From positions 1-47,268 of the forward strand of contig JAITVK010000011.1 of the NCBI GenBank assembly GCA_031285845.1: a stretch of 47,268 nucleotides of DNA, read 5' to 3'. Positions 1 to 47,268 of the stretch are shown one piece after another. The stretch comes from Propionibacteriaceae bacterium (GTDB taxonomy: Bacteria; Actinomycetota; Actinomycetes; Propionibacteriales; Propionibacteriaceae). The notes under the pieces are model-generated. The model was given only the letters and a program-made list of their open reading frames with translations. It was not told where the DNA came from and did not search any database. Numbering within the stretch: position 1 is the first letter of the stretch; the number at the start of each line of letters is the position of its first letter. The position numbers and the translations under genes are program-made.

Positions 1-499
1 ACCCAATCGACAAACTCGACTCCCAACGATCGATATTGCCCCAATTCATACGCCGAACAAGACCGAGACCCCCTGAACTCCGCTCCTGACCATTCGCGGA
101 CCGATCACCCCGAGCACAACGCGTCGCAACCCGACCGCAACAGACCGCGTACGACGACAGCGACCGCGTGTTGAGGCCATACCGCGCCAAGATCAGTGAC
201 AAACCCGTCGCAGATCATCCAACACCGTCTCATCCGCCCGCTCTGCGACAGGTTTTGAACCGCAGGCATTCAGCGCGGTGCCACCGTCGCGGTCGCCAGC
301 TCATCAGCGCGCTCTGCGACGGTTTTCGCGCGCATCACGCCACCGCCAGCCGCCGCTCCGTGGCCAGTCTTCCCCCCTACCGCCGCCTCGACCCCCGCCG
401 AGCCCGCCATCGCAGACCGTTGCTCCGTGACCAGTTCTCCCACCGCGCGAGTCACATCACGCCACCCCCAGCTCGGCTATTCCACCATCCCGGGTCACC
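1..499. other. Gene-free left edge with imperfect repeats
   Basis: No convincing gene is seen; short open frames here overlap on both strands and resemble no family. Two related segments, 230-256 and 301-326, share the core GCTCTGCGAC followed by GGTTTT and lie 71 bp apart. A third weaker motif, TCACGCCA, recurs at about 337, 458 and 501. This may be degenerate repeat DNA or a decayed coding end. Confidence 0.5.
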
Positions 500-1408
500 T
501 CACGCCAGCGGGCCACCGAACATCAGCGTCTGAGCGTCAGCGTCCAGACTCGCCTCGACCCCGATCGGGAAGATCGCGTGGCGGGTCCCATGTCCGAAGT
601 CATCGGTGTAGATCACCGGAATGTCGTTGCGTCGACCGAAGCGTTCGAGCCGGCTCAGCAGATCGGCCGGAACCTCCAACGCGTAATGGCCGAACATCAG
701 ACCCGTCACGTTGGCCATGAACGGGCTCTGCTCGATTATTGACAAATACGTGTTCACCGTGCCGACTTCGCTGAAGTATTCGTGGTCTTCGATAAACAGC
801 AGGTACGAGGCCTGATCGTCGTACGAAAAGTACGGGCTGGCGAGCATCAACGCGAACAAACCGGCGTACCCTCCGATGAGTCGGCCACGGGCGCGACCAC
901 CGGCCAAGGTCCGCCACACACTGTCGGAGACGAAGCGTGGATTCTCACAGCCGTCGACGAAATGAGTCTGGAACTGCTCATAGTCGTACTGTCGCAGGTC
1001 GGTGAACTCGTGGATTCCAGCGCCATAGTAGGTGACCAGCCCGGTTCGCGCGTGAATCGCCAGCAGCAGCGATGTCGCGTCGGAGAAACTGCTGAAAATC
1101 TTCGGATGGGCGGCGATGTTGTCGTAGTCGATCAGTGGTAGCAATTCGATCGCACCATCGCCACCGCTGAACAGGATCATTTTGACCGAGTCATCAGCCA
1201 CCATCGAGTTGAGATCGTCGGCGCGCTCCTGCGCCGATGCGATGTAACCGTCGGTGTCCTGGGTCACATTCGCCGCTCGCGTCACCTGGAAGCCCAACCG
1301 ATTCAGCACAGCCACGTCGCGGGCGTACTTCACCTCGTCAAGCACGGAACTGGGCGAGATCACCCCGATCGTGTCACCGGGTGTCAACCGAGCGGGCAAC
1401 ATGCGCAC
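500..1408 (-). CDS. S66-family LD-carboxypeptidase / MccF-like serine peptidase
   Basis: A 302-residue cytoplasmic protein of peptidase family S66. Members cleave L,D bonds in murein tetrapeptides during cell-wall recycling (LdcA) or amide bonds of microcin C-like nucleotide peptides (MccF). Seen: an N-terminal GDTIGVISPS strand, the GGDG turn at 82-85, SFSD at 107-110 giving the expected nucleophile Ser109, FIED at 205-208 giving Glu207, and GHG at 272-274 giving His273, so the Ser-Glu-His triad looks complete. There is no signal peptide, and the length is normal. It stands alone, downstream of the giant adhesin in the same direction but separated from it by a terminator. Murein recycling versus detoxification cannot be decided from sequence alone. 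Confidence 0.88.
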   Translation of the reverse strand: MRMLPARLTPGDTIGVISPSSVLDEVKYARDVAVLNRLGFQVTRAANVTQDTDGYIASAQERADDLNSMVADDSVKMILFSGGDGAIELLPLIDYDNIAAHPKIFSSFSDATSLLLAIHARTGLVTYYGAGIHEFTDLRQYDYEQFQTHFVDGCENPRFVSDSVWRTLAGGRARGRLIGGYAGLFALMLASPYFSYDDQASYLLFIEDHEYFSEVGTVNTYLSIIEQSPFMANVTGLMFGHYALEVPADLLSRLERFGRRNDIPVIYTDDFGHGTRHAIFPIGVEASLDADAQTLMFGGPLA

Positions 1409-1456
1409 CTCCTGTCAGCGGCGTCCAAGCGAGTCACCACGAATTCCTCCAGCATA

Positions 1457-1514
1457 CGACACCGGGGTGTACGGAAGCGGGGAGGCGACACCGGGGCGTG
1501 CGGAAGCGGGGAGG
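1457..1514. repeat. Two tandem copies of a 29-bp unit
   Basis: Positions 1457-1485 and 1486-1514 are head-to-tail copies of a 29-bp unit differing at two bases (GGTGTAC versus GGCGTGC in the core). The next bases start a third copy that breaks off after CGACA. The tract lies between the peptidase start and the terminator of the adhesin gene. Confidence 0.9.
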
Positions 1515-1561
1515 CGACAGCAGTGCGGCGACGCCCCTCGCCTGTTCGCCCCGAACATGAC

Positions 1562-1597
1562 GAGGGCTCCGACTGGTCCATGCCAGCCGGAGCCCTC
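1562..1597 (-). terminator. Intrinsic terminator of the adhesin gene
   Basis: A 15-bp inverted repeat (arms 1562-1576 and 1583-1597, one non-Watson-Crick position, 6-nt loop) begins about 15 nt past the stop codon of the minus-strand adhesin gene. It lacks a long U-tract, as is common in high-GC actinomycetes. Confidence 0.85.
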
Positions 1598-1612
1598 AAT
1601 CAGGTCAGATGA

Positions 1613-4600
1613 TTACCGAGCGCCTCCCTCGTCACGACGAAGGCGAATCCCGCCGTAGACAGCCAGCGCGCCCGCCGAGCCGACGAACAGCGCGATGGCC
1701 AGCCTCGAGTTGACGTCGGAGCCGGTCGGGAACACTTGCCCGCCCGTCTTGACCGTCGTACGAGCTGTGGTCGTCGTCGTGACCGGCTTGGACGAAGTCG
1801 TGCCCGCTTTGGCCTTGGCGGCGGTGATCGCCGTGTTCAGCGTCTGCGTGCCCTTGACGATGTCAGCTGTGGTCGAAGCCGGATCACCCAAGCAAACCAC
1901 CAGCGAATCTGTGGCTTTGGACACATCCGGATCGGTGATGACCGGCTGGGCGTCCTTGATCGTCTGGTTGGCGTTGTTCTTGGCGTCGTCACGGGCCTTG
2001 GTCGCGTCATCAAACGCCTTCTGCAGGTTGTTGATGGCGTTGACGATCTCGGTCACCGACGAGTTCGGCTGGTTGACCACGACCGTCAACTCGGTCTTCT
2101 GGTTGACAACCACGGGCTCGTTCGCCACCGGGGACTTCTCGACCACGATGATGATCTGAGAAGCCTTCTCGGTCACCGCATCCTTCATCGCCTGGATCAA
2201 GGCGTTCGTCGCGTCGATGATCGCCTGAGTGGAACTCGTCGAGTCATCGATCACCTTCTGGACGTTGGTGACCTGGACAGACACAGCCGGGATCACCAGG
2301 TACGGGAAGGCTTCCTTCACCTGGTTGTTGGCGTTGTCCACCGCCTGATCACGGCTGGTCTTCGCATCGGTCACCGCCTTATCCAATCCGGTGATCGCGT
2401 CGATGATCTGCGGCGTGGTCGACGCGGGGTCGCCCACCACCTTGGTCAAGTTCTCGATCGCCTTGACCACACTGGGCTCCTTGGCGACCGTCGAAGACTC
2501 AGCGGTCGTCTTGGCCTTGTCAGCCGCACCGATCGCCGCCGTACGACTGGCGTCGTTCAGCTTCTTCGTCGCGTCGATGATCTTCTGAGTGGTCGACGTC
2601 GGATCTTTGAGCACCTTCTGCAGATCATCGCGCGCCGCCACGACAGCCGGATCCTTCGCGATCGTCGGAATGTTCGACAGCGTGATCGCCGTGTCAGCAT
2701 CCGTGGTCGCCTTGTCCCTAGCGGTCTGAGCGGTCTTCTGAGCGGTTGTTAGATCATTCATCGCCTTGCGGATGTCGGCGGTCAGAGCCTCCGGCGAATC
2801 CGTCTTCGACTTCTCGATCACCGCGTTGAGCTTGTTCAGCGCGTCCTTCACCGGCGTCTCGTTGGCCACCGGCGAACCCATCACCGTGGTGATCAGCTTG
2901 CCGCCATCATCGACAGCCGACGTCCGATCAGTCTTGGCCGCGTCAGTGGCGCTCGTCAGAGCCGTGGTGGCGTCCGTCATCTGGTTCAGCGTCGCCGACG
3001 GGTCGTCCAGAATCTTCTGGGCGGCGTCTCGGGCAGTCTTGACACCAGGCTCGTACGACACGGGCTTGCTCGCCTCGATCGCCTTCTTGGCCGCGTCACG
3101 AGCAGCCTCATCGGCCGTCACCGCACCGCCGACCGCACGAGTGAGCGCCGTCGTGGCGTCGATGATCTGAGCCGTCGTCGACTTCGGATCGTTCAACACC
3201 TTCTGCAGGTTGTCACGAGCCGCGATCACATCGGGATCGTTGGCCACTGACGGGTCGTTCGACTTCGTGATCGCAGTCTTGGCGTCGTCAATCGCCTTGT
3301 CACGGGCTGTCTGAGCCGTCTTCTGAGCGGTCGTCAGATCATCCATGGCCTTCCGAATGTCCTCTGTCAACGCCTCCGGGGTGTCCGTCTTGGCTAGATC
3401 GACCACGCCGTTCAACTTCGTGATCGCGTCCTGCACCGCAGGATCGTTGGCGACCGGCGAACCGGTGACCGTATTGATCAGGTTGTGAGCGTCATCATTG
3501 GCCTTGATCCGGTCGGTCTTCGTCGGACCAGCCACGTTGTTCAGCGCGGCTGTGGCGGCAGTCACCTGGTCGGTGGTCGCGCCCGGATTGTTCAGAACGG
3601 TCTGGACCGCGTCGCGCGCTGCCTTCACATCCGGCTCGTTCGACACCGGCGAAGCATTCTCCAGCGCCGTACGAGCTGCCTCGCGCGCGCCTTTGTCCGC
3701 CACGGCCGAATTGTCGATCGCGTTTTGCAGTTTGTCGTCGGCGTCCTTGATCTGCTGTGTCGTCGAAGTCGGGTCATCCAACACAGTCTGCAGCGCGTCA
3801 CGAGCGGCGCGTACCGTCGGATTGTCGGTGATCGCCGGATCCTTGGACGTGGTGATGTCCGTGTTCGACTGGGCCGTGGCCGCGTCACGCGCGTCCTGAG
3901 CCGTCTTCTGAGCGGTCTTGAGCGCATCGATGGCAGCCTTGATGTCCTTCGTCAGAGCGTCAGCCGTGTCAGTCTTGGACTGTTCGATCACCGCGTTCAA
4001 CTTGGCGATCGCATCCTTGACCGGAGCCTCATTGGCCACCGGCGAGCCGTTGGCCGACGTGATGAGAGTGTTCGCCTCGTCGATCGCTGACGTACGAGCC
4101 GTCTTCGCCGGATCGGTCGCAGCCGTCAACGCGGTGGTCGCCGCAGTGAATTGCGCCGGAGTTGAGTTCGGATCGTCCAACACCTTCTGGGCCGCGTCAC
4201 GAGCCGCCTTCACATCGGGCTCGTACGACACCGGCTTGGTGGCGTCCAACGCCCGCTGGGTGGCGTTGCGGGCCGCCTGCTCGCTAGAGCCTGCGGCGTC
4301 GATCGCGTCGTTCAGACGCTTGGTCGCGTCCTTGATCTGCTCGGCGGTCGAATTCGGATCGTCGAGGATCTTTTGCAGGTCGTCGCGGGCGGCCACCACA
4401 GCCGGGTCGGTCGACACCGGAGGCTGGTTCGAAGCCGTGATCGCTTTCTTGGCATCTTCCACCGCCGCGTCTCGGGCGTCCTGAGCGTTCTTCTGCGCGC
4501 TGGTGACCGCAGTCATCGCCGCACGGATGTCAGCCGTCAGAGCATCAGGGCTATCGGTCTTCGACTTCTCGATCACCTCGTTGAGACGGACGATCGCGGC

Positions 4601-7600
4601 TTGGACGCCAGGATCAGACGCCTGCGGGGATCCGTTCACGGCAGTCACCAGCGCATTCGCGTCGTCGATCGCCTTGGTCCGATCAGCCTTCGCCGGATCG
4701 GTCGCAGCAGTCAGCGCACTGGTGGCAGCGGTCAGCTCCTCTTTGGTCGACGTCGGGTCGTCCAATTCGGCTTGGAGCTTCTTCCTCGCGTCAGCGACCG
4801 CAGGCTCGTACGACACCGGCTGGGTCGCCTGCATCGCCTTTTGAGCCGCGTCGAGCGCTGTCGAGCGGTCACCGCTGGCGGCGGTCATCGCATCCTTGAC
4901 ACCCTTGGTCGCGTCCGTGATCTGCTTCGTGGTCGAATTCGGATCATTGAGCAGATCTTGCAGCTTCTTGATCGCATCAGTCACACCCGGATCATCGGCG
5001 ACCGGCGAAGATTTCGCCGTGTCGATCGCGTTGATACCTTCCGTGATCGCCGCGTTGCGGGCAGCGGTGTTGAGCGCGTCCGCCGCGTCGTTGATCTGCT
5101 TCGTGGTCGCTGTCGGATCCTTCATCAGGTCGTCCAGCGTCTTCTTGGCGTCAGCCACCGCAGGCACGCTCGCCACCGGGGTGGAGTCGTCGATCGCCTT
5201 CTGGGCCTTGTCATTGGCCGCGTCACGGGCGGCTTTCGCGTCATCGACCGCCTTGTTCAGGGCAGTGGTGGCGTCCATGATCTGTTGCGGGGTCGAGGCT
5301 GGATCCGCTCTCAGATCCTCCAGGGCCTTTTGCGCGTCCTTGACCGGGGTCTCGTTGGCCACCGGCGAGGCTTTGGCGTTGTCGATCGCTTTGCCCGCCG
5401 CGTCGTCCGCCGCCTTCTTGATGGCGTCGTTCAGCGCGTTTGTGGCCTCAGTGATCTGAGCCGTGGTCGACATCGGGTCATCAAGCAGCTTCTGCAACGC
5501 GTCACGCGCCGCCACAACCGCCGGATCAGTGGCGATAACCGGATCCTTCGACGTCTGAATCGCCTTGTCAGCGTTCTGCAGCGCGGTGACCCGGGCATTC
5601 TCGGCATCAGCGTAGGCTCCAACGAGGTCGTCGATGGCGGCCTGGATGTCCTTCGTCAAAGCGGTGGAGACATCGGTCTTCGAAGCTTCGATGACCGCGT
5701 TGAGCTTGGCGATCGCATCCTTGACCGTCGGTTCCACAGCCACATCTGTGGCGTTGACGTCGGCGATCATCTGGTTGGCCTCATCGATCTTGGCCGTGCG
5801 AGCCGTTTTGGCTTCGGTGGTCGCCGCAGTCAGTGACTGGGTCGCAGCCTGGATCTGCTCGTTGGTCGAATCGGGGTTGTTCCGAATGGTCTGCAACTGG
5901 GTCTTCAAATCGGCCACAGCCGGTTCGTAGGACACCGGTTTGGTGTCGGCCATCGCCTGATCGGCCGCGGTGTCGCGGTCCGTGCGGCTGACCGTGGCGT
6001 TCGACACAGCGTCCTTCAGTGCCTGGGTCAGCGCCGTCAGATCCTTGGTCAAGGCGTCAGGCGAATCCGAGGCCGCCGTCGTTTGAGCCGACTGGAGGGC
6101 TGTGATCGCGTCACGTACCGCCTTCTCATCGTCGACCGGTGAGGCTTGAGCAGCCTTGATCGAGTCGGTCGCCGCCGTGTCAGCAGCAGTACGAGCCGGT
6201 TTGGCGGTGTTGAGCGCGTTCTCCAGCGCAGTGGTCGCGGCCGTCATCTGCTGTGTGGTGGTGGCCGGATCCTTCAACAAGGTGTTGACGTTCGCCATCG
6301 CCTGGGCGACCTCGGGCTCGTTCGACACGGGCTTGGTATCAGCCAGCAGCGTCTGGGCATGGTTGATGGCCGCTGTCTTCGAATCATCGACCGCCTGCAT
6401 ATAAGTGTGGAGCAGGCTGGTCGCATTGACGATGTCCTTGGTCAGGTCGGTCGACGAGTCAGCCGCCGCCCGATCCATGATGTCCTGCAACTTGACCAGC
6501 TGAGCCTGGACCGCCGGATCCTGGGAGTCCAGCGGATCAGACTTAGCCTGGGCGATGGCGGTGTTCGCCGCAGTCACCGCTGAGTTACGATCAGCCTTGT
6601 CAGAGTTGACGGCGCCGTTCAGGGCGCTGGTCGCGTCGGTGATCTGCTGGGCGGTCGAGTTGGGATTGTTGACCGTGTCGCGCAGCTTGGTCAAAGCGGC
6701 GGACGTGGCTGGTTCGTTGGACACCGGCGCAGTGGCGGCGATGGCCGTCTGAGCGGCGTCGGAGGCAGTCTTACGGTCGGCGTCCTGCTTGGCCACCAAG
6801 TCATTCAGCGCCTTGGTCGCGTCGATGATGTTCTGAGTCAGATCGGTCGGCGAATCCGCAGCGGCGGCCGCCTGAATCTGTTGCAGTTTCGTGATGGCGG
6901 CAGCCACATCGGGGTTGGTGGCGCTGGGGCCATTTTTGGCCGAGTCGATCGCCGCGTTGGCGTCGGTGTTCGCCTTGTCACGCGCCGTCTTGGCGGCGTC
7001 GGTGGCCGACTGAAGCGCGTGGGTGGCGTCAAGGATCTGCTGCGTGCTGGAGTTCGGGTCGTCCAGGACCTTCTGCAGATCGCTGGCCGCGGTCTTCACG
7101 GCGGGTTCGTTCGAGACTGGTTTAGTCGCCGCCACAGCGGCTGCGGCCTTGTCTCTCGCGTCAGCCAACCCAGAGGTCGCATTGTCGACCGCATTGTTCA
7201 ACCCTGTGGTGGCATCCTTGATCTGCTGAGTGGTCGAGTTGGGATTGTTCAGCGTGTCTTGCAGCGCCTTCTCAGCCGCGACGACCGCCGGATCGTTTTT
7301 GCCTGCAGATTCACCCGCGCTCACCAGAGCCGAATTGCCCGCGTCTTTGGCCGCCTGGCGATCATTCGTCGCCTTGGTCACCGCATCGTTGAGCGCCTTG
7401 GTGGCGTCCTGAATCTGCTGCGGGGTCGCCGCCGGGTTGTTCAACAGGTCTTGCAGCTTCTTCTGCGCATCCTGGACTGCAGGCTCAGTGGCCACAGTCG
7501 AAGCCTTGGCATCAGTGATCGCCTTGTTCGCGGCGTCGATGATGTCTTGGCGGATCTTGTAGCTCACAGTGAAGAACTGCGGAGCCGAGTCGGTCTTGGC

Positions 7601-9079
7601 CGTGCCGTTCGGCGTCGCGTCGTAGACCGCCGAGGCCTGCGCCGCAGCCAGCGTGGCGTACGCCGTGCCGTTCGGAGCGGTTATCGTGGCGGTGTAGCCC
7701 GTACGAGCCAAATCAGCGTCGGTCGCGTTCAGGCCAGTGATGGTGTTGCCGGTCAGACCGCTGACCGTCGCGACGGTCTTCGCGCCCTGCGGATCGGTCG
7801 CGTCAGTCACCAGGCGCGCCTCTTGATAGTCGGGGGCATAGTAGATGTTGAGGACGTTGTTGGCAGCGACCATATCGAAAGTCAGGTCCGATTTGGTCCC
7901 AGACTTGTCGGTGGTACGCGTGGGATGCCAACCTGCCTTGTACTTGGCGTCGGCGGTGGCCGGGACTGAGCCGTCGTAGGCATAGGTGTCTGTGCCCGCG
8001 ATGGCGCCAGTCGAGACGCCGGCGACGCCGACGATTTCACCAGGGCCGGCCGACAAAGTGGTCGACGGGGCGACTGTGCCGCCCGCAGGGACAACCTGGG
8101 GATCGACCAGGTAGTTGACCGCGGCCTTGTAAGAGCCGGTGGTGCCCTGGACCGAGTCGATCGAGGCCCGCATACCCTGGGTGTTCTGACCGTTGACAGC
8201 GTTGACACCGATAGTGAAAACACCGTCGACGGGGACGTTCAGCTTCACTCCCGAGTTCTGAGTGTTGACGGTGAAGGAGCGGGTACCGTCAGTCAGAGTG
8301 TAGATGACGTAGGGGTTGCCGCCGTTATAGAAGTACTGGAGGGTGTACTTCATGGTGGTTCCCCACTGGCGGATGTCCTGGCCGGCCGTCGCCTGACGTG
8401 TACACATGCCGATATTGTCACAGCCGACATTGTTGTTGATGCCGCCTGAGGAGTTGGTGTACCGCACGCCGACGTAGGGCCCCCACATGCCATCGTTGTA
8501 CTCGGAGTTCAGGTTCATGTCGACACCGGCTGCGATGGCGTTGGGCACCTTGTCAATACCCAGACCGCCACCCACCGTCGGATTGATGGTGATGTCTTCC
8601 CACTTCTGCGGAATCAATACCAGACCCACCCAGTCGCCGTGGTTGGACTGGTTGTTGTCCACCAGACGATTGGGGTTGAAGTAGCCGTTGACCGTGAAGT
8701 CGGTGTTTGCCGACACCTGCTTGGTCAAGAAACCGTAGCGGAACTGGGCCTGGCCACCGTCCTGGGTCAACTCCAGGTACTTCTGGCCGGTCGGGTCGTT
8801 CGTGGAAGCCCAGGTCGGGGCATTGGGCGAGCCCTTCAGGTTCATGTTGGTCTGAATGGTGGCCGCGTCCCAGTTGAAGGCACGCGACGCCTCGGTGCTG
8901 GTGTTGGTCACTGTCGAAATGTTGGCCGGAGAGGTCTCTTGGGCGTACGCCACACCACCCAACAGCCCGGTCGATGTCAGTAATGCGAATCCGGTCAAAG
9001 CGGCCGTTGCGGTGACGAGCCTCGACCCTCGCCGACGCTTCACCTCCGGCGCCGCCAGAGCGGTCTTCTGTTGAATCAT
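1613..9079 (-). CDS. Giant secreted adhesin: L-type-lectin-like head and about 30 helical (FIVAR-like) repeats
   Basis: A 2488-residue cell-surface protein. Residues 1-46 form a signal peptide (basic KRRR, hydrophobic core, AYA cut before Q47). Residues about 65-315 resemble bacterial L-type lectin domains and hold a Cys pair (C220, C226). Residues about 318-510 look like two MucBP-type beta modules (motifs LNIYYAP and FFTVSYK). About 30 three-helix repeats of about 60-69 residues follow, with consensus VxxAxxxLQxxLxDPxSTxxQIxDAT. The C-terminus has a Thr-rich stalk, FPTG, one membrane helix and a basic tail. The start is supported by AAGGAG 8-9 nt upstream. The likely role is adhesion to a glycan-bearing surface; the ligand is unknown. 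It is monocistronic. Repeats are arranged in a higher-order three-module pattern, so assembly errors are possible. Confidence 0.9.
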   Translation of the reverse strand: MIQQKTALAAPEVKRRRGSRLVTATAALTGFALLTSTGLLGGVAYAQETSPANISTVTNTSTEASRAFNWDAATIQTNMNLKGSPNAPTWASTNDPTGQKYLELTQDGGQAQFRYGFLTKQVSANTDFTVNGYFNPNRLVDNNQSNHGDWVGLVLIPQKWEDITINPTVGGGLGIDKVPNAIAAGVDMNLNSEYNDGMWGPYVGVRYTNSSGGINNNVGCDNIGMCTRQATAGQDIRQWGTTMKYTLQYFYNGGNPYVIYTLTDGTRSFTVNTQNSGVKLNVPVDGVFTIGVNAVNGQNTQGMRASIDSVQGTTGSYKAAVNYLVDPQVVPAGGTVAPSTTLSAGPGEIVGVAGVSTGAIAGTDTYAYDGSVPATADAKYKAGWHPTRTTDKSGTKSDLTFDMVAANNVLNIYYAPDYQEARLVTDATDPQGAKTVATVSGLTGNTITGLNATDADLARTGYTATITAPNGTAYATLAAAQASAVYDATPNGTAKTDSAPQFFTVSYKIRQDIIDAANKAITDAKASTVATEPAVQDAQKKLQDLLNNPAATPQQIQDATKALNDAVTKATNDRQAAKDAGNSALVSAGESAGKNDPAVVAAEKALQDTLNNPNSTTQQIKDATTGLNNAVDNATSGLADARDKAAAAVAATKPVSNEPAVKTAASDLQKVLDDPNSSTQQILDATHALQSATDAAKTARDKANTDANAAIDSAKNGPSATNPDVAAAITKLQQIQAAAAADSPTDLTQNIIDATKALNDLVAKQDADRKTASDAAQTAIAATAPVSNEPATSAALTKLRDTVNNPNSTAQQITDATSALNGAVNSDKADRNSAVTAANTAIAQAKSDPLDSQDPAVQAQLVKLQDIMDRAAADSSTDLTKDIVNATSLLHTYMQAVDDSKTAAINHAQTLLADTKPVSNEPEVAQAMANVNTLLKDPATTTQQMTAATTALENALNTAKPARTAADTAATDSIKAAQASPVDDEKAVRDAITALQSAQTTAASDSPDALTKDLTALTQALKDAVSNATVSRTDRDTAADQAMADTKPVSYEPAVADLKTQLQTIRNNPDSTNEQIQAATQSLTAATTEAKTARTAKIDEANQMIADVNATDVAVEPTVKDAIAKLNAVIEASKTDVSTALTKDIQAAIDDLVGAYADAENARVTALQNADKAIQTSKDPVIATDPAVVAARDALQKLLDDPMSTTAQITEATNALNDAIKKAADDAAGKAIDNAKASPVANETPVKDAQKALEDLRADPASTPQQIMDATTALNKAVDDAKAARDAANDKAQKAIDDSTPVASVPAVADAKKTLDDLMKDPTATTKQINDAADALNTAARNAAITEGINAIDTAKSSPVADDPGVTDAIKKLQDLLNDPNSTTKQITDATKGVKDAMTAASGDRSTALDAAQKAMQATQPVSYEPAVADARKKLQAELDDPTSTKEELTAATSALTAATDPAKADRTKAIDDANALVTAVNGSPQASDPGVQAAIVRLNEVIEKSKTDSPDALTADIRAAMTAVTSAQKNAQDARDAAVEDAKKAITASNQPPVSTDPAVVAARDDLQKILDDPNSTAEQIKDATKRLNDAIDAAGSSEQAARNATQRALDATKPVSYEPDVKAARDAAQKVLDDPNSTPAQFTAATTALTAATDPAKTARTSAIDEANTLITSANGSPVANEAPVKDAIAKLNAVIEQSKTDTADALTKDIKAAIDALKTAQKTAQDARDAATAQSNTDITTSKDPAITDNPTVRAARDALQTVLDDPTSTTQQIKDADDKLQNAIDNSAVADKGAREAARTALENASPVSNEPDVKAARDAVQTVLNNPGATTDQVTAATAALNNVAGPTKTDRIKANDDAHNLINTVTGSPVANDPAVQDAITKLNGVVDLAKTDTPEALTEDIRKAMDDLTTAQKTAQTARDKAIDDAKTAITKSNDPSVANDPDVIAARDNLQKVLNDPKSTTAQIIDATTALTRAVGGAVTADEAARDAAKKAIEASKPVSYEPGVKTARDAAQKILDDPSATLNQMTDATTALTSATDAAKTDRTSAVDDGGKLITTVMGSPVANETPVKDALNKLNAVIEKSKTDSPEALTADIRKAMNDLTTAQKTAQTARDKATTDADTAITLSNIPTIAKDPAVVAARDDLQKVLKDPTSTTQKIIDATKKLNDASRTAAIGAADKAKTTAESSTVAKEPSVVKAIENLTKVVGDPASTTPQIIDAITGLDKAVTDAKTSRDQAVDNANNQVKEAFPYLVIPAVSVQVTNVQKVIDDSTSSTQAIIDATNALIQAMKDAVTEKASQIIIVVEKSPVANEPVVVNQKTELTVVVNQPNSSVTEIVNAINNLQKAFDDATKARDDAKNNANQTIKDAQPVITDPDVSKATDSLVVCLGDPASTTADIVKGTQTLNTAITAAKAKAGTTSSKPVTTTTTARTTVKTGGQVFPTGSDVNSRLAIALFVGSAGALAVYGGIRLRRDEGGAR

Positions 9080-9464
9080 GTGAACGTCTCCTTCGTGACG
9101 ACTTCCTCGGTCGAATCCATATCACGACCATATTTTGATGATCTTATCGTGATAGATTCATGCATGTCCAGCCTCGGTTTTCCCACCTGCCGAAACGGCC
9201 AGAAGTTCGCTTGGACTAGACACTCGAAACAATATTTGACAAGGAATACTTCTTCGTCTTCAGGCAGTCGTGGCCTCACTTGCTGGAGGTCTCACTCATA
9301 TCGAGTGATGATGTGTTATTTCTCGTCGTCAGTGATCCGGGCCTCACCCCGGTGGCACGAATGACGGCGACTGACGCGGCAGCATCGCGCCCCACCTCGG
9401 TCACACGAACCCTCCTCACTAGACAAGGAATGGCGTAACGTGGGAAGCCGAGGTTGGGAGTTCG
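9080..9464. promoter_or_regulatory. Divergent intergenic region, adhesin / permease
   Basis: This 385-bp spacer is AT-richer than its surroundings and must hold both promoters. A perfect 8-bp inverted repeat, TATCACGA (9120-9127) and TCGTGATA (9147-9154), brackets a 19-bp AT-rich stretch about 40-75 bp upstream of the adhesin start. It could be an operator or a leader hairpin. A 10-mer, GACAAGGAAT, occurs at 9238 and again at 9422. No confident -35/-10 pair could be assigned. Confidence 0.5.
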
Positions 9465-10979
9465 ATGACTGGGACCGCCGCAACAGATGACCATGCCCGA
9501 CATGGGACGACTCAGTCCGGCCTGAAACGGGGACTGTCCAGTCGTCACCTCCAGATGATCGCGTTGGGCGGGGCCATCGGAACCGGCCTGTTCAACGGTT
9601 CGGGGCAGACCATCTCGGTGGCCGGACCTTCGATCATCCTCGTTTACGCGATCATCGGCTTCTTCGTGTTCTTCCTGATGCGGGCGATGGGCGAGATGCT
9701 GCTGTCGAATCTGGCGTACAAGTCCTTTCGCGACATCGCCGAAGACAAACTCGGAGTCTGGGCGGGGTTCTTTTCCGGCTGGACCTACTGGCTCTGCTGG
9801 ATTGCCAACGGACTGGCCGACACCGCCGCGATGACGAATTACGTCTTGTGGTGGTTCCCGCAGTGTCCGAAGTTTCTTCCCGGGTTGGTTCTCGTCGCAC
9901 TGCTGTTCATCCTCAACGTCATCGCGGTCAGGATTTTCGGCGAAGTCGAGTTCTGGTTCGCGTTGATCAAGATCGCGGCGATCGGTGCACTGATTCTCGT
10001 CGCCGGTGGCATGATCCTCACCGGGTTCCACTCCGATCTGAGCACCCTGATCGGGCAGCGCAGCGACGACGCGGTTGTCGTACAAACACTGACCCAAGCC
10101 TACCCAGGCGGAGTCGACGCCTCGCTCGGCAACCTGCTCAACACCGAAGGCGGGGGCGTGTTCCCCAACGGCCTGCGCGGCTTCATCGGCGGTTTTCAGA
10201 TCGCTTTCTTCGCTTTCACTGGCGTCGAATTGGCCGGGACCGCGGCGGCCGAGACGGAAAATCCCCGAAAGTCGCTACCCAAAGCCATCAACTCAATCCC
10301 TCTGCGTGTCGGACTGTTCTATATCGTCGCCCTGGCCGCCATCTTGTCGGTCACCCCATATCTGGCGGTCGATCCGAGCGTGTCACCGTTCGTCAACATG
10401 TTCGGCCTGACCGGACTCGGTTTCGCCGCCTCTGTCGTCAACTTCGTCGTCTTGACCGCCGCCGCGTCGTCAATGAACTCGGGGATCTATTCGGCGTCAC
10501 GAATGATGTTCGGTTTGTCGCTGAGCCGGCTCGCCCCGAAGGCTTTCTCCATCCTGTCACGCTCCGGCGTGCCGATTCGCGCGCTGATCTTCTCCTGCTT
10601 GTTCATCCTGCCAGGAATCGGACTGCTCTACGCCTCATCGTCGGTGATGGGCGCGTTCATGTACGCCGCTTCCGCGTCCAATGTCTTGTTCATGTTCGTG
10701 TGGATCCTGATCGTGGTGTCGTATCTGGCCTACCGCCGCGCCACTCCGGCGCTTCACGCCGCCTCGAATTACAAGATGCCCGGCGGGGTCGTCATGAGTG
10801 TGATCGTCTTGATGTTCTTCGCCGCGATGCTCGTCGTGCTCTGTCTCAACCAGCAGACCCTGATCGGAGTGCTCGCCACCCTTGTCTGGTTCGTCGCGTT
10901 AGGAATCGCCTACGGGGCACGTCTGATGGCGAGGAGAAACAGGTCGGGCGCGAGCCGACGTGCTACGCCGCGCGACTAA
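9465..10979 (+). CDS. cycA: APC-superfamily amino-acid permease, CycA-like
   Basis: A 504-residue, 12-helix transporter of the amino-acid transporter (AAT) branch of the APC superfamily, moving small amino acids into the cell with protons. Seen: the family hallmark GGAIGTGLFNGSG in helix 1, AGPS, RAMGEMLLSN, then YKSFRDIAEDKLGVWAGFF and FGEVEFWFALIKIAAIGAL, which match the D-serine/D-alanine/glycine transporter CycA better than other members I can recall. GGGAG lies five bases before the ATG. The gene is single and convergent with the toxin-antitoxin pair. Its 3' end carries a 15-bp sequence duplicated just past the stop codon. The exact substrate is inferred from similarity only. Confidence 0.88.
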   Translation: MTGTAATDDHARHGTTQSGLKRGLSSRHLQMIALGGAIGTGLFNGSGQTISVAGPSIILVYAIIGFFVFFLMRAMGEMLLSNLAYKSFRDIAEDKLGVWAGFFSGWTYWLCWIANGLADTAAMTNYVLWWFPQCPKFLPGLVLVALLFILNVIAVRIFGEVEFWFALIKIAAIGALILVAGGMILTGFHSDLSTLIGQRSDDAVVVQTLTQAYPGGVDASLGNLLNTEGGGVFPNGLRGFIGGFQIAFFAFTGVELAGTAAAETENPRKSLPKAINSIPLRVGLFYIVALAAILSVTPYLAVDPSVSPFVNMFGLTGLGFAASVVNFVVLTAAASSMNSGIYSASRMMFGLSLSRLAPKAFSILSRSGVPIRALIFSCLFILPGIGLLYASSSVMGAFMYAASASNVLFMFVWILIVVSYLAYRRATPALHAASNYKMPGGVVMSVIVLMFFAAMLVVLCLNQQTLIGVLATLVWFVALGIAYGARLMARRNRSGASRRATPRD

Positions 10980-10996
10980 ACTCGGGCGCGAGCCGA
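10944..10996. repeat. 15-bp direct repeat flanking the permease stop codon
   Basis: TCGGGCGCGAGCCGA occurs at 10944-10958 (inside the permease 3' end) and at 10982-10996 (just past its TAA), 38 bp apart. The following bases are also partly alike, so this looks like a degenerate tandem duplication. Confidence 0.85.
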
Positions 10997-11107
10997 GGTC
11001 GTATAGCGCGGAAGACGGTCGTTCGCCATCCATGTGCTGACCTGGACTGACTCTCGTTCTGCTCGCACGACGGACCCAGTCGGGGCTAGATCGCCTGCGG
11101 CATCGAA

Positions 11108-11482
11108 TCAGCGAATGACCTCGGCTCGATCCAATCCGCTCCAGGCCCGATCGGTCGTCAGAGCGGAGACGCCCAGCCGCGTCGCCAAGGCCAGGCACAG
11201 GCGGTCACCGAGCGACAAGGTCGGATGCGCACTCCACAAGTCGGCGGCGACCACCGCGTCATCGCGAGTCACCTCTTCCACGGTCATGCCGTACGCCGTG
11301 AGCACCGCCTCGACCGTCAGCCAATCGGCGCCATGATGACGTACCTTCTGACAGACCTCTGACCAGTTGGCGGCGGAGCAACACGCTTGGCCACCGTCGA
11401 GCGCTTCGGTGACAGTTTTCGCGCCAGATTCCCCCTGAAGGAACGTGAGGATCGCCGAAGCGTCGAGGACGATTCTGTTCAC
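11108..11482 (-). CDS. vapC: PIN-domain toxin, VapC-like
   Basis: A 124-residue PIN-domain ribonuclease, the toxin half of a type II toxin-antitoxin pair. The acidic metal-binding residues of the fold are visible: Asp7 in IVLDASA, Glu42 in NWSEV, Asp93 in LSLGDRLCLALA and Asp111 in TTDRAW. Its ATG overlaps the antitoxin stop by four bases (ATGA), so translation is coupled and antitoxin is made first. VapC proteins cut tRNA or rRNA when freed from antitoxin; the target here cannot be read from sequence. It is convergent with the permease. Confidence 0.92.
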   Translation of the reverse strand: MNRIVLDASAILTFLQGESGAKTVTEALDGGQACCSAANWSEVCQKVRHHGADWLTVEAVLTAYGMTVEEVTRDDAVVAADLWSAHPTLSLGDRLCLALATRLGVSALTTDRAWSGLDRAEVIR

Positions 11483-11721
11483 CGGACCTCCGCTTCGACT
11501 TCGCGACGCCGATCCTCGATCAGTTCCTGACTGAGTGACGCCCCGGCCAGATCTCGACGCACCTCAGCGAGCGCGCCGTCTCGATCACGGATGATGACGC
11601 CAGCGTCAGTCTCGATGAAGATCAGAATCGTTCCCTGCTCCCAGTCGTGTCGCTCACGAATCGGAGCGGGAATGACGACGCGACCTTTCAGTCCCATCGA
11701 CGAGATCAAGGTGTCACTCAT
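11479..11721 (-). CDS. vapB: AbrB/SpoVT-fold antitoxin, VapB-like
   Basis: An 80-residue antitoxin. Residues 5-47 form a swapped-hairpin AbrB domain (MGLKGRVVIPAPIRE, then GTILIFIETDAGVIIRDRD), the DNA-binding part. The charged C-terminal tail (SLSQELIEDRRREVEAEVR) would wrap the toxin. It is the first gene of the pair. The AT-rich stretch upstream (11722-11760) contains short dyads such as TAGT-N3-ACTA that could be its autoregulatory operator, as is usual for VapB. Confidence 0.92.
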   Translation of the reverse strand: MSDTLISSMGLKGRVVIPAPIRERHDWEQGTILIFIETDAGVIIRDRDGALAEVRRDLAGASLSQELIEDRRREVEAEVR

Positions 11722-11880
11722 GAGCCAATAGTACCACTAATAGCTATCCAAAGACACAACCCGGTCGACTTGTCACTTCAGCGAAACCAACCGGCAATGC
11801 GGCAAGTCAGTCCACTTCTGTGGTAAACATGATCATGGCGCGTTGTTCATCGGCGCACGCTGGGAAAGGTGACACCCACG

Positions 11881-11953
11881 CGGTCGCTGACCGGGATCCA
11901 ACCACCCCGGGAACGACCTGTCGATTGGCGCCGCACCACACGGTCGCCGACCG
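11881..11953. promoter_or_regulatory. Two matching 13-bp dyads upstream of the Mur ligase
   Basis: CGGTC-GCT-GACCG at 11881-11893 and CGGTC-GCC-GACCG at 11941-11953 are the same 5+3+5 inverted repeat placed exactly 60 bp apart, 67-139 bp upstream of the Mur ligase ATG. They look like paired operator sites. The rest of the 298-bp gap (11722-12019) shows no gene. Confidence 0.55.
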
Positions 11954-12019
11954 GACGGACGAGGCAGCCGCAGGGCGACTCACTTGGGTGAATATGCGTG
12001 GTCATAAGGGGGAACGATC

Positions 12020-13606
12020 ATGGTCACGGCGGGGGATCTGCTGTGTGGCTTGGCCTATGAGGTCGTGCGCGGCGACGCGGACGCACCGGTGGCGGACGTG
12101 GCGTACGACTCTCGGAAGGCACAGCCCGGCGGGATGTTCGTCGCGATGCCCAGCGCCCGCGGACCACGCCACGACGGCGCGATCCACCTGGTCGACGCCC
12201 GCGCTCGCGGAGCCCGCGTCTTCATCGTCGATCAGAGCTGCGACCTGCCCGAGTCACTCGACCATCCAGCCACGGTCATCCGAGTTCCTGACACGCGCAG
12301 CGCTCTGGCTCACATCGCCGCCCAGTGGTTCGGCCACCCGGCTGACGACCTGACCGTCGTCGCGATCACGGGCACCAAAGGCAAGACCACCGCGTCGTAC
12401 CTGATTCGTTCCATTCTCCAGGCCGCTGGTCGACGCGTCGGCTTGATCGGTTCCAGCGGGGTGCTCTACGACGACACCCACGTCAAACTGCCGAACACGA
12501 CACCCGAATCCTTCGACCTTCACCGCATCATGGCCGAGATGGTCGCCGCCGGGATCGAGATCCTCGTCCTCGAAGCGACCAGCCAAGGGTTCGCACTGCG
12601 GCGAACCGAAGGCATCCGCTTCGACATCGGGGTCTACACCAACATCTCGCCCGACCACATCTCCGCCACCGAGCACGCCAGCTTCGCCGAGTACTTCGCC
12701 GCCAAACGACAGATCTTCGCCCAATCCAACGTATGCCTAGTCAACCGTGACGCCAGTTTGTACGACCAGATCGTGGCCGACGCGGCCTGCGACATAGCGA
12801 CTTTCGGAGTGCACGACACGGCCGGGATTCGCGGATCCGGAGTTGTCGCGCTCGGCGGGGACGCCCACTTGGGAACCGCTTTCACCTGCCACTGGCCACA
12901 GGAGTTGGGCCTCGAGGACGCAGTTATGACCGTAGCGCTGCCCGGTGAGTTCAATGTCTCCAACGCCTTGGCGGCCATCGGGGTGACGACCAGACTCGGG
13001 GTGGACTCGGCGAGCATCATCCGGGGCCTGGCGACAGCGCATGTGCCTGGGCGGACCGAGATCGTGCCCACCCCCACTCCGTACACCGTGATGATCGACT
13101 TCGCGCATAATGCCTTGTCAATCGCGGCCTTGGCTCGCGCCGCCCGACAAACCCACCCGCGTCGCCTGCTGGCCGTGTTCGGTCTGGAAGGCAACCGTTC
13201 CCGCGCCCGACGCTTCGACTGCGGCGCAGTGCTCGGCCGAGAGTTCGACCATGTCATCCTGGCCGACGCCAGCCCACGAACCGACGATCCAAACCAGATC
13301 ATCGCCGACATCGCCCATGGGATCGAAGACGGTGGCGGAGCCGGAAAGTACGAGGTTATCCGCGATCGACGCCAGGCCATCACTACCGTGCTCGACCAGG
13401 CCCGCCCAGGAGACCTCATCCTGCTCATCGGCAAGGGCGACGTGCCCTATGAGGAGATCCAGGGAGTCAACCATCCGTTCGATGAGCGTGAGGTCGTACG
13501 CCAGTATTTCGCGCGACCAGCGCGCGACAGGCAACACGGTCGGGTTCGTCACACGCCACGCGACAGGTACGCTCCGGTGACGCTGGCAGGGTCGGCTGCG
13601 ATCTGA
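12020..13606 (+). CDS. MurE-like Mur ligase (UDP-MurNAc-tripeptide synthetase family)
   Basis: A 528-residue ATP-dependent amide ligase of the MurE group, which adds the third amino acid to UDP-MurNAc-dipeptide in the cytoplasm. Three domains are visible: an N-terminal UDP-binding domain (DSRKAQPGGMF), a central ATPase with GTKGKTT at 118-124, NTTPES near 159, EATSQG at 185-190, SPDH at 210-213 and the carbamylated-Lys motif AAKRQIF (Lys229), and a C-terminal domain with EGNRSRARR. The diaminopimelate-binding DNPR motif of classical MurE reads ASPR here, so the amino acid added may differ. No other mur or division genes are nearby, so it may be a paralogue rather than the housekeeping MurE. 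AAGGGGG lies seven bases before the ATG. Its last 58 bp overlap the convergent UvrA-like gene. Confidence 0.85.
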   Translation: MVTAGDLLCGLAYEVVRGDADAPVADVAYDSRKAQPGGMFVAMPSARGPRHDGAIHLVDARARGARVFIVDQSCDLPESLDHPATVIRVPDTRSALAHIAAQWFGHPADDLTVVAITGTKGKTTASYLIRSILQAAGRRVGLIGSSGVLYDDTHVKLPNTTPESFDLHRIMAEMVAAGIEILVLEATSQGFALRRTEGIRFDIGVYTNISPDHISATEHASFAEYFAAKRQIFAQSNVCLVNRDASLYDQIVADAACDIATFGVHDTAGIRGSGVVALGGDAHLGTAFTCHWPQELGLEDAVMTVALPGEFNVSNALAAIGVTTRLGVDSASIIRGLATAHVPGRTEIVPTPTPYTVMIDFAHNALSIAALARAARQTHPRRLLAVFGLEGNRSRARRFDCGAVLGREFDHVILADASPRTDDPNQIIADIAHGIEDGGGAGKYEVIRDRRQAITTVLDQARPGDLILLIGKGDVPYEEIQGVNHPFDEREVVRQYFARPARDRQHGRVRHTPRDRYAPVTLAGSAAI

Positions 13607-16101
13607 GCCACTGTCCCACGGGCCACGACCGTTCCCCCGGCCTCGCCACCGCCAGGCCCCATGTCGATCACATAATCGGCATTGGAGATGACATCGACGT
13701 CATGCTCGATCACCACCACCGTCGCCCCACGGTCGATCAAACGCTGGAAGACGTGGAGCAGAACACCGACGTCGAGCGGATGCAAACCGATCGTCGGCTC
13801 GTCGAACACGAACACCGCGTCGTTTTGACCGCGTGGCATTTCCGAAGCCAATTTCAAACGCTGCGCCTCACCTCCCGACAGCGATGGAGTCGATTCGCCC
13901 AACGTCAGATAGCCCAGACCCAAGTCGTGCAGGATCCGCAACGGCTTGCGAATCTTCTTCACCGAGTCGAGCACGACCAGCGCCTGATCGACACTCATCG
14001 CCATCAAGTCGGGCAAGCTCGGACCGCTCCCAGACCCGGTCGAGCCCGTCATCGGGTCAGACCTGAGACTCGCCTCGTCGAGCCGCACGCCGCGCGCTTG
14101 CTCGCCGTAGCGTGAGCCGCGGCAATCCGGACAGGTCACGACGACATCCGGCAGGAACTGCACGTCCAGACTGATCGTTCCCGTCCCATCACACGCTTGG
14201 CAACGCAGCTTGCCTGTGTTGTACGAGAAGTCGCCGGGCTTGAGACCGGCGGACTCCGCCTCAATCGTACGAGCGAACAGGCGGCGCAGATCGTCATGAA
14301 TCCCGACGTACGTCGCCACAGTCGAGCGCACGTTCGCGCCGATCGGCGTCGCGTCGATCAGATGGGCCCGTCGGATGTCGACCGCCTCGATCGTACGAAC
14401 GTGGCTCGGCAGCGGCGCGCCCGCGATCATGGACTCCAGCGCAGGCAGAAGGCTCTCCAGAATCAGCGTCGTCTTGCCCGAGCCCGACACTCCAGTGACC
14501 GCAGTCAGCCGCTGACCAGGAATGTCGACATCGACCGATTTGACGGTGTGGAGCGGTCCAGTGGTCAAGTGAATCCGACCATGGTCGAAGACGTGCTCGG
14601 GCGAAACCTCCGGTCGCGGCCTGACAGCAGCCGAACCGGTCAGAAAGCCTCCGATGCGCGACACCGGATCACTGCCGAGCTCGGTCGGAGACCCCTGCGC
14701 GATGACATGGCCCCCGTCGGACCCAGCGCCGGGTCCCAATTCGATCAGGTGGTCGCATCGATTCAGGATGTGGATGTCGTGGTCGACCAAGACCACTGAA
14801 TTTCCGTCGGCCACCAGATTGCGGATGACATCGACCAGACCGTCGATGTTCGACGGGTGCAATCCGATCGACGGCTCGTCGAGAACATAGAGGACCCCGG
14901 TTGTACGGTTTCGTACGGCGCGGGCCAGTTGGACCCGCTGACGCTCACCGGTGGACAGGGTCGCGCTAGCGCGATCCAAGCCGAGATATCCCAGGCCCAG
15001 TTCGAGCAGGCGGGCCGCGGTGTGAAGCAGCGAGTCGATGATCGCAGTCGCCATCGCCGTCAACGAGTCGGGCAACGTCGACGCCACACTGGGGGCCCAG
15101 TCGACCAACTCAGTCAAGGTCATCGCGGTCGCGTCAGCCAGACTGATGCCCCGCACTTGGGGAAGACGAGCCGCTTGAGACAACCGAGTCCCTCCGCAGG
15201 CCGAACAGGGCTGCTCGGTCAAGAAACGCGCCACCCGACCCATTCCTTTGTCGTCTTTGGCTTTAGCCAACGCGTTCTCCACCGTGTAGATCGCGTTGTA
15301 GTAAGTGAAATCTAGTTCAGCGAACGCGTCGGTCTTCTTCGCCTTGTAGAGGATGTGCTGCTTGATCGGTGGGCCGTGAAAGACGATGTCACGTTCGTGG
15401 GGTGTCAGTTGATTGAACGGCACGTCGGTGCGTACGCCCATCTGAGCTGCAACTTGTTTCATCAGGTCCCACATCAGCGTCCCCCAAGGCACGACCGCGC
15501 CCTCGTCGATTGTCTTCGTCTCATCAGGAACCAGACTCGTCACATCGACCGTCCGTACAACACCCGTACCACCGCAGGCGGGACACGCGCCCTCGCTGTT
15601 GAACGCCAACTGCTCGGCCCCGGGCCCAAAAAACTCGACCCCGCAGACGGGACAGGTGATCGCCCGTTCAGCAGCCACCGCCGTCGTCGGAGCCACCCGA
15701 TGCCCATGGGGGCAAACATGGGACCCGACGCGGGAGAACAACAGCCGAAGACTGTTCAACAACTCGGTCGACGTGCCGAAGGTGCTGCGCACTCCGGGGC
15801 TTCCCGGTCGTTGATGCAGCGCCAAGGCCGCCGGGACGAACGTCACTTCGTCGACCGCCGCCCGACTGGCTTGAGTCAACCGACGGCGGGTGTAGGTTGA
15901 CAAGGCTTCGAGGTAGCGTGCCGACCCCTCCGCGTAGAGCACACCCAATGCCAGTGACGACTTGCCCGAGCCGGAGACACCCGCGATCCCGACGAGTTGA
16001 TGCAGCGGAACGTCGACATCGACATGATCCAAGTTGTGCACCCGCGCGCCACGCACGCGAATCCGGGACGGTTGGTGGTCGCCAGTCTGTTCGGGGGTCA
16101 T
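13549..16101 (-). CDS. Short UvrA-like ABC ATPase (UvrA2/DrrC-type)
   Basis: An 850-residue relative of UvrA, the damage-sensing ATPase of nucleotide excision repair, about 100 residues shorter than housekeeping UvrA. Two ABC modules are present. The first has Walker A GVSGSGKSS at 41-49, signature LSTGE at 382-386 and Walker B VLDEPSIGLHP near 406. The second has GVSGSGKTT at 537-545, LSGGEAQRLKLA and FDEPTIGLHPLD. Zinc-finger cysteines appear as CPVC (150-153), CPAC (173-176), CSAC (299-302) and CQAC/CPDC in the second half. Short paralogues of this type (UvrA2, DrrC) are linked to tolerance of DNA-binding drugs. No uvrB or uvrC is near. Its 3' end is antisense to the last codons of the Mur ligase. 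Confidence 0.88.
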   Translation of the reverse strand: MTPEQTGDHQPSRIRVRGARVHNLDHVDVDVPLHQLVGIAGVSGSGKSSLALGVLYAEGSARYLEALSTYTRRRLTQASRAAVDEVTFVPAALALHQRPGSPGVRSTFGTSTELLNSLRLLFSRVGSHVCPHGHRVAPTTAVAAERAITCPVCGVEFFGPGAEQLAFNSEGACPACGGTGVVRTVDVTSLVPDETKTIDEGAVVPWGTLMWDLMKQVAAQMGVRTDVPFNQLTPHERDIVFHGPPIKQHILYKAKKTDAFAELDFTYYNAIYTVENALAKAKDDKGMGRVARFLTEQPCSACGGTRLSQAARLPQVRGISLADATAMTLTELVDWAPSVASTLPDSLTAMATAIIDSLLHTAARLLELGLGYLGLDRASATLSTGERQRVQLARAVRNRTTGVLYVLDEPSIGLHPSNIDGLVDVIRNLVADGNSVVLVDHDIHILNRCDHLIELGPGAGSDGGHVIAQGSPTELGSDPVSRIGGFLTGSAAVRPRPEVSPEHVFDHGRIHLTTGPLHTVKSVDVDIPGQRLTAVTGVSGSGKTTLILESLLPALESMIAGAPLPSHVRTIEAVDIRRAHLIDATPIGANVRSTVATYVGIHDDLRRLFARTIEAESAGLKPGDFSYNTGKLRCQACDGTGTISLDVQFLPDVVVTCPDCRGSRYGEQARGVRLDEASLRSDPMTGSTGSGSGPSLPDLMAMSVDQALVVLDSVKKIRKPLRILHDLGLGYLTLGESTPSLSGGEAQRLKLASEMPRGQNDAVFVFDEPTIGLHPLDVGVLLHVFQRLIDRGATVVVIEHDVDVISNADYVIDMGPGGGEAGGTVVARGTVAQIAADPASVTGAYLSRGV

Positions 16102-16238
16102 CTGGCCAGCCTAGCGACTGGGAAGCAGGGCGACACGTCAACACTCACCAGGAATCGACCCAGCTCAACCCGCCCCGAGGCGACCCGACCCAACCTGGGT
16201 CGACGCCTGACGGACCAGTCTCACCGCGACCGACCGTC

Positions 16239-18851
16239 TCACCACGAACTGGAACCGCCGCCACCGAAGCCACCGCCACCGCCACCGAAGCCGGAGCTGC
16301 CGGAGTAGCCTCCACCCCCGCTCTGCGAGGCGTACGACGACGTCGAAGCCTGTGTCGAGAGGCTGCCGAGACCGCCCGATCCTCCCGCAGACGCGAATCG
16401 TCGCACCGCCGCCCAGTCACCTGAGAACAACCACTTCTCCGAACTGGTGTAGCGTCCCTGCTCCGCCAGAGTCGAGAAAACCTGGACCCAACGCTCGGTC
16501 AAGCCGAAGATCATCGCCCACGGCAGATACTCGCTGAAGATGTCATGGCCCTCCTCCCAGCGCAGCTGGTCGGCTTCGGCGGTGGCGATGTACTGACGAA
16601 AACCCAAAACTTGAGCCAGTTCGGCCGATCCGAGCGCGGACAGGCGAGCCGTCGGCGGTCGGAAAACCATCATGACCACCCCGGCGAGCGCACAAGCCAA
16701 GCCGATCCATGACAGCTGCGCTTTGACCAAGTAGAAGAACAACACGACCCCGGCGAACATGAGCGACCACGCGACGGTGGTGAGGAGCCCGCGGAGCGGG
16801 TCGGGGGTCTTGACCACCCATCCCCGCTCGTCACGTACCAATGTCACCAGATCGTCGACCGCATTCGCCAATCGCTTGCGGCGATACACCCTGGAGAGAT
16901 CCTCCACTTCGACGACCTCTGCAAAGGTGGAGACACTGTTGAAAAAAACGCTCGACAAAACAGCCTGCTCGAACACCGACAAGGTCTGGAGCGTCGATTT
17001 ATCCGTTCGACGAAGCCGTACGCCACCGTCATCGGTCGACTCGATGGCCAGATACCCTTTGACACCCAGATCGACCAGTGTCGCGCCGATCACTTCGTCG
17101 GGCGCCTGGCTGGTGCTGGGGGCGCGCGCCTGCAGGACCGCAGCCATACCAACACTCATCCGCTCCGGCGGTGCGAAACAGACGGGCACTTTCCATCGGC
17201 TGAGGGCCGACTGGGGTCGCGTGCCGATCGACGCCCTCAGAGCCACACCGGGCTCGACCCGACCAGAGATCGAAGCCGAAGCGGATTCGGCCCCAGTGGC
17301 GGTGACTTCGCCACCGGCCGGAGTCGAACCAGGAGCCACACCGAGGAAGACTTCGTCACGCCCGAACTTTCGTCTCAACCACGCCACCACGCCAACCACC
17401 ACGCCCAGGATCCCGGCCGCTCCAGCCGCATTGCCTGTGTTCGGCATCAGCGACCGACCCACGGCGCGCATGTACGACTGATCCTCGATGGCGACCTCCA
17501 CATCGGTGAACGTGCCACTCGGAAAACTGGTGGTCACCTCACTGGTGAGCCTCGCGGCCGAGTAGGCGTCCGCCAGACTGAAAACCGCGTCATCACCGAT
17601 GAGACAGGACTGATCCAGCGTTGAACGATCTTCCATGACCGCGCACGAGATCGGTCGGACACCGTCCGGTCCGATGATTGTGACCGTCGGCGCGGACAGG
17701 ATCTTCGCGTCGACAAGGGACGAAGGGTCCCACCTCACAAGATCGGAGCCATTGTTCATGCTCTGCGTGACAAGCCCCGCCACAGTGAACGTGAGGACGT
17801 ACGTTGTGACCGGGCCGCCAGCCGGACCAGATTCGCCAAAAGACACTGTCGTCGTGGGGCCGAACAGACCGTTGACATTCCTCGAATGATCGATGAGGCT
17901 CGCCGTCGAATCGGTGACCTTCATCGCCGTGTCAGCCCCAGTCGGACTGGTCAGGTTGAATTCAGAAAACGTCAGAATCCGATAGCGCTGGTCGCCGATG
18001 GCGCGCCGCTCATCGAGACCGAGCAACACCTCTTCAGTCGGCCGGGTGGTGTCGACGTCGAACTGCATCCGCACCTTCGCCAGACCGTGGCGGTCTAGGG
18101 CGATCTGCTGATCCACAGCCGTGAAGTACGCGTGCGATTCCAGCAGAGCGGGCTCGTCTTCGCCCGTGAAAGTGCCGGCCGGAAAGCCCGCCACGACACG
18201 CATTCCTTGGTAAAGGTCCAGCCGATCCCAGGTGTATTTCGCTGTCGACGACGTGTGCTCTGCGTGGCACGGATCCCAGACGTCTTCGGAGCCCGCGCCA
18301 GTGAAGCACACTGCCCGCGTGACGCCCGTCGGCCCGGTCAGCGTCACCGTGGGGTGTTGAATGACCATGTCCGACGCGGTTCCGAACCCGATCCAGTTGA
18401 ACTCGTCGAGCCCCGAACCCGAGGCGGCACGATCGACGAGTCCCCGTACGGTGTACGTCACAACGTACTCCTGCGTGTCCCGATAAGTCTTGGCTTCACT
18501 GCCGATCCGATAGGTCGTGTCCGAGTCGTTCCCGCTGACTTGGAGCGACACGTCGGCCCCGGTCGGACTCGTCACAGTGAAATCGGAGTAGACGATCTCG
18601 CGATAGGTCCACGGCGGATCCTTCAACCTCGTTCGCGTCACCAGCGAGAAGATCGGCCCGTGGCCCTCTTGTGAGGAGAAGTCGAGATCGACCGTCATCG
18701 TGACTTTGGCCGTTCCGTCGGCGCTTAAGATCACGTCCTGGTCATATCGGGTGTACGTCCGCTCCGGCGGCGCGCCCTGGGCGCTCGGCGCGACACAGCA
18801 TCCGAGCAGAACCATCATGACGGCCACAAGTGCGGCGATATCGCGTCTCAC
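16239..18851 (-). CDS. DUF2207-domain membrane protein
   Basis: An 870-residue exported membrane protein of unknown function. A signal peptide is seen (MRRDIAALVAVMMVLLGCC, cut near SAQGA). Two tandem copies of the DUF2207 beta domain follow: the motifs YSDFTVTSPTGADVS and FSEFNLTSPTGADTA mark them around residues 90 and 300. One membrane helix lies near 470-490 (GILGVVVGVVAWL) and a second hydrophobic pair near 690-735. The cytoplasmic C-terminus ends in a long Gly/Ser tract (GGGGGGFGGGGSSSW), a hallmark of this family. The duplicated extracellular domain is unusual; the common form has one. It is a single gene, separated by 137 bp from the UvrA-like gene upstream of which it ends. Confidence 0.85.
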   Translation of the reverse strand: MRRDIAALVAVMMVLLGCCVAPSAQGAPPERTYTRYDQDVILSADGTAKVTMTVDLDFSSQEGHGPIFSLVTRTRLKDPPWTYREIVYSDFTVTSPTGADVSLQVSGNDSDTTYRIGSEAKTYRDTQEYVVTYTVRGLVDRAASGSGLDEFNWIGFGTASDMVIQHPTVTLTGPTGVTRAVCFTGAGSEDVWDPCHAEHTSSTAKYTWDRLDLYQGMRVVAGFPAGTFTGEDEPALLESHAYFTAVDQQIALDRHGLAKVRMQFDVDTTRPTEEVLLGLDERRAIGDQRYRILTFSEFNLTSPTGADTAMKVTDSTASLIDHSRNVNGLFGPTTTVSFGESGPAGGPVTTYVLTFTVAGLVTQSMNNGSDLVRWDPSSLVDAKILSAPTVTIIGPDGVRPISCAVMEDRSTLDQSCLIGDDAVFSLADAYSAARLTSEVTTSFPSGTFTDVEVAIEDQSYMRAVGRSLMPNTGNAAGAAGILGVVVGVVAWLRRKFGRDEVFLGVAPGSTPAGGEVTATGAESASASISGRVEPGVALRASIGTRPQSALSRWKVPVCFAPPERMSVGMAAVLQARAPSTSQAPDEVIGATLVDLGVKGYLAIESTDDGGVRLRRTDKSTLQTLSVFEQAVLSSVFFNSVSTFAEVVEVEDLSRVYRRKRLANAVDDLVTLVRDERGWVVKTPDPLRGLLTTVAWSLMFAGVVLFFYLVKAQLSWIGLACALAGVVMMVFRPPTARLSALGSAELAQVLGFRQYIATAEADQLRWEEGHDIFSEYLPWAMIFGLTERWVQVFSTLAEQGRYTSSEKWLFSGDWAAVRRFASAGGSGGLGSLSTQASTSSYASQSGGGGYSGSSGFGGGGGGFGGGGSSSW

Positions 18852-18967
18852 CTCATCATGTTAGCAGTATTGACACATTGGTTCTCGTCGAACTGAGCAG
18901 GGGGTCCTCGGTCAGGACATCACGCCGTACGTCATCCGTACAATGACGCGATGGCCGCGAATCGCGC

Positions 18968-19501
18968 TCAGGCCGCGGTTCTCAGGAACTGCTTGATCTT
19001 CTTCATTGCCCAGCCATAGTGGCTCGGACCAGCGGAAATACAGTAGCTGGCCAGGTTGGACGTCCCCGTCCACCCGAAGTGCTTTTTCGTGAACAGCTCC
19101 TCGTCACTGTAGGACTCGATCAACGCGATCACGGCAGCGTGACTGGTGCGAAGCTGGTTGGCCGCCTGCTCGAAGGTCACCGCTTTCGCGTCGTCGGCGA
19201 GTCGCTGATTCATCAGCCCGTAGGTCTTCCAGGTGTACGGCGCGGGTAGGAAACTTCGAGGGGTTCCGGCGCGGTTCGACTCGACCCATTCCAGCAGGAG
19301 ACGTTGCCAACCCCACAGATGAACCAGAACGTCGCGCATGTTCTCGTCACGTGACCAATGAGCCCCCGTCAACGCTTGGCCACTGAAGTCGAATCTCACC
19401 GCCTCTGCGCCGCCGGGAATCGTGTCGATCAACGCCCACAGTTTGACCCACTGCTGGTCGGCAGCTGTGAGCAGTTCCGCTTTCGTCGTCGCCCGCGCCA
19501 T
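18968..19501 (-). CDS. ClbS/DfsB-family four-helix protein
   Basis: A 177-residue protein of the ClbS/DfsB family, related to the DinB four-helix bundle. It starts MARATTKAELLTAADQQW and ends with the family motif HYGWAMKKIKQFLR; WVKLWALID, MRDVLVHLWGWQ and SYCISAGPSHYGWA lie between. ClbS from colibactin producers is a cyclopropane hydrolase giving self-protection, but most homologues are uncharacterised and no toxin-synthesis genes are nearby. Function is therefore open. Confidence 0.82.
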   Translation of the reverse strand: MARATTKAELLTAADQQWVKLWALIDTIPGGAEAVRFDFSGQALTGAHWSRDENMRDVLVHLWGWQRLLLEWVESNRAGTPRSFLPAPYTWKTYGLMNQRLADDAKAVTFEQAANQLRTSHAAVIALIESYSDEELFTKKHFGWTGTSNLASYCISAGPSHYGWAMKKIKQFLRTAA

Positions 19502-19617
19502 GGTCCATCCTTTCGATCCCCGAAGTCACAGCATACATGGGCGCTCCACGCGCCAGGTTCACGCCCAGCAGTCTCGCTCCAGGTGGACACTCCACGAGCC
19601 GGGTTCGCGTCCCCAGA

Positions 19618-20721
19618 TCACTGCCCGGTGGCGGCGGCGATCTTCTGCCGGAAGGTCTCGTACCTGGCGACAGCGGCAGCGTTGGACGAGTATCGTTCGA
19701 CGGCCCGAATCGGCCCCATGACCTCGTTGGCGATCGACCACGTCCCCGGCGTGTTGCCCCACTGATAGTACGGCAGCACGTCATAGGTGGAGTGCTTGTT
19801 CGGCTGGGTCACCGGATCGGCGAAATTGTAGGTCCCCATGTTCACCGGATCGTTTTCCTCCGTCAACAGCGTTCCAGCTTTGTTGTAGACCGCCTCCAAC
19901 AAGCCGTCGGCGGAGACGAACTTCAGGTTGAACTCCCCGTCGGGCCCGAGCATGTGATAGGCCGCCTGACTGGGCGCGAGCAGGATCCACTGGAGTCCTT
20001 GCGGCCGGGTGAACGTGGCCATCATCTCATCGAGGGTCGCTGGCCCCTCGTTCAGACGGTTGCGCAGATAATGCTCCCAGGGCGACTTCGGACCAAGCTG
20101 GACGTCGACTAGATGGTTGACCTGTTGGCGCAGTTGCTCGCGTTCAGTCGCCGTCAAATCTGTCACGTAGTTCGGGTCCTTCTCGATCGCGATCAGGATC
20201 TGATTGATGGCCATCGACGCCGACCGATAGTCCCCCGTGCCCTGGTCTCGAATCTCAGGGCCGGAATAGCGATGTGACACGAGGCCCACAGTGCCCACCA
20301 CTCCGGTCAGCGTCACCACGAGAATCAGGTTGAGGACAACATTGATGACGACATTGGCGACCGATCCGATGAACGTACGACGCTGGCCTTTGCGTACGAA
20401 CGCGCGACGGGCGGCCAACTTGATGACGAAACCGATGATGAACAGCGACCCGACGATCACCAGGGATTCGACCGGATACAAGTAGGTGTAGCGGGCCAGT
20501 TCGGGGACCCAGGCGAAGTTGATATTCATCGCGTACTGGATCACATAGTCGACGTAGTAGCCTTTCGCGAAATACTTGTCCGCGAAGTACGCGCCGAGCA
20601 CGGCGATGATGAGAATAGCCGTGATCAGGAAGCTGACCACATTGACCGAGCGCATCACGAAGATGCCGGTTCGGTTGATGAACCGGCCCAATCCGCGCAC
20701 GACCTTGGTGATTCTGTTCAT
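19618..20721 (-). CDS. Unknown membrane protein with three helices and an extracytoplasmic tail
   Basis: I do not recognise the family. From the preferred start the protein has 367 residues: a basic N-terminus (MNRITKVVRGLGRFINRTG), membrane helices near residues 28-50, 80-103 and 118-142, and a soluble tail of about 220 residues with the runs WILLAPSQAAYHMLGPDGEF and NEVMGPIRAVERYSS. The frame stays open upstream to 20829, but the extra 36 codons are Cys/Ser/Pro-rich and look non-coding, so the ATG at 20721 is chosen although no strong ribosome site precedes it. It could be a small sensor or an envelope protein. Confidence 0.72.
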   Translation of the reverse strand: MNRITKVVRGLGRFINRTGIFVMRSVNVVSFLITAILIIAVLGAYFADKYFAKGYYVDYVIQYAMNINFAWVPELARYTYLYPVESLVIVGSLFIIGFVIKLAARRAFVRKGQRRTFIGSVANVVINVVLNLILVVTLTGVVGTVGLVSHRYSGPEIRDQGTGDYRSASMAINQILIAIEKDPNYVTDLTATEREQLRQQVNHLVDVQLGPKSPWEHYLRNRLNEGPATLDEMMATFTRPQGLQWILLAPSQAAYHMLGPDGEFNLKFVSADGLLEAVYNKAGTLLTEENDPVNMGTYNFADPVTQPNKHSTYDVLPYYQWGNTPGTWSIANEVMGPIRAVERYSSNAAAVARYETFRQKIAAATGQ

Positions 20722-20860
20722 GAGCCATCGATTGTACGCCGCTGATGTCGAGTTCGATGGGTCGCAGGGCCAGCCGAGGCAGTCGACCGGCGCGGCGGCG
20801 CAGTCGGACATGCCGGATGAGACGGTCACCGCCGCCTGCAGTCGGCCTCCGCGACAGTCA

Positions 20861-21721
20861 TCACCGTACCGGCGATCGCCATATCACTGTGCCTTCTCCG
20901 GTCGATCGCCCGACTGCGGCTCGCCGCATCACCAGCGCCGCTTCGACCGAGCGGACAACCTCGGTCGGATACCGCAGTTGGTCGGCGGTGACCGTGATAA
21001 TCAGCCAACCCTCCTCTTGGAGCGCGCGTCGCCTGATCGCGTCGATCTCCATCTGATGCCGATTCCCGACATGAACCACGCCGTCGTACTCCACGCCGAC
21101 CCGCTCCTCGACGTACCCCATGTCGACATGGAACGTACGTCCCACCGAGCGGCAGAAGACGGGCGGATTGACCAGTGGACAAGGCAATCCGCCATCGATG
21201 AGCGTCAGGCGGGTCCGAGTCTCCGCCAGGGAGCCCGTCTGCGGCACGACCAGTTTGGCCAACCTTCGCGCCCGGCGAATGCCCTGTGTTCCGTCAGATT
21301 CAGCCAACCGCCGCTCGAAATCCCCGAGTGTCACCAACGGATCGCGCCGCCGCAGAATCGCGTCACCAACCTGGACCAACTCCGCGTCGCTGGCACGGGT
21401 CAGCTGAAGCCAGTGGTCCACCGGATGAAGCAGCCTCACCCCTTGCCTGGTCCGCCACGTCGAGCTCGCCCGCACACTGCGATGAGACACCACTCCGCGC
21501 CGCTCGGGCCGATACTGATCAGTCGGTGTCAACACGTGAAACGTCTGCCAGTCTTCCAACGACGACGGAAGATCCACCCCCAGAAACTGAAGCGCAGTCA
21601 CGCCGTAGAGGTGGAGTTCACGTCCGGCGTACGCTCTCATGACCGCTGACACGGCAGCCCGAAAACGAAGCAGGCGCGCCTGCGAACCCTCGCCGCCTGA
21701 CGACTGGGGACGTCCGTACAC
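20861..21721 (-). CDS. DUF559-type protein with Vsr-like endonuclease domain
   Basis: Up to 286 residues. The N-terminal half resembles the regulator-like part of actinobacterial AbiEi/DUF559 proteins (VVSHRSVR, then a helical region with VGDAILRR). The C-terminal part has the PD-(D/E)XK-like pattern of DUF559 and Vsr nucleases: VDMGYVEERVGVEYDG, then H, MEIDAIRRRALQEEGW and VTADQL. Such proteins are abundant in actinomycetes and mostly uncharacterised. The start is uncertain: a GTG at 21721 or an ATG at 21640, neither with a well-spaced ribosome site. It lies upstream of the membrane protein on the same strand, 139 bp from that gene's preferred start. Confidence 0.75.
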   Translation of the reverse strand: MYGRPQSSGGEGSQARLLRFRAAVSAVMRAYAGRELHLYGVTALQFLGVDLPSSLEDWQTFHVLTPTDQYRPERRGVVSHRSVRASSTWRTRQGVRLLHPVDHWLQLTRASDAELVQVGDAILRRRDPLVTLGDFERRLAESDGTQGIRRARRLAKLVVPQTGSLAETRTRLTLIDGGLPCPLVNPPVFCRSVGRTFHVDMGYVEERVGVEYDGVVHVGNRHQMEIDAIRRRALQEEGWLIITVTADQLRYPTEVVRSVEAALVMRRAAVGRSTGEGTVIWRSPVR

Positions 21722-22379
21722 TCCTCGCGCCAGGCGGAGGTACCCCCAACCGCGCGTGATTGCGGCAGGTCACTCGCCCGTCGCGGGCCAACTCGACGTT
21801 GCGCAATGTCATGGTCATACCACCATCCTGGTCGAAGGCGAACCCCGATGGAAGAGGTTCGGGTGAAATCTGTGGATAACTTGTTGTGGTGGGAGCGAGG
21901 AACCTACAAGCCGATGCTGGGAGTTGTCGCCAGAAGCACGACGAGGCCGGGCGGGCACGGAGGTCGGCCCCGAGCGGATCAGAGGCGGAGAACCCTGTCG
22001 GACGCGTGGTGTGAGCGCGAAATCGTCCGGAGAAATCTAGGCGGCGAACCCTCCCCGAGCAGCCCCGTACGGTCCCAACAGGCGACACAACCCTACCCAA
22101 CTGAGCACATCCGAGCCTCAAACTCATCTCGTGGATGGGTTGCGTCGGCAAAACCGCCCAAATAGGCCCAAATCGACGACACAACCCTCCCTGAGTCAGC
22201 GAAACCCCCTCGCGGGCCGCAACTCTGGGAGGGTTGTGTCGCCGGACAGCAGGCCCGCCATGTACGACCCGAAGCAGAACACCGAGTATCGTTGAAACCA
22301 TACTTCACCGCGCGACGAGCCCGAGGGCCATGACGCTCGACCCATCGTTTCGCGGTCTGACGTCTTGGGGAGGACGAGC
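21722..22379. other. Long gene-free region with DnaA box and paired hairpins
   Basis: No protein-coding gene is supported here; a minus-strand frame to 22301 is Arg/Pro-rich and matches nothing. The region contains a perfect DnaA-box 9-mer (TGTGGATAA, 21871-21879, the complement of TTATCCACA) and two related hairpins at 22083-22241. Confidence 0.6.
22083..22241. repeat. Duplicated hairpin with four arms of one 11-mer
   Basis: The sequence CGACACAACCC appears at 22083-22093 and 22177-22187. Its near or exact complement appears at 22137-22147 (one mismatch) and 22231-22241. The second pair extends to 20-bp arms (22177-22196 and 22222-22241) with a single mismatch and a 25-nt loop, of which the outer 15 bp are perfect. 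The first pair has a 43-nt loop. The layout is that of two adjacent REP-like stem-loops or a small non-autonomous element. Confidence 0.8.
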
Positions 22380-23366
22380 ATGACGATTCTCGAGGAGAAG
22401 GTCTTCCTGTCCATCAACGAGTCTCGCCAAGGGATGATCTTGACCAGTCGGGACACGCGCAACCCGGTGCTGCTCTTCCTTCATGGCGGACCAGGGTCGC
22501 CCGAGGTCGCGCTCTCGGGGAAGCACCCGACCGGGCTGGAGGACCTGTTCACTGTGTGTTGGTGGGAGCAGCGCGGCGCTGGATTGTCGTACCGTCGCGG
22601 CCTGTCCAAAACCACCATGACCATCGACCAGATGATCGCCGACACGATCGCGGTCACGCTCTACCTGCGCCAGCGGTTCGGCCAAGCGAGAATCTACCTG
22701 ATGGGGCATTCGTGGGGAAGTCTGCTGGGGACTCTGACCGTTTCGCAAGCGCCCGAGTTGTTCAAGGCCTACATTGGCGTCGGACAGATCGTACGCCAAG
22801 CCGAGTCGGAACGAATCGCCTACCGTCACATGCTCGACGTGTTTCGCGCCAACGGCGACAAGACTATGGTCCGCAGGCTCGACAAGCATCCGATCGACCA
22901 GGGCGCGCCGATCGACGAGGGCTACATGATGCTGCGAAGCGCGGCGCTGAACAAACTCGGCATTGGCATGACGCGTCGTCCGCCGTCGATGATGGAACTG
23001 CCGCTCGCCCTGATGAGGTGTCGATGGTATTCGTGGCCCGACAGGCTGCGTTACGTCCAAGGCATGATCTTTTCGAACAGGTGTCTGTGGAGCGATGTGC
23101 TCGCCTTCGACCTGGAGGCGCAGGCGCCGTCGCTCACCATTCCCGCCTACATCATGCATGGCGCGTACGACTATCAGGTGTCGTACGACCTGTCGCGGCA
23201 GTACGCCCAGGCACTCGTCGCGCCATTGAAGGGTTTCTACACTTTCCGCCATTCGGCGCACAGCCCATGTTTCGAAGAACCGGAGCGGATGTGCCAGATT
23301 CTGCGCGACGATGTGCTGCGAGGAAGAACCGAGTTGGCTGATCCGACGCCTGATGAGCGACAATGA
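22380..23366 (+). CDS. Alpha/beta hydrolase, proline-iminopeptidase-like (S33)
   Basis: A 328-residue cytoplasmic hydrolase. Seen: the oxyanion loop HGGPG at 35-39, WEQRGAGLS at 62-70, the nucleophile elbow GHSWG with Ser111, a probable acid in HGAYDYQVS and a probable base in FRHSAHSPCFEEPERM. HGGPG together with WEQRG is typical of prolyl aminopeptidases and related S33 hydrolases. GGGGAGGA 5-6 bases upstream fixes the ATG at 22380; a TTG 15 bases earlier lies inside that ribosome site. It stands alone, convergent with the TetR gene. The true substrate (peptide or small ester) is not evident. Confidence 0.87.
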   Translation: MTILEEKVFLSINESRQGMILTSRDTRNPVLLFLHGGPGSPEVALSGKHPTGLEDLFTVCWWEQRGAGLSYRRGLSKTTMTIDQMIADTIAVTLYLRQRFGQARIYLMGHSWGSLLGTLTVSQAPELFKAYIGVGQIVRQAESERIAYRHMLDVFRANGDKTMVRRLDKHPIDQGAPIDEGYMMLRSAALNKLGIGMTRRPPSMMELPLALMRCRWYSWPDRLRYVQGMIFSNRCLWSDVLAFDLEAQAPSLTIPAYIMHGAYDYQVSYDLSRQYAQALVAPLKGFYTFRHSAHSPCFEEPERMCQILRDDVLRGRTELADPTPDERQ

Positions 23367-23441
23367 GTCGGGCGCCGCTCCACCACGCCGCCTGACCTGC
23401 CGCCCGACTATAGCCGCGCCTGATGACAGATCAGGACCGCA

Positions 23442-24107
23442 TCACGACAGATCGGGACCAGCTCCGAACGCCGTCGAGACAGCTTTGATGTAGTCGTCAG
23501 GCGAGGCCGGGTCGCCGAAGAGCGCCGCGTTGACGACGTAACCCTGAAGAATGCTCACCAGCGCACGAGTCGTCACCTGGGCCAATTCGACGGCGTGTTC
23601 GTCGAACTCAGCAGAATCCGAATGATCAGACCCACCGCAGGCGCGCTGTTCAGCCCACGGCAAAAGTAACTGTGACACTGTAGTTTGCAGCAGACCGACG
23701 GATTCATGGAAAGCCTCGCGCAGTTCGGGGTCGACTGTCACTTCGGCCCAGAATTGAGCGAAAATCACGTACGGCAGACCAGTGGAGTTGAGCATCTGCA
23801 GCATGCGATGAAGCATGTGCCCCGGCGTCGCGACGACACGGGCCGGGGTCGATTCGTCCTCTGGAACCGCGTCGGATTGGATCCGCAATTGGTCCAGCCG
23901 AGGCAGCAGATAGTACGAGAAGATGTAGCGGACCAACTCAGCTTTGTCGGTGAAGTGCGAGTAGATCGCCCCGGTGGACAACCCTGACTCGGCGACGATG
24001 TCGGCAATGGAGGTCTCATGGACCCCGCGACGCTCGATGCAGGCGATGGCTGCGCGGGCGATCAGATCACGACGGGCTTGACGATAGGCAGGGGAAACTC
24101 TGGGCAT
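23442..24107 (-). CDS. TetR-family transcriptional repressor
   Basis: A 221-residue regulator. The TetR N-terminal domain is clear: RDLIARAAIACIERRG, then TSIADIVAESGLSTGAIYSH as the helix-turn-helix (about residues 32-51), then FTDKAELVRYIF. The ligand domain is divergent, as usual. It is transcribed away from the ABC-2-like gene across an 80-bp spacer carrying palindromes, so it most likely represses that gene and itself. A 14-bp sequence (GACAGATCRGGACC) occurs just past its stop at 23425 and again inside its last codons at 23446. Confidence 0.92.
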   Translation of the reverse strand: MPRVSPAYRQARRDLIARAAIACIERRGVHETSIADIVAESGLSTGAIYSHFTDKAELVRYIFSYYLLPRLDQLRIQSDAVPEDESTPARVVATPGHMLHRMLQMLNSTGLPYVIFAQFWAEVTVDPELREAFHESVGLLQTTVSQLLLPWAEQRACGGSDHSDSAEFDEHAVELAQVTTRALVSILQGYVVNAALFGDPASPDDYIKAVSTAFGAGPDLS

Positions 24108-24113
24108 GCAAAG

Positions 24114-24165
24114 AGAATACCAGTTCTGCTAATGTAATCCCAGAACGTACGTTCTCTTAAAGAAC
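24114..24165. promoter_or_regulatory. TetR operator region with perfect 14-bp palindrome
   Basis: Between the divergent TetR and membrane-protein genes lies the perfect palindrome AGAACGTACGTTCT (24142-24155), typical in size for TetR operators. Overlapping it is GTTCT-N5-AGAAC (24151-24165). A further AGAA-N6-TTCT half-match lies at 24114-24127, next to the TetR start. AAGGAGAAG precedes the ATG at 24188. Confidence 0.8.
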
Positions 24166-24187
24166 AGACTGAGCCAAGGAGAAGACC

Positions 24188-25285
24188 ATGAGCCTCATCA
24201 CGCCGACCACGTCCGCCACCACCAACCCCCATCGCCGACGTCCCCCGGCTATTGTGATCGCGCTCGGCGCCGCGATCATCGTCGGACTGATCGTCTCCGC
24301 CTTCGCCTGGCCAGCCGCCACCGCCAAACCCCACGACCTCCCGGTGGGCATCCTCGGCCCGACCGAGGCGGTCGACGCCGTCGAATCTGTCCTGGCTGAG
24401 CAGGACCCCGCTCCACTCAAGCTCACGGCAGTGGCTGATCGTGAGGCGGCGATCACCGACATCAAGACCCGTCAGCTCTACGGCGCGATCCTGCTCGGCG
24501 ACAAGCCCGAAATCCTGATCGCCTCAGCTGCGGGGGCCGCTCCTGCTCAAGCGCTGCGCGCCATCGCCACCCAACTCCAAGCGCAGATCGACTCCAAGGC
24601 GCTGGGGGCCGTGACCGAACAGTTGACCGCCATCATGACCGCTCTCACATCAGGCAAGGCTCCGGCGTTGCCCACCGGCCAGACCGCGAGCGGCGCAGAA
24701 ATCCCTACTGTGACTGTGACCGACGTGGCGCCCCTGGTGGAGTCAGATCGACTGGGCGCGGGATTGTCCTCGATGGTGTTGCCACTGGTCTTGGGCGGCC
24801 TGCTCGGCGGAGCGCTGATCTCTCAACTCGTGTCAGGGCGAGTCCGCCGGATCATCGCCATCGTCATCTTCGCCGTCGGCGCGGCCGCTGGGGTCGTCGG
24901 AGTCATGCAATCCTGGCTTGGGCTGATCGGCGGGCAGTGGTTGCTCAACGCCGGTGTCGTCGCCCTCGGAATCGGAGCCACCACCAGCTTCGTCGTCGGC
25001 TGCGCCGCCCTGTTTGGCCTGGCCGGTCTGCCACTGGCCGCGCTCGTCACGCTGCTGTTGGCCAATCCGATCTCCGGGGCGGCCATGCCGCCGGAATTCC
25101 TACCCACGCCATGGGGCAGCGTCGGCCAAGCCTTCGTGCCCGGCGCGGCGTCCACCCTGCTGCGCTCGGCGGTCTACTTCCCGTCAGCCGCGACCTGGAC
25201 GCAATGGCTGACCTTGTCAGCCTGGGCGCTCGGCGGAATGGCGCTGCTCCTGCTCGGCCGTCACGGCAACTCCGCCAAACGGTAG
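24188..25285 (+). CDS. ABC-2/YhgE-like membrane exporter component
   Basis: A 365-residue membrane protein. One helix lies near the N-terminus (residues 22-44), then an extracytoplasmic domain of about 160 residues (LPVGILGPTEAVDAVESVL onward), then about five helices from residue 195 to the end. This topology, one helix, outer domain and multi-helix block, is that of the YhgE/Pip and DUF3533 relatives of ABC-2 permeases, which are commonly paired with TetR regulators and act in drug or lipid export. No ATPase is nearby. Control by the adjacent TetR is inferred from the shared operator region. Confidence 0.75.
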   Translation: MSLITPTTSATTNPHRRRPPAIVIALGAAIIVGLIVSAFAWPAATAKPHDLPVGILGPTEAVDAVESVLAEQDPAPLKLTAVADREAAITDIKTRQLYGAILLGDKPEILIASAAGAAPAQALRAIATQLQAQIDSKALGAVTEQLTAIMTALTSGKAPALPTGQTASGAEIPTVTVTDVAPLVESDRLGAGLSSMVLPLVLGGLLGGALISQLVSGRVRRIIAIVIFAVGAAAGVVGVMQSWLGLIGGQWLLNAGVVALGIGATTSFVVGCAALFGLAGLPLAALVTLLLANPISGAAMPPEFLPTPWGSVGQAFVPGAASTLLRSAVYFPSAATWTQWLTLSAWALGGMALLLLGRHGNSAKR

Positions 25286-25437
25286 CGACGGTCGTCGCCT
25301 GGACCTGACTGACGAGCCGACAAGATCACGCCAACCGCTGCGGCGTCACATTCACCACGGCGGCGTCACGCGACGTACGATGGGGCCACTCTCACACCGT
25401 GGCCTCGTCGTACGTCCACCTGTCCTCCGCGAACCTG

Positions 25438-26418
25438 TCAGCGGTTCGGCTCCACGACCGACTTCACGAAGTCGTCGGGGTGGGACTCCATCAGACGGTA
25501 CGCCTCATCGATGCCGTCCAAACCGAATCGATGGGTGACCAGCGGCGCTTGGGTGATGCGACGACCGCCGATCAAATCGACCGCTTTCGCCACGCTCGTC
25601 ATCAAGCGGTCCTGATTCGGAGTGAAACCGGCGCGCACGGTCAACGCCTTGTGCCAAGCGTCCATCGGCAGCGACAGAGCGTCGGTGTAGTGGTGGTAGC
25701 CGACGATGGACAAGGTCGAGAACGGTCGCGCCAGAGCCACGCCCAACTCCAGCGCTGAGGCGTGACCGGCCGCTTCCAAGACCACATCCATCCGTGGGTC
25801 GGTCGTACTCGGTTCGGCGGGTCCACTCAGCAGCTCGGCTGGGATCTCGTGCGGGTCGAACGCCAGGTCAGCTCCCTGATCGAGGGCCCGCTGGCGCGCG
25901 GCGGGCGACGGGTCGATCGCGACCAGCAGTTGCGGAGCCCGCAACCGCGCCAACTGGATCAGGCCCAAGCCCATGAAGCCCGCGCCGACTACCGCGATGC
26001 GCTCCCCTGATTGATTCGCGGCGTCCTCACCGATTCGGCGAGGCACGGCGTCGATCGCGGCCACCAGGTCAGAGAACGGCTCGCTCAAACACAGCCATGG
26101 CGCGATCCCCGCTGGCACCAGCACCAGGTACCGCTCGTTCAGACAAGCTTGGGTGGCGAAACCACCATCGCCCAGGCCCGTGACCAGATCGCCGACCTGG
26201 AACGGGCTGGTCGCTCCCGCCCACGTGACACGTCCGACGATCTCATGCCCGAGCAGGACCGGGTTGTCTTCGCGCCCCCATGAACGCCACGGCGGCAGAT
26301 CAGAGGTGCAGATGCCACAGGCGACGACATCGACGATGACATGGCCTGGGCGAGGCGTCGGATCAGCCACTTCGACGACCCGACTCGTTTTCGGTCCAAT
26401 AACGTGACTGACAAACAC
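25438..26418 (-). CDS. Zinc-type alcohol/polyol dehydrogenase (MDR family)
   Basis: A 326-residue NAD(P)-dependent dehydrogenase of the medium-chain family. Catalytic-zinc residues are seen in CGICTSD (Cys37) and GHE (His58, Glu59), and the Rossmann motif VVGAGFMGLGLIQ near 155. The four-cysteine structural-zinc lobe is absent, as in several sugar-dehydrogenase subfamilies. The frame is open from 26460, but AAGGA eight bases before a GTG at 26418 marks that GTG as the start. It is the last gene of the minus-strand sugar cluster, so oxidation of a sugar or polyol intermediate is the likely role; the substrate is unknown. Confidence 0.85.
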   Translation of the reverse strand: MFVSHVIGPKTSRVVEVADPTPRPGHVIVDVVACGICTSDLPPWRSWGREDNPVLLGHEIVGRVTWAGATSPFQVGDLVTGLGDGGFATQACLNERYLVLVPAGIAPWLCLSEPFSDLVAAIDAVPRRIGEDAANQSGERIAVVGAGFMGLGLIQLARLRAPQLLVAIDPSPAARQRALDQGADLAFDPHEIPAELLSGPAEPSTTDPRMDVVLEAAGHASALELGVALARPFSTLSIVGYHHYTDALSLPMDAWHKALTVRAGFTPNQDRLMTSVAKAVDLIGGRRITQAPLVTHRFGLDGIDEAYRLMESHPDDFVKSVVEPNR

Positions 26419-26452
26419 AGTCGTTCCTTCCAGTTGATGAATATCCTTGCCA

Positions 26453-26497
26453 GACCCCATATAGAGGGGTCAAGCCCATGAGCCCCGCGGCAGGGGC
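26453..26497 (-). terminator. Two small hairpins between gntR and the dehydrogenase
   Basis: GACCCC/GGGGTC (26453-26458 and 26466-26471) and GCCCC/GGGGC (26482-26486 and 26493-26497) form two GC-rich stems in the 95-bp gap. They may reduce read-through from the regulator gene into the dehydrogenase gene. Neither has a U-tract, so an operator role for the first is equally possible. Confidence 0.45.
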
Positions 26498-26513
26498 CCC
26501 GAGAAATAGACAG

Positions 26514-27275
26514 TCAGCGTACGAACGAGGTACGCAAGCGGTAGCGCTGCCCGGCGTAGGTGATGACGGAGGTGAAGACACGTCGATCCGAGCCATCAAG
26601 CGCGATCTGTTTCATCACCAGGATCGGGTCGCCCACCGCGATCCCCAGATGAGTCGACACGTAGGCGTCAGCGCCGAGAGCTTCGATCGTGGATTCCGTG
26701 CGAGCCAGTTCGACACCACAATCGGTCAGTGCTTGAAACAGCGAGGCGGTGGTGAAATCGTACGACGGCAGCGTGGGGGCTTCTCGCAGCGGGATTTGTG
26801 AAGAGTCGATGGCGATAGGAATGCCCCCGAGCATCCGGACGCGTTCGAGATGGAAGATCGGCAGTCCCGGTGGGATGCCCAGGCTCTCGGACAGGTCGAG
26901 GCTGGCAGGCTCGGTGTCGGCCCGCAACACGGCCGACGATCCTTCCAACCCCAGGCGAGCCGCTGTCTCGGAGAAGGACTCCAACCGGTTCGGCCATTCT
27001 TCACTCGACGCCTGCCAACCTTCGACGTACCACCCGCGGCCCTGGGCCGGTTTGATCTTGCCCTCGTCGACGAGATGATTCAGCGCCTTGCGCAAGGTGA
27101 CCCGCGACACGCCCAAGTCTTGCGCCAGCTGTCGTTCCGGCGGCAGACGGTCACCTGGGCCGAGTCGATGCTGCTCGACCTGCTCGTTGATCCAATGCAG
27201 CACCTGGATCCACAGCGGATCGGGATAAGCGGCTTCAATCCTGCGCGGGGTCGGTGAGGCGGTGGGATCATCCAT
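26514..27275 (-). CDS. GntR-family regulator, HutC subfamily (UTRA domain)
   Basis: A 253-residue regulator. Residues about 18-88 form the winged-helix GntR domain (DPLWIQVLHWINEQV, GDRLPPERQLAQDLGVSRVT, LVDEGKIKPAQGRGWYV). Residues about 100-250 form the UTRA ligand-binding domain (GLPIFHLERVRMLGGIPIAIDSSQIP). HutC members such as NagR and DasR sense amino-sugar phosphates and control chitin-derived sugar genes, which fits the cluster. AGGAGG lies nine bases before the ATG. Its start overlaps the epimerase stop by eight bases, so it is cotranscribed with that operon. Confidence 0.9.
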   Translation of the reverse strand: MDDPTASPTPRRIEAAYPDPLWIQVLHWINEQVEQHRLGPGDRLPPERQLAQDLGVSRVTLRKALNHLVDEGKIKPAQGRGWYVEGWQASSEEWPNRLESFSETAARLGLEGSSAVLRADTEPASLDLSESLGIPPGLPIFHLERVRMLGGIPIAIDSSQIPLREAPTLPSYDFTTASLFQALTDCGVELARTESTIEALGADAYVSTHLGIAVGDPILVMKQIALDGSDRRVFTSVITYAGQRYRLRTSFVR

Positions 27276-28257
27276 GCTCTGTCACCTCCTGCTCGTGAAC
27301 GATATCATCCATGATGGTCATCAGCGCCGGATCGACCTGACTGACCGGATCAGCGAAGACATGATGAACAATATCGCGTGCCCCCTGGCTGAAAGACACT
27401 CTAGGGGACCAACCGGGCAACAGGCGACGCAGCTTGCTCGTGTCGAACACCATCGAGTGACGGAAATCATGTTCCATGACATCGGCCAACCCTGGAATCC
27501 GTCGACCGATCTCCTCATAGCCGACATGGATCAGTCGCGGTCGCTCGACGCCGACAGCGCGCGCCAGCATCAGGTGGATCTGGTCCCAGGTCACCATCGT
27601 GTCGTCGACGATGTTGAGCGACTCCCCCACGATGCGCGAGTCCCCCAGCAGTGGGACCAGCGCGGCGGCGAAGTCGCTGGTGTGGGTCAGCGACCACAGT
27701 GAGGTCCCATCCCCATAGACCACCACCGCCTGGCCTGTATGCATCCGCTGCAGCGCCGTCATGCCCGACAACAAGGGAATCACGCTGCGATCGTAGGAAT
27801 GAAATGGTCGGATGATCGCGATCGGAAACCCGGTCTGTTGGAAGATCTGCTCGGCGGCGAACTCGCATTCGAGCTTGCCCCGTGGATAATCGAACGTCGC
27901 CTGGCGACGAGCCGAGGATTCGGTGATCGGCAGACACGGAACTGGGCGGGCGAACACCGAGCAGGTGGAGATTAGAACGTATTGCCCCGTCAGACCGGAG
28001 AACAGCTCGACGTGGTCGACGAAATCCGCTGGACGGTAGGCCACCCAGTTGACGATGGCGTCCCACTGGCGGTCGCCGACGATACCGCGCAAGGCGGTCG
28101 GATCGGTGACGTCAGCCAGATGATGGGTCGCCCCGGGACAGGCCCGCTTGAGTGGCCCGCGGGTGATGATCGTCAGCTCATCGCCCGCTTTCACCAGCGT
28201 GTCGGCCACCGCCGACGAGATCAACCCGCCGCCACCGAGAAACAAAACCCGTCGCAT
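27268..28257 (-). CDS. NAD-dependent sugar epimerase/dehydratase (extended SDR)
   Basis: About 329 residues. It has the N-terminal Rossmann motif VLFLGGGGLISSAV, DVTDP at the end of a later strand, and the catalytic YPRGK (YxxxK) of short-chain dehydrogenases, followed by a substrate domain with RPFHSYDRS. It probably changes or oxidises a nucleotide- or free-sugar stereocentre. The chosen ATG is at 28257. A GTG/ATG seven codons earlier (28278) would overlap the upstream isomerase gene by 16 bases; neither has a clear ribosome site. It sits between the TIM-barrel isomerase and the GntR gene, with overlapping ends that argue for one transcript. Confidence 0.85.
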   Translation of the reverse strand: MRRVLFLGGGGLISSAVADTLVKAGDELTIITRGPLKRACPGATHHLADVTDPTALRGIVGDRQWDAIVNWVAYRPADFVDHVELFSGLTGQYVLISTCSVFARPVPCLPITESSARRQATFDYPRGKLECEFAAEQIFQQTGFPIAIIRPFHSYDRSVIPLLSGMTALQRMHTGQAVVVYGDGTSLWSLTHTSDFAAALVPLLGDSRIVGESLNIVDDTMVTWDQIHLMLARAVGVERPRLIHVGYEEIGRRIPGLADVMEHDFRHSMVFDTSKLRRLLPGWSPRVSFSQGARDIVHHVFADPVSQVDPALMTIMDDIVHEQEVTEHG

Positions 28258-28262
28258 CGCCG

Positions 28263-29042
28263 CTACACCCGCCCACATTCTGACAAGCCGGAACTCACCA
28301 AAAAGTCACGCGACTGCGCCAAAGCGTCGAAGACGTCGATCCCCAGGCGTTCCAACTCCACAATGTGCCACTCAAGACCGACACCGTGAGGCAGGACGCG
28401 CTGCCAATCAATCGACCCCTGTTCCGACCCGAGCGGAACGAGCGTGTCACGACCGTAGTCGCGCAGCGGTCCATCTTTGAGGTGGATGTAGCGAATCCGA
28501 TCCGACGCGCGGTCCAACACCTCGGTCAGATCGGCTCCCCCGAACCTCGCCCAGTAGGCGTCGAGCTCCAGCACGACCCGCGGATCCAACACGCCACACA
28601 GATAGTCGTACGCCCGCTGACCGTCGTAGCGCTGGCTGAACTCGGCCGTGTGGTTGTGGTATGCGATCCGCATCCCGCGCGCGGCGGCCCGCTCGGCCGC
28701 CTCGTTGACCCGCTCGACGCCATGATCGACCGTGGCGGCGGTGGCGAACTCGTCCGGCTCCAACGACCACACCAGGGTCGTCGCACCAAGTTCCTCGGCC
28801 TGGTCGAGCAACTGCTCGGCCTGCGCTCCGGCAGGAAAGGGCATGTGGGCGCTGGTCAGGGTCAGTCCGGACGCGTCCAGCGCGCGCTTGACCCGCGCCG
28901 GACCGTACTGTTCGACGATGCCGTAAGTCTCCATGCCGGTGAAGCCGAGGCTGGCGACCTGGTCCAGTGTGGATTCCAGATCAGCCAAAGCCGGTTCGAG
29001 GACGGTGTAGGCCATCACAGCCAGCGGTGTCGGGTGGGTCAC
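28263..29042 (-). CDS. TIM-barrel sugar phosphate isomerase/epimerase (xylose-isomerase-like)
   Basis: A 259-residue protein of the AP-endonuclease-2/xylose-isomerase-like TIM barrel family. Seen: TSAHMPF, IAYHNHTAEF, VVLELDAYWARFGG and IRYIHLKDG, which supply the Glu/Asp/His metal ligands of the family, and GLEWHIVELE near the end. Relatives include inosose isomerases and the lyases that open 3-keto-glycosides. Its ATG overlaps the stop of the upstream ThuA gene by four bases. Pairing with ThuA is a recurring arrangement in 3-keto-sugar loci; the substrate here is inferred only. Confidence 0.86.
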   Translation of the reverse strand: MTHPTPLAVMAYTVLEPALADLESTLDQVASLGFTGMETYGIVEQYGPARVKRALDASGLTLTSAHMPFPAGAQAEQLLDQAEELGATTLVWSLEPDEFATAATVDHGVERVNEAAERAAARGMRIAYHNHTAEFSQRYDGQRAYDYLCGVLDPRVVLELDAYWARFGGADLTEVLDRASDRIRYIHLKDGPLRDYGRDTLVPLGSEQGSIDWQRVLPHGVGLEWHIVELERLGIDVFDALAQSRDFLVSSGLSECGRV

Positions 29043-29722
29043 GCCTCAACCTCCAACCCGGCCGCCCAGCGCAAGCTCCGCTTGACCAGCGTACGGAAAC
29101 CGGGTTCACCCCAGGCGCGCAGATCGTGGCCGAGCGCCAGGTAGACCACGCGGCCCGCCCCGACCTCGCGGGTGTACATCAGTGGAATGGCGACGCCATC
29201 TTCGACCCTGGCCCGTGTCGCCAAGACCTGATGGCCGTCGTCAGCGAAGGCGTACTCGTAGTATTCGTCGAAGATCTCGAAATTCTCCAGTCCTTGGGTG
29301 ATCGGATGCTCGCCGACGAACTCCACCGTCTGGCGGCCCTCATGATAGCCCGGGCCGTGGGACAGGTAACGGTTGCCGAGCAGATCGAACAGCGGACGGT
29401 CCGCCTCAAGTCCGCCTTCTCCGAAGCCGACAAGATTGGCGCAATGCAGCGCGACCACACCTTTGCCGGCTCTTACGGCTGAAGCCAGCGCTTCCTGCTG
29501 GGCCGTCGGAAACGCCCCGCCGGAGGTGTACAGCAGATAGACGTCAGCGTCGGCGGTGGCAGGGCGCGGGTCGATGAAACGATTCATTCCCATGCCTCGA
29601 TCAGTCACCAGGTCGGCGTCAACGCCGAGCTGCTGCAGAATCGGGGAAGCGGCCAACAGGTCGTGATGTGTGTCGTCCCCGTTGACGAGGACGAGCGCCC
29701 GAGTGGGGCGAGTAGTGCTCAT
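29039..29722 (-). CDS. ThuA-like protein (first copy)
   Basis: A 227-residue ThuA-domain protein with a class I glutamine-amidotransferase-like fold. Motifs: ALVLVNGDDTHH, YLLYTSGGAFPTAQQEAL, GKGVVALHCAN, HPITQGLENFEIFDEYY, VVYLALGHDLRAW. ThuA takes part in sugar catabolism that passes through 3-keto derivatives, though its precise reaction is poorly defined. AAAGGA eight bases before ATG 29722 sets the start; the open frame begins ten codons earlier. It is the first gene of the second minus-strand block, after the terminator of the transporter operon, and is translationally coupled to the isomerase. Confidence 0.88.
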   Translation of the reverse strand: MSTTRPTRALVLVNGDDTHHDLLAASPILQQLGVDADLVTDRGMGMNRFIDPRPATADADVYLLYTSGGAFPTAQQEALASAVRAGKGVVALHCANLVGFGEGGLEADRPLFDLLGNRYLSHGPGYHEGRQTVEFVGEHPITQGLENFEIFDEYYEYAFADDGHQVLATRARVEDGVAIPLMYTREVGAGRVVYLALGHDLRAWGEPGFRTLVKRSLRWAAGLEVEA

Positions 29723-29740
29723 GATGTTCCTTTGTTCGAT

Positions 29741-29777
29741 GCGACCTCGCATCCGGCGCTGCCGTCGGCGAGGTCGC
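29741..29777 (-). promoter_or_regulatory. 10-bp inverted repeat in the ThuA leader
   Basis: GCGACCTCGC (29741-29750) and GCGAGGTCGC (29768-29777) are perfect inverted repeats with a 17-nt spacer, 19-55 bases upstream of the first ThuA start. The element could be a leader stem-loop acting on read-through from the transporter operon, or an operator. Confidence 0.6.
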
Positions 29778-29829
29778 GTTGTGGTTCCTGGGAAGGCCCA
29801 GGCAAGGTCAAGGTTCGGGTCGGGGAGGG

Positions 29830-29868
29830 GCCGCGGTGGGCCAAGGAGCTAGCATGGCCCACCGCGGC
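29830..29868 (-). terminator. Strong hairpin terminator after the binding-protein gene
   Basis: GCCGCGGTGGGCCA (29830-29843) and its exact complement (29855-29868) form a perfect 14-bp stem with an 11-nt loop, 5 bases past the stop codon of the solute-binding protein. On the transcribed strand it is followed by a C-rich run rather than U. Confidence 0.88.
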
Positions 29869-29873
29869 TTGGC

Positions 29874-31532
29874 TCACTTCGTGACCGGCACCAGGTTGAT
29901 CGCTGTCACCGGGTTGGCGTTCGGGCGGAAGTACGGATTCGAATCATCCGGGAATCCTGTCACCTTCTCTGTCGACCAGTCGCCGTAGTAGCCCCAGTAG
30001 AAGATGGTGATCATCGGCAACTCTTCGACCCAGGCCTTCTCCAGAATGCCCAGATTCTTGGCGCGCTCCTCATCGGATCCCGCCACCAGATAGTCAGCGA
30101 AGGCCTTCTCCGCCGCCGCGTTCTGGAAACGTTCGATGTTCATGTAGGACGGATCCGCCTGGCCGGTCGGCACGTAGTGCGACGGGTTCATGGTGAAGTC
30201 GTAATACAGGTACGCGTTCGGCGGAGCCGCCACCGGGTAACCGATCGTCGACTCGAAGTCACCCATCGAGGTCAGGTTGTTGATGTCGGACACCGCCACA
30301 CCGTTGATCTCGGCTTTGATGCCGACCTGCTTCAGGTTGTCGATGATGACCTGGGCGCGAGCGGTGATGTCGGTGTAGGCCGACGGGAAGGTGATCGTGA
30401 ACGAGCACGGTTTGCCATCCTTGACGTAAACCCCGTCAGGACCCATCGTCCAGCCATCGGCTTCAAGAGTCTGCTTGGCTTTGGTCAAATCCTTCACATA
30501 GTTCAGACCTTTGAATTGCGGGTCGATCACCGACTCGAACGCGGGCATCGGCAGACCGATCTGCGAGGTGGCAGTGACATCATTGGTCGATTGGGCGACC
30601 TGCTCACGGTCGACCGCCAAGGAGATCGCTTTGCGAACCGACAGCTCAGACAGCGGCCACTTCTCCAAGTTCGGGATCAAACCGTCCAAGCCGACCGTCG
30701 GATGCCAGTAGTGATTCTTGTCCGACTTGCCCAGATAAGTCTGTTCAGCGTTGGCGATGAAGGTGGAGCCCCAATCGACATCGCCTTGGACCAGAGCGTT
30801 GGTCTGGGCCTGATTGTCCTTGTAGGCGATGAAGCGCAGACCATCGATCTTCGGCTTGCCTTCCTGCCAGTAGTTCGGATTCTTCTTCATCGTGATCGCC
30901 TGGGGAGAGAACTGGTCGAGCATGAACGGGCCAGTGCCCACCGGGTTCTCATCGGCGTAGGTCGTCGGATCGTCGACCTTCGACCAGGTGTGCTCCGGCA
31001 CGATCGGAACGTTGCTCAGCAGGAAGAAGTACGGTTCGTACGACGCGTCGAAGGTGAAGACCACGGTGTTCTCATCGGGGGCTTCGACCGTCTTGAACAC
31101 CACGCCAGTGGTGTTCAACGCGGGGTATTTGGTCAACAGGTTGTAAGTGAACACCACGTCCTTCGACGTGAACTTCTCACCATCAGTCCATTTGACGTTG
31201 GTGCGCAGGTGGAACGTGACTTTCTTGTTCTGGTCGGACCACTCCCACTTCTCGGCCAGCCACGGGTGGTCGTTGCCGATGTCGACTGGGTTGGTCTGCA
31301 CCAGGGGCTCGTAGACCCAGGTCTTGTCGCCCGACATCACGTCGTACGACCCAACTGGCAGGTACGGGTTGAACACCTGAGTCAGGTTGTCCGCTTGACC
31401 AGCGACGTTGATCGTCACTCCGCCACCGCTCGGTCCACTGTTGCTGCCACAGGCGGTCAATCCGACCGTCATCATCATGGCCATCGAGACGCCGGCCACG
31501 GCGACTCGCTTGGCCCTATTTCGTAATCCCAT
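29874..31532 (-). CDS. Family 5 solute-binding lipoprotein (Opp/Dpp-type)
   Basis: A 552-residue extracellular binding protein anchored to the membrane. The signal peptide ends in the lipobox LTAC with Cys28 as the lipid site. The body has family-5 features: [64 protein letters not shown]. The family binds peptides, nickel or oligosaccharides; chitobiose and cellobiose binders belong to it. The open frame starts at 31568, but GAAGGAGAAG upstream of ATG 31532 marks the true start, which overlaps the ATPase stop by 17 bases. It is the last gene before a strong terminator, unusual because binding proteins are more often first. Confidence 0.9.
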
Positions 31533-32622
31533 CACTCTTCTCCTTCGTCCGGTGGGGGGTATTCGCATTCGTTGAGGTCTGTTGGGTGGGGCCGATGAAC
31601 CCGGCGGGGGCTTGACTGTAGAGCCAGCACTTCGCCCAGTGCGGTCGGCCAGCGCTCGACTGGCCGCCTGGCGCCAAGACGGCCACTGGGGGTTCTGTCG
31701 TCGAGCAGAGCTTCGTGGCCAAGGGGCAGCGCGGATGGAAGCGACAGCCAGTCGGTGGATCGATCAGACTTGGTGGCGCGCCGACATCGGTCCGCTCGGT
31801 CGTGCCCCGCGGCCGGTTGGGGTCGGGCGCGGAGTCGATGAGCAGCCGAGTGTACGGATGGGCCGGGGTTTGCGTGACCGCTTCGGAGTCGCCATGTTCG
31901 ACCATGTGCCCGGCGTACATCACGGCGGTGTCGGCGGCGAAGTAGCGGGCCGAGGCGATGTCGTGGGTGACATAGAGCAGAGCCACGTCATGGACTTCGG
32001 TCAACTCCCGCAGAAGGTTGAGCACCCCCAGTCGGATGGAGACGTCCAACGCCGAGACAGGCTCGTCGGCGAGGAACACCTTCGGATTCGCGGCCAGACC
32101 ACGCGCGATCGAGCAGCGCTGCAGCTGGCCACCAGACAATTCGTGAGGGAACTTGTCCAGAAACTGCCGCGGCGGTTCCAGGTGAACCTGGCGGAGCAGG
32201 TCTTCCGCGATCTGGGCGACCTCGGCCCGGCTGGCTTTCGGATGATGGACTTTGATGGCTCGAGTCAGGTGCTGTTCGATCGTCGCCACCGGGTTGAATG
32301 AGCCGTACGGATCCTGCAACATCAACTGGACGTCGGCGACGTAGCGGCGAAATGCCGAAGCGCGAGAGGCTTGAGCCGTGGCCCCTTGGAACACGACTTC
32401 ACCGGCGGTCAGCGAATACATCTGAGCGAGAAGCCTGGCCAGGGTCGACTTTCCGCAGCCGGATTCACCGACCAACGCGGTGATCTGGCCCGCGTAGAGA
32501 TCCAGGCTGACACCGTCGACGGCGTGCAGGTGGCCAGCCTTGGCGAATCCCCGACCGCGCACGCGGAAGTGTTTGGACACTTCATGGGCGGACAGGATGG
32601 CCGGTTCAATGTTGCTGGACAT
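31516..32622 (-). CDS. Opp/Dpp-type ABC transporter ATPase (second ATPase)
   Basis: A 368-residue ATPase of the oligopeptide/dipeptide importer class. Walker [11 protein letters not shown]-loop with [12 protein letters not shown], signature [15 protein letters not shown], Walker [13 protein letters not shown] and switch His in [10 protein letters not shown] are all present. The C-terminal oligopeptide-transporter extension carries [21 protein letters not shown] before ATG 32622 fixes the start; the open frame runs 42 codons further upstream within the preceding gene. It pairs with the ATPase half of the adjacent fusion protein to make the heterodimeric motor. Confidence 0.92.
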
Positions 32623-34651
32623 GAGCGTCCTCCTTCGGCTGAGTCGGGATCTCCAGACTGTGACAGGCGACCTGAATCGTCGTGTTGTCGACCATGACCT
32701 GACGCAGATCGGGTTTGTGTTCCTGGCATCGCTCAGTCGCCTGGTCACAGCGCGGCGCGAACGGACATCCTGGCGGCAAGTGACGCAGATCGGGCGGAGA
32801 TCCGGGGATGCCCGTCAGTTCGCGCTTCGCGCCGGACAGAGTCGGGAAGGATCGCAGCAGCCCTTGAGAGTACGGATGCACGGGGTGCTGATAGAACTGT
32901 CGCGTCGGCGAGCACTCCACCAGTCGCCCGGCGTACATGATGGCGATCGTGTCCGACAACTCCATCAACAGCGACAGATCGTGGGTGATGAAGATGATCG
33001 TGAAGCCGAGTTCATCTTTCAAACGAATCAACTGTTCGATGATCTGACGCTGAATGACCACGTCGAGGGCGGTGGTCGGTTCGTCCATGATGATGATCTC
33101 CGGGTCCAAGGCCAACCCGATGGCGATCATGGCTCGCTGGCGCATACCGCCCGACAACTCATGCGGGTACGCCCGTACGCGATCGGATTGGATCCCGACC
33201 AGGCCCAGCAGCTCACGGATCTTAGTCTCGCGCTCGGCTTTAGTCATGTCCGCTCGGTGTGCCCGCAGCACATCGTCGATCTGCGTGCCGATTGTCAACA
33301 CCGGGTTGAGAGCGTTCATCGCCGACTGGAAAACCACCGACAACTCGTCCCAGCGGAAACGCCGCAACTCCTCGTCGCTCATCGTCAGCACGTCCGTGGT
33401 CGCCCCGGCCGCGTTGGTGTAGAGCAGTTGGCCACTGATCGTGGTCGCGGCCGGTCGATACAACCGAGCGATCGCGTTGGCCAGGGTGGACTTTCCAGAG
33501 CCCGACTCACCGGCGATGCCCAAGACCTCGCCGCGACGGACCTGGAAGCTGACATGGTTGACAGCCACGGTCGCGTCGTCGCCGACCCCGTAGCCGAAGA
33601 CCAGGTCGCGCACGTCGAGAACCACCGAAGAATCCGGGTGATCCTCAGGCGGAAGAACCTTGTCGCGCGTCGGCAGACCGACCGCACCCAGTTTGCGCGC
33701 CTTGGCCTCGGCTCGACGCGCCTTGGCCTGCGCCTTCGTTCCAGCGTTGGCTTGGCGCAGACGCGGGTTGATGAATTCGTCGATGCCGAAATTGATCAAC
33801 GACATGCTCGTTCCGAGCAGGGCGATCGCCAGACCAGCCGGAATGAACCACCACCAAGCGCCCATCAGAAGGGCAGAATTGACTTGAGCCCAGTAGAGGA
33901 TAGTGCCCCACGACCATTCGGAGACCGATGTCAGGCCGAGGAAGGACAGCGAGGCTTGGGTGAGGATCGCGCCGGTGACCGTGCCGAGGAACGACGAGGC
34001 GATGATCGCCATCTCGTTGGGCATGATGTCATGCAAGATGATCTTGGCCGTACGCTCGCCGGTCGCGCGGGCCGCCTCGACGAAGTCGCGTCGGCGAAGC
34101 GACATCGTCTGCGCCCGCAACACCCTTGATCCCCAGGCCCATCCGGTGATAGCGATGATCAGGATGATCCCGGCCGACCCTGACTTGGGCAGCAGCGAGA
34201 CCAAGATGACGGCCAGCGGCAGCGACGGCAAGACGAGGAAGACGTTGGCCAGCAGCGACAGCAGGTCGTCGGTCAAACCGCCAAGGTAGCCGGCCACCAG
34301 ACCGACCACGACAGAGACGACCGTGGCGAGCAGTGCGGCGCAGAACCCGACGATGATCGAGATGCGCGCGCCGTAGAGCATCTGCGAGAAGACGTCCTGA
34401 CCGGCTTGGGTCGTGCCGAGCCAGTGCGCGGCGCTCGGCGGTTGCAGCGTCTCCCACGACACCGAGGAAGGATCGTAGGGGGCGAAGATCGGGCCGAAGA
34501 TCGCCAGCAGGACGAAGAAGGCCAAGATGATCAGACCGACCAGGGTTTTGGGACTCTTCAGCCCTTGCAGCCAGGCGAAACGGTTGGACAGCCCGACCGA
34601 GGCGGTCGGTTGCGACACTGGGTCAGTGTCGACGATGGCGGCGGCGCTCAT
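32606..34651 (-). CDS. Fusion of DppC-type permease and DppD-type ATPase
   Basis: A 681-residue single chain. Residues 1-300 are a DppC-like permease: an N-terminal helix near 35-55, the periplasmic loop with [21 protein letters not shown], and the coupling motif [21 protein letters not shown]. Residues about 300-335 form a basic Ala/Lys/Arg linker ([12 protein letters not shown]). Residues 340-681 are an ATPase with [43 protein letters not shown] and [20 protein letters not shown] precedes the ATG. Permease-ATPase fusions of this class are known in actinobacteria. Its ends touch or overlap both neighbours, so the operon is tightly coupled. Confidence 0.93.
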
Positions 34652-34652
34652 C

Positions 34653-35630
34653 TCAGGCCTCCTGACGGGTACGAGGATCGAGGAAGACGTACGCGATGTC
34701 GGCGACGAAGTTCGCCACCAACACCATGACGGTGATGACCAGGAAGATGGCCTGCATCAGTGGATAGTCCTGGGATTGCGCGGCTCGGAACAGGATCGAG
34801 CCGATGCCGGGGTAGTTGAAGACGATCTCGGTGACAATCGAGCCGCCGACCACGAAGCCAAGCGACATGGCGAAGCTCGACAGTGACGGCAAGACGGCGT
34901 TGCGCGCCGCGTACGCCAGAACCACTCGGCGCTTGCGCAGCCCTTTGGCCTCGGCCATGCGGACGTAATCCTCAGACAAGGTGGTGACCGTCATGTTGCG
35001 CATCCCGATCAGCCAGCCGCCGATCGAAGCGACGATGATCGTCACCGCAGGCAGGATGGCGTGATAGACCGCCGAGGAGATGAACGACGAGTTGAAACCG
35101 ATGGTCTCCCACACGTCGTAGCCGCCTGACAAGGGGAACCATTTCAACACGATGGAGAAGACCAGCGCCATGATGATGGCGAACCAGAAATAGGGGATCG
35201 ACGAGATGAACGAAGTGACGGGAACCAGCGCGTCGAGCCAGGTGCCGCGCTTCCAACCGACGACTGTGCCGAGGCTGACACCGATGACGAAGGCCAGAAT
35301 CGTGCACAAACTGATCAGGATCAGCGTCCACCAGATCGCGCCGTTGACCACCGAGGTCACCGGCGTCGGATAGTAGGCGTACGAGATGCCGAAGTTGCCG
35401 TGGAACAGGTTCTTCCAATAGTCGACGTATTGGAGCCACAGGTTGGAATGTTCCTGACCGAACAGCACCCGCAACGCTTGGATGGCTTGGGGTGTCAGTC
35501 GGCCGCGGAACCGCTCGACCATGTTGGTCACCGGATCGCCCGGCATGATGCGCGGCAGGACGAAATTGAGCGAGATGGCCGCCCAAGCGGTGAGGACGTA
35601 GAACACCAAACGGCGCAGCAGGACTCTCAT
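34653..35630 (-). CDS. DppB-type ABC permease
   Basis: A 325-residue inner-membrane permease, partner of the fusion protein. It starts MRVLLRRLVFYVLTAWAAIS, has the family loop LPRIMPGDPVTNMVERF, about six membrane helices and the coupling motif MAEAKGLRKRRVVLAYAARNAVLPS. ATG 35630 overlaps the upstream ThuA stop as ATGA; the frame is open 66 codons further but that part is inside the ThuA gene. Only one base separates its stop from the fusion gene's reading frame region. With the fusion and ATPase it completes an importer. Confidence 0.92.
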   Translation of the reverse strand: MRVLLRRLVFYVLTAWAAISLNFVLPRIMPGDPVTNMVERFRGRLTPQAIQALRVLFGQEHSNLWLQYVDYWKNLFHGNFGISYAYYPTPVTSVVNGAIWWTLILISLCTILAFVIGVSLGTVVGWKRGTWLDALVPVTSFISSIPYFWFAIIMALVFSIVLKWFPLSGGYDVWETIGFNSSFISSAVYHAILPAVTIIVASIGGWLIGMRNMTVTTLSEDYVRMAEAKGLRKRRVVLAYAARNAVLPSLSSFAMSLGFVVGGSIVTEIVFNYPGIGSILFRAAQSQDYPLMQAIFLVITVMVLVANFVADIAYVFLDPRTRQEA

Positions 35631-36337
35631 CGGTTCACCGCCTCGGCGTTCGATGTCGCCTGTGATTCCCGCGGGGCGACCCAAACCAGTGCGTTGGTGA
35701 GCAGTTGGCGTACCTCGGGGCAACCGAAAGCGCGCATGTCGTGGCCCAACTGAAGCCACACCACCCGTCCTTGGCCCCACTGTTTGGCTGTCATGACCGG
35801 TTCGCGGGCGGCGTCGGCCTCGCGCCACGCGACCACCTGGGGCGCGGGATCGTCCATGACGACGTGGTAATGCTCATGGTGGATCGGGAAGTCAGTCACC
35901 GTTCGGGTGATCGGATGGTCTGAATCCACATGAACGGTGAACGTGGTCTCGTGCGGTTGCGGGCCGTGCGAGTCGTACCTGACGCCGAGCAGGTGGAAAG
36001 CCGTCGACCAGTACTGCGCAGCGTCCGGGCGGGGATCGTCGGCGTTGAACCCGGGAAAGTAGGCCGAGCAATGAATCGCGACCAACCCTGTTCCAGCCCG
36101 TACGGAAGCGTCGACCCGCCGTTGCTGTTCGGGGGTGAACTGACCAGCGGCGGTGAACAGGACCATCACTTGTGGACTGGTCGACTCGCCGACGACACGA
36201 GCCAAGCCACATTCCAGCTCGGCCACCATGTCAGCGTCGGTGGCCAAACGTTTGACCTGGTCGATACCATTCGACAGGTCTTCCCACACATCATCGCCTG
36301 CGACGACGATGCGACAGTGCAGCGGATCTGGGGGCAT
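35627..36337 (-). CDS. ThuA-like protein (second copy)
   Basis: A 236-residue ThuA-domain protein, first gene of the transporter operon. Motifs parallel those of the copy at 29 kb: RIVVAGDDVWED, VMVLFTAAGQFTPEQQRRV, GTGLVAIHCSAYFPGF, HPITRTVTDFPIHHEHYHV, VVWLQLGHDMRAFG. The two copies are clearly diverged, so this is not a recent duplication. GGAG eight bases before ATG 36337 sets the start; the frame is open to 36427, and an ATG at 36382 is an alternative. It probably acts on the imported sugar or an oxidised derivative. Confidence 0.87.
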   Translation of the reverse strand: MPPDPLHCRIVVAGDDVWEDLSNGIDQVKRLATDADMVAELECGLARVVGESTSPQVMVLFTAAGQFTPEQQRRVDASVRAGTGLVAIHCSAYFPGFNADDPRPDAAQYWSTAFHLLGVRYDSHGPQPHETTFTVHVDSDHPITRTVTDFPIHHEHYHVVMDDPAPQVVAWREADAAREPVMTAKQWGQGRVVWLQLGHDMRAFGCPEVRQLLTNALVWVAPRESQATSNAEAVNR

Positions 36338-36393
36338 CCGTCTTCTCCAATGAACGACATTCTTGAATCGATTGCGGGCCATGGTTCCCGTCA

Positions 36394-36409
36394 CACCAAT
36401 GTTGTGGTG
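36394..36409. promoter_or_regulatory. 16-bp dyad in the divergent sugar-locus control region
   Basis: CACCA-N6-TGGTG at 36394-36409 is an inverted repeat just downstream of the predicted ThuA/transporter promoter. Related ACCAAT elements recur at about 36424 and 36584. Size and position fit a repressor site for the GntR/HutC protein of the cluster, but the sequence does not match the classical DasR site closely. Confidence 0.45.
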
Positions 36410-36426
36410 AGTACCATTGCAGACCA

Positions 36427-36457
36427 ATCATAGATCAATTGAGGCCGTCGGTGTCAA
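36427..36457 (-). promoter_or_regulatory. Promoter of the transporter operon
   Basis: On the minus strand TTGACA (36452-36457) and TATGAT (36427-36432) form a near-consensus -35/-10 pair with a 19-bp spacer, about 90 bases upstream of the preferred ThuA start. Confidence 0.6.
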
Positions 36458-36592
36458 ATGGTCATATCCGGACTAGTGATCACGCTGACTTCAGGCAAGG
36501 CTTGAGGCCAAGTCAGCGCCCAAGTCGCAGGACTGAGGGAGAGGACTGCCTGACAGGTCGCCCCACGGGGCGATACCTCAACATACCAATAC

Positions 36593-36622
36593 TTGACCAA
36601 TTCGTTCCCAACTCGTTACACT
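36593..36622 (+). promoter_or_regulatory. Promoter of the GH9 operon
   Basis: TTGACC (36593-36598) and TACACT (36617-36622) are separated by 18 bp, with the predicted start of transcription about 30 bases before the GH9 ATG at 36659. This placement also argues against translation starting upstream of 36629. Confidence 0.6.
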
Positions 36623-36658
36623 TGGGGTCATCCTCCAACAACCAGAGCAGGTGTCGTG

Positions 36659-38539
36659 ATGCGTTTGACCACCAATCATCTGGGGTACCTGCCCCAGTCG
36701 TCCGTACGGTTGCTGCTGCGCGGCGATGACCATCCCGACGCGACCGCCACCTGCGTTCGGACCGACACCGGGCAACCCTTGCCCACCAGCATCTCCGCGC
36801 CGGTTAAGGTCGTCGGCTGGACGCCAGGGGTCTGGCGCGTCATCACGATCGACACCGCCGACCTAAACGACTCGGCCTGCCCGATCGCCGTCACCGTCAC
36901 AGATGGTTCGATGGTGGTCGCTGAGGCGACCTGCGAAGTCGGACCCGACGTCATCGCCAACAAAACCATCTCTGACGTGCTGTATTACTTCAAATCCGTC
37001 CGCAGTTCGGGCCAGATCGACCGCAAAGACCGCCACGCCCTGTTCTTCGGCGACTCACCGACCCGAGACAGCGGCCGAAGCGGCACGGTCCACGAAGTCG
37101 ACGCCCACGGCGGCTGGCTCGACGCCTCTGGAGACCACTCGAAATTCCTGTCACATCTGACGTACACCACCATGATGAGTCCCCAACAGATCCCGCTGGT
37201 CGCCTGGGCGATGATGGCGGGCGACGAGGCGCTGCGCGAAAACCACCCTGACCTGTGGCCGTACCTTCACGATCGCCTGCGCGACGAGGGTCTTCACGGG
37301 GCTGACTTCCTGATTCGTTTCCAGCATCCGTCGGGGTACTTCTACACCGCGATCTTCGACGCACTAACGAAACGTCTGGACGAGCGAGTCGTCACCGCGC
37401 CGCTACAGGATTGCGTACGGACGGATCGCTATCAGGCCGCGTTTCGCCACGGCGGCGGGATGGCGATCGCAGCGCTGGCGCGAGCCGTACGCCTCGACGA
37501 TCACGGCGACAATGAGCCCGACGCCTACTGGCGGGCCGCCGTGACCGGACTGGCCCATCTCGACCAGCACAACACCGAGTATTTCTTCAACGGGACCGAG
37601 TCGATCATCGACGACTACTGCGCGCTGATGGCCGCCTGCGAACTGGAGGCCACCTGGGCCGCTGTTGGTCGACCGGCGACCGGCAGCGCCATCACGCACA
37701 CCATGGCCGACCCGACGGTTCAGACCCGCGAAACTCTTGGCGACGCGACGACGAGCTCGCCCGGCACCTCCGCGATTCGCCACGCCGAATCCTATGATCC
37801 GCAGGCCTGGCGTGAGACGGCGCAGCGCCGAGCAGCCTGCCTGATGGCGCGGTATCAACCAGGGGGGACGCCCAGTCAAGCCGGTCATCTGATCGGTGAC
37901 GCCGCTGGTCGGCCGTACTTCCACGCCGTCGAATCTGGACTGCCGATCATCGCGCTGGTGAGATACCACCAGGTGTTCGATCGCCTCGACCCGGCCGGTG
38001 CGAAGGCCGCTGGCGAATTGGCGATTCAGCTGTGTCGCGACTGGCTGACCAGGACGTACGCTGTCGCCAACCCGTTCGGCTACCCACGCGCTTTGACACA
38101 GCCGCTGGGCGGTGAGCCTCGCGAATCGTTCTTCTTCCCGCACGCCAACGAGACCGGCTACTGGTGGCAGGGCGAGAACGCCAACATCTGCTCGCTGTCG
38201 GCCGCCGCCACTATGGTCTCCCGCCTGGAGGACTGCCCGGAACAATTGGCCGACGAACTGCGCGGGTTCGCCCACGACCAGTTGAGCTGGGTTCTGGGGC
38301 GCAACCCGTTCGACGTCTGCATGCTCCAAGGTCGCGGGTCGGGCAATCGCGAATACAGCACGCACTATCCGAACGTTCCTGGCGGCATCCTCAACGGCAT
38401 CACCGCTGGTTTCGAGGACGAGTCCGACATCGACTTCCTGCCCGACGCGCCACAGTACGCGAATGATTCTTGGCGCTGGGCCGAGCAATGGATCCCCCAC
38501 GCCGGATGGTTCGTGCTGGCCACTGCCCTCGCGAAATGA
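36659..38539 (+). CDS. Cytoplasmic GH9 glycosidase, probable exo-beta-glucosaminidase type
   Basis: A 626-residue glycoside hydrolase. Residues 1-100 form the N-terminal Ig-like domain of GH9 (TNHLGYLPQSSVRLLL), then the (alpha/alpha)6 catalytic domain. The catalytic Asp motif reads GGWLDASGDHSK (Asp155, Asp159), where endoglucanases have GGWYDAGD. Near the C-terminus NDSWRWAEQWIPHAGW supplies Glu609 as the likely acid. No signal peptide is seen, so it acts on imported oligosaccharides. Vibrio relatives with a DASGD motif sit in the chitobiose region and remove glucosamine units. About 40 residues near 338-378 (Ala/Thr/Ser-rich) look like an insertion. The start is weakly supported (AGG about ten bases upstream); GTG 36656 is possible. 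Confidence 0.85.
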   Translation: MRLTTNHLGYLPQSSVRLLLRGDDHPDATATCVRTDTGQPLPTSISAPVKVVGWTPGVWRVITIDTADLNDSACPIAVTVTDGSMVVAEATCEVGPDVIANKTISDVLYYFKSVRSSGQIDRKDRHALFFGDSPTRDSGRSGTVHEVDAHGGWLDASGDHSKFLSHLTYTTMMSPQQIPLVAWAMMAGDEALRENHPDLWPYLHDRLRDEGLHGADFLIRFQHPSGYFYTAIFDALTKRLDERVVTAPLQDCVRTDRYQAAFRHGGGMAIAALARAVRLDDHGDNEPDAYWRAAVTGLAHLDQHNTEYFFNGTESIIDDYCALMAACELEATWAAVGRPATGSAITHTMADPTVQTRETLGDATTSSPGTSAIRHAESYDPQAWRETAQRRAACLMARYQPGGTPSQAGHLIGDAAGRPYFHAVESGLPIIALVRYHQVFDRLDPAGAKAAGELAIQLCRDWLTRTYAVANPFGYPRALTQPLGGEPRESFFFPHANETGYWWQGENANICSLSAAATMVSRLEDCPEQLADELRGFAHDQLSWVLGRNPFDVCMLQGRGSGNREYSTHYPNVPGGILNGITAGFEDESDIDFLPDAPQYANDSWRWAEQWIPHAGWFVLATALAK

Positions 38540-38574
38540 CCCACCAAGCCCGCGACTCACGGAAAGACGACCCC

Positions 38575-39762
38575 ATGGCTGACGCTCACATCCTGCATCA
38601 AATCCCCTTCCGTCAAGGACTGACGGCCCAGCTCACCGCGCTGCAGCGCATGATCGGTCACGTCGCCGATCAGCTCGCCCAGATGACGGGGATCACCCCG
38701 GTGCGCCATCCGGTGTTCCTCGGCATGGGGGCCTCTTTCGCCGCCGCCGCGTTGCCAGTGCGGCTGCTCCGGCAACGCGGGGTCTACGCTGAGCGCCTGC
38801 TCGCCAGCGACATCACCTCCGACTTGGCGCTGCCACCGGCCGACCTGGTGTGGGCGATCTCTCAGTCGGGACGTTCCACCGAGACGATTCAGGCGATGCC
38901 CCTGATCGAACCCGCGCTACGAGCCTGCCTGGTCAACATCACCGACTCCGACCTGGCCTCATGCTGCGACAGGCGGGTGAGCTTGGGCGATGAGCCTGAT
39001 TCGTACGCCTCGACCGTGGCATTCACGGGTACGGTCGCCGCTCTCGACCTGATCGCCGGGGCGATGCTCGGCCAAGATTGGAGCGGGCAGTGGATCGGCG
39101 TGGGTGATCGGTTGAGTGAGTTTCGCGACCGCGCCCAACCCCTGATCGAGAGGATCGCGGAGGACCATACCGATGTGTCCTGCGTCGACATCGTCGCTGA
39201 TGGCACGCAGACAGCCACGGCTGAGGAAGGCGCGCTCCTGTTCCGTGAGGTCTGCCGCCTGCCCGCCACCGCGACGACGACCCGCAACTATCTGCACGGC
39301 GAGATGGAAAGTGCGGGAACCGCGCTTCACATCGTCCTTGGGTCGGGCCGCGAGATCGAGTTGGCCACGATGTTGGCGGGGGCTGGGCACCCTTGTCTGT
39401 TGCTGACCCACGTCGTCGTGCCGCCCCAGCCACACCTGACTGTCATCAGGCTGGACGACTCGATTCACCTCGGCGAGCAGGTGGTCGCCTCCACGATGGT
39501 GATGCAGTCCCTGGCCGGAGCCTTCGCCGCCGTTTGGGGGATCGACGTCGAAGAGTTCGTCTTCTCCAACCGCGACACCAAAACCAGTCTGACGGCTGAG
39601 GAGCAGGTGGAGTCCGCGCAGCGGAGTTCAGCGCGAACAGACTCGGCGACGGAACCCGCGGGAGGGAGCTCGACCCACCTGGGCTCGGCGGAGGCAGACT
39701 CCACGAATTCGGATCACTCCGCGAAGCCGGGGCGAGTCACAGGTGGAGGCAACCGTGACTGA
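38575..39762 (+). CDS. SIS-domain sugar isomerase/deaminase (GlmD/AgaS-like)
   Basis: A 395-residue protein with two SIS domains, like the isomerase half of GlmS. Seen: FLGMGASFAAAALPVRLL, AISQSGRSTETIQAM in the first, and NYLHGEMESAGTALHIVLGS in the second. Relatives deaminate or isomerise glucosamine-6-phosphate (archaeal GlmD) or galactosamine-6-phosphate (AgaS). The C-terminal 55 residues are Ser/Glu/Asp-rich and unlike the family. GGAAAG before ATG 38575 favours that start; an ATG at 38536 overlaps the GH9 stop and is the alternative. It lies between GH9 and the kinase, which fits a glucosamine-phosphate step. Confidence 0.82.
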   Translation: MADAHILHQIPFRQGLTAQLTALQRMIGHVADQLAQMTGITPVRHPVFLGMGASFAAAALPVRLLRQRGVYAERLLASDITSDLALPPADLVWAISQSGRSTETIQAMPLIEPALRACLVNITDSDLASCCDRRVSLGDEPDSYASTVAFTGTVAALDLIAGAMLGQDWSGQWIGVGDRLSEFRDRAQPLIERIAEDHTDVSCVDIVADGTQTATAEEGALLFREVCRLPATATTTRNYLHGEMESAGTALHIVLGSGREIELATMLAGAGHPCLLLTHVVVPPQPHLTVIRLDDSIHLGEQVVASTMVMQSLAGAFAAVWGIDVEEFVFSNRDTKTSLTAEEQVESAQRSSARTDSATEPAGGSSTHLGSAEADSTNSDHSAKPGRVTGGGNRD

Positions 39763-40825
39763 GCGTCGATTGGTCCTCGGACTTGATGTCGGCGGGACCA
39801 AGACTGAGACTGCGGCCGCCACGTGTCGGCCCGACATCGTACGAGCTGCCCAGCCTCTCGGTTCCAGCGAATCAGGCGCCTCGCTGGCCGACTCTCCCGA
39901 ACACTTGTGTCCACGCTCGGGACCGGACGAATCCACCACTCCAAAACCCCGCTCCGACGAATCTGACGCCGCGCTGCCCTGCTCGTACGACCTCAGCGAC
40001 GGCTGGGCCGAGGCCTGTTGGGTCGACCCCGCCCAGTGGGTTCAGACGCGAGTCGACGCCTATCTGGCTCAACACCGGCGCACCTGGGATGAACTGGCGG
40101 CGGTCGTCGTCGGGGCGACTGGTGTCGAAGACCACACCCGCGGAGCCAAGATCGCCGAATTGCTGAGCCGAACCCACCCCGATGTCGCCTGGCGGATCGT
40201 CAACGACGCGGAACTGATCGTTCCCGCCGCCGGAGCCCGTGAGGGCATCGGGGTCATCTGTGGCACCGGCTCCATCGTGGTTTCGACCACCGCCGACGGC
40301 GACGCGTTGAGGGTCGGCGGCTGGGGGAACCTGCTCGGCGATGAGGGTTCCGGCGCGGCCTTGGTCCGCGAAGCGCTCAAGATCACGCTGCGCCGCGACG
40401 ACGAAGGTGAGGCTCCCGGTGTTCTGGCCCGGGCGTTAGTAGACATGTCAGACGTGGCGACCATCCGTGATCTGGCTTTCGACTTGTGTTTTCAGCGCGG
40501 TCCGACGACGTGGGGCGAATTCGCACCAGCCGTGTTTCTCGCCGCTGAAACCGGTGACGCCGACGCGACGAGGATCATCACTCAGGCCGGATCCGATTTG
40601 GCCGCCCAGGTCGCTCAGATCGTACGCCGCGGGGCAGTTGGTGGCCAGGTGATCTTGGCGGGGTCGGTCATTTTGCGCCAAGCCGGGCTGCGCGACGCGT
40701 TCACCACGACTTTGTCGGCACAATGCCCTGAGCTGGTCGTACGATGCTTGGAGGTCCCGCCCGTCCACGGCGCGGTCAACCTGGCGATCGCCTTGGCGCG
40801 ATCCCGCGAAAACCGGTCGTCCTAG
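39755..40825 (+). CDS. BadF/BadG-type ATPase, probable N-acetylglucosamine/glucosamine kinase
   Basis: A 356-residue sugar kinase of the ASKHA fold. Seen: the phosphate-1 loop LGLDVGGTKTE, ATGVEDH, the phosphate-2 part VICGTGSIVV, then GGWGNLLGDEGSGAAL, typical of BadF/BadG/BcrA-type GlcNAc kinases, and VILAGSVI for adenosine binding. GGAGG five bases before GTG 39755 sets the start, which overlaps the SIS stop by eight bases. Between the first strand and QWVQTRVDAYL lies an inserted Ser/Asp/Pro-rich segment of about 45 residues not expected in the fold. It should phosphorylate the monosaccharide released by GH9. Confidence 0.86.
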   Translation: MTERRLVLGLDVGGTKTETAAATCRPDIVRAAQPLGSSESGASLADSPEHLCPRSGPDESTTPKPRSDESDAALPCSYDLSDGWAEACWVDPAQWVQTRVDAYLAQHRRTWDELAAVVVGATGVEDHTRGAKIAELLSRTHPDVAWRIVNDAELIVPAAGAREGIGVICGTGSIVVSTTADGDALRVGGWGNLLGDEGSGAALVREALKITLRRDDEGEAPGVLARALVDMSDVATIRDLAFDLCFQRGPTTWGEFAPAVFLAAETGDADATRIITQAGSDLAAQVAQIVRRGAVGGQVILAGSVILRQAGLRDAFTTTLSAQCPELVVRCLEVPPVHGAVNLAIALARSRENRSS

Positions 40826-41148
40826 CCGTCGCCCCGTCGAGGCGATGCGAACCCTCGGCATCCTCCCCCCGGCGTGTGTGATTCGAGGCCCGTCAGGCGC
40901 CCTGCGCTCGAACACGTCATCGAGTTGCGTCTGCGCTTGTCCTCGCGGGATCACGCACACACGGCGACGCGGCGATGATCCGCTGGGCCTGTCCTGCACT
41001 GGTGAAAAGCTGCGCGGTCTGCCCGGCGCGACGCTCCGCCTCGATTCCAGAAGTCAGCCGAGGCCATCCGCCCCAGACTGCGTTCCACGTACAGCTGCTG
41101 GACTTGAGCCTCATCGAGCGTCGACCCCAGACGCAGGAAGGTAGGCAA
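40826..41148. other. Gap with a possible coding remnant
   Basis: No assured gene. A minus-strand frame at 40951-41148 (65 codons from a TTG abutting the LOG stop) contains a short stretch, TLDEAQVQQLYVERSLGRMA, that resembles a helix-turn-helix segment, but the rest is Arg-rich and matches nothing. It may be a decayed gene fragment. Confidence 0.3.
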
Positions 41149-42123
41149 TCAGCGACTCTCCCACTTCTTCGCCGGTGGCCGCCAGGTGGTGAGAGCCTCA
41201 ATCAGGTCGAGCGGATCATCGACCACGATGAGCGCATCGATGTACTCCTGGGCGAGAAAACCGGCGACGACCATCGCCTGCAACGCGTCGAGCAGTGGAT
41301 TCCAGAAGCCCGCGAGGTTGTAGAGCGCGACGGGTTTGTCATGCAACCCGAGTTGGAGCCAGGCCCAAGCTTCGAAGAATTCCTCCAGCGTCCCTGCGCC
41401 ACCGGGCACGGCAATGAAAGCGTCGCCGAGGCGCTCCATCGTGGCTTTGCGCGTCGTCATGTCGGGGACGACGTCGAACATTGTCAGACCTGGATGGGCG
41501 ATCTCCGCTTCAACCAGTGACCTGGGCATGATGCCGATGACATTGCCCCCAGTTTTCAGCGCCGCGTCAGCGATCACACCCATCAAACCGACATGGCCGC
41601 CGCCGTAGATGATGTCGATTCCGCGGCGACCCAGTTCCGCGCCCAACATCGCGACACCGCGCGCGTACGCCGGATCATCACCGCTGGCCGAACCGGCGAA
41701 AACCGTCACTCGATCCAGACCACGCCGAGCGGATAGTTGCGGCAAATTGTGGCGCAACAAGGGCGAGGTGTCTTCGGGAAGGCGCTGGGTCATGTCGAGC
41801 CAGCGGACCTCCTCGATCTCCGCATGGGGCGACGCCGCAACGGGGTCAGGATAGATGAACAAAGTCTCCTCACAGTCGTACCCCGGCTCATTGGCCGCCT
41901 CCGCCCGGAACACTCCCACCAACCGAAGGTCCTCGGTCCGCAGCTCGACCCCCAACTCTTCAGCACATTCCCGTACGGCCGCCTGCCGATCGGTCTCTCC
42001 CACCTCCGGCTTCCCGCCGGGCAGCATGAACCGACCAGTGCCCCGCTTGCGCACAGTCAACACCCGGTCATCTGGGTCGCGCAGAGCCACCGCCGTCACG
42101 TGAATCACTTTGTCATTCGCCAC
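41149..42123 (-). CDS. Nudix hydrolase-LOG (cytokinin-riboside phosphoribohydrolase) fusion
   Basis: A 324-residue two-domain protein. Residues 1-145 are a Nudix domain with a complete Nudix box, GGKPEVGETDRQAAVRECAE followed by ELGV. Residues 150-324 are a LOG-family domain with VFAGSASG, YGGGHVGLMG and PGGAGTLEEFFE; LOG enzymes release the base from nucleoside 5'-monophosphates. The fused pair suggests processing of a nucleotide derivative. The frame is open to 42876, but that part is antisense to the conserved ATPase gene. The start is put at GTG 42123 because TACAGT lies eight bases upstream (leaderless transcript likely); GTG 42108 is possible. Confidence 0.86.
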   Translation of the reverse strand: MANDKVIHVTAVALRDPDDRVLTVRKRGTGRFMLPGGKPEVGETDRQAAVRECAEELGVELRTEDLRLVGVFRAEAANEPGYDCEETLFIYPDPVAASPHAEIEEVRWLDMTQRLPEDTSPLLRHNLPQLSARRGLDRVTVFAGSASGDDPAYARGVAMLGAELGRRGIDIIYGGGHVGLMGVIADAALKTGGNVIGIMPRSLVEAEIAHPGLTMFDVVPDMTTRKATMERLGDAFIAVPGGAGTLEEFFEAWAWLQLGLHDKPVALYNLAGFWNPLLDALQAMVVAGFLAQEYIDALIVVDDPLDLIEALTTWRPPAKKWESR

Positions 42124-42131
42124 AAATGACC

Positions 42132-42137
42132 ACTGTA
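42132..42137 (-). promoter_or_regulatory. Probable -10 box of the Nudix-LOG gene
   Basis: TACAGT on the minus strand ends eight bases before the GTG, which would place transcription start at or next to the start codon. No ribosome site is present in between. Confidence 0.45.
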
Positions 42138-42183
42138 GCGCAGGGCGTGGCAGCGGCTGGCACTGCCCTTCAGGGTGGGGACA

Positions 42184-42246
42184 ACTCCATGTACTTGGCA
42201 AAGTACATGGAGTCTGACTCCATGTACTCAATGAAGTACGGGGAGT
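42184..42246. promoter_or_regulatory. Two tandem 30-bp dyads upstream of the DUF4143 ATPase
   Basis: The first, 42184-42213, is a perfect inverted repeat of 13-bp arms (ACTCCATGTACTT and its complement) around GGCA. The second, 42217-42246, repeats the same 30-bp layout with mismatches in the centre and right arm (AGTACGGGGAGT). Their centres are 33 bp apart, about three helical turns, and the second ends seven bases before the -10 box at 42253, so protein bound there would block transcription. Confidence 0.88.
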
Positions 42247-42252
42247 TTGGCG

Positions 42253-42258
42253 TACAAT
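42253..42258 (+). promoter_or_regulatory. -10 box of the DUF4143 ATPase gene
   Basis: TACAAT ends six bases before the ATG at 42265, so the transcript is probably leaderless. The -35 region falls inside the second dyad. Confidence 0.6.
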
Positions 42259-42264
42259 GATGAC

Positions 42265-43431
42265 ATGACGACATGGATTCCCCGCCAGCTCGACCTCGCG
42301 GATCGGATTCGCCCAAACCGAGCGACGATCATCCATGGGCCGCGGAGAGCCGGAAAGACCAGTCTGGTTGATCGTCACCTTGCCACACTCAGTGGGCAGA
42401 GAATACTGCGCGCCAGCGGTGACAACATCGTCGTACGTGACTTGCTCTCCGGCCAAGATGCCGCGCGAATCCTTGCATGGACCGAAGGCTACGACCTCCT
42501 TTTTCTGGATGAGGCTCAAAGAATCCCCGAGGTTGGCTGGGGGCTGAAGATTCTGGTGGATTCCAGGCCGGAGCTGACAGTCATCGCCACCGGTTCGGCC
42601 AGCTTCGCGCTCGCCGGGGCCGTGGGTGAACCGCTCACTGGCGGCCAAACGCCGCTGACTCTTTTCCCGATCAGCGTCGGGGAGTTGCGCCAAGTCATGA
42701 ATGATTACGAACTGTCTGACAGTCTTGACAACTTTCTCGTCTACGGGATGTACCCCGAAGTTCGGACGAGCATTAGCGACACTGATCGGCGTGATGTCGT
42801 ACGTGAACTGACAAATTCGTACCTTTTCAAAGACATTCTCGAACTCGACCGAGTCAAACACACGAAGGCGCTTCAAGACCTGCTAACACTCATCGCGCTC
42901 CAGGTCGGAAGCCTCGTCAGCATCAATGAACTCGCGTCAACACTAGGAATCGACGCGAAAACGATCAGTCGCTACCTTGACCTGTTCGAGAAAAGCTACA
43001 TTCTCTACAACCTCCGGGGTTTCAGCCGAAACCTCCGCCAAGAAGTGACACGAACGAGCAAGTACTATTTCTGGGACACGGGGATACGCAACGCAGTTCT
43101 CAACAACTTCAATCCTCTCCAAGCGCGCGGCGATGTAGGGGCCCTGTGGGAGAACTTTGTCATCATCGAACGACTCAAGGCACTGAGTTATGCCCGCCAA
43201 GAACCCCGACTCTTCTTCTGGCGCACGTGGAGCCAACAAGAGATCGACCTCATTGAGGAAGCTGACGGAGGTCTCCACGCCTACGCGATCAAGTGGAACC
43301 CCAAGGCCCGCTCTCGCCGACCGAGTGAGTTCGCCCGAGCCTACCCGGACGCCAGTTTCACTGTCGTGACGCCGGACACACTGTTGGACATCACCGCCCC
43401 TGAGGGCCCCGAAACAGGGGTGTCAGCCTAG
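42265..43431 (+). CDS. AAA-type ATPase with DUF4143 domain
   Basis: A 388-residue protein of the AAA_14/DUF4143 family, common in bacteria and archaea and of unknown function. Walker A is GPRRAGKTS near residue 32, Walker B LLFLDEAQRIPE, sensor-like VIATGSASF, then a middle helix-turn-helix-like segment (SINELASTLGIDAKTISRYL) and the C-terminal DUF4143 part (YYFWDTGIRNAVL, WENFVIIERLKAL, FFWRTWSQQEIDLIEE), which resembles a restriction-endonuclease-like fold. No ribosome site precedes the ATG; a TTG six codons earlier is less likely. Base use is somewhat less GC-biased than the neighbours. It is divergent from the Nudix-LOG gene. Confidence 0.9.
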   Translation: MTTWIPRQLDLADRIRPNRATIIHGPRRAGKTSLVDRHLATLSGQRILRASGDNIVVRDLLSGQDAARILAWTEGYDLLFLDEAQRIPEVGWGLKILVDSRPELTVIATGSASFALAGAVGEPLTGGQTPLTLFPISVGELRQVMNDYELSDSLDNFLVYGMYPEVRTSISDTDRRDVVRELTNSYLFKDILELDRVKHTKALQDLLTLIALQVGSLVSINELASTLGIDAKTISRYLDLFEKSYILYNLRGFSRNLRQEVTRTSKYYFWDTGIRNAVLNNFNPLQARGDVGALWENFVIIERLKALSYARQEPRLFFWRTWSQQEIDLIEEADGGLHAYAIKWNPKARSRRPSEFARAYPDASFTVVTPDTLLDITAPEGPETGVSA

Positions 43432-43477
43432 CCGAAAAGGGCGTCAGACCTTCCGTCTTGCGTCGTCCACGCGTTCG

Positions 43478-44458
43478 TCAGGAACCACCGGCCACTCCTT
43501 TCATGAAGCGCGCTATCACTGCAGCGAGTCCGTCTGGGTTCTCCCATGCCATGTTGTGGCCCGCGTTGGGAACAGTCATCACCTCGACGCCATGGCGGAG
43601 CAGTTCGGTCGCGTCGGGATCGGGTAGGTTGCGCTCGCCGAAGACGTACGCCTTTGGACAAGTCAGACCGTAGAGGATGTCGCGCCACGACGGCGTGGCT
43701 CCAGCGACGAGGGAACAGGCCTCACGATGCAACGCCACCGGGTCCGCCAACGCGACAGTCTGAGACCAAGGATTAGACTTCGCCCGCTCGGTGCGTACGA
43801 GCGCGGCGTGCCCACGCCGAATGAAAGACTCTTCGCTCCGCCCAGCGATGGCCCGGCTGGCCGTGCCGCCACCCGCGTCGAGGTTGGCCTCGGTCAAGAT
43901 GACCCCTGCCACTCGTTCGGGCCTCAGCGCGGCCAAACTGAGCGCCACCGCTCCACCGGCCGAATGTCCGAACAGGATCACCCGAGGACGGGCCCGTTGA
44001 TCGGGGGCGACGGCGGGCGGCCGGGACGCGGGCACGCCGACAGATTCAACCCTCAGATCGTCCTCGCCCGAGCTCTCAGTCAAGACAGGGATCCCGGTCA
44101 CGACGGGGGTCCCGGTCCCGACGGGCTGCTTCGACTGGTCGAAGCGACCGACACCCGGGACCGACTCCAACCAGTCGTCCAGGAAGGCGGCATAACCGGC
44201 GATGGAGTGATCGAGGCCGGGTGCACACCGCCGTGCGCTCGCGCCAAAACCGGGCATATCGACCAGCACCCGTCGACGCGTCTGGAGCGTCGAAGCAGCA
44301 GCCGTACGCGCATAATCCAGTGTGGACGCGCCGCCCAAGCCGTGGAGAAAGACGATCGGCGGCCCCGATCCAGGCAGGTCGACCACGCCGAGCCCGGACG
44401 AGGCGGGGTCGTCAGGGACCGTCCTAGCGGAGGGCGGATCACCGGCCATCGACATCAT
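43478..44458 (-). CDS. Alpha/beta hydrolase with low-complexity insert
   Basis: About 326 residues. Seen: FLHGLGGAS (oxyanion loop), DMPGFGAS, the nucleophile elbow GHSAGGAVAL, a probable acid in VFGERNLPDPDA and a probable base in PNAGHNMAWENPDG. Between SVPGVGRF and VILFGHS lies an insert of about 45 residues rich in Pro, Val, Thr and Glu (GTGTPVVTGIPVLTESSGED), absent from typical members. The start is uncertain: ATGs at 44458, 44455 and 44449 lie within or next to an 18-bp palindrome, and no ribosome site is clear. The frame is open to 44683 without supporting features. The substrate is unknown. Confidence 0.8.
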   Translation of the reverse strand: MMSMAGDPPSARTVPDDPASSGLGVVDLPGSGPPIVFLHGLGGASTLDYARTAAASTLQTRRRVLVDMPGFGASARRCAPGLDHSIAGYAAFLDDWLESVPGVGRFDQSKQPVGTGTPVVTGIPVLTESSGEDDLRVESVGVPASRPPAVAPDQRARPRVILFGHSAGGAVALSLAALRPERVAGVILTEANLDAGGGTASRAIAGRSEESFIRRGHAALVRTERAKSNPWSQTVALADPVALHREACSLVAGATPSWRDILYGLTCPKAYVFGERNLPDPDATELLRHGVEVMTVPNAGHNMAWENPDGLAAVIARFMKGVAGGS

Positions 44459-44470
44459 GGATCCATGATG
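44453..44470. repeat. Perfect 18-bp palindrome over the hydrolase start codon
   Basis: CATCATGGATCCATGATG reads the same on both strands and contains the candidate start codons of the hydrolase. It may be a regulatory site or a chance structure. Confidence 0.8.
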
Positions 44471-44762
44471 ACACGTCGGTACGACAATTCTGGGATGAAG
44501 GCCCGTGCCCCCGGCCCCGGAGGGTGGTCGAATCCGACAGCATTTTCGCCACGTACGCGTCAGGGCGCTGCCGGAGCGGATGCGGGAGGTCTGTAGTCGC
44601 AACATGCCCTCGAAGGATTTCCGAATGACCTGGGCGCGATCATCGAGATGTGGAGCCGGATGAACCGGACACCACCAATCCAATTCCTGGTGGGTCGTTC
44701 CGGACCCGGGGTGTTGTAGATGATCGCCGGAGGCCCCAGTGGCCCTCTTTGGCTGAACAGCA

Positions 44763-45320
44763 CTAGCGTCCGCACCTGCTGCTCAGCCGCGCGGCATAGA
44801 GAATCTCAGCGACCTGACCGGCAACCAGAACAGTCGTCGCCCCGCACAGATAGCGCGCCACACGCCCCCGCTCGGCAGCGGTGGGCATCCTGCGACGGCT
44901 CGCGAACGGTGATGCTGCGCGCGTTCGCCTCGGCGGACCCCAAGTCGTCACCGACTCCGGAGACGGGCTCGCCAAAAACTCCCCCTCCGGGGCGTACGTC
45001 TGGCCAACATCGGAATCCGGCCGAGCGAAATCCGGACCGCGCGGGATGGGGATCGCGGTCGGCTCTTCCGGACTTGGCGACGACTGTTTGGCTCTGTCCC
45101 TCAGAGTCTCTTCTCCACGACTCTCAGAGGCGATCGATGACACGGCTTGAGACACGCTGTGATGATCCGTCGACTGTTCAACCGCCTCGATCATCAGTTC
45201 GATGGAGACTGTTGTTGGGTGGGCTCGCCCCGTCGCGAGACTGTACCAGTCCAAGTGATCACCTTCATCGGAACTCAGATAGAGCCGATCGGACCCATGC
45301 CGACTCCACCGCGCGATCAC
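44763..45320 (-). CDS. Orphan protein, hypothetical
   Basis: A 185-residue frame from a GTG, 50 bp downstream of the Abi gene on the same strand. The N-terminus (RLYLSSDEGDHLDWYSLATG) resembles the short beta segment that opens some actinobacterial nuclease-related (NERD-like) proteins. The middle is Ser/Pro/Glu-rich, and the C-terminus has one weak hydrophobic stretch (VARYLCGATTVLVAGQVAEIL). No catalytic domain is seen, so it may be a truncated or decayed gene. TAAGAT eight bases before the GTG could be a -10 box. Reality as a gene is moderately supported only. Confidence 0.45.
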   Translation of the reverse strand: MIARWSRHGSDRLYLSSDEGDHLDWYSLATGRAHPTTVSIELMIEAVEQSTDHHSVSQAVSSIASESRGEETLRDRAKQSSPSPEEPTAIPIPRGPDFARPDSDVGQTYAPEGEFLASPSPESVTTWGPPRRTRAASPFASRRRMPTAAERGRVARYLCGATTVLVAGQVAEILYAARLSSRCGR

Positions 45321-45370
45321 CCTATTGATATCTTACAATGGATCCTTCGGCACCTTCGATCAGCTTCTTC

Positions 45371-46354
45371 TTACAGTTCGTCATGTCCAAGCTCGTTCCA
45401 GAGAGGCTCTTCGACCCAGTTAGCTGGCACACCCATCTCTGAAATGGAGCGTAGCGGGATCTGGGGAAACGAACCAAGGACCATTCGCGCTCGTTTGAAC
45501 CATTCAGAGTCAGGGCACAATCGACTCGTAAGATAAGCGGTTATGGCGGTTACCCCGTAAACGCGATCATCAGACTGCTGGCCGAGCGAGGTCAGAAGCA
45601 CTGGAAGATCACACGGTCGGGTTCGTGGTTTCACGGTGAGTATCCGATTCCAAAGTCGTTTGTTGTGAGCGCAGACATTGCGCACATAATTCAGACTCGC
45701 CAGCCAGCTACGGAGCGTCCGCTCGCTCGGCACGCCAGCGGCTTGTGCGATTCTTATCCGATCTCGGTCCGGCATGAGTTGGTATAGGTGGGATACTGCG
45801 CCGAAGTCTAGGAACTCACAAGCAATCCAAATTGGTAGTGGCTCACCGTAGCATTCAAGGTTGTGCCGAACAAACGGCTCCTCTCTGGAACGCTGCTGAA
45901 GCCGTCCATACTCAGTCATCCACGCGTGAAAGGCCGACTGTCTCACTCCCTGCCTCGTCCGCCATCTCACACACTCCACTGGGCTGAGAAAACTCTGATC
46001 CGTGTGAGCGAAAGGGCTACGCCGCCTTAGTTCGTGGGCAATACGCGCTCGAATCGCCACCTCCACCAGTTGCGTGCCATCAAGCAGCACCGTTCTCAAC
46101 CGACGATCAAAGTCCATCAGGATCCCAACATCCACCAAATCAGTGCCTGGTCTAAACGCATCGAGCCGTCGATGACCTGTAGGGTCATGGGGATCAACCA
46201 GACGATACGGATGAAGATAGCCGGTAATATGATAGTAGCCACTACTCTGAAGCATCCTCATCGCGAGAGTATCGTCGGCAGAAGTTGCTCCCCGGGACTT
46301 CATCAGGTTTAGAAGACCTTCATAAGAAAAGAAGGGCTTAGAGTATGTACTCAC
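45371..46354 (-). CDS. Abi_2 (AbiD/AbiF-type) abortive-infection protein
   Basis: A 327-residue protein of the Abi_2 family, HEPN-type proteins that mediate phage defence in lactococci and act as RNases or RNA binders. Seen: the N-terminal YEGLLNLMKSRG, LQSSGYYHITGYLHPYR, FDRRLRTVLLDGTQLVEVAI, PIWIACEFLDFGAVSHLY, and the HEPN signature LNYVRNVCAHNKRLWNR (RN-x3-H). It starts at a GTG with GGAAG six bases upstream. Base composition is visibly less GC-rich than most of the window, which together with nearby mobile-element traces suggests acquisition by transfer. Confidence 0.9.
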   Translation of the reverse strand: MSTYSKPFFSYEGLLNLMKSRGATSADDTLAMRMLQSSGYYHITGYLHPYRLVDPHDPTGHRRLDAFRPGTDLVDVGILMDFDRRLRTVLLDGTQLVEVAIRARIAHELRRRSPFAHTDQSFLSPVECVRWRTRQGVRQSAFHAWMTEYGRLQQRSREEPFVRHNLECYGEPLPIWIACEFLDFGAVSHLYQLMPDRDRIRIAQAAGVPSERTLRSWLASLNYVRNVCAHNKRLWNRILTVKPRTRPCDLPVLLTSLGQQSDDRVYGVTAITAYLTSRLCPDSEWFKRARMVLGSFPQIPLRSISEMGVPANWVEEPLWNELGHDEL

Positions 46355-46422
46355 GGGCGCTTCCGAAAATGAGAAAACCGGTCTTCCCGAGGAATCGGTA
46401 GGGGCCGGTGTTAATGCCCCAA

Positions 46423-46440
46423 GTGTAAACCTCTTTACAC
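46423..46440. promoter_or_regulatory. Hairpin/dyad upstream of the Abi gene
   Basis: GTGTAAA-CCTC-TTTACAC is a perfect 7-bp inverted repeat about 70 bp upstream of the Abi GTG. It may be an operator or the end of an upstream transcript. The rest of 46355-46643 holds no supported gene; a broken minus-strand frame around 46440-46560 could be a remnant. Confidence 0.5.
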
Positions 46441-46643
46441 GGGTTCGGGGAACTGGGTGCCAGAAGTTGCCAATCGTCGACGAATCGAAGGCCCCACTGA
46501 CTGCTCATATGCGAAGGTCAGCCATGCCAAACGAGTCGATAGAGAGCCGGTACTCACAAAACTAGAGTATGAAAGGTAGGGTCGAAAGCCAACTACCCGA
46601 GCGTGGACTCGGAGTCCGCTATCCCACCACAAGGTCTTGCCGA

Positions 46644-47153
46644 TCAGGTGACCTCGAGCGCAATTCCCACCTTCGGAAGAAGGACCTCCAACACCCCCGC
46701 AAGATTGTCGACCGTGGCGTCGGGAGTAGCCTGATTCATGGCGCGCCCAGCACCAGGACCAGTCCCAGCGCCCGTGACATCGGGAGCGACCACATCGGGG
46801 ACGATCATCAGTCCACCAACGCCTTGTCGTACCCACAGCGTACGCATGCCGACCGCCGCCGCAGGCCAGATGTCGTTGTCGGGGCGATCTCCAATCATGA
46901 CAGCCTGACTAGCGACACAGCGCGCCTGATCAAGGGCGTACGTGAAGATGCGGGGATCCGGCTTCTCAACACCGAGCTCACCGCTGGACACCACCACGTC
47001 GAAAAACCGATCGATGCCCCATTCGGCCAGCCGCCGAGCCAACCCTGGAACCTGATTGGCGATCACACCGCAATGGAAATGGGGCGCCAGTGACGCCAGA
47101 ACCGTCGTCACCTCAGGATAGGGCCGCGACAATTCGTGCCGCCAGGGCGCGAC
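46644..47153 (-). pseudogene. HAD-superfamily hydrolase lacking its 5' part
   Basis: A HAD phosphatase C-terminal portion of about 162 residues. Present are motif II-like HCGVIANQ, the motif III Lys in GELGVEKPDPRIF, and motif IV GDRPDNDIWPAA, typical of haloacid-dehalogenase-like phosphatases. Missing are motif I (DxDGT), which holds the catalytic nucleophile, and the cap domain. The frame continues upstream without a good start into sequence bearing direct repeats (47154-47212) and stops at 47226. The gene therefore looks cut at about 47154 by an inserted element or rearrangement. A TTG at 47132 could still initiate an inactive fragment. Confidence 0.8.
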
Positions 47154-47212
47154 GTGCCTCAGTTTGTTTGAGCGGGTGGTGGGGTGTGGTGCCTCAGATA
47201 GTTTGAGCGCGT
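47154..47212. mobile_element. Direct-repeat pair, probable end of a mobile element
   Basis: Two 24-bp units at 47154-47177 and 47189-47212, 35 bp apart, share GTGCCTCAG, three variable bases, GTTTGAGCG and GT (21 of 24 identical). They abut the break point in the HAD gene, the placement expected of insertion-sequence terminal repeats. The family is not recognised. Confidence 0.55.
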
Positions 47213-47240
47213 AGCCCTTCGGGGTTCAGGCTTGCTTGTC

Positions 47241-47268
47241 GTGAGAGAAGGCAAGATCGATATGGCTG
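47241..47268 (+). CDS. Possible start of a gene running off the window
   Basis: A plus-strand frame reads GTG then REGKIDMA to the window end, and an ATG at 47262 follows GAGAAGG. If the repeats to its left are an element end, this would be the first codons of its transposase. Too short to identify. Confidence 0.25.

Follow-up and report, generated by a model that had tools for sequence, protein, structure and literature searches.

Gene content of the locus

The window, a stretch of 47,268 nucleotides from contig JAITVK010000011.1 of a Propionibacteriaceae bacterium, contains a two-directional locus at about 25.4-40.8 kb, with three genes on the plus strand and ten on the minus strand (Table 1). 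The plus arm encodes a GH9 glycosidase, a SIS protein and a BadF-type kinase, with family scores of 48.2 bits (cut-off 27.7), 33.1 bits (cut-off 25) and 97.3 bits (BcrAD_BadFG, cut-off 31.5), respectively. The minus arm encodes an Opp-type importer, a HutC-type regulator, a zinc dehydrogenase, two ThuA proteins, a TIM-barrel protein and a short-chain dehydrogenase/reductase (SDR). The co-occurrence of importer, GH9 enzyme, SIS protein, BadF/BadG-type kinase and HutC-type regulator, as well as the DASGD motif of the GH9 enzyme, had been noted in a sequence-only reading and was borne out here. The two ThuA proteins, the TIM-barrel protein, the SDR and the zinc dehydrogenase lie within the same boundaries, yet went unnamed in that reading.

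Table 1. Features of the locus (positions within the window)
Feature	Position	Strand	Remarks
Zn-dependent alcohol/polyol dehydrogenase	25438..26460	-	
GntR/HutC-type regulator (GntR+UTRA)	26514..27275	-	
Extended SDR oxidoreductase	27268..28278	-	PF01370; Rossmann glycines, Y131xxxK135
TIM-barrel protein, xylose-isomerase-like	28263..29042	-	PF01261; 8/8 AtOGE metal/catalytic residues
ThuA protein 1	29039..29752	-	PF06283; predicted fold like ThuA structures
Strong hairpin, SBP/ThuA-1 intergenic	29830..29868	-	
Family 5 solute-binding lipoprotein (SBP_bac_5)	29874..31568	-	Lipobox LTAC by eye
OppF-type ATPase	31516..32748	-	Listed start probably too far upstream
OppC-OppD fusion (permease + ATPase)	32606..34651	-	681 aa
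OppB-type permease	34653..35828	-	Listed start probably too far upstream
ThuA protein 2	35627..36427	-	PF06283; start uncertain, perhaps ATG near 36337
Operator-like site TACCA-N6-ACCA	36412..36426	+	In divergent promoter
Operator-like site TACCAATACTTGACCA	36584..36599	+	Identical in L018, a locus from the same genus
GH9 exo-type glycosidase	36659..38539	+	ATG 36659 most likely start, TTG 36593 (listed ORF) less so (by eye and alignment); by eye without signal peptide
SIS protein, NagB-II/GlmS-isomerase-like	38536..39762	+	Probable ATG overlaps stop of GH9 gene; listed ORF from 38470
BadF/BadG-type sugar kinase, NagK/MurK-like	39743..40825	+	

Recurrence of the gene set and of an operator-like sequence

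The neighborhoods of GH9 relatives were compared using the best 80 of 476 relatives and at most 10 kb per side; absences are therefore to be read as lower bounds. The actinobacterial set comprised the window and 34 loci (L024-L054, L058, L059 and L061), while L055 and L085, which also bear actinobacterial titles, were counted among the other 46 loci. Gene presence was scored by BLAST (E 1e-8, 40% coverage); beyond the window, gene calling relied on a custom script, which missed the TIM gene of Kutzneria.

Many of the same genes surround GH9 in other actinobacteria, which is more than a chance association. The locus is a true gene set and a somewhat unusual one. In the 34 loci the partners of GH9 were ThuA (16 loci), TIM (13), SDR (13), SIS (12) and the kinase (11). 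SDR, TIM and ThuA accompany GH9 in several actinomycete genera, and 12 of the 13 TIM-bearing loci contain an SDR, 12 a ThuA and all 13 a GntR regulator. As TIM was not seen in 21 and SIS in 22 of the 34 loci within about 10 kb, some genes being hidden by stretch or contig ends, no single gene set is obligatory. Nor do these counts represent independent events, since several of the loci are closely related (three each from Planotetraspora, Kutzneria and Agromyces). A CUT1-like permease was detected in 15 loci, with identity below 30% in six of them, and locus L140 has almost the whole set again with a different importer. Among the 46 loci outside the set, 17 of which belong to Vibrionaceae, SIS, SDR and ThuA were found in none and TIM in one, while GH20 relatives occurred in 22.

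An operator-like pattern is common to the promoters of these loci: the cluster promoters, 10,441 bp in all, contain 29 sites and other upstream sequence (24,482 bp) contains none, with the cluster genes of 16 loci assigned by hand. The pattern is present in 20 of 22 loci. Since it had been derived by visual inspection of 13 of these 22 promoter sets (the window and L018 among them), it was counted partly on the promoters that supplied it; all nine promoter sets that had no part in its derivation carry it. It also occurs in four of the 15 loci in which GntR was not detected (L047, L048, L049 and L058). Of 56 hits of the pattern, 29 fall within called genes (base-shuffled stretches would give 15.0). 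A wider regulon is not seen, because the genome scan found no second TACCAATACTTGACCA site at up to two mismatches and, at three mismatches, 13 further places, about as many as the 16 in the backward control. Two other candidates were discarded. The DasR-like inverted repeat TGGT-N4-ACCA was scattered and not confined to promoters (25 hits in 36 stretches against 6.1 expected from base composition, one of them counted twice, L019 and L043 being a single contig), and the search for simple palindromes of 5-6 bases returned GC-rich ones only.

The predicted hydrolytic arm

Three PDB proteins and no others matched the GH9 enzyme at E <=0.01, namely VP2484, PBPRA0520 and VC0615 (E 1.7e-115 to 4.4e-112), and the enzyme aligns with PBPRA0520/VC0615 from the N-terminal domain onward. 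In a FastTree phylogeny, 81 exo-type GH9s (the window enzyme and 80 relatives) split from 27 other GH9s with a local support of 0.924, the outgroup consisting of unnamed actinobacterial GH9s obtained from 27 of 29 candidate loci. The suggested kinship with VC0615 thus holds, the enzyme lying on the exo-type branch. The archaeal exo-glucosaminidase GlmA, invoked together with GlmD as a further parallel, belongs to GH35 according to the accessible part of PMC6566704, and is therefore an analogue and not a relative of the window enzyme. Within the exo-type branch the actinobacterial enzymes form their own clade apart from PBPRA0520/VC0615 (local support 1.0). The catalytic residues D140, D144 and E546 are conserved in all 81 exo-type sequences, and the window enzyme has the catalytic base, the water-binding Asp and the acid in common with PBPRA0520 and VC0615, from which it differs in its clade and in an altered pocket.

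In the Vibrio structure, Tyr148, Trp220 and Tyr232 (Phe in PBPRA0520) flank the 2-amino group of the sugar. In the alignment, these positions are occupied by Phe, Leu and a gap in all 35 members of the actinobacterial set. Of the two Actinomycetota-titled enzymes outside the set, that of L055 has Y, F and a gap, lying within the actinobacterial clade yet retaining Tyr148, and that of L085, outside the clade, has Y, W and F. As all three residues are replaced in the window enzyme and its 34 relatives, the glucosamine specificity of the Vibrio enzyme is not transferable.

The region VC0614-VC0620, which we take to be part of the chitin disaccharide operon of Vibrio cholerae, likewise combines an Opp-type importer, an exo-type GH9 and a BadF-type kinase. 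That operon presumably includes GH20 and GH94 enzymes, neither of which is among the 13 locus proteins of the window. Conversely, the SIS, SDR and ThuA proteins of the window were not found in the 17 Vibrionaceae loci, all of which have an OppB relative and nine a kinase relative (E 1e-5) by GH9, and the three pocket residues differ. The GH9 of L075 is an ortholog of 6gdt.

For the SIS protein the top NCBIfam matches were GlmS/NagB_SO3506, and for the kinase NagK_SO3507; both scored far below the curated cut-offs, with 34.8 against 430 bits for NagB-II (NF046059) and 61.7 against 370 bits for NagK (NF046058). The top PDB match of the kinase was a MurNAc/GlcNAc kinase, and a scan of viral contigs found no relatives of it. 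In the SIS protein, S131-Q-S-G-R-S-x-E-T139, E260 and H276 are invariant in 13 of 13 aligned sequences; judging by the roles in GlmS, we take the former to be the phosphate loop and the latter two to be the Glu/His pair of an isomerase site. The order of a SIS deaminase-like protein followed by a BadF-type kinase is that of SO3506/SO3507 of Shewanella, presumably the paired NagB-II and NagK genes, from which the locus differs in scoring far under the equivalog cut-offs and in having no NagA-type amidohydrolase among its 13 proteins.

These matches bear on the kind of sugar released. VC0615 and PBPRA0520 cleave beta-glucosides too, as stated in the available text of PMC6096475, where the question of how exo-GH9 enzymes prefer glucosamine over glucose is left open. 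Together with pocket residues near C2 unlike those of glucosamine-preferring enzymes and with a GH1 gene beside GH9 in six of the 34 loci, this would suit a locus for beta-glucosides such as cello-oligosaccharides or gentiobiose, implying exo-beta-glucosidase activity for GH9 and glucokinase activity for the kinase. We regard that as quite unlikely, since a gene of the SIS deaminase/isomerase type lies directly between GH9 and the kinase, the kinase is nearest to MurNAc/GlcNAc kinase (PDB) and NagK (NCBIfam), and the GH9 enzyme falls outside the group of 27 other actinobacterial GH9s.

The same pocket could instead accommodate an N-acetylated, N-substituted or amine-bearing residue, admitting a substituent that is excluded from the Vibrio enzymes. 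GH20 and GNAT acetyltransferase genes near GH9 (eight of the 34 loci each) point in this direction, as does an AGAO-type copper amine oxidase with the NYDY motif in six of the 34, a partner for which chitosan sugars do not account. Still, the pocket shape comes from alignment only, none of the 13 locus proteins matches a deacetylase family, and the genome already has a separate GH94/amidohydrolase/NagB locus resembling the classical acetylated-chitobiose set; this alternative is unlikely.

The separate locus makes a different substrate for the window locus sensible. Chitosan-type disaccharides had been proposed from the absence of GH20 and GH94, which is correct for the 13 locus proteins but not for the genome, where one GH20 and two GH94 enzymes are encoded elsewhere; their absence from the locus therefore says little about the substrate. 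In the chitosan-type proposal, the exo-type GH9, the NagB-II/NagK-like matches and the second locus stand in its favor, while the pocket residues and the GH20/GH94 argument do not; it also omitted ThuA, TIM and SDR, although these accompany GH9 about as often as SIS and the kinase do. The genome has no chitosanase of GH46, the chitosanase family searched. Streptomyces csnREFGHK, as described in the accessible part of PMC6097792, likewise combines a regulator, an ABC importer, an intracellular glycosidase and a kinase for chitosan oligomers, but consists of six genes with GH4 in place of GH9 and, in that description, without SIS, ThuA, SDR or TIM. According to the same portion of this 2018 review, GH9-type glucosaminidases in actinobacteria were not documented in CAZy. 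The actinobacterial GH9 clade offers natural variants of the C2 pocket for the question of the choice between glucosamine and glucose.

The putative oxidative-eliminative branch and the proposed pathway

In the profile search, the best match of the TIM-barrel protein was AtOGE (8bvk, E 1.5e-30), the 3-keto-O-glucoside eliminase of Agrobacterium according to the available text of PMC10628242. The AtOGE metal/catalytic residues, E39, H66, H132, H134, E161, D163, H189 and E233, are kept in 12 of 12 aligned sequences. In the Agrobacterium operon, as far as this source describes it, the neighboring oxidoreductase is of the Gfo/Idh/MocA type, whereas the locus studied here has an SDR in that place and a coupled hydrolase, and no flavoprotein dehydrogenase was found among its 13 proteins. 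Distant TIM relatives (16 other genomes with a match) adjoin a Gfo/Idh/MocA gene in all seven cases examined.

Glycosides of inositols or aminocyclitols provide another reading, in which GH9 would free a sugar and the SDR or zinc dehydrogenase together with the TIM protein would resemble inositol dehydrogenase and inosose dehydratase. The sole NCBIfam match of the TIM protein is IolE (TIGR04379, 55.6 bits, cut-off 290), and the zinc dehydrogenase matches scyllo-inosose 3-dehydrogenase (67.3 bits, cut-off 450). However, the latter scores slightly better with threonine dehydrogenase (71.4 bits), AtOGE is far ahead of IolE (E 1.3e-5) in the profile search, and GH9 enzymes cleave beta links, whereas the actinobacterial glucosamine-inositol compounds known to us are alpha-linked, so that this reading is very improbable.

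The fold comparison of the SDR gave a broad tie among sugar-nucleotide epimerases and dehydratases, for a predicted model in which residues 106-133, including Tyr131, have pLDDT <50. At E 1e-30, an SDR was found in eight of 396 genomes sampled from the phylum, including the genome studied here, which has a second one in a different gene context; the SDR alone was rejected as a marker of the locus. The predicted ThuA fold resembles other ThuA-like proteins, none with a named reaction.

Our preferred reading, to which we assign nearly even chances, is that the genes form a regulated locus for breaking down glucosamine-type oligosaccharides with beta linkages, combining hydrolysis with a second, probably oxidative-eliminative branch. 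The GntR/HutC-type regulator would control both divergent operons from one promoter region, presumably by binding the operator-like sites. The Opp-type importer would take up short oligosaccharides containing a glucosamine-type residue in beta linkage, and the cytoplasmic GH9 enzyme would cut off the non-reducing residue. The kinase may then phosphorylate the amino sugar, and the NagB-II-like SIS protein may convert the amino-sugar 6-phosphate to fructose 6-phosphate and ammonia. The SDR, the AtOGE-type metal-dependent TIM protein and ThuA would probably oxidize the glycoside or its product, with subsequent cleavage by beta-elimination/hydration or rearrangement.

A more specific version, a separate dual-route pathway of the actinobacterial GH9 clade and its partners in which amino-sugar glycosides are opened both by GH9 hydrolysis and by SDR oxidation with AtOGE-type elimination, ThuA catalyzing a further step, seems somewhat doubtful. 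If true, it would extend 3-keto chemistry to amino-sugar or N-substituted glycosides, a link not found in the literature searched. For ThuA, the parts of the literature retrieved under that word, combined with 3-keto, glycoside or glucosamine/sugar phosphate isomerase, included nothing on this gene set and no report of a ThuA reaction. The recurring GH9-SDR-TIM-ThuA set and the common operator-like sequence provide ThuA with testable partners.

Organization and recurrence of the locus

The GH9 gene of the window is one of 13 genes in two divergent arms, which probably form one co-regulated catabolic locus. Importer, GH9, SIS protein, kinase and regulator had all been named correctly by the sequence-only reading, each being present among the 13 genes, but its account of the gene content omitted the ThuA proteins, the xylose-isomerase-like TIM-barrel protein (TIM), the extended SDR oxidoreductase (SDR) and the dehydrogenase. 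The OppC-OppD fusion is 681 aa long. The genome comprises 2.68 Mb in 37 contigs.

Features of the window, with coordinates where available
Feature	Position	Strand	Remark
GH9	36659-38539	+	Plus arm
SIS	38536-39762	+	Plus arm
BadF-type kinase	39743-40825	+	Plus arm
ThuA-2, OppB, OppC-OppD fusion, OppF, solute-binding lipoprotein (SBP), ThuA-1, TIM, SDR, GntR/UTRA regulator (GntR), Zn-dehydrogenase		-	Minus arm, in transcription order
Stem-loop	29830-29868		SBP/ThuA-1 intergenic region
2488-aa open frame	1613-9079	-	No Pfam match at E <=1e-5
Single open frame combining NUDIX, SLOG and LOG (lysine-decarboxylase-like) domains	41149-42876		Convergent with the kinase gene
Abi_2-type abortive-infection-like protein	45371-46354		PF07751

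The locus is real and recurring. Within about 10 kb around GH9 in 34 other actinobacterial loci (BLAST, E 1e-8, 40% coverage), we found GntR in 19, ThuA in 16, a CUT1-like permease in 15, SDR and TIM in 13 each, SIS in 12, the kinase in 11, Opp in 10, Gfo/Idh/MocA, GH20 and GNAT in 8 each, GH1 and copper amine oxidase in 6 each, and ADH in 4. The same search of 46 other GH9 loci yielded no SIS, SDR or ThuA, the kinase once, and TIM once, in an archaeon (L088). All 13 TIM-bearing actinobacterial loci contain GntR, and 12 each contain SDR and ThuA. Three Kutzneria loci (L029-L031) encode GH9, kinase, SIS, GntR, SDR, TIM, SBP, Opp and one ThuA, as does Streptomyces sulfonofaciens (L042) within the extent of the stretch examined; cluster L140 combines ADH, kinase, SIS, GntR, SDR, TIM and ThuA with a different importer, and also holds GH20, GH1, GH9 and GNAT. 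GH9, GntR, SDR, TIM and ThuA stay grouped in these loci; importer class and extra hydrolases vary. Other loci, such as that of Kribbella (L033), showed none of the partners within about 10 kb of GH9.

An AGAO-type copper amine oxidase with the NYDY motif occurs in L038, L042, L050, L051, L054 and L061, directly adjoining GntR or SIS in L038, L042, L050 and L061, a hint that the substrate or aglycone may carry an amine. A GNAT acetyltransferase lies 3' of GH9 in L025, L026, L061 and L140, where GH20 is also present, with GH1 nearby in L025 and L140; this suggests mixed GlcN/GlcNAc/Glc oligosaccharides in these four loci.

The GH9 enzyme and the SIS-kinase pair

The only PDB matches of GH9 at E <=0.01 were 3h7l, 5dgq/5dgr and 6gdt, given as VP2484, PBPRA0520 and VC0615, respectively, in PMC6096475. 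Phylogeny had been proposed as a check with the sequence-only reading; in a FastTree tree, the window enzyme and the best 80 of 476 relatives from a species-genome scan separated from 27 other actinobacterial GH9s (local support 0.924). Among these 81 sequences, one clade unites the window enzyme with those of the 34 loci and of an Acidipropionibacterium MAG (L055), and another holds the 17 Vibrionaceae enzymes (support 1.0 each). Asp140, Asp144 and Glu546, numbered via L075, the 6gdt ortholog in register with VC0615, are conserved in 81/81. Given its position in the VC0615/PBPRA0520 branch and the retained catalytic residues, the window GH9 should be an exo-glycosidase.

According to the same paper, VC0615 is faster on GlcN2 than on cellobiose and leaves GlcNAc2 uncleaved, and Tyr148, Trp220 and Tyr232 lie at the 2-amino group in the Vibrio structure (PMC6096475). 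These positions are Y/W/Y in all 17 Vibrionaceae enzymes and F/L/gap in 35/35 actinobacterial ones (window plus 34 loci), so GlcN preference is not transferable from the Vibrio enzymes. In the remaining 29 sequences, 148 is Tyr in 27, 220 Trp in 25, and 232 Tyr or Phe in 28; two of these 29 are L055, with Y/F/gap, and L085 (Actinomycetota), with Y/W/F.

The best NCBIfam matches of SIS, single-copy in the genome, were GlmS and NagB-II (SO3506), and that of the kinase was NagK (SO3507), all well under cut-off. The SxSGRSxET loop, E260 and H276, whose roles we take to be those known from GlmS work, are kept in 13/13 aligned SIS sequences, and the GxDxGGxK and GTG motifs in 12/12 kinases. On the simplest reading, the pair is a predicted GlcN-type kinase and deaminase.

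The TIM and SDR proteins

The best profile match of TIM was 8bvk (E 1.5e-30), with IolE next at just 1.3e-5. PMC10628242 describes 8BVK as AtOGE, an Agrobacterium Mn2+-dependent beta-eliminase acting on 3-keto-O-glucosides, with metal-site and catalytic residues E39, H66, H132, H134, E161, D163, H189 and E233; the window protein matches 8/8 (alignment, counted by eye), and all eight are kept in 12/12 aligned TIM proteins, the three Kutzneria proteins being left out. Of eight stretches around TIM matches, one was L140; in the other seven Gfo/Idh/MocA adjoins TIM, whereas SDR takes its place in the window and in most TIM-bearing GH9 loci (L038 has Gfo/Idh/MocA with TIM). SDR has the Rossmann glycines, YxxxK and a predicted extended-SDR fold (mean pLDDT 82.6). 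This second half of the locus looks like 3-keto-glycoside chemistry, in which TIM may act by elimination or by hydration. A second SDR of the family in the same genome (contig C16, L113; 41% identity) lies in a different gene context.

Substrate and regulation

The genome also encodes one GH18 with CBM5/12, one GH20, two GH94 and a classical NagB; no GH46 was found in a whole-genome search. On contig C12, one GH94 is grouped with a ROK kinase, SBP, permease, ROK-type regulator, amidohydrolase (NagA-like by family), NagB and a protein with sugar-phosphate mutase and nucleotidyltransferase-like domains. Because this group looks, from its families, like a classical acetylated-chitobiose set, the substrate of the GH9 locus is most likely a different one. 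The chitosan-type (de-N-acetylated) substrate proposed earlier agrees with such a separate set, which is not proof of it. By analogy, the hydrolytic half would work like the Vibrio GlcN2 route with a NagB-II/NagK-like pair added.

The divergent promoter contains TACCAATACTTGACCA, identical in a same-genus locus (L018). An operator-like pattern, TACCA-N4-7-ACC[AG], has 29 matches in the cluster promoters of 22 loci, 10,441 bp in all (20/22, except L019 and L052), and none in 24,482 bp of their other upstream regions, an enrichment partly by construction because 13 of these loci served for derivation; the backward control gave 1 and 0, respectively. Three observations are independent of the derivation: the other nine loci all have the pattern, it precedes GH9 or its operon in 4/15 loci without detected GntR, and it is missing from the other upstream regions. 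We infer that GntR binds these sites. The strong stem-loop in the minus arm (-34.6 kcal/mol, z -4.2) is perhaps an mRNA-processing or attenuation signal.
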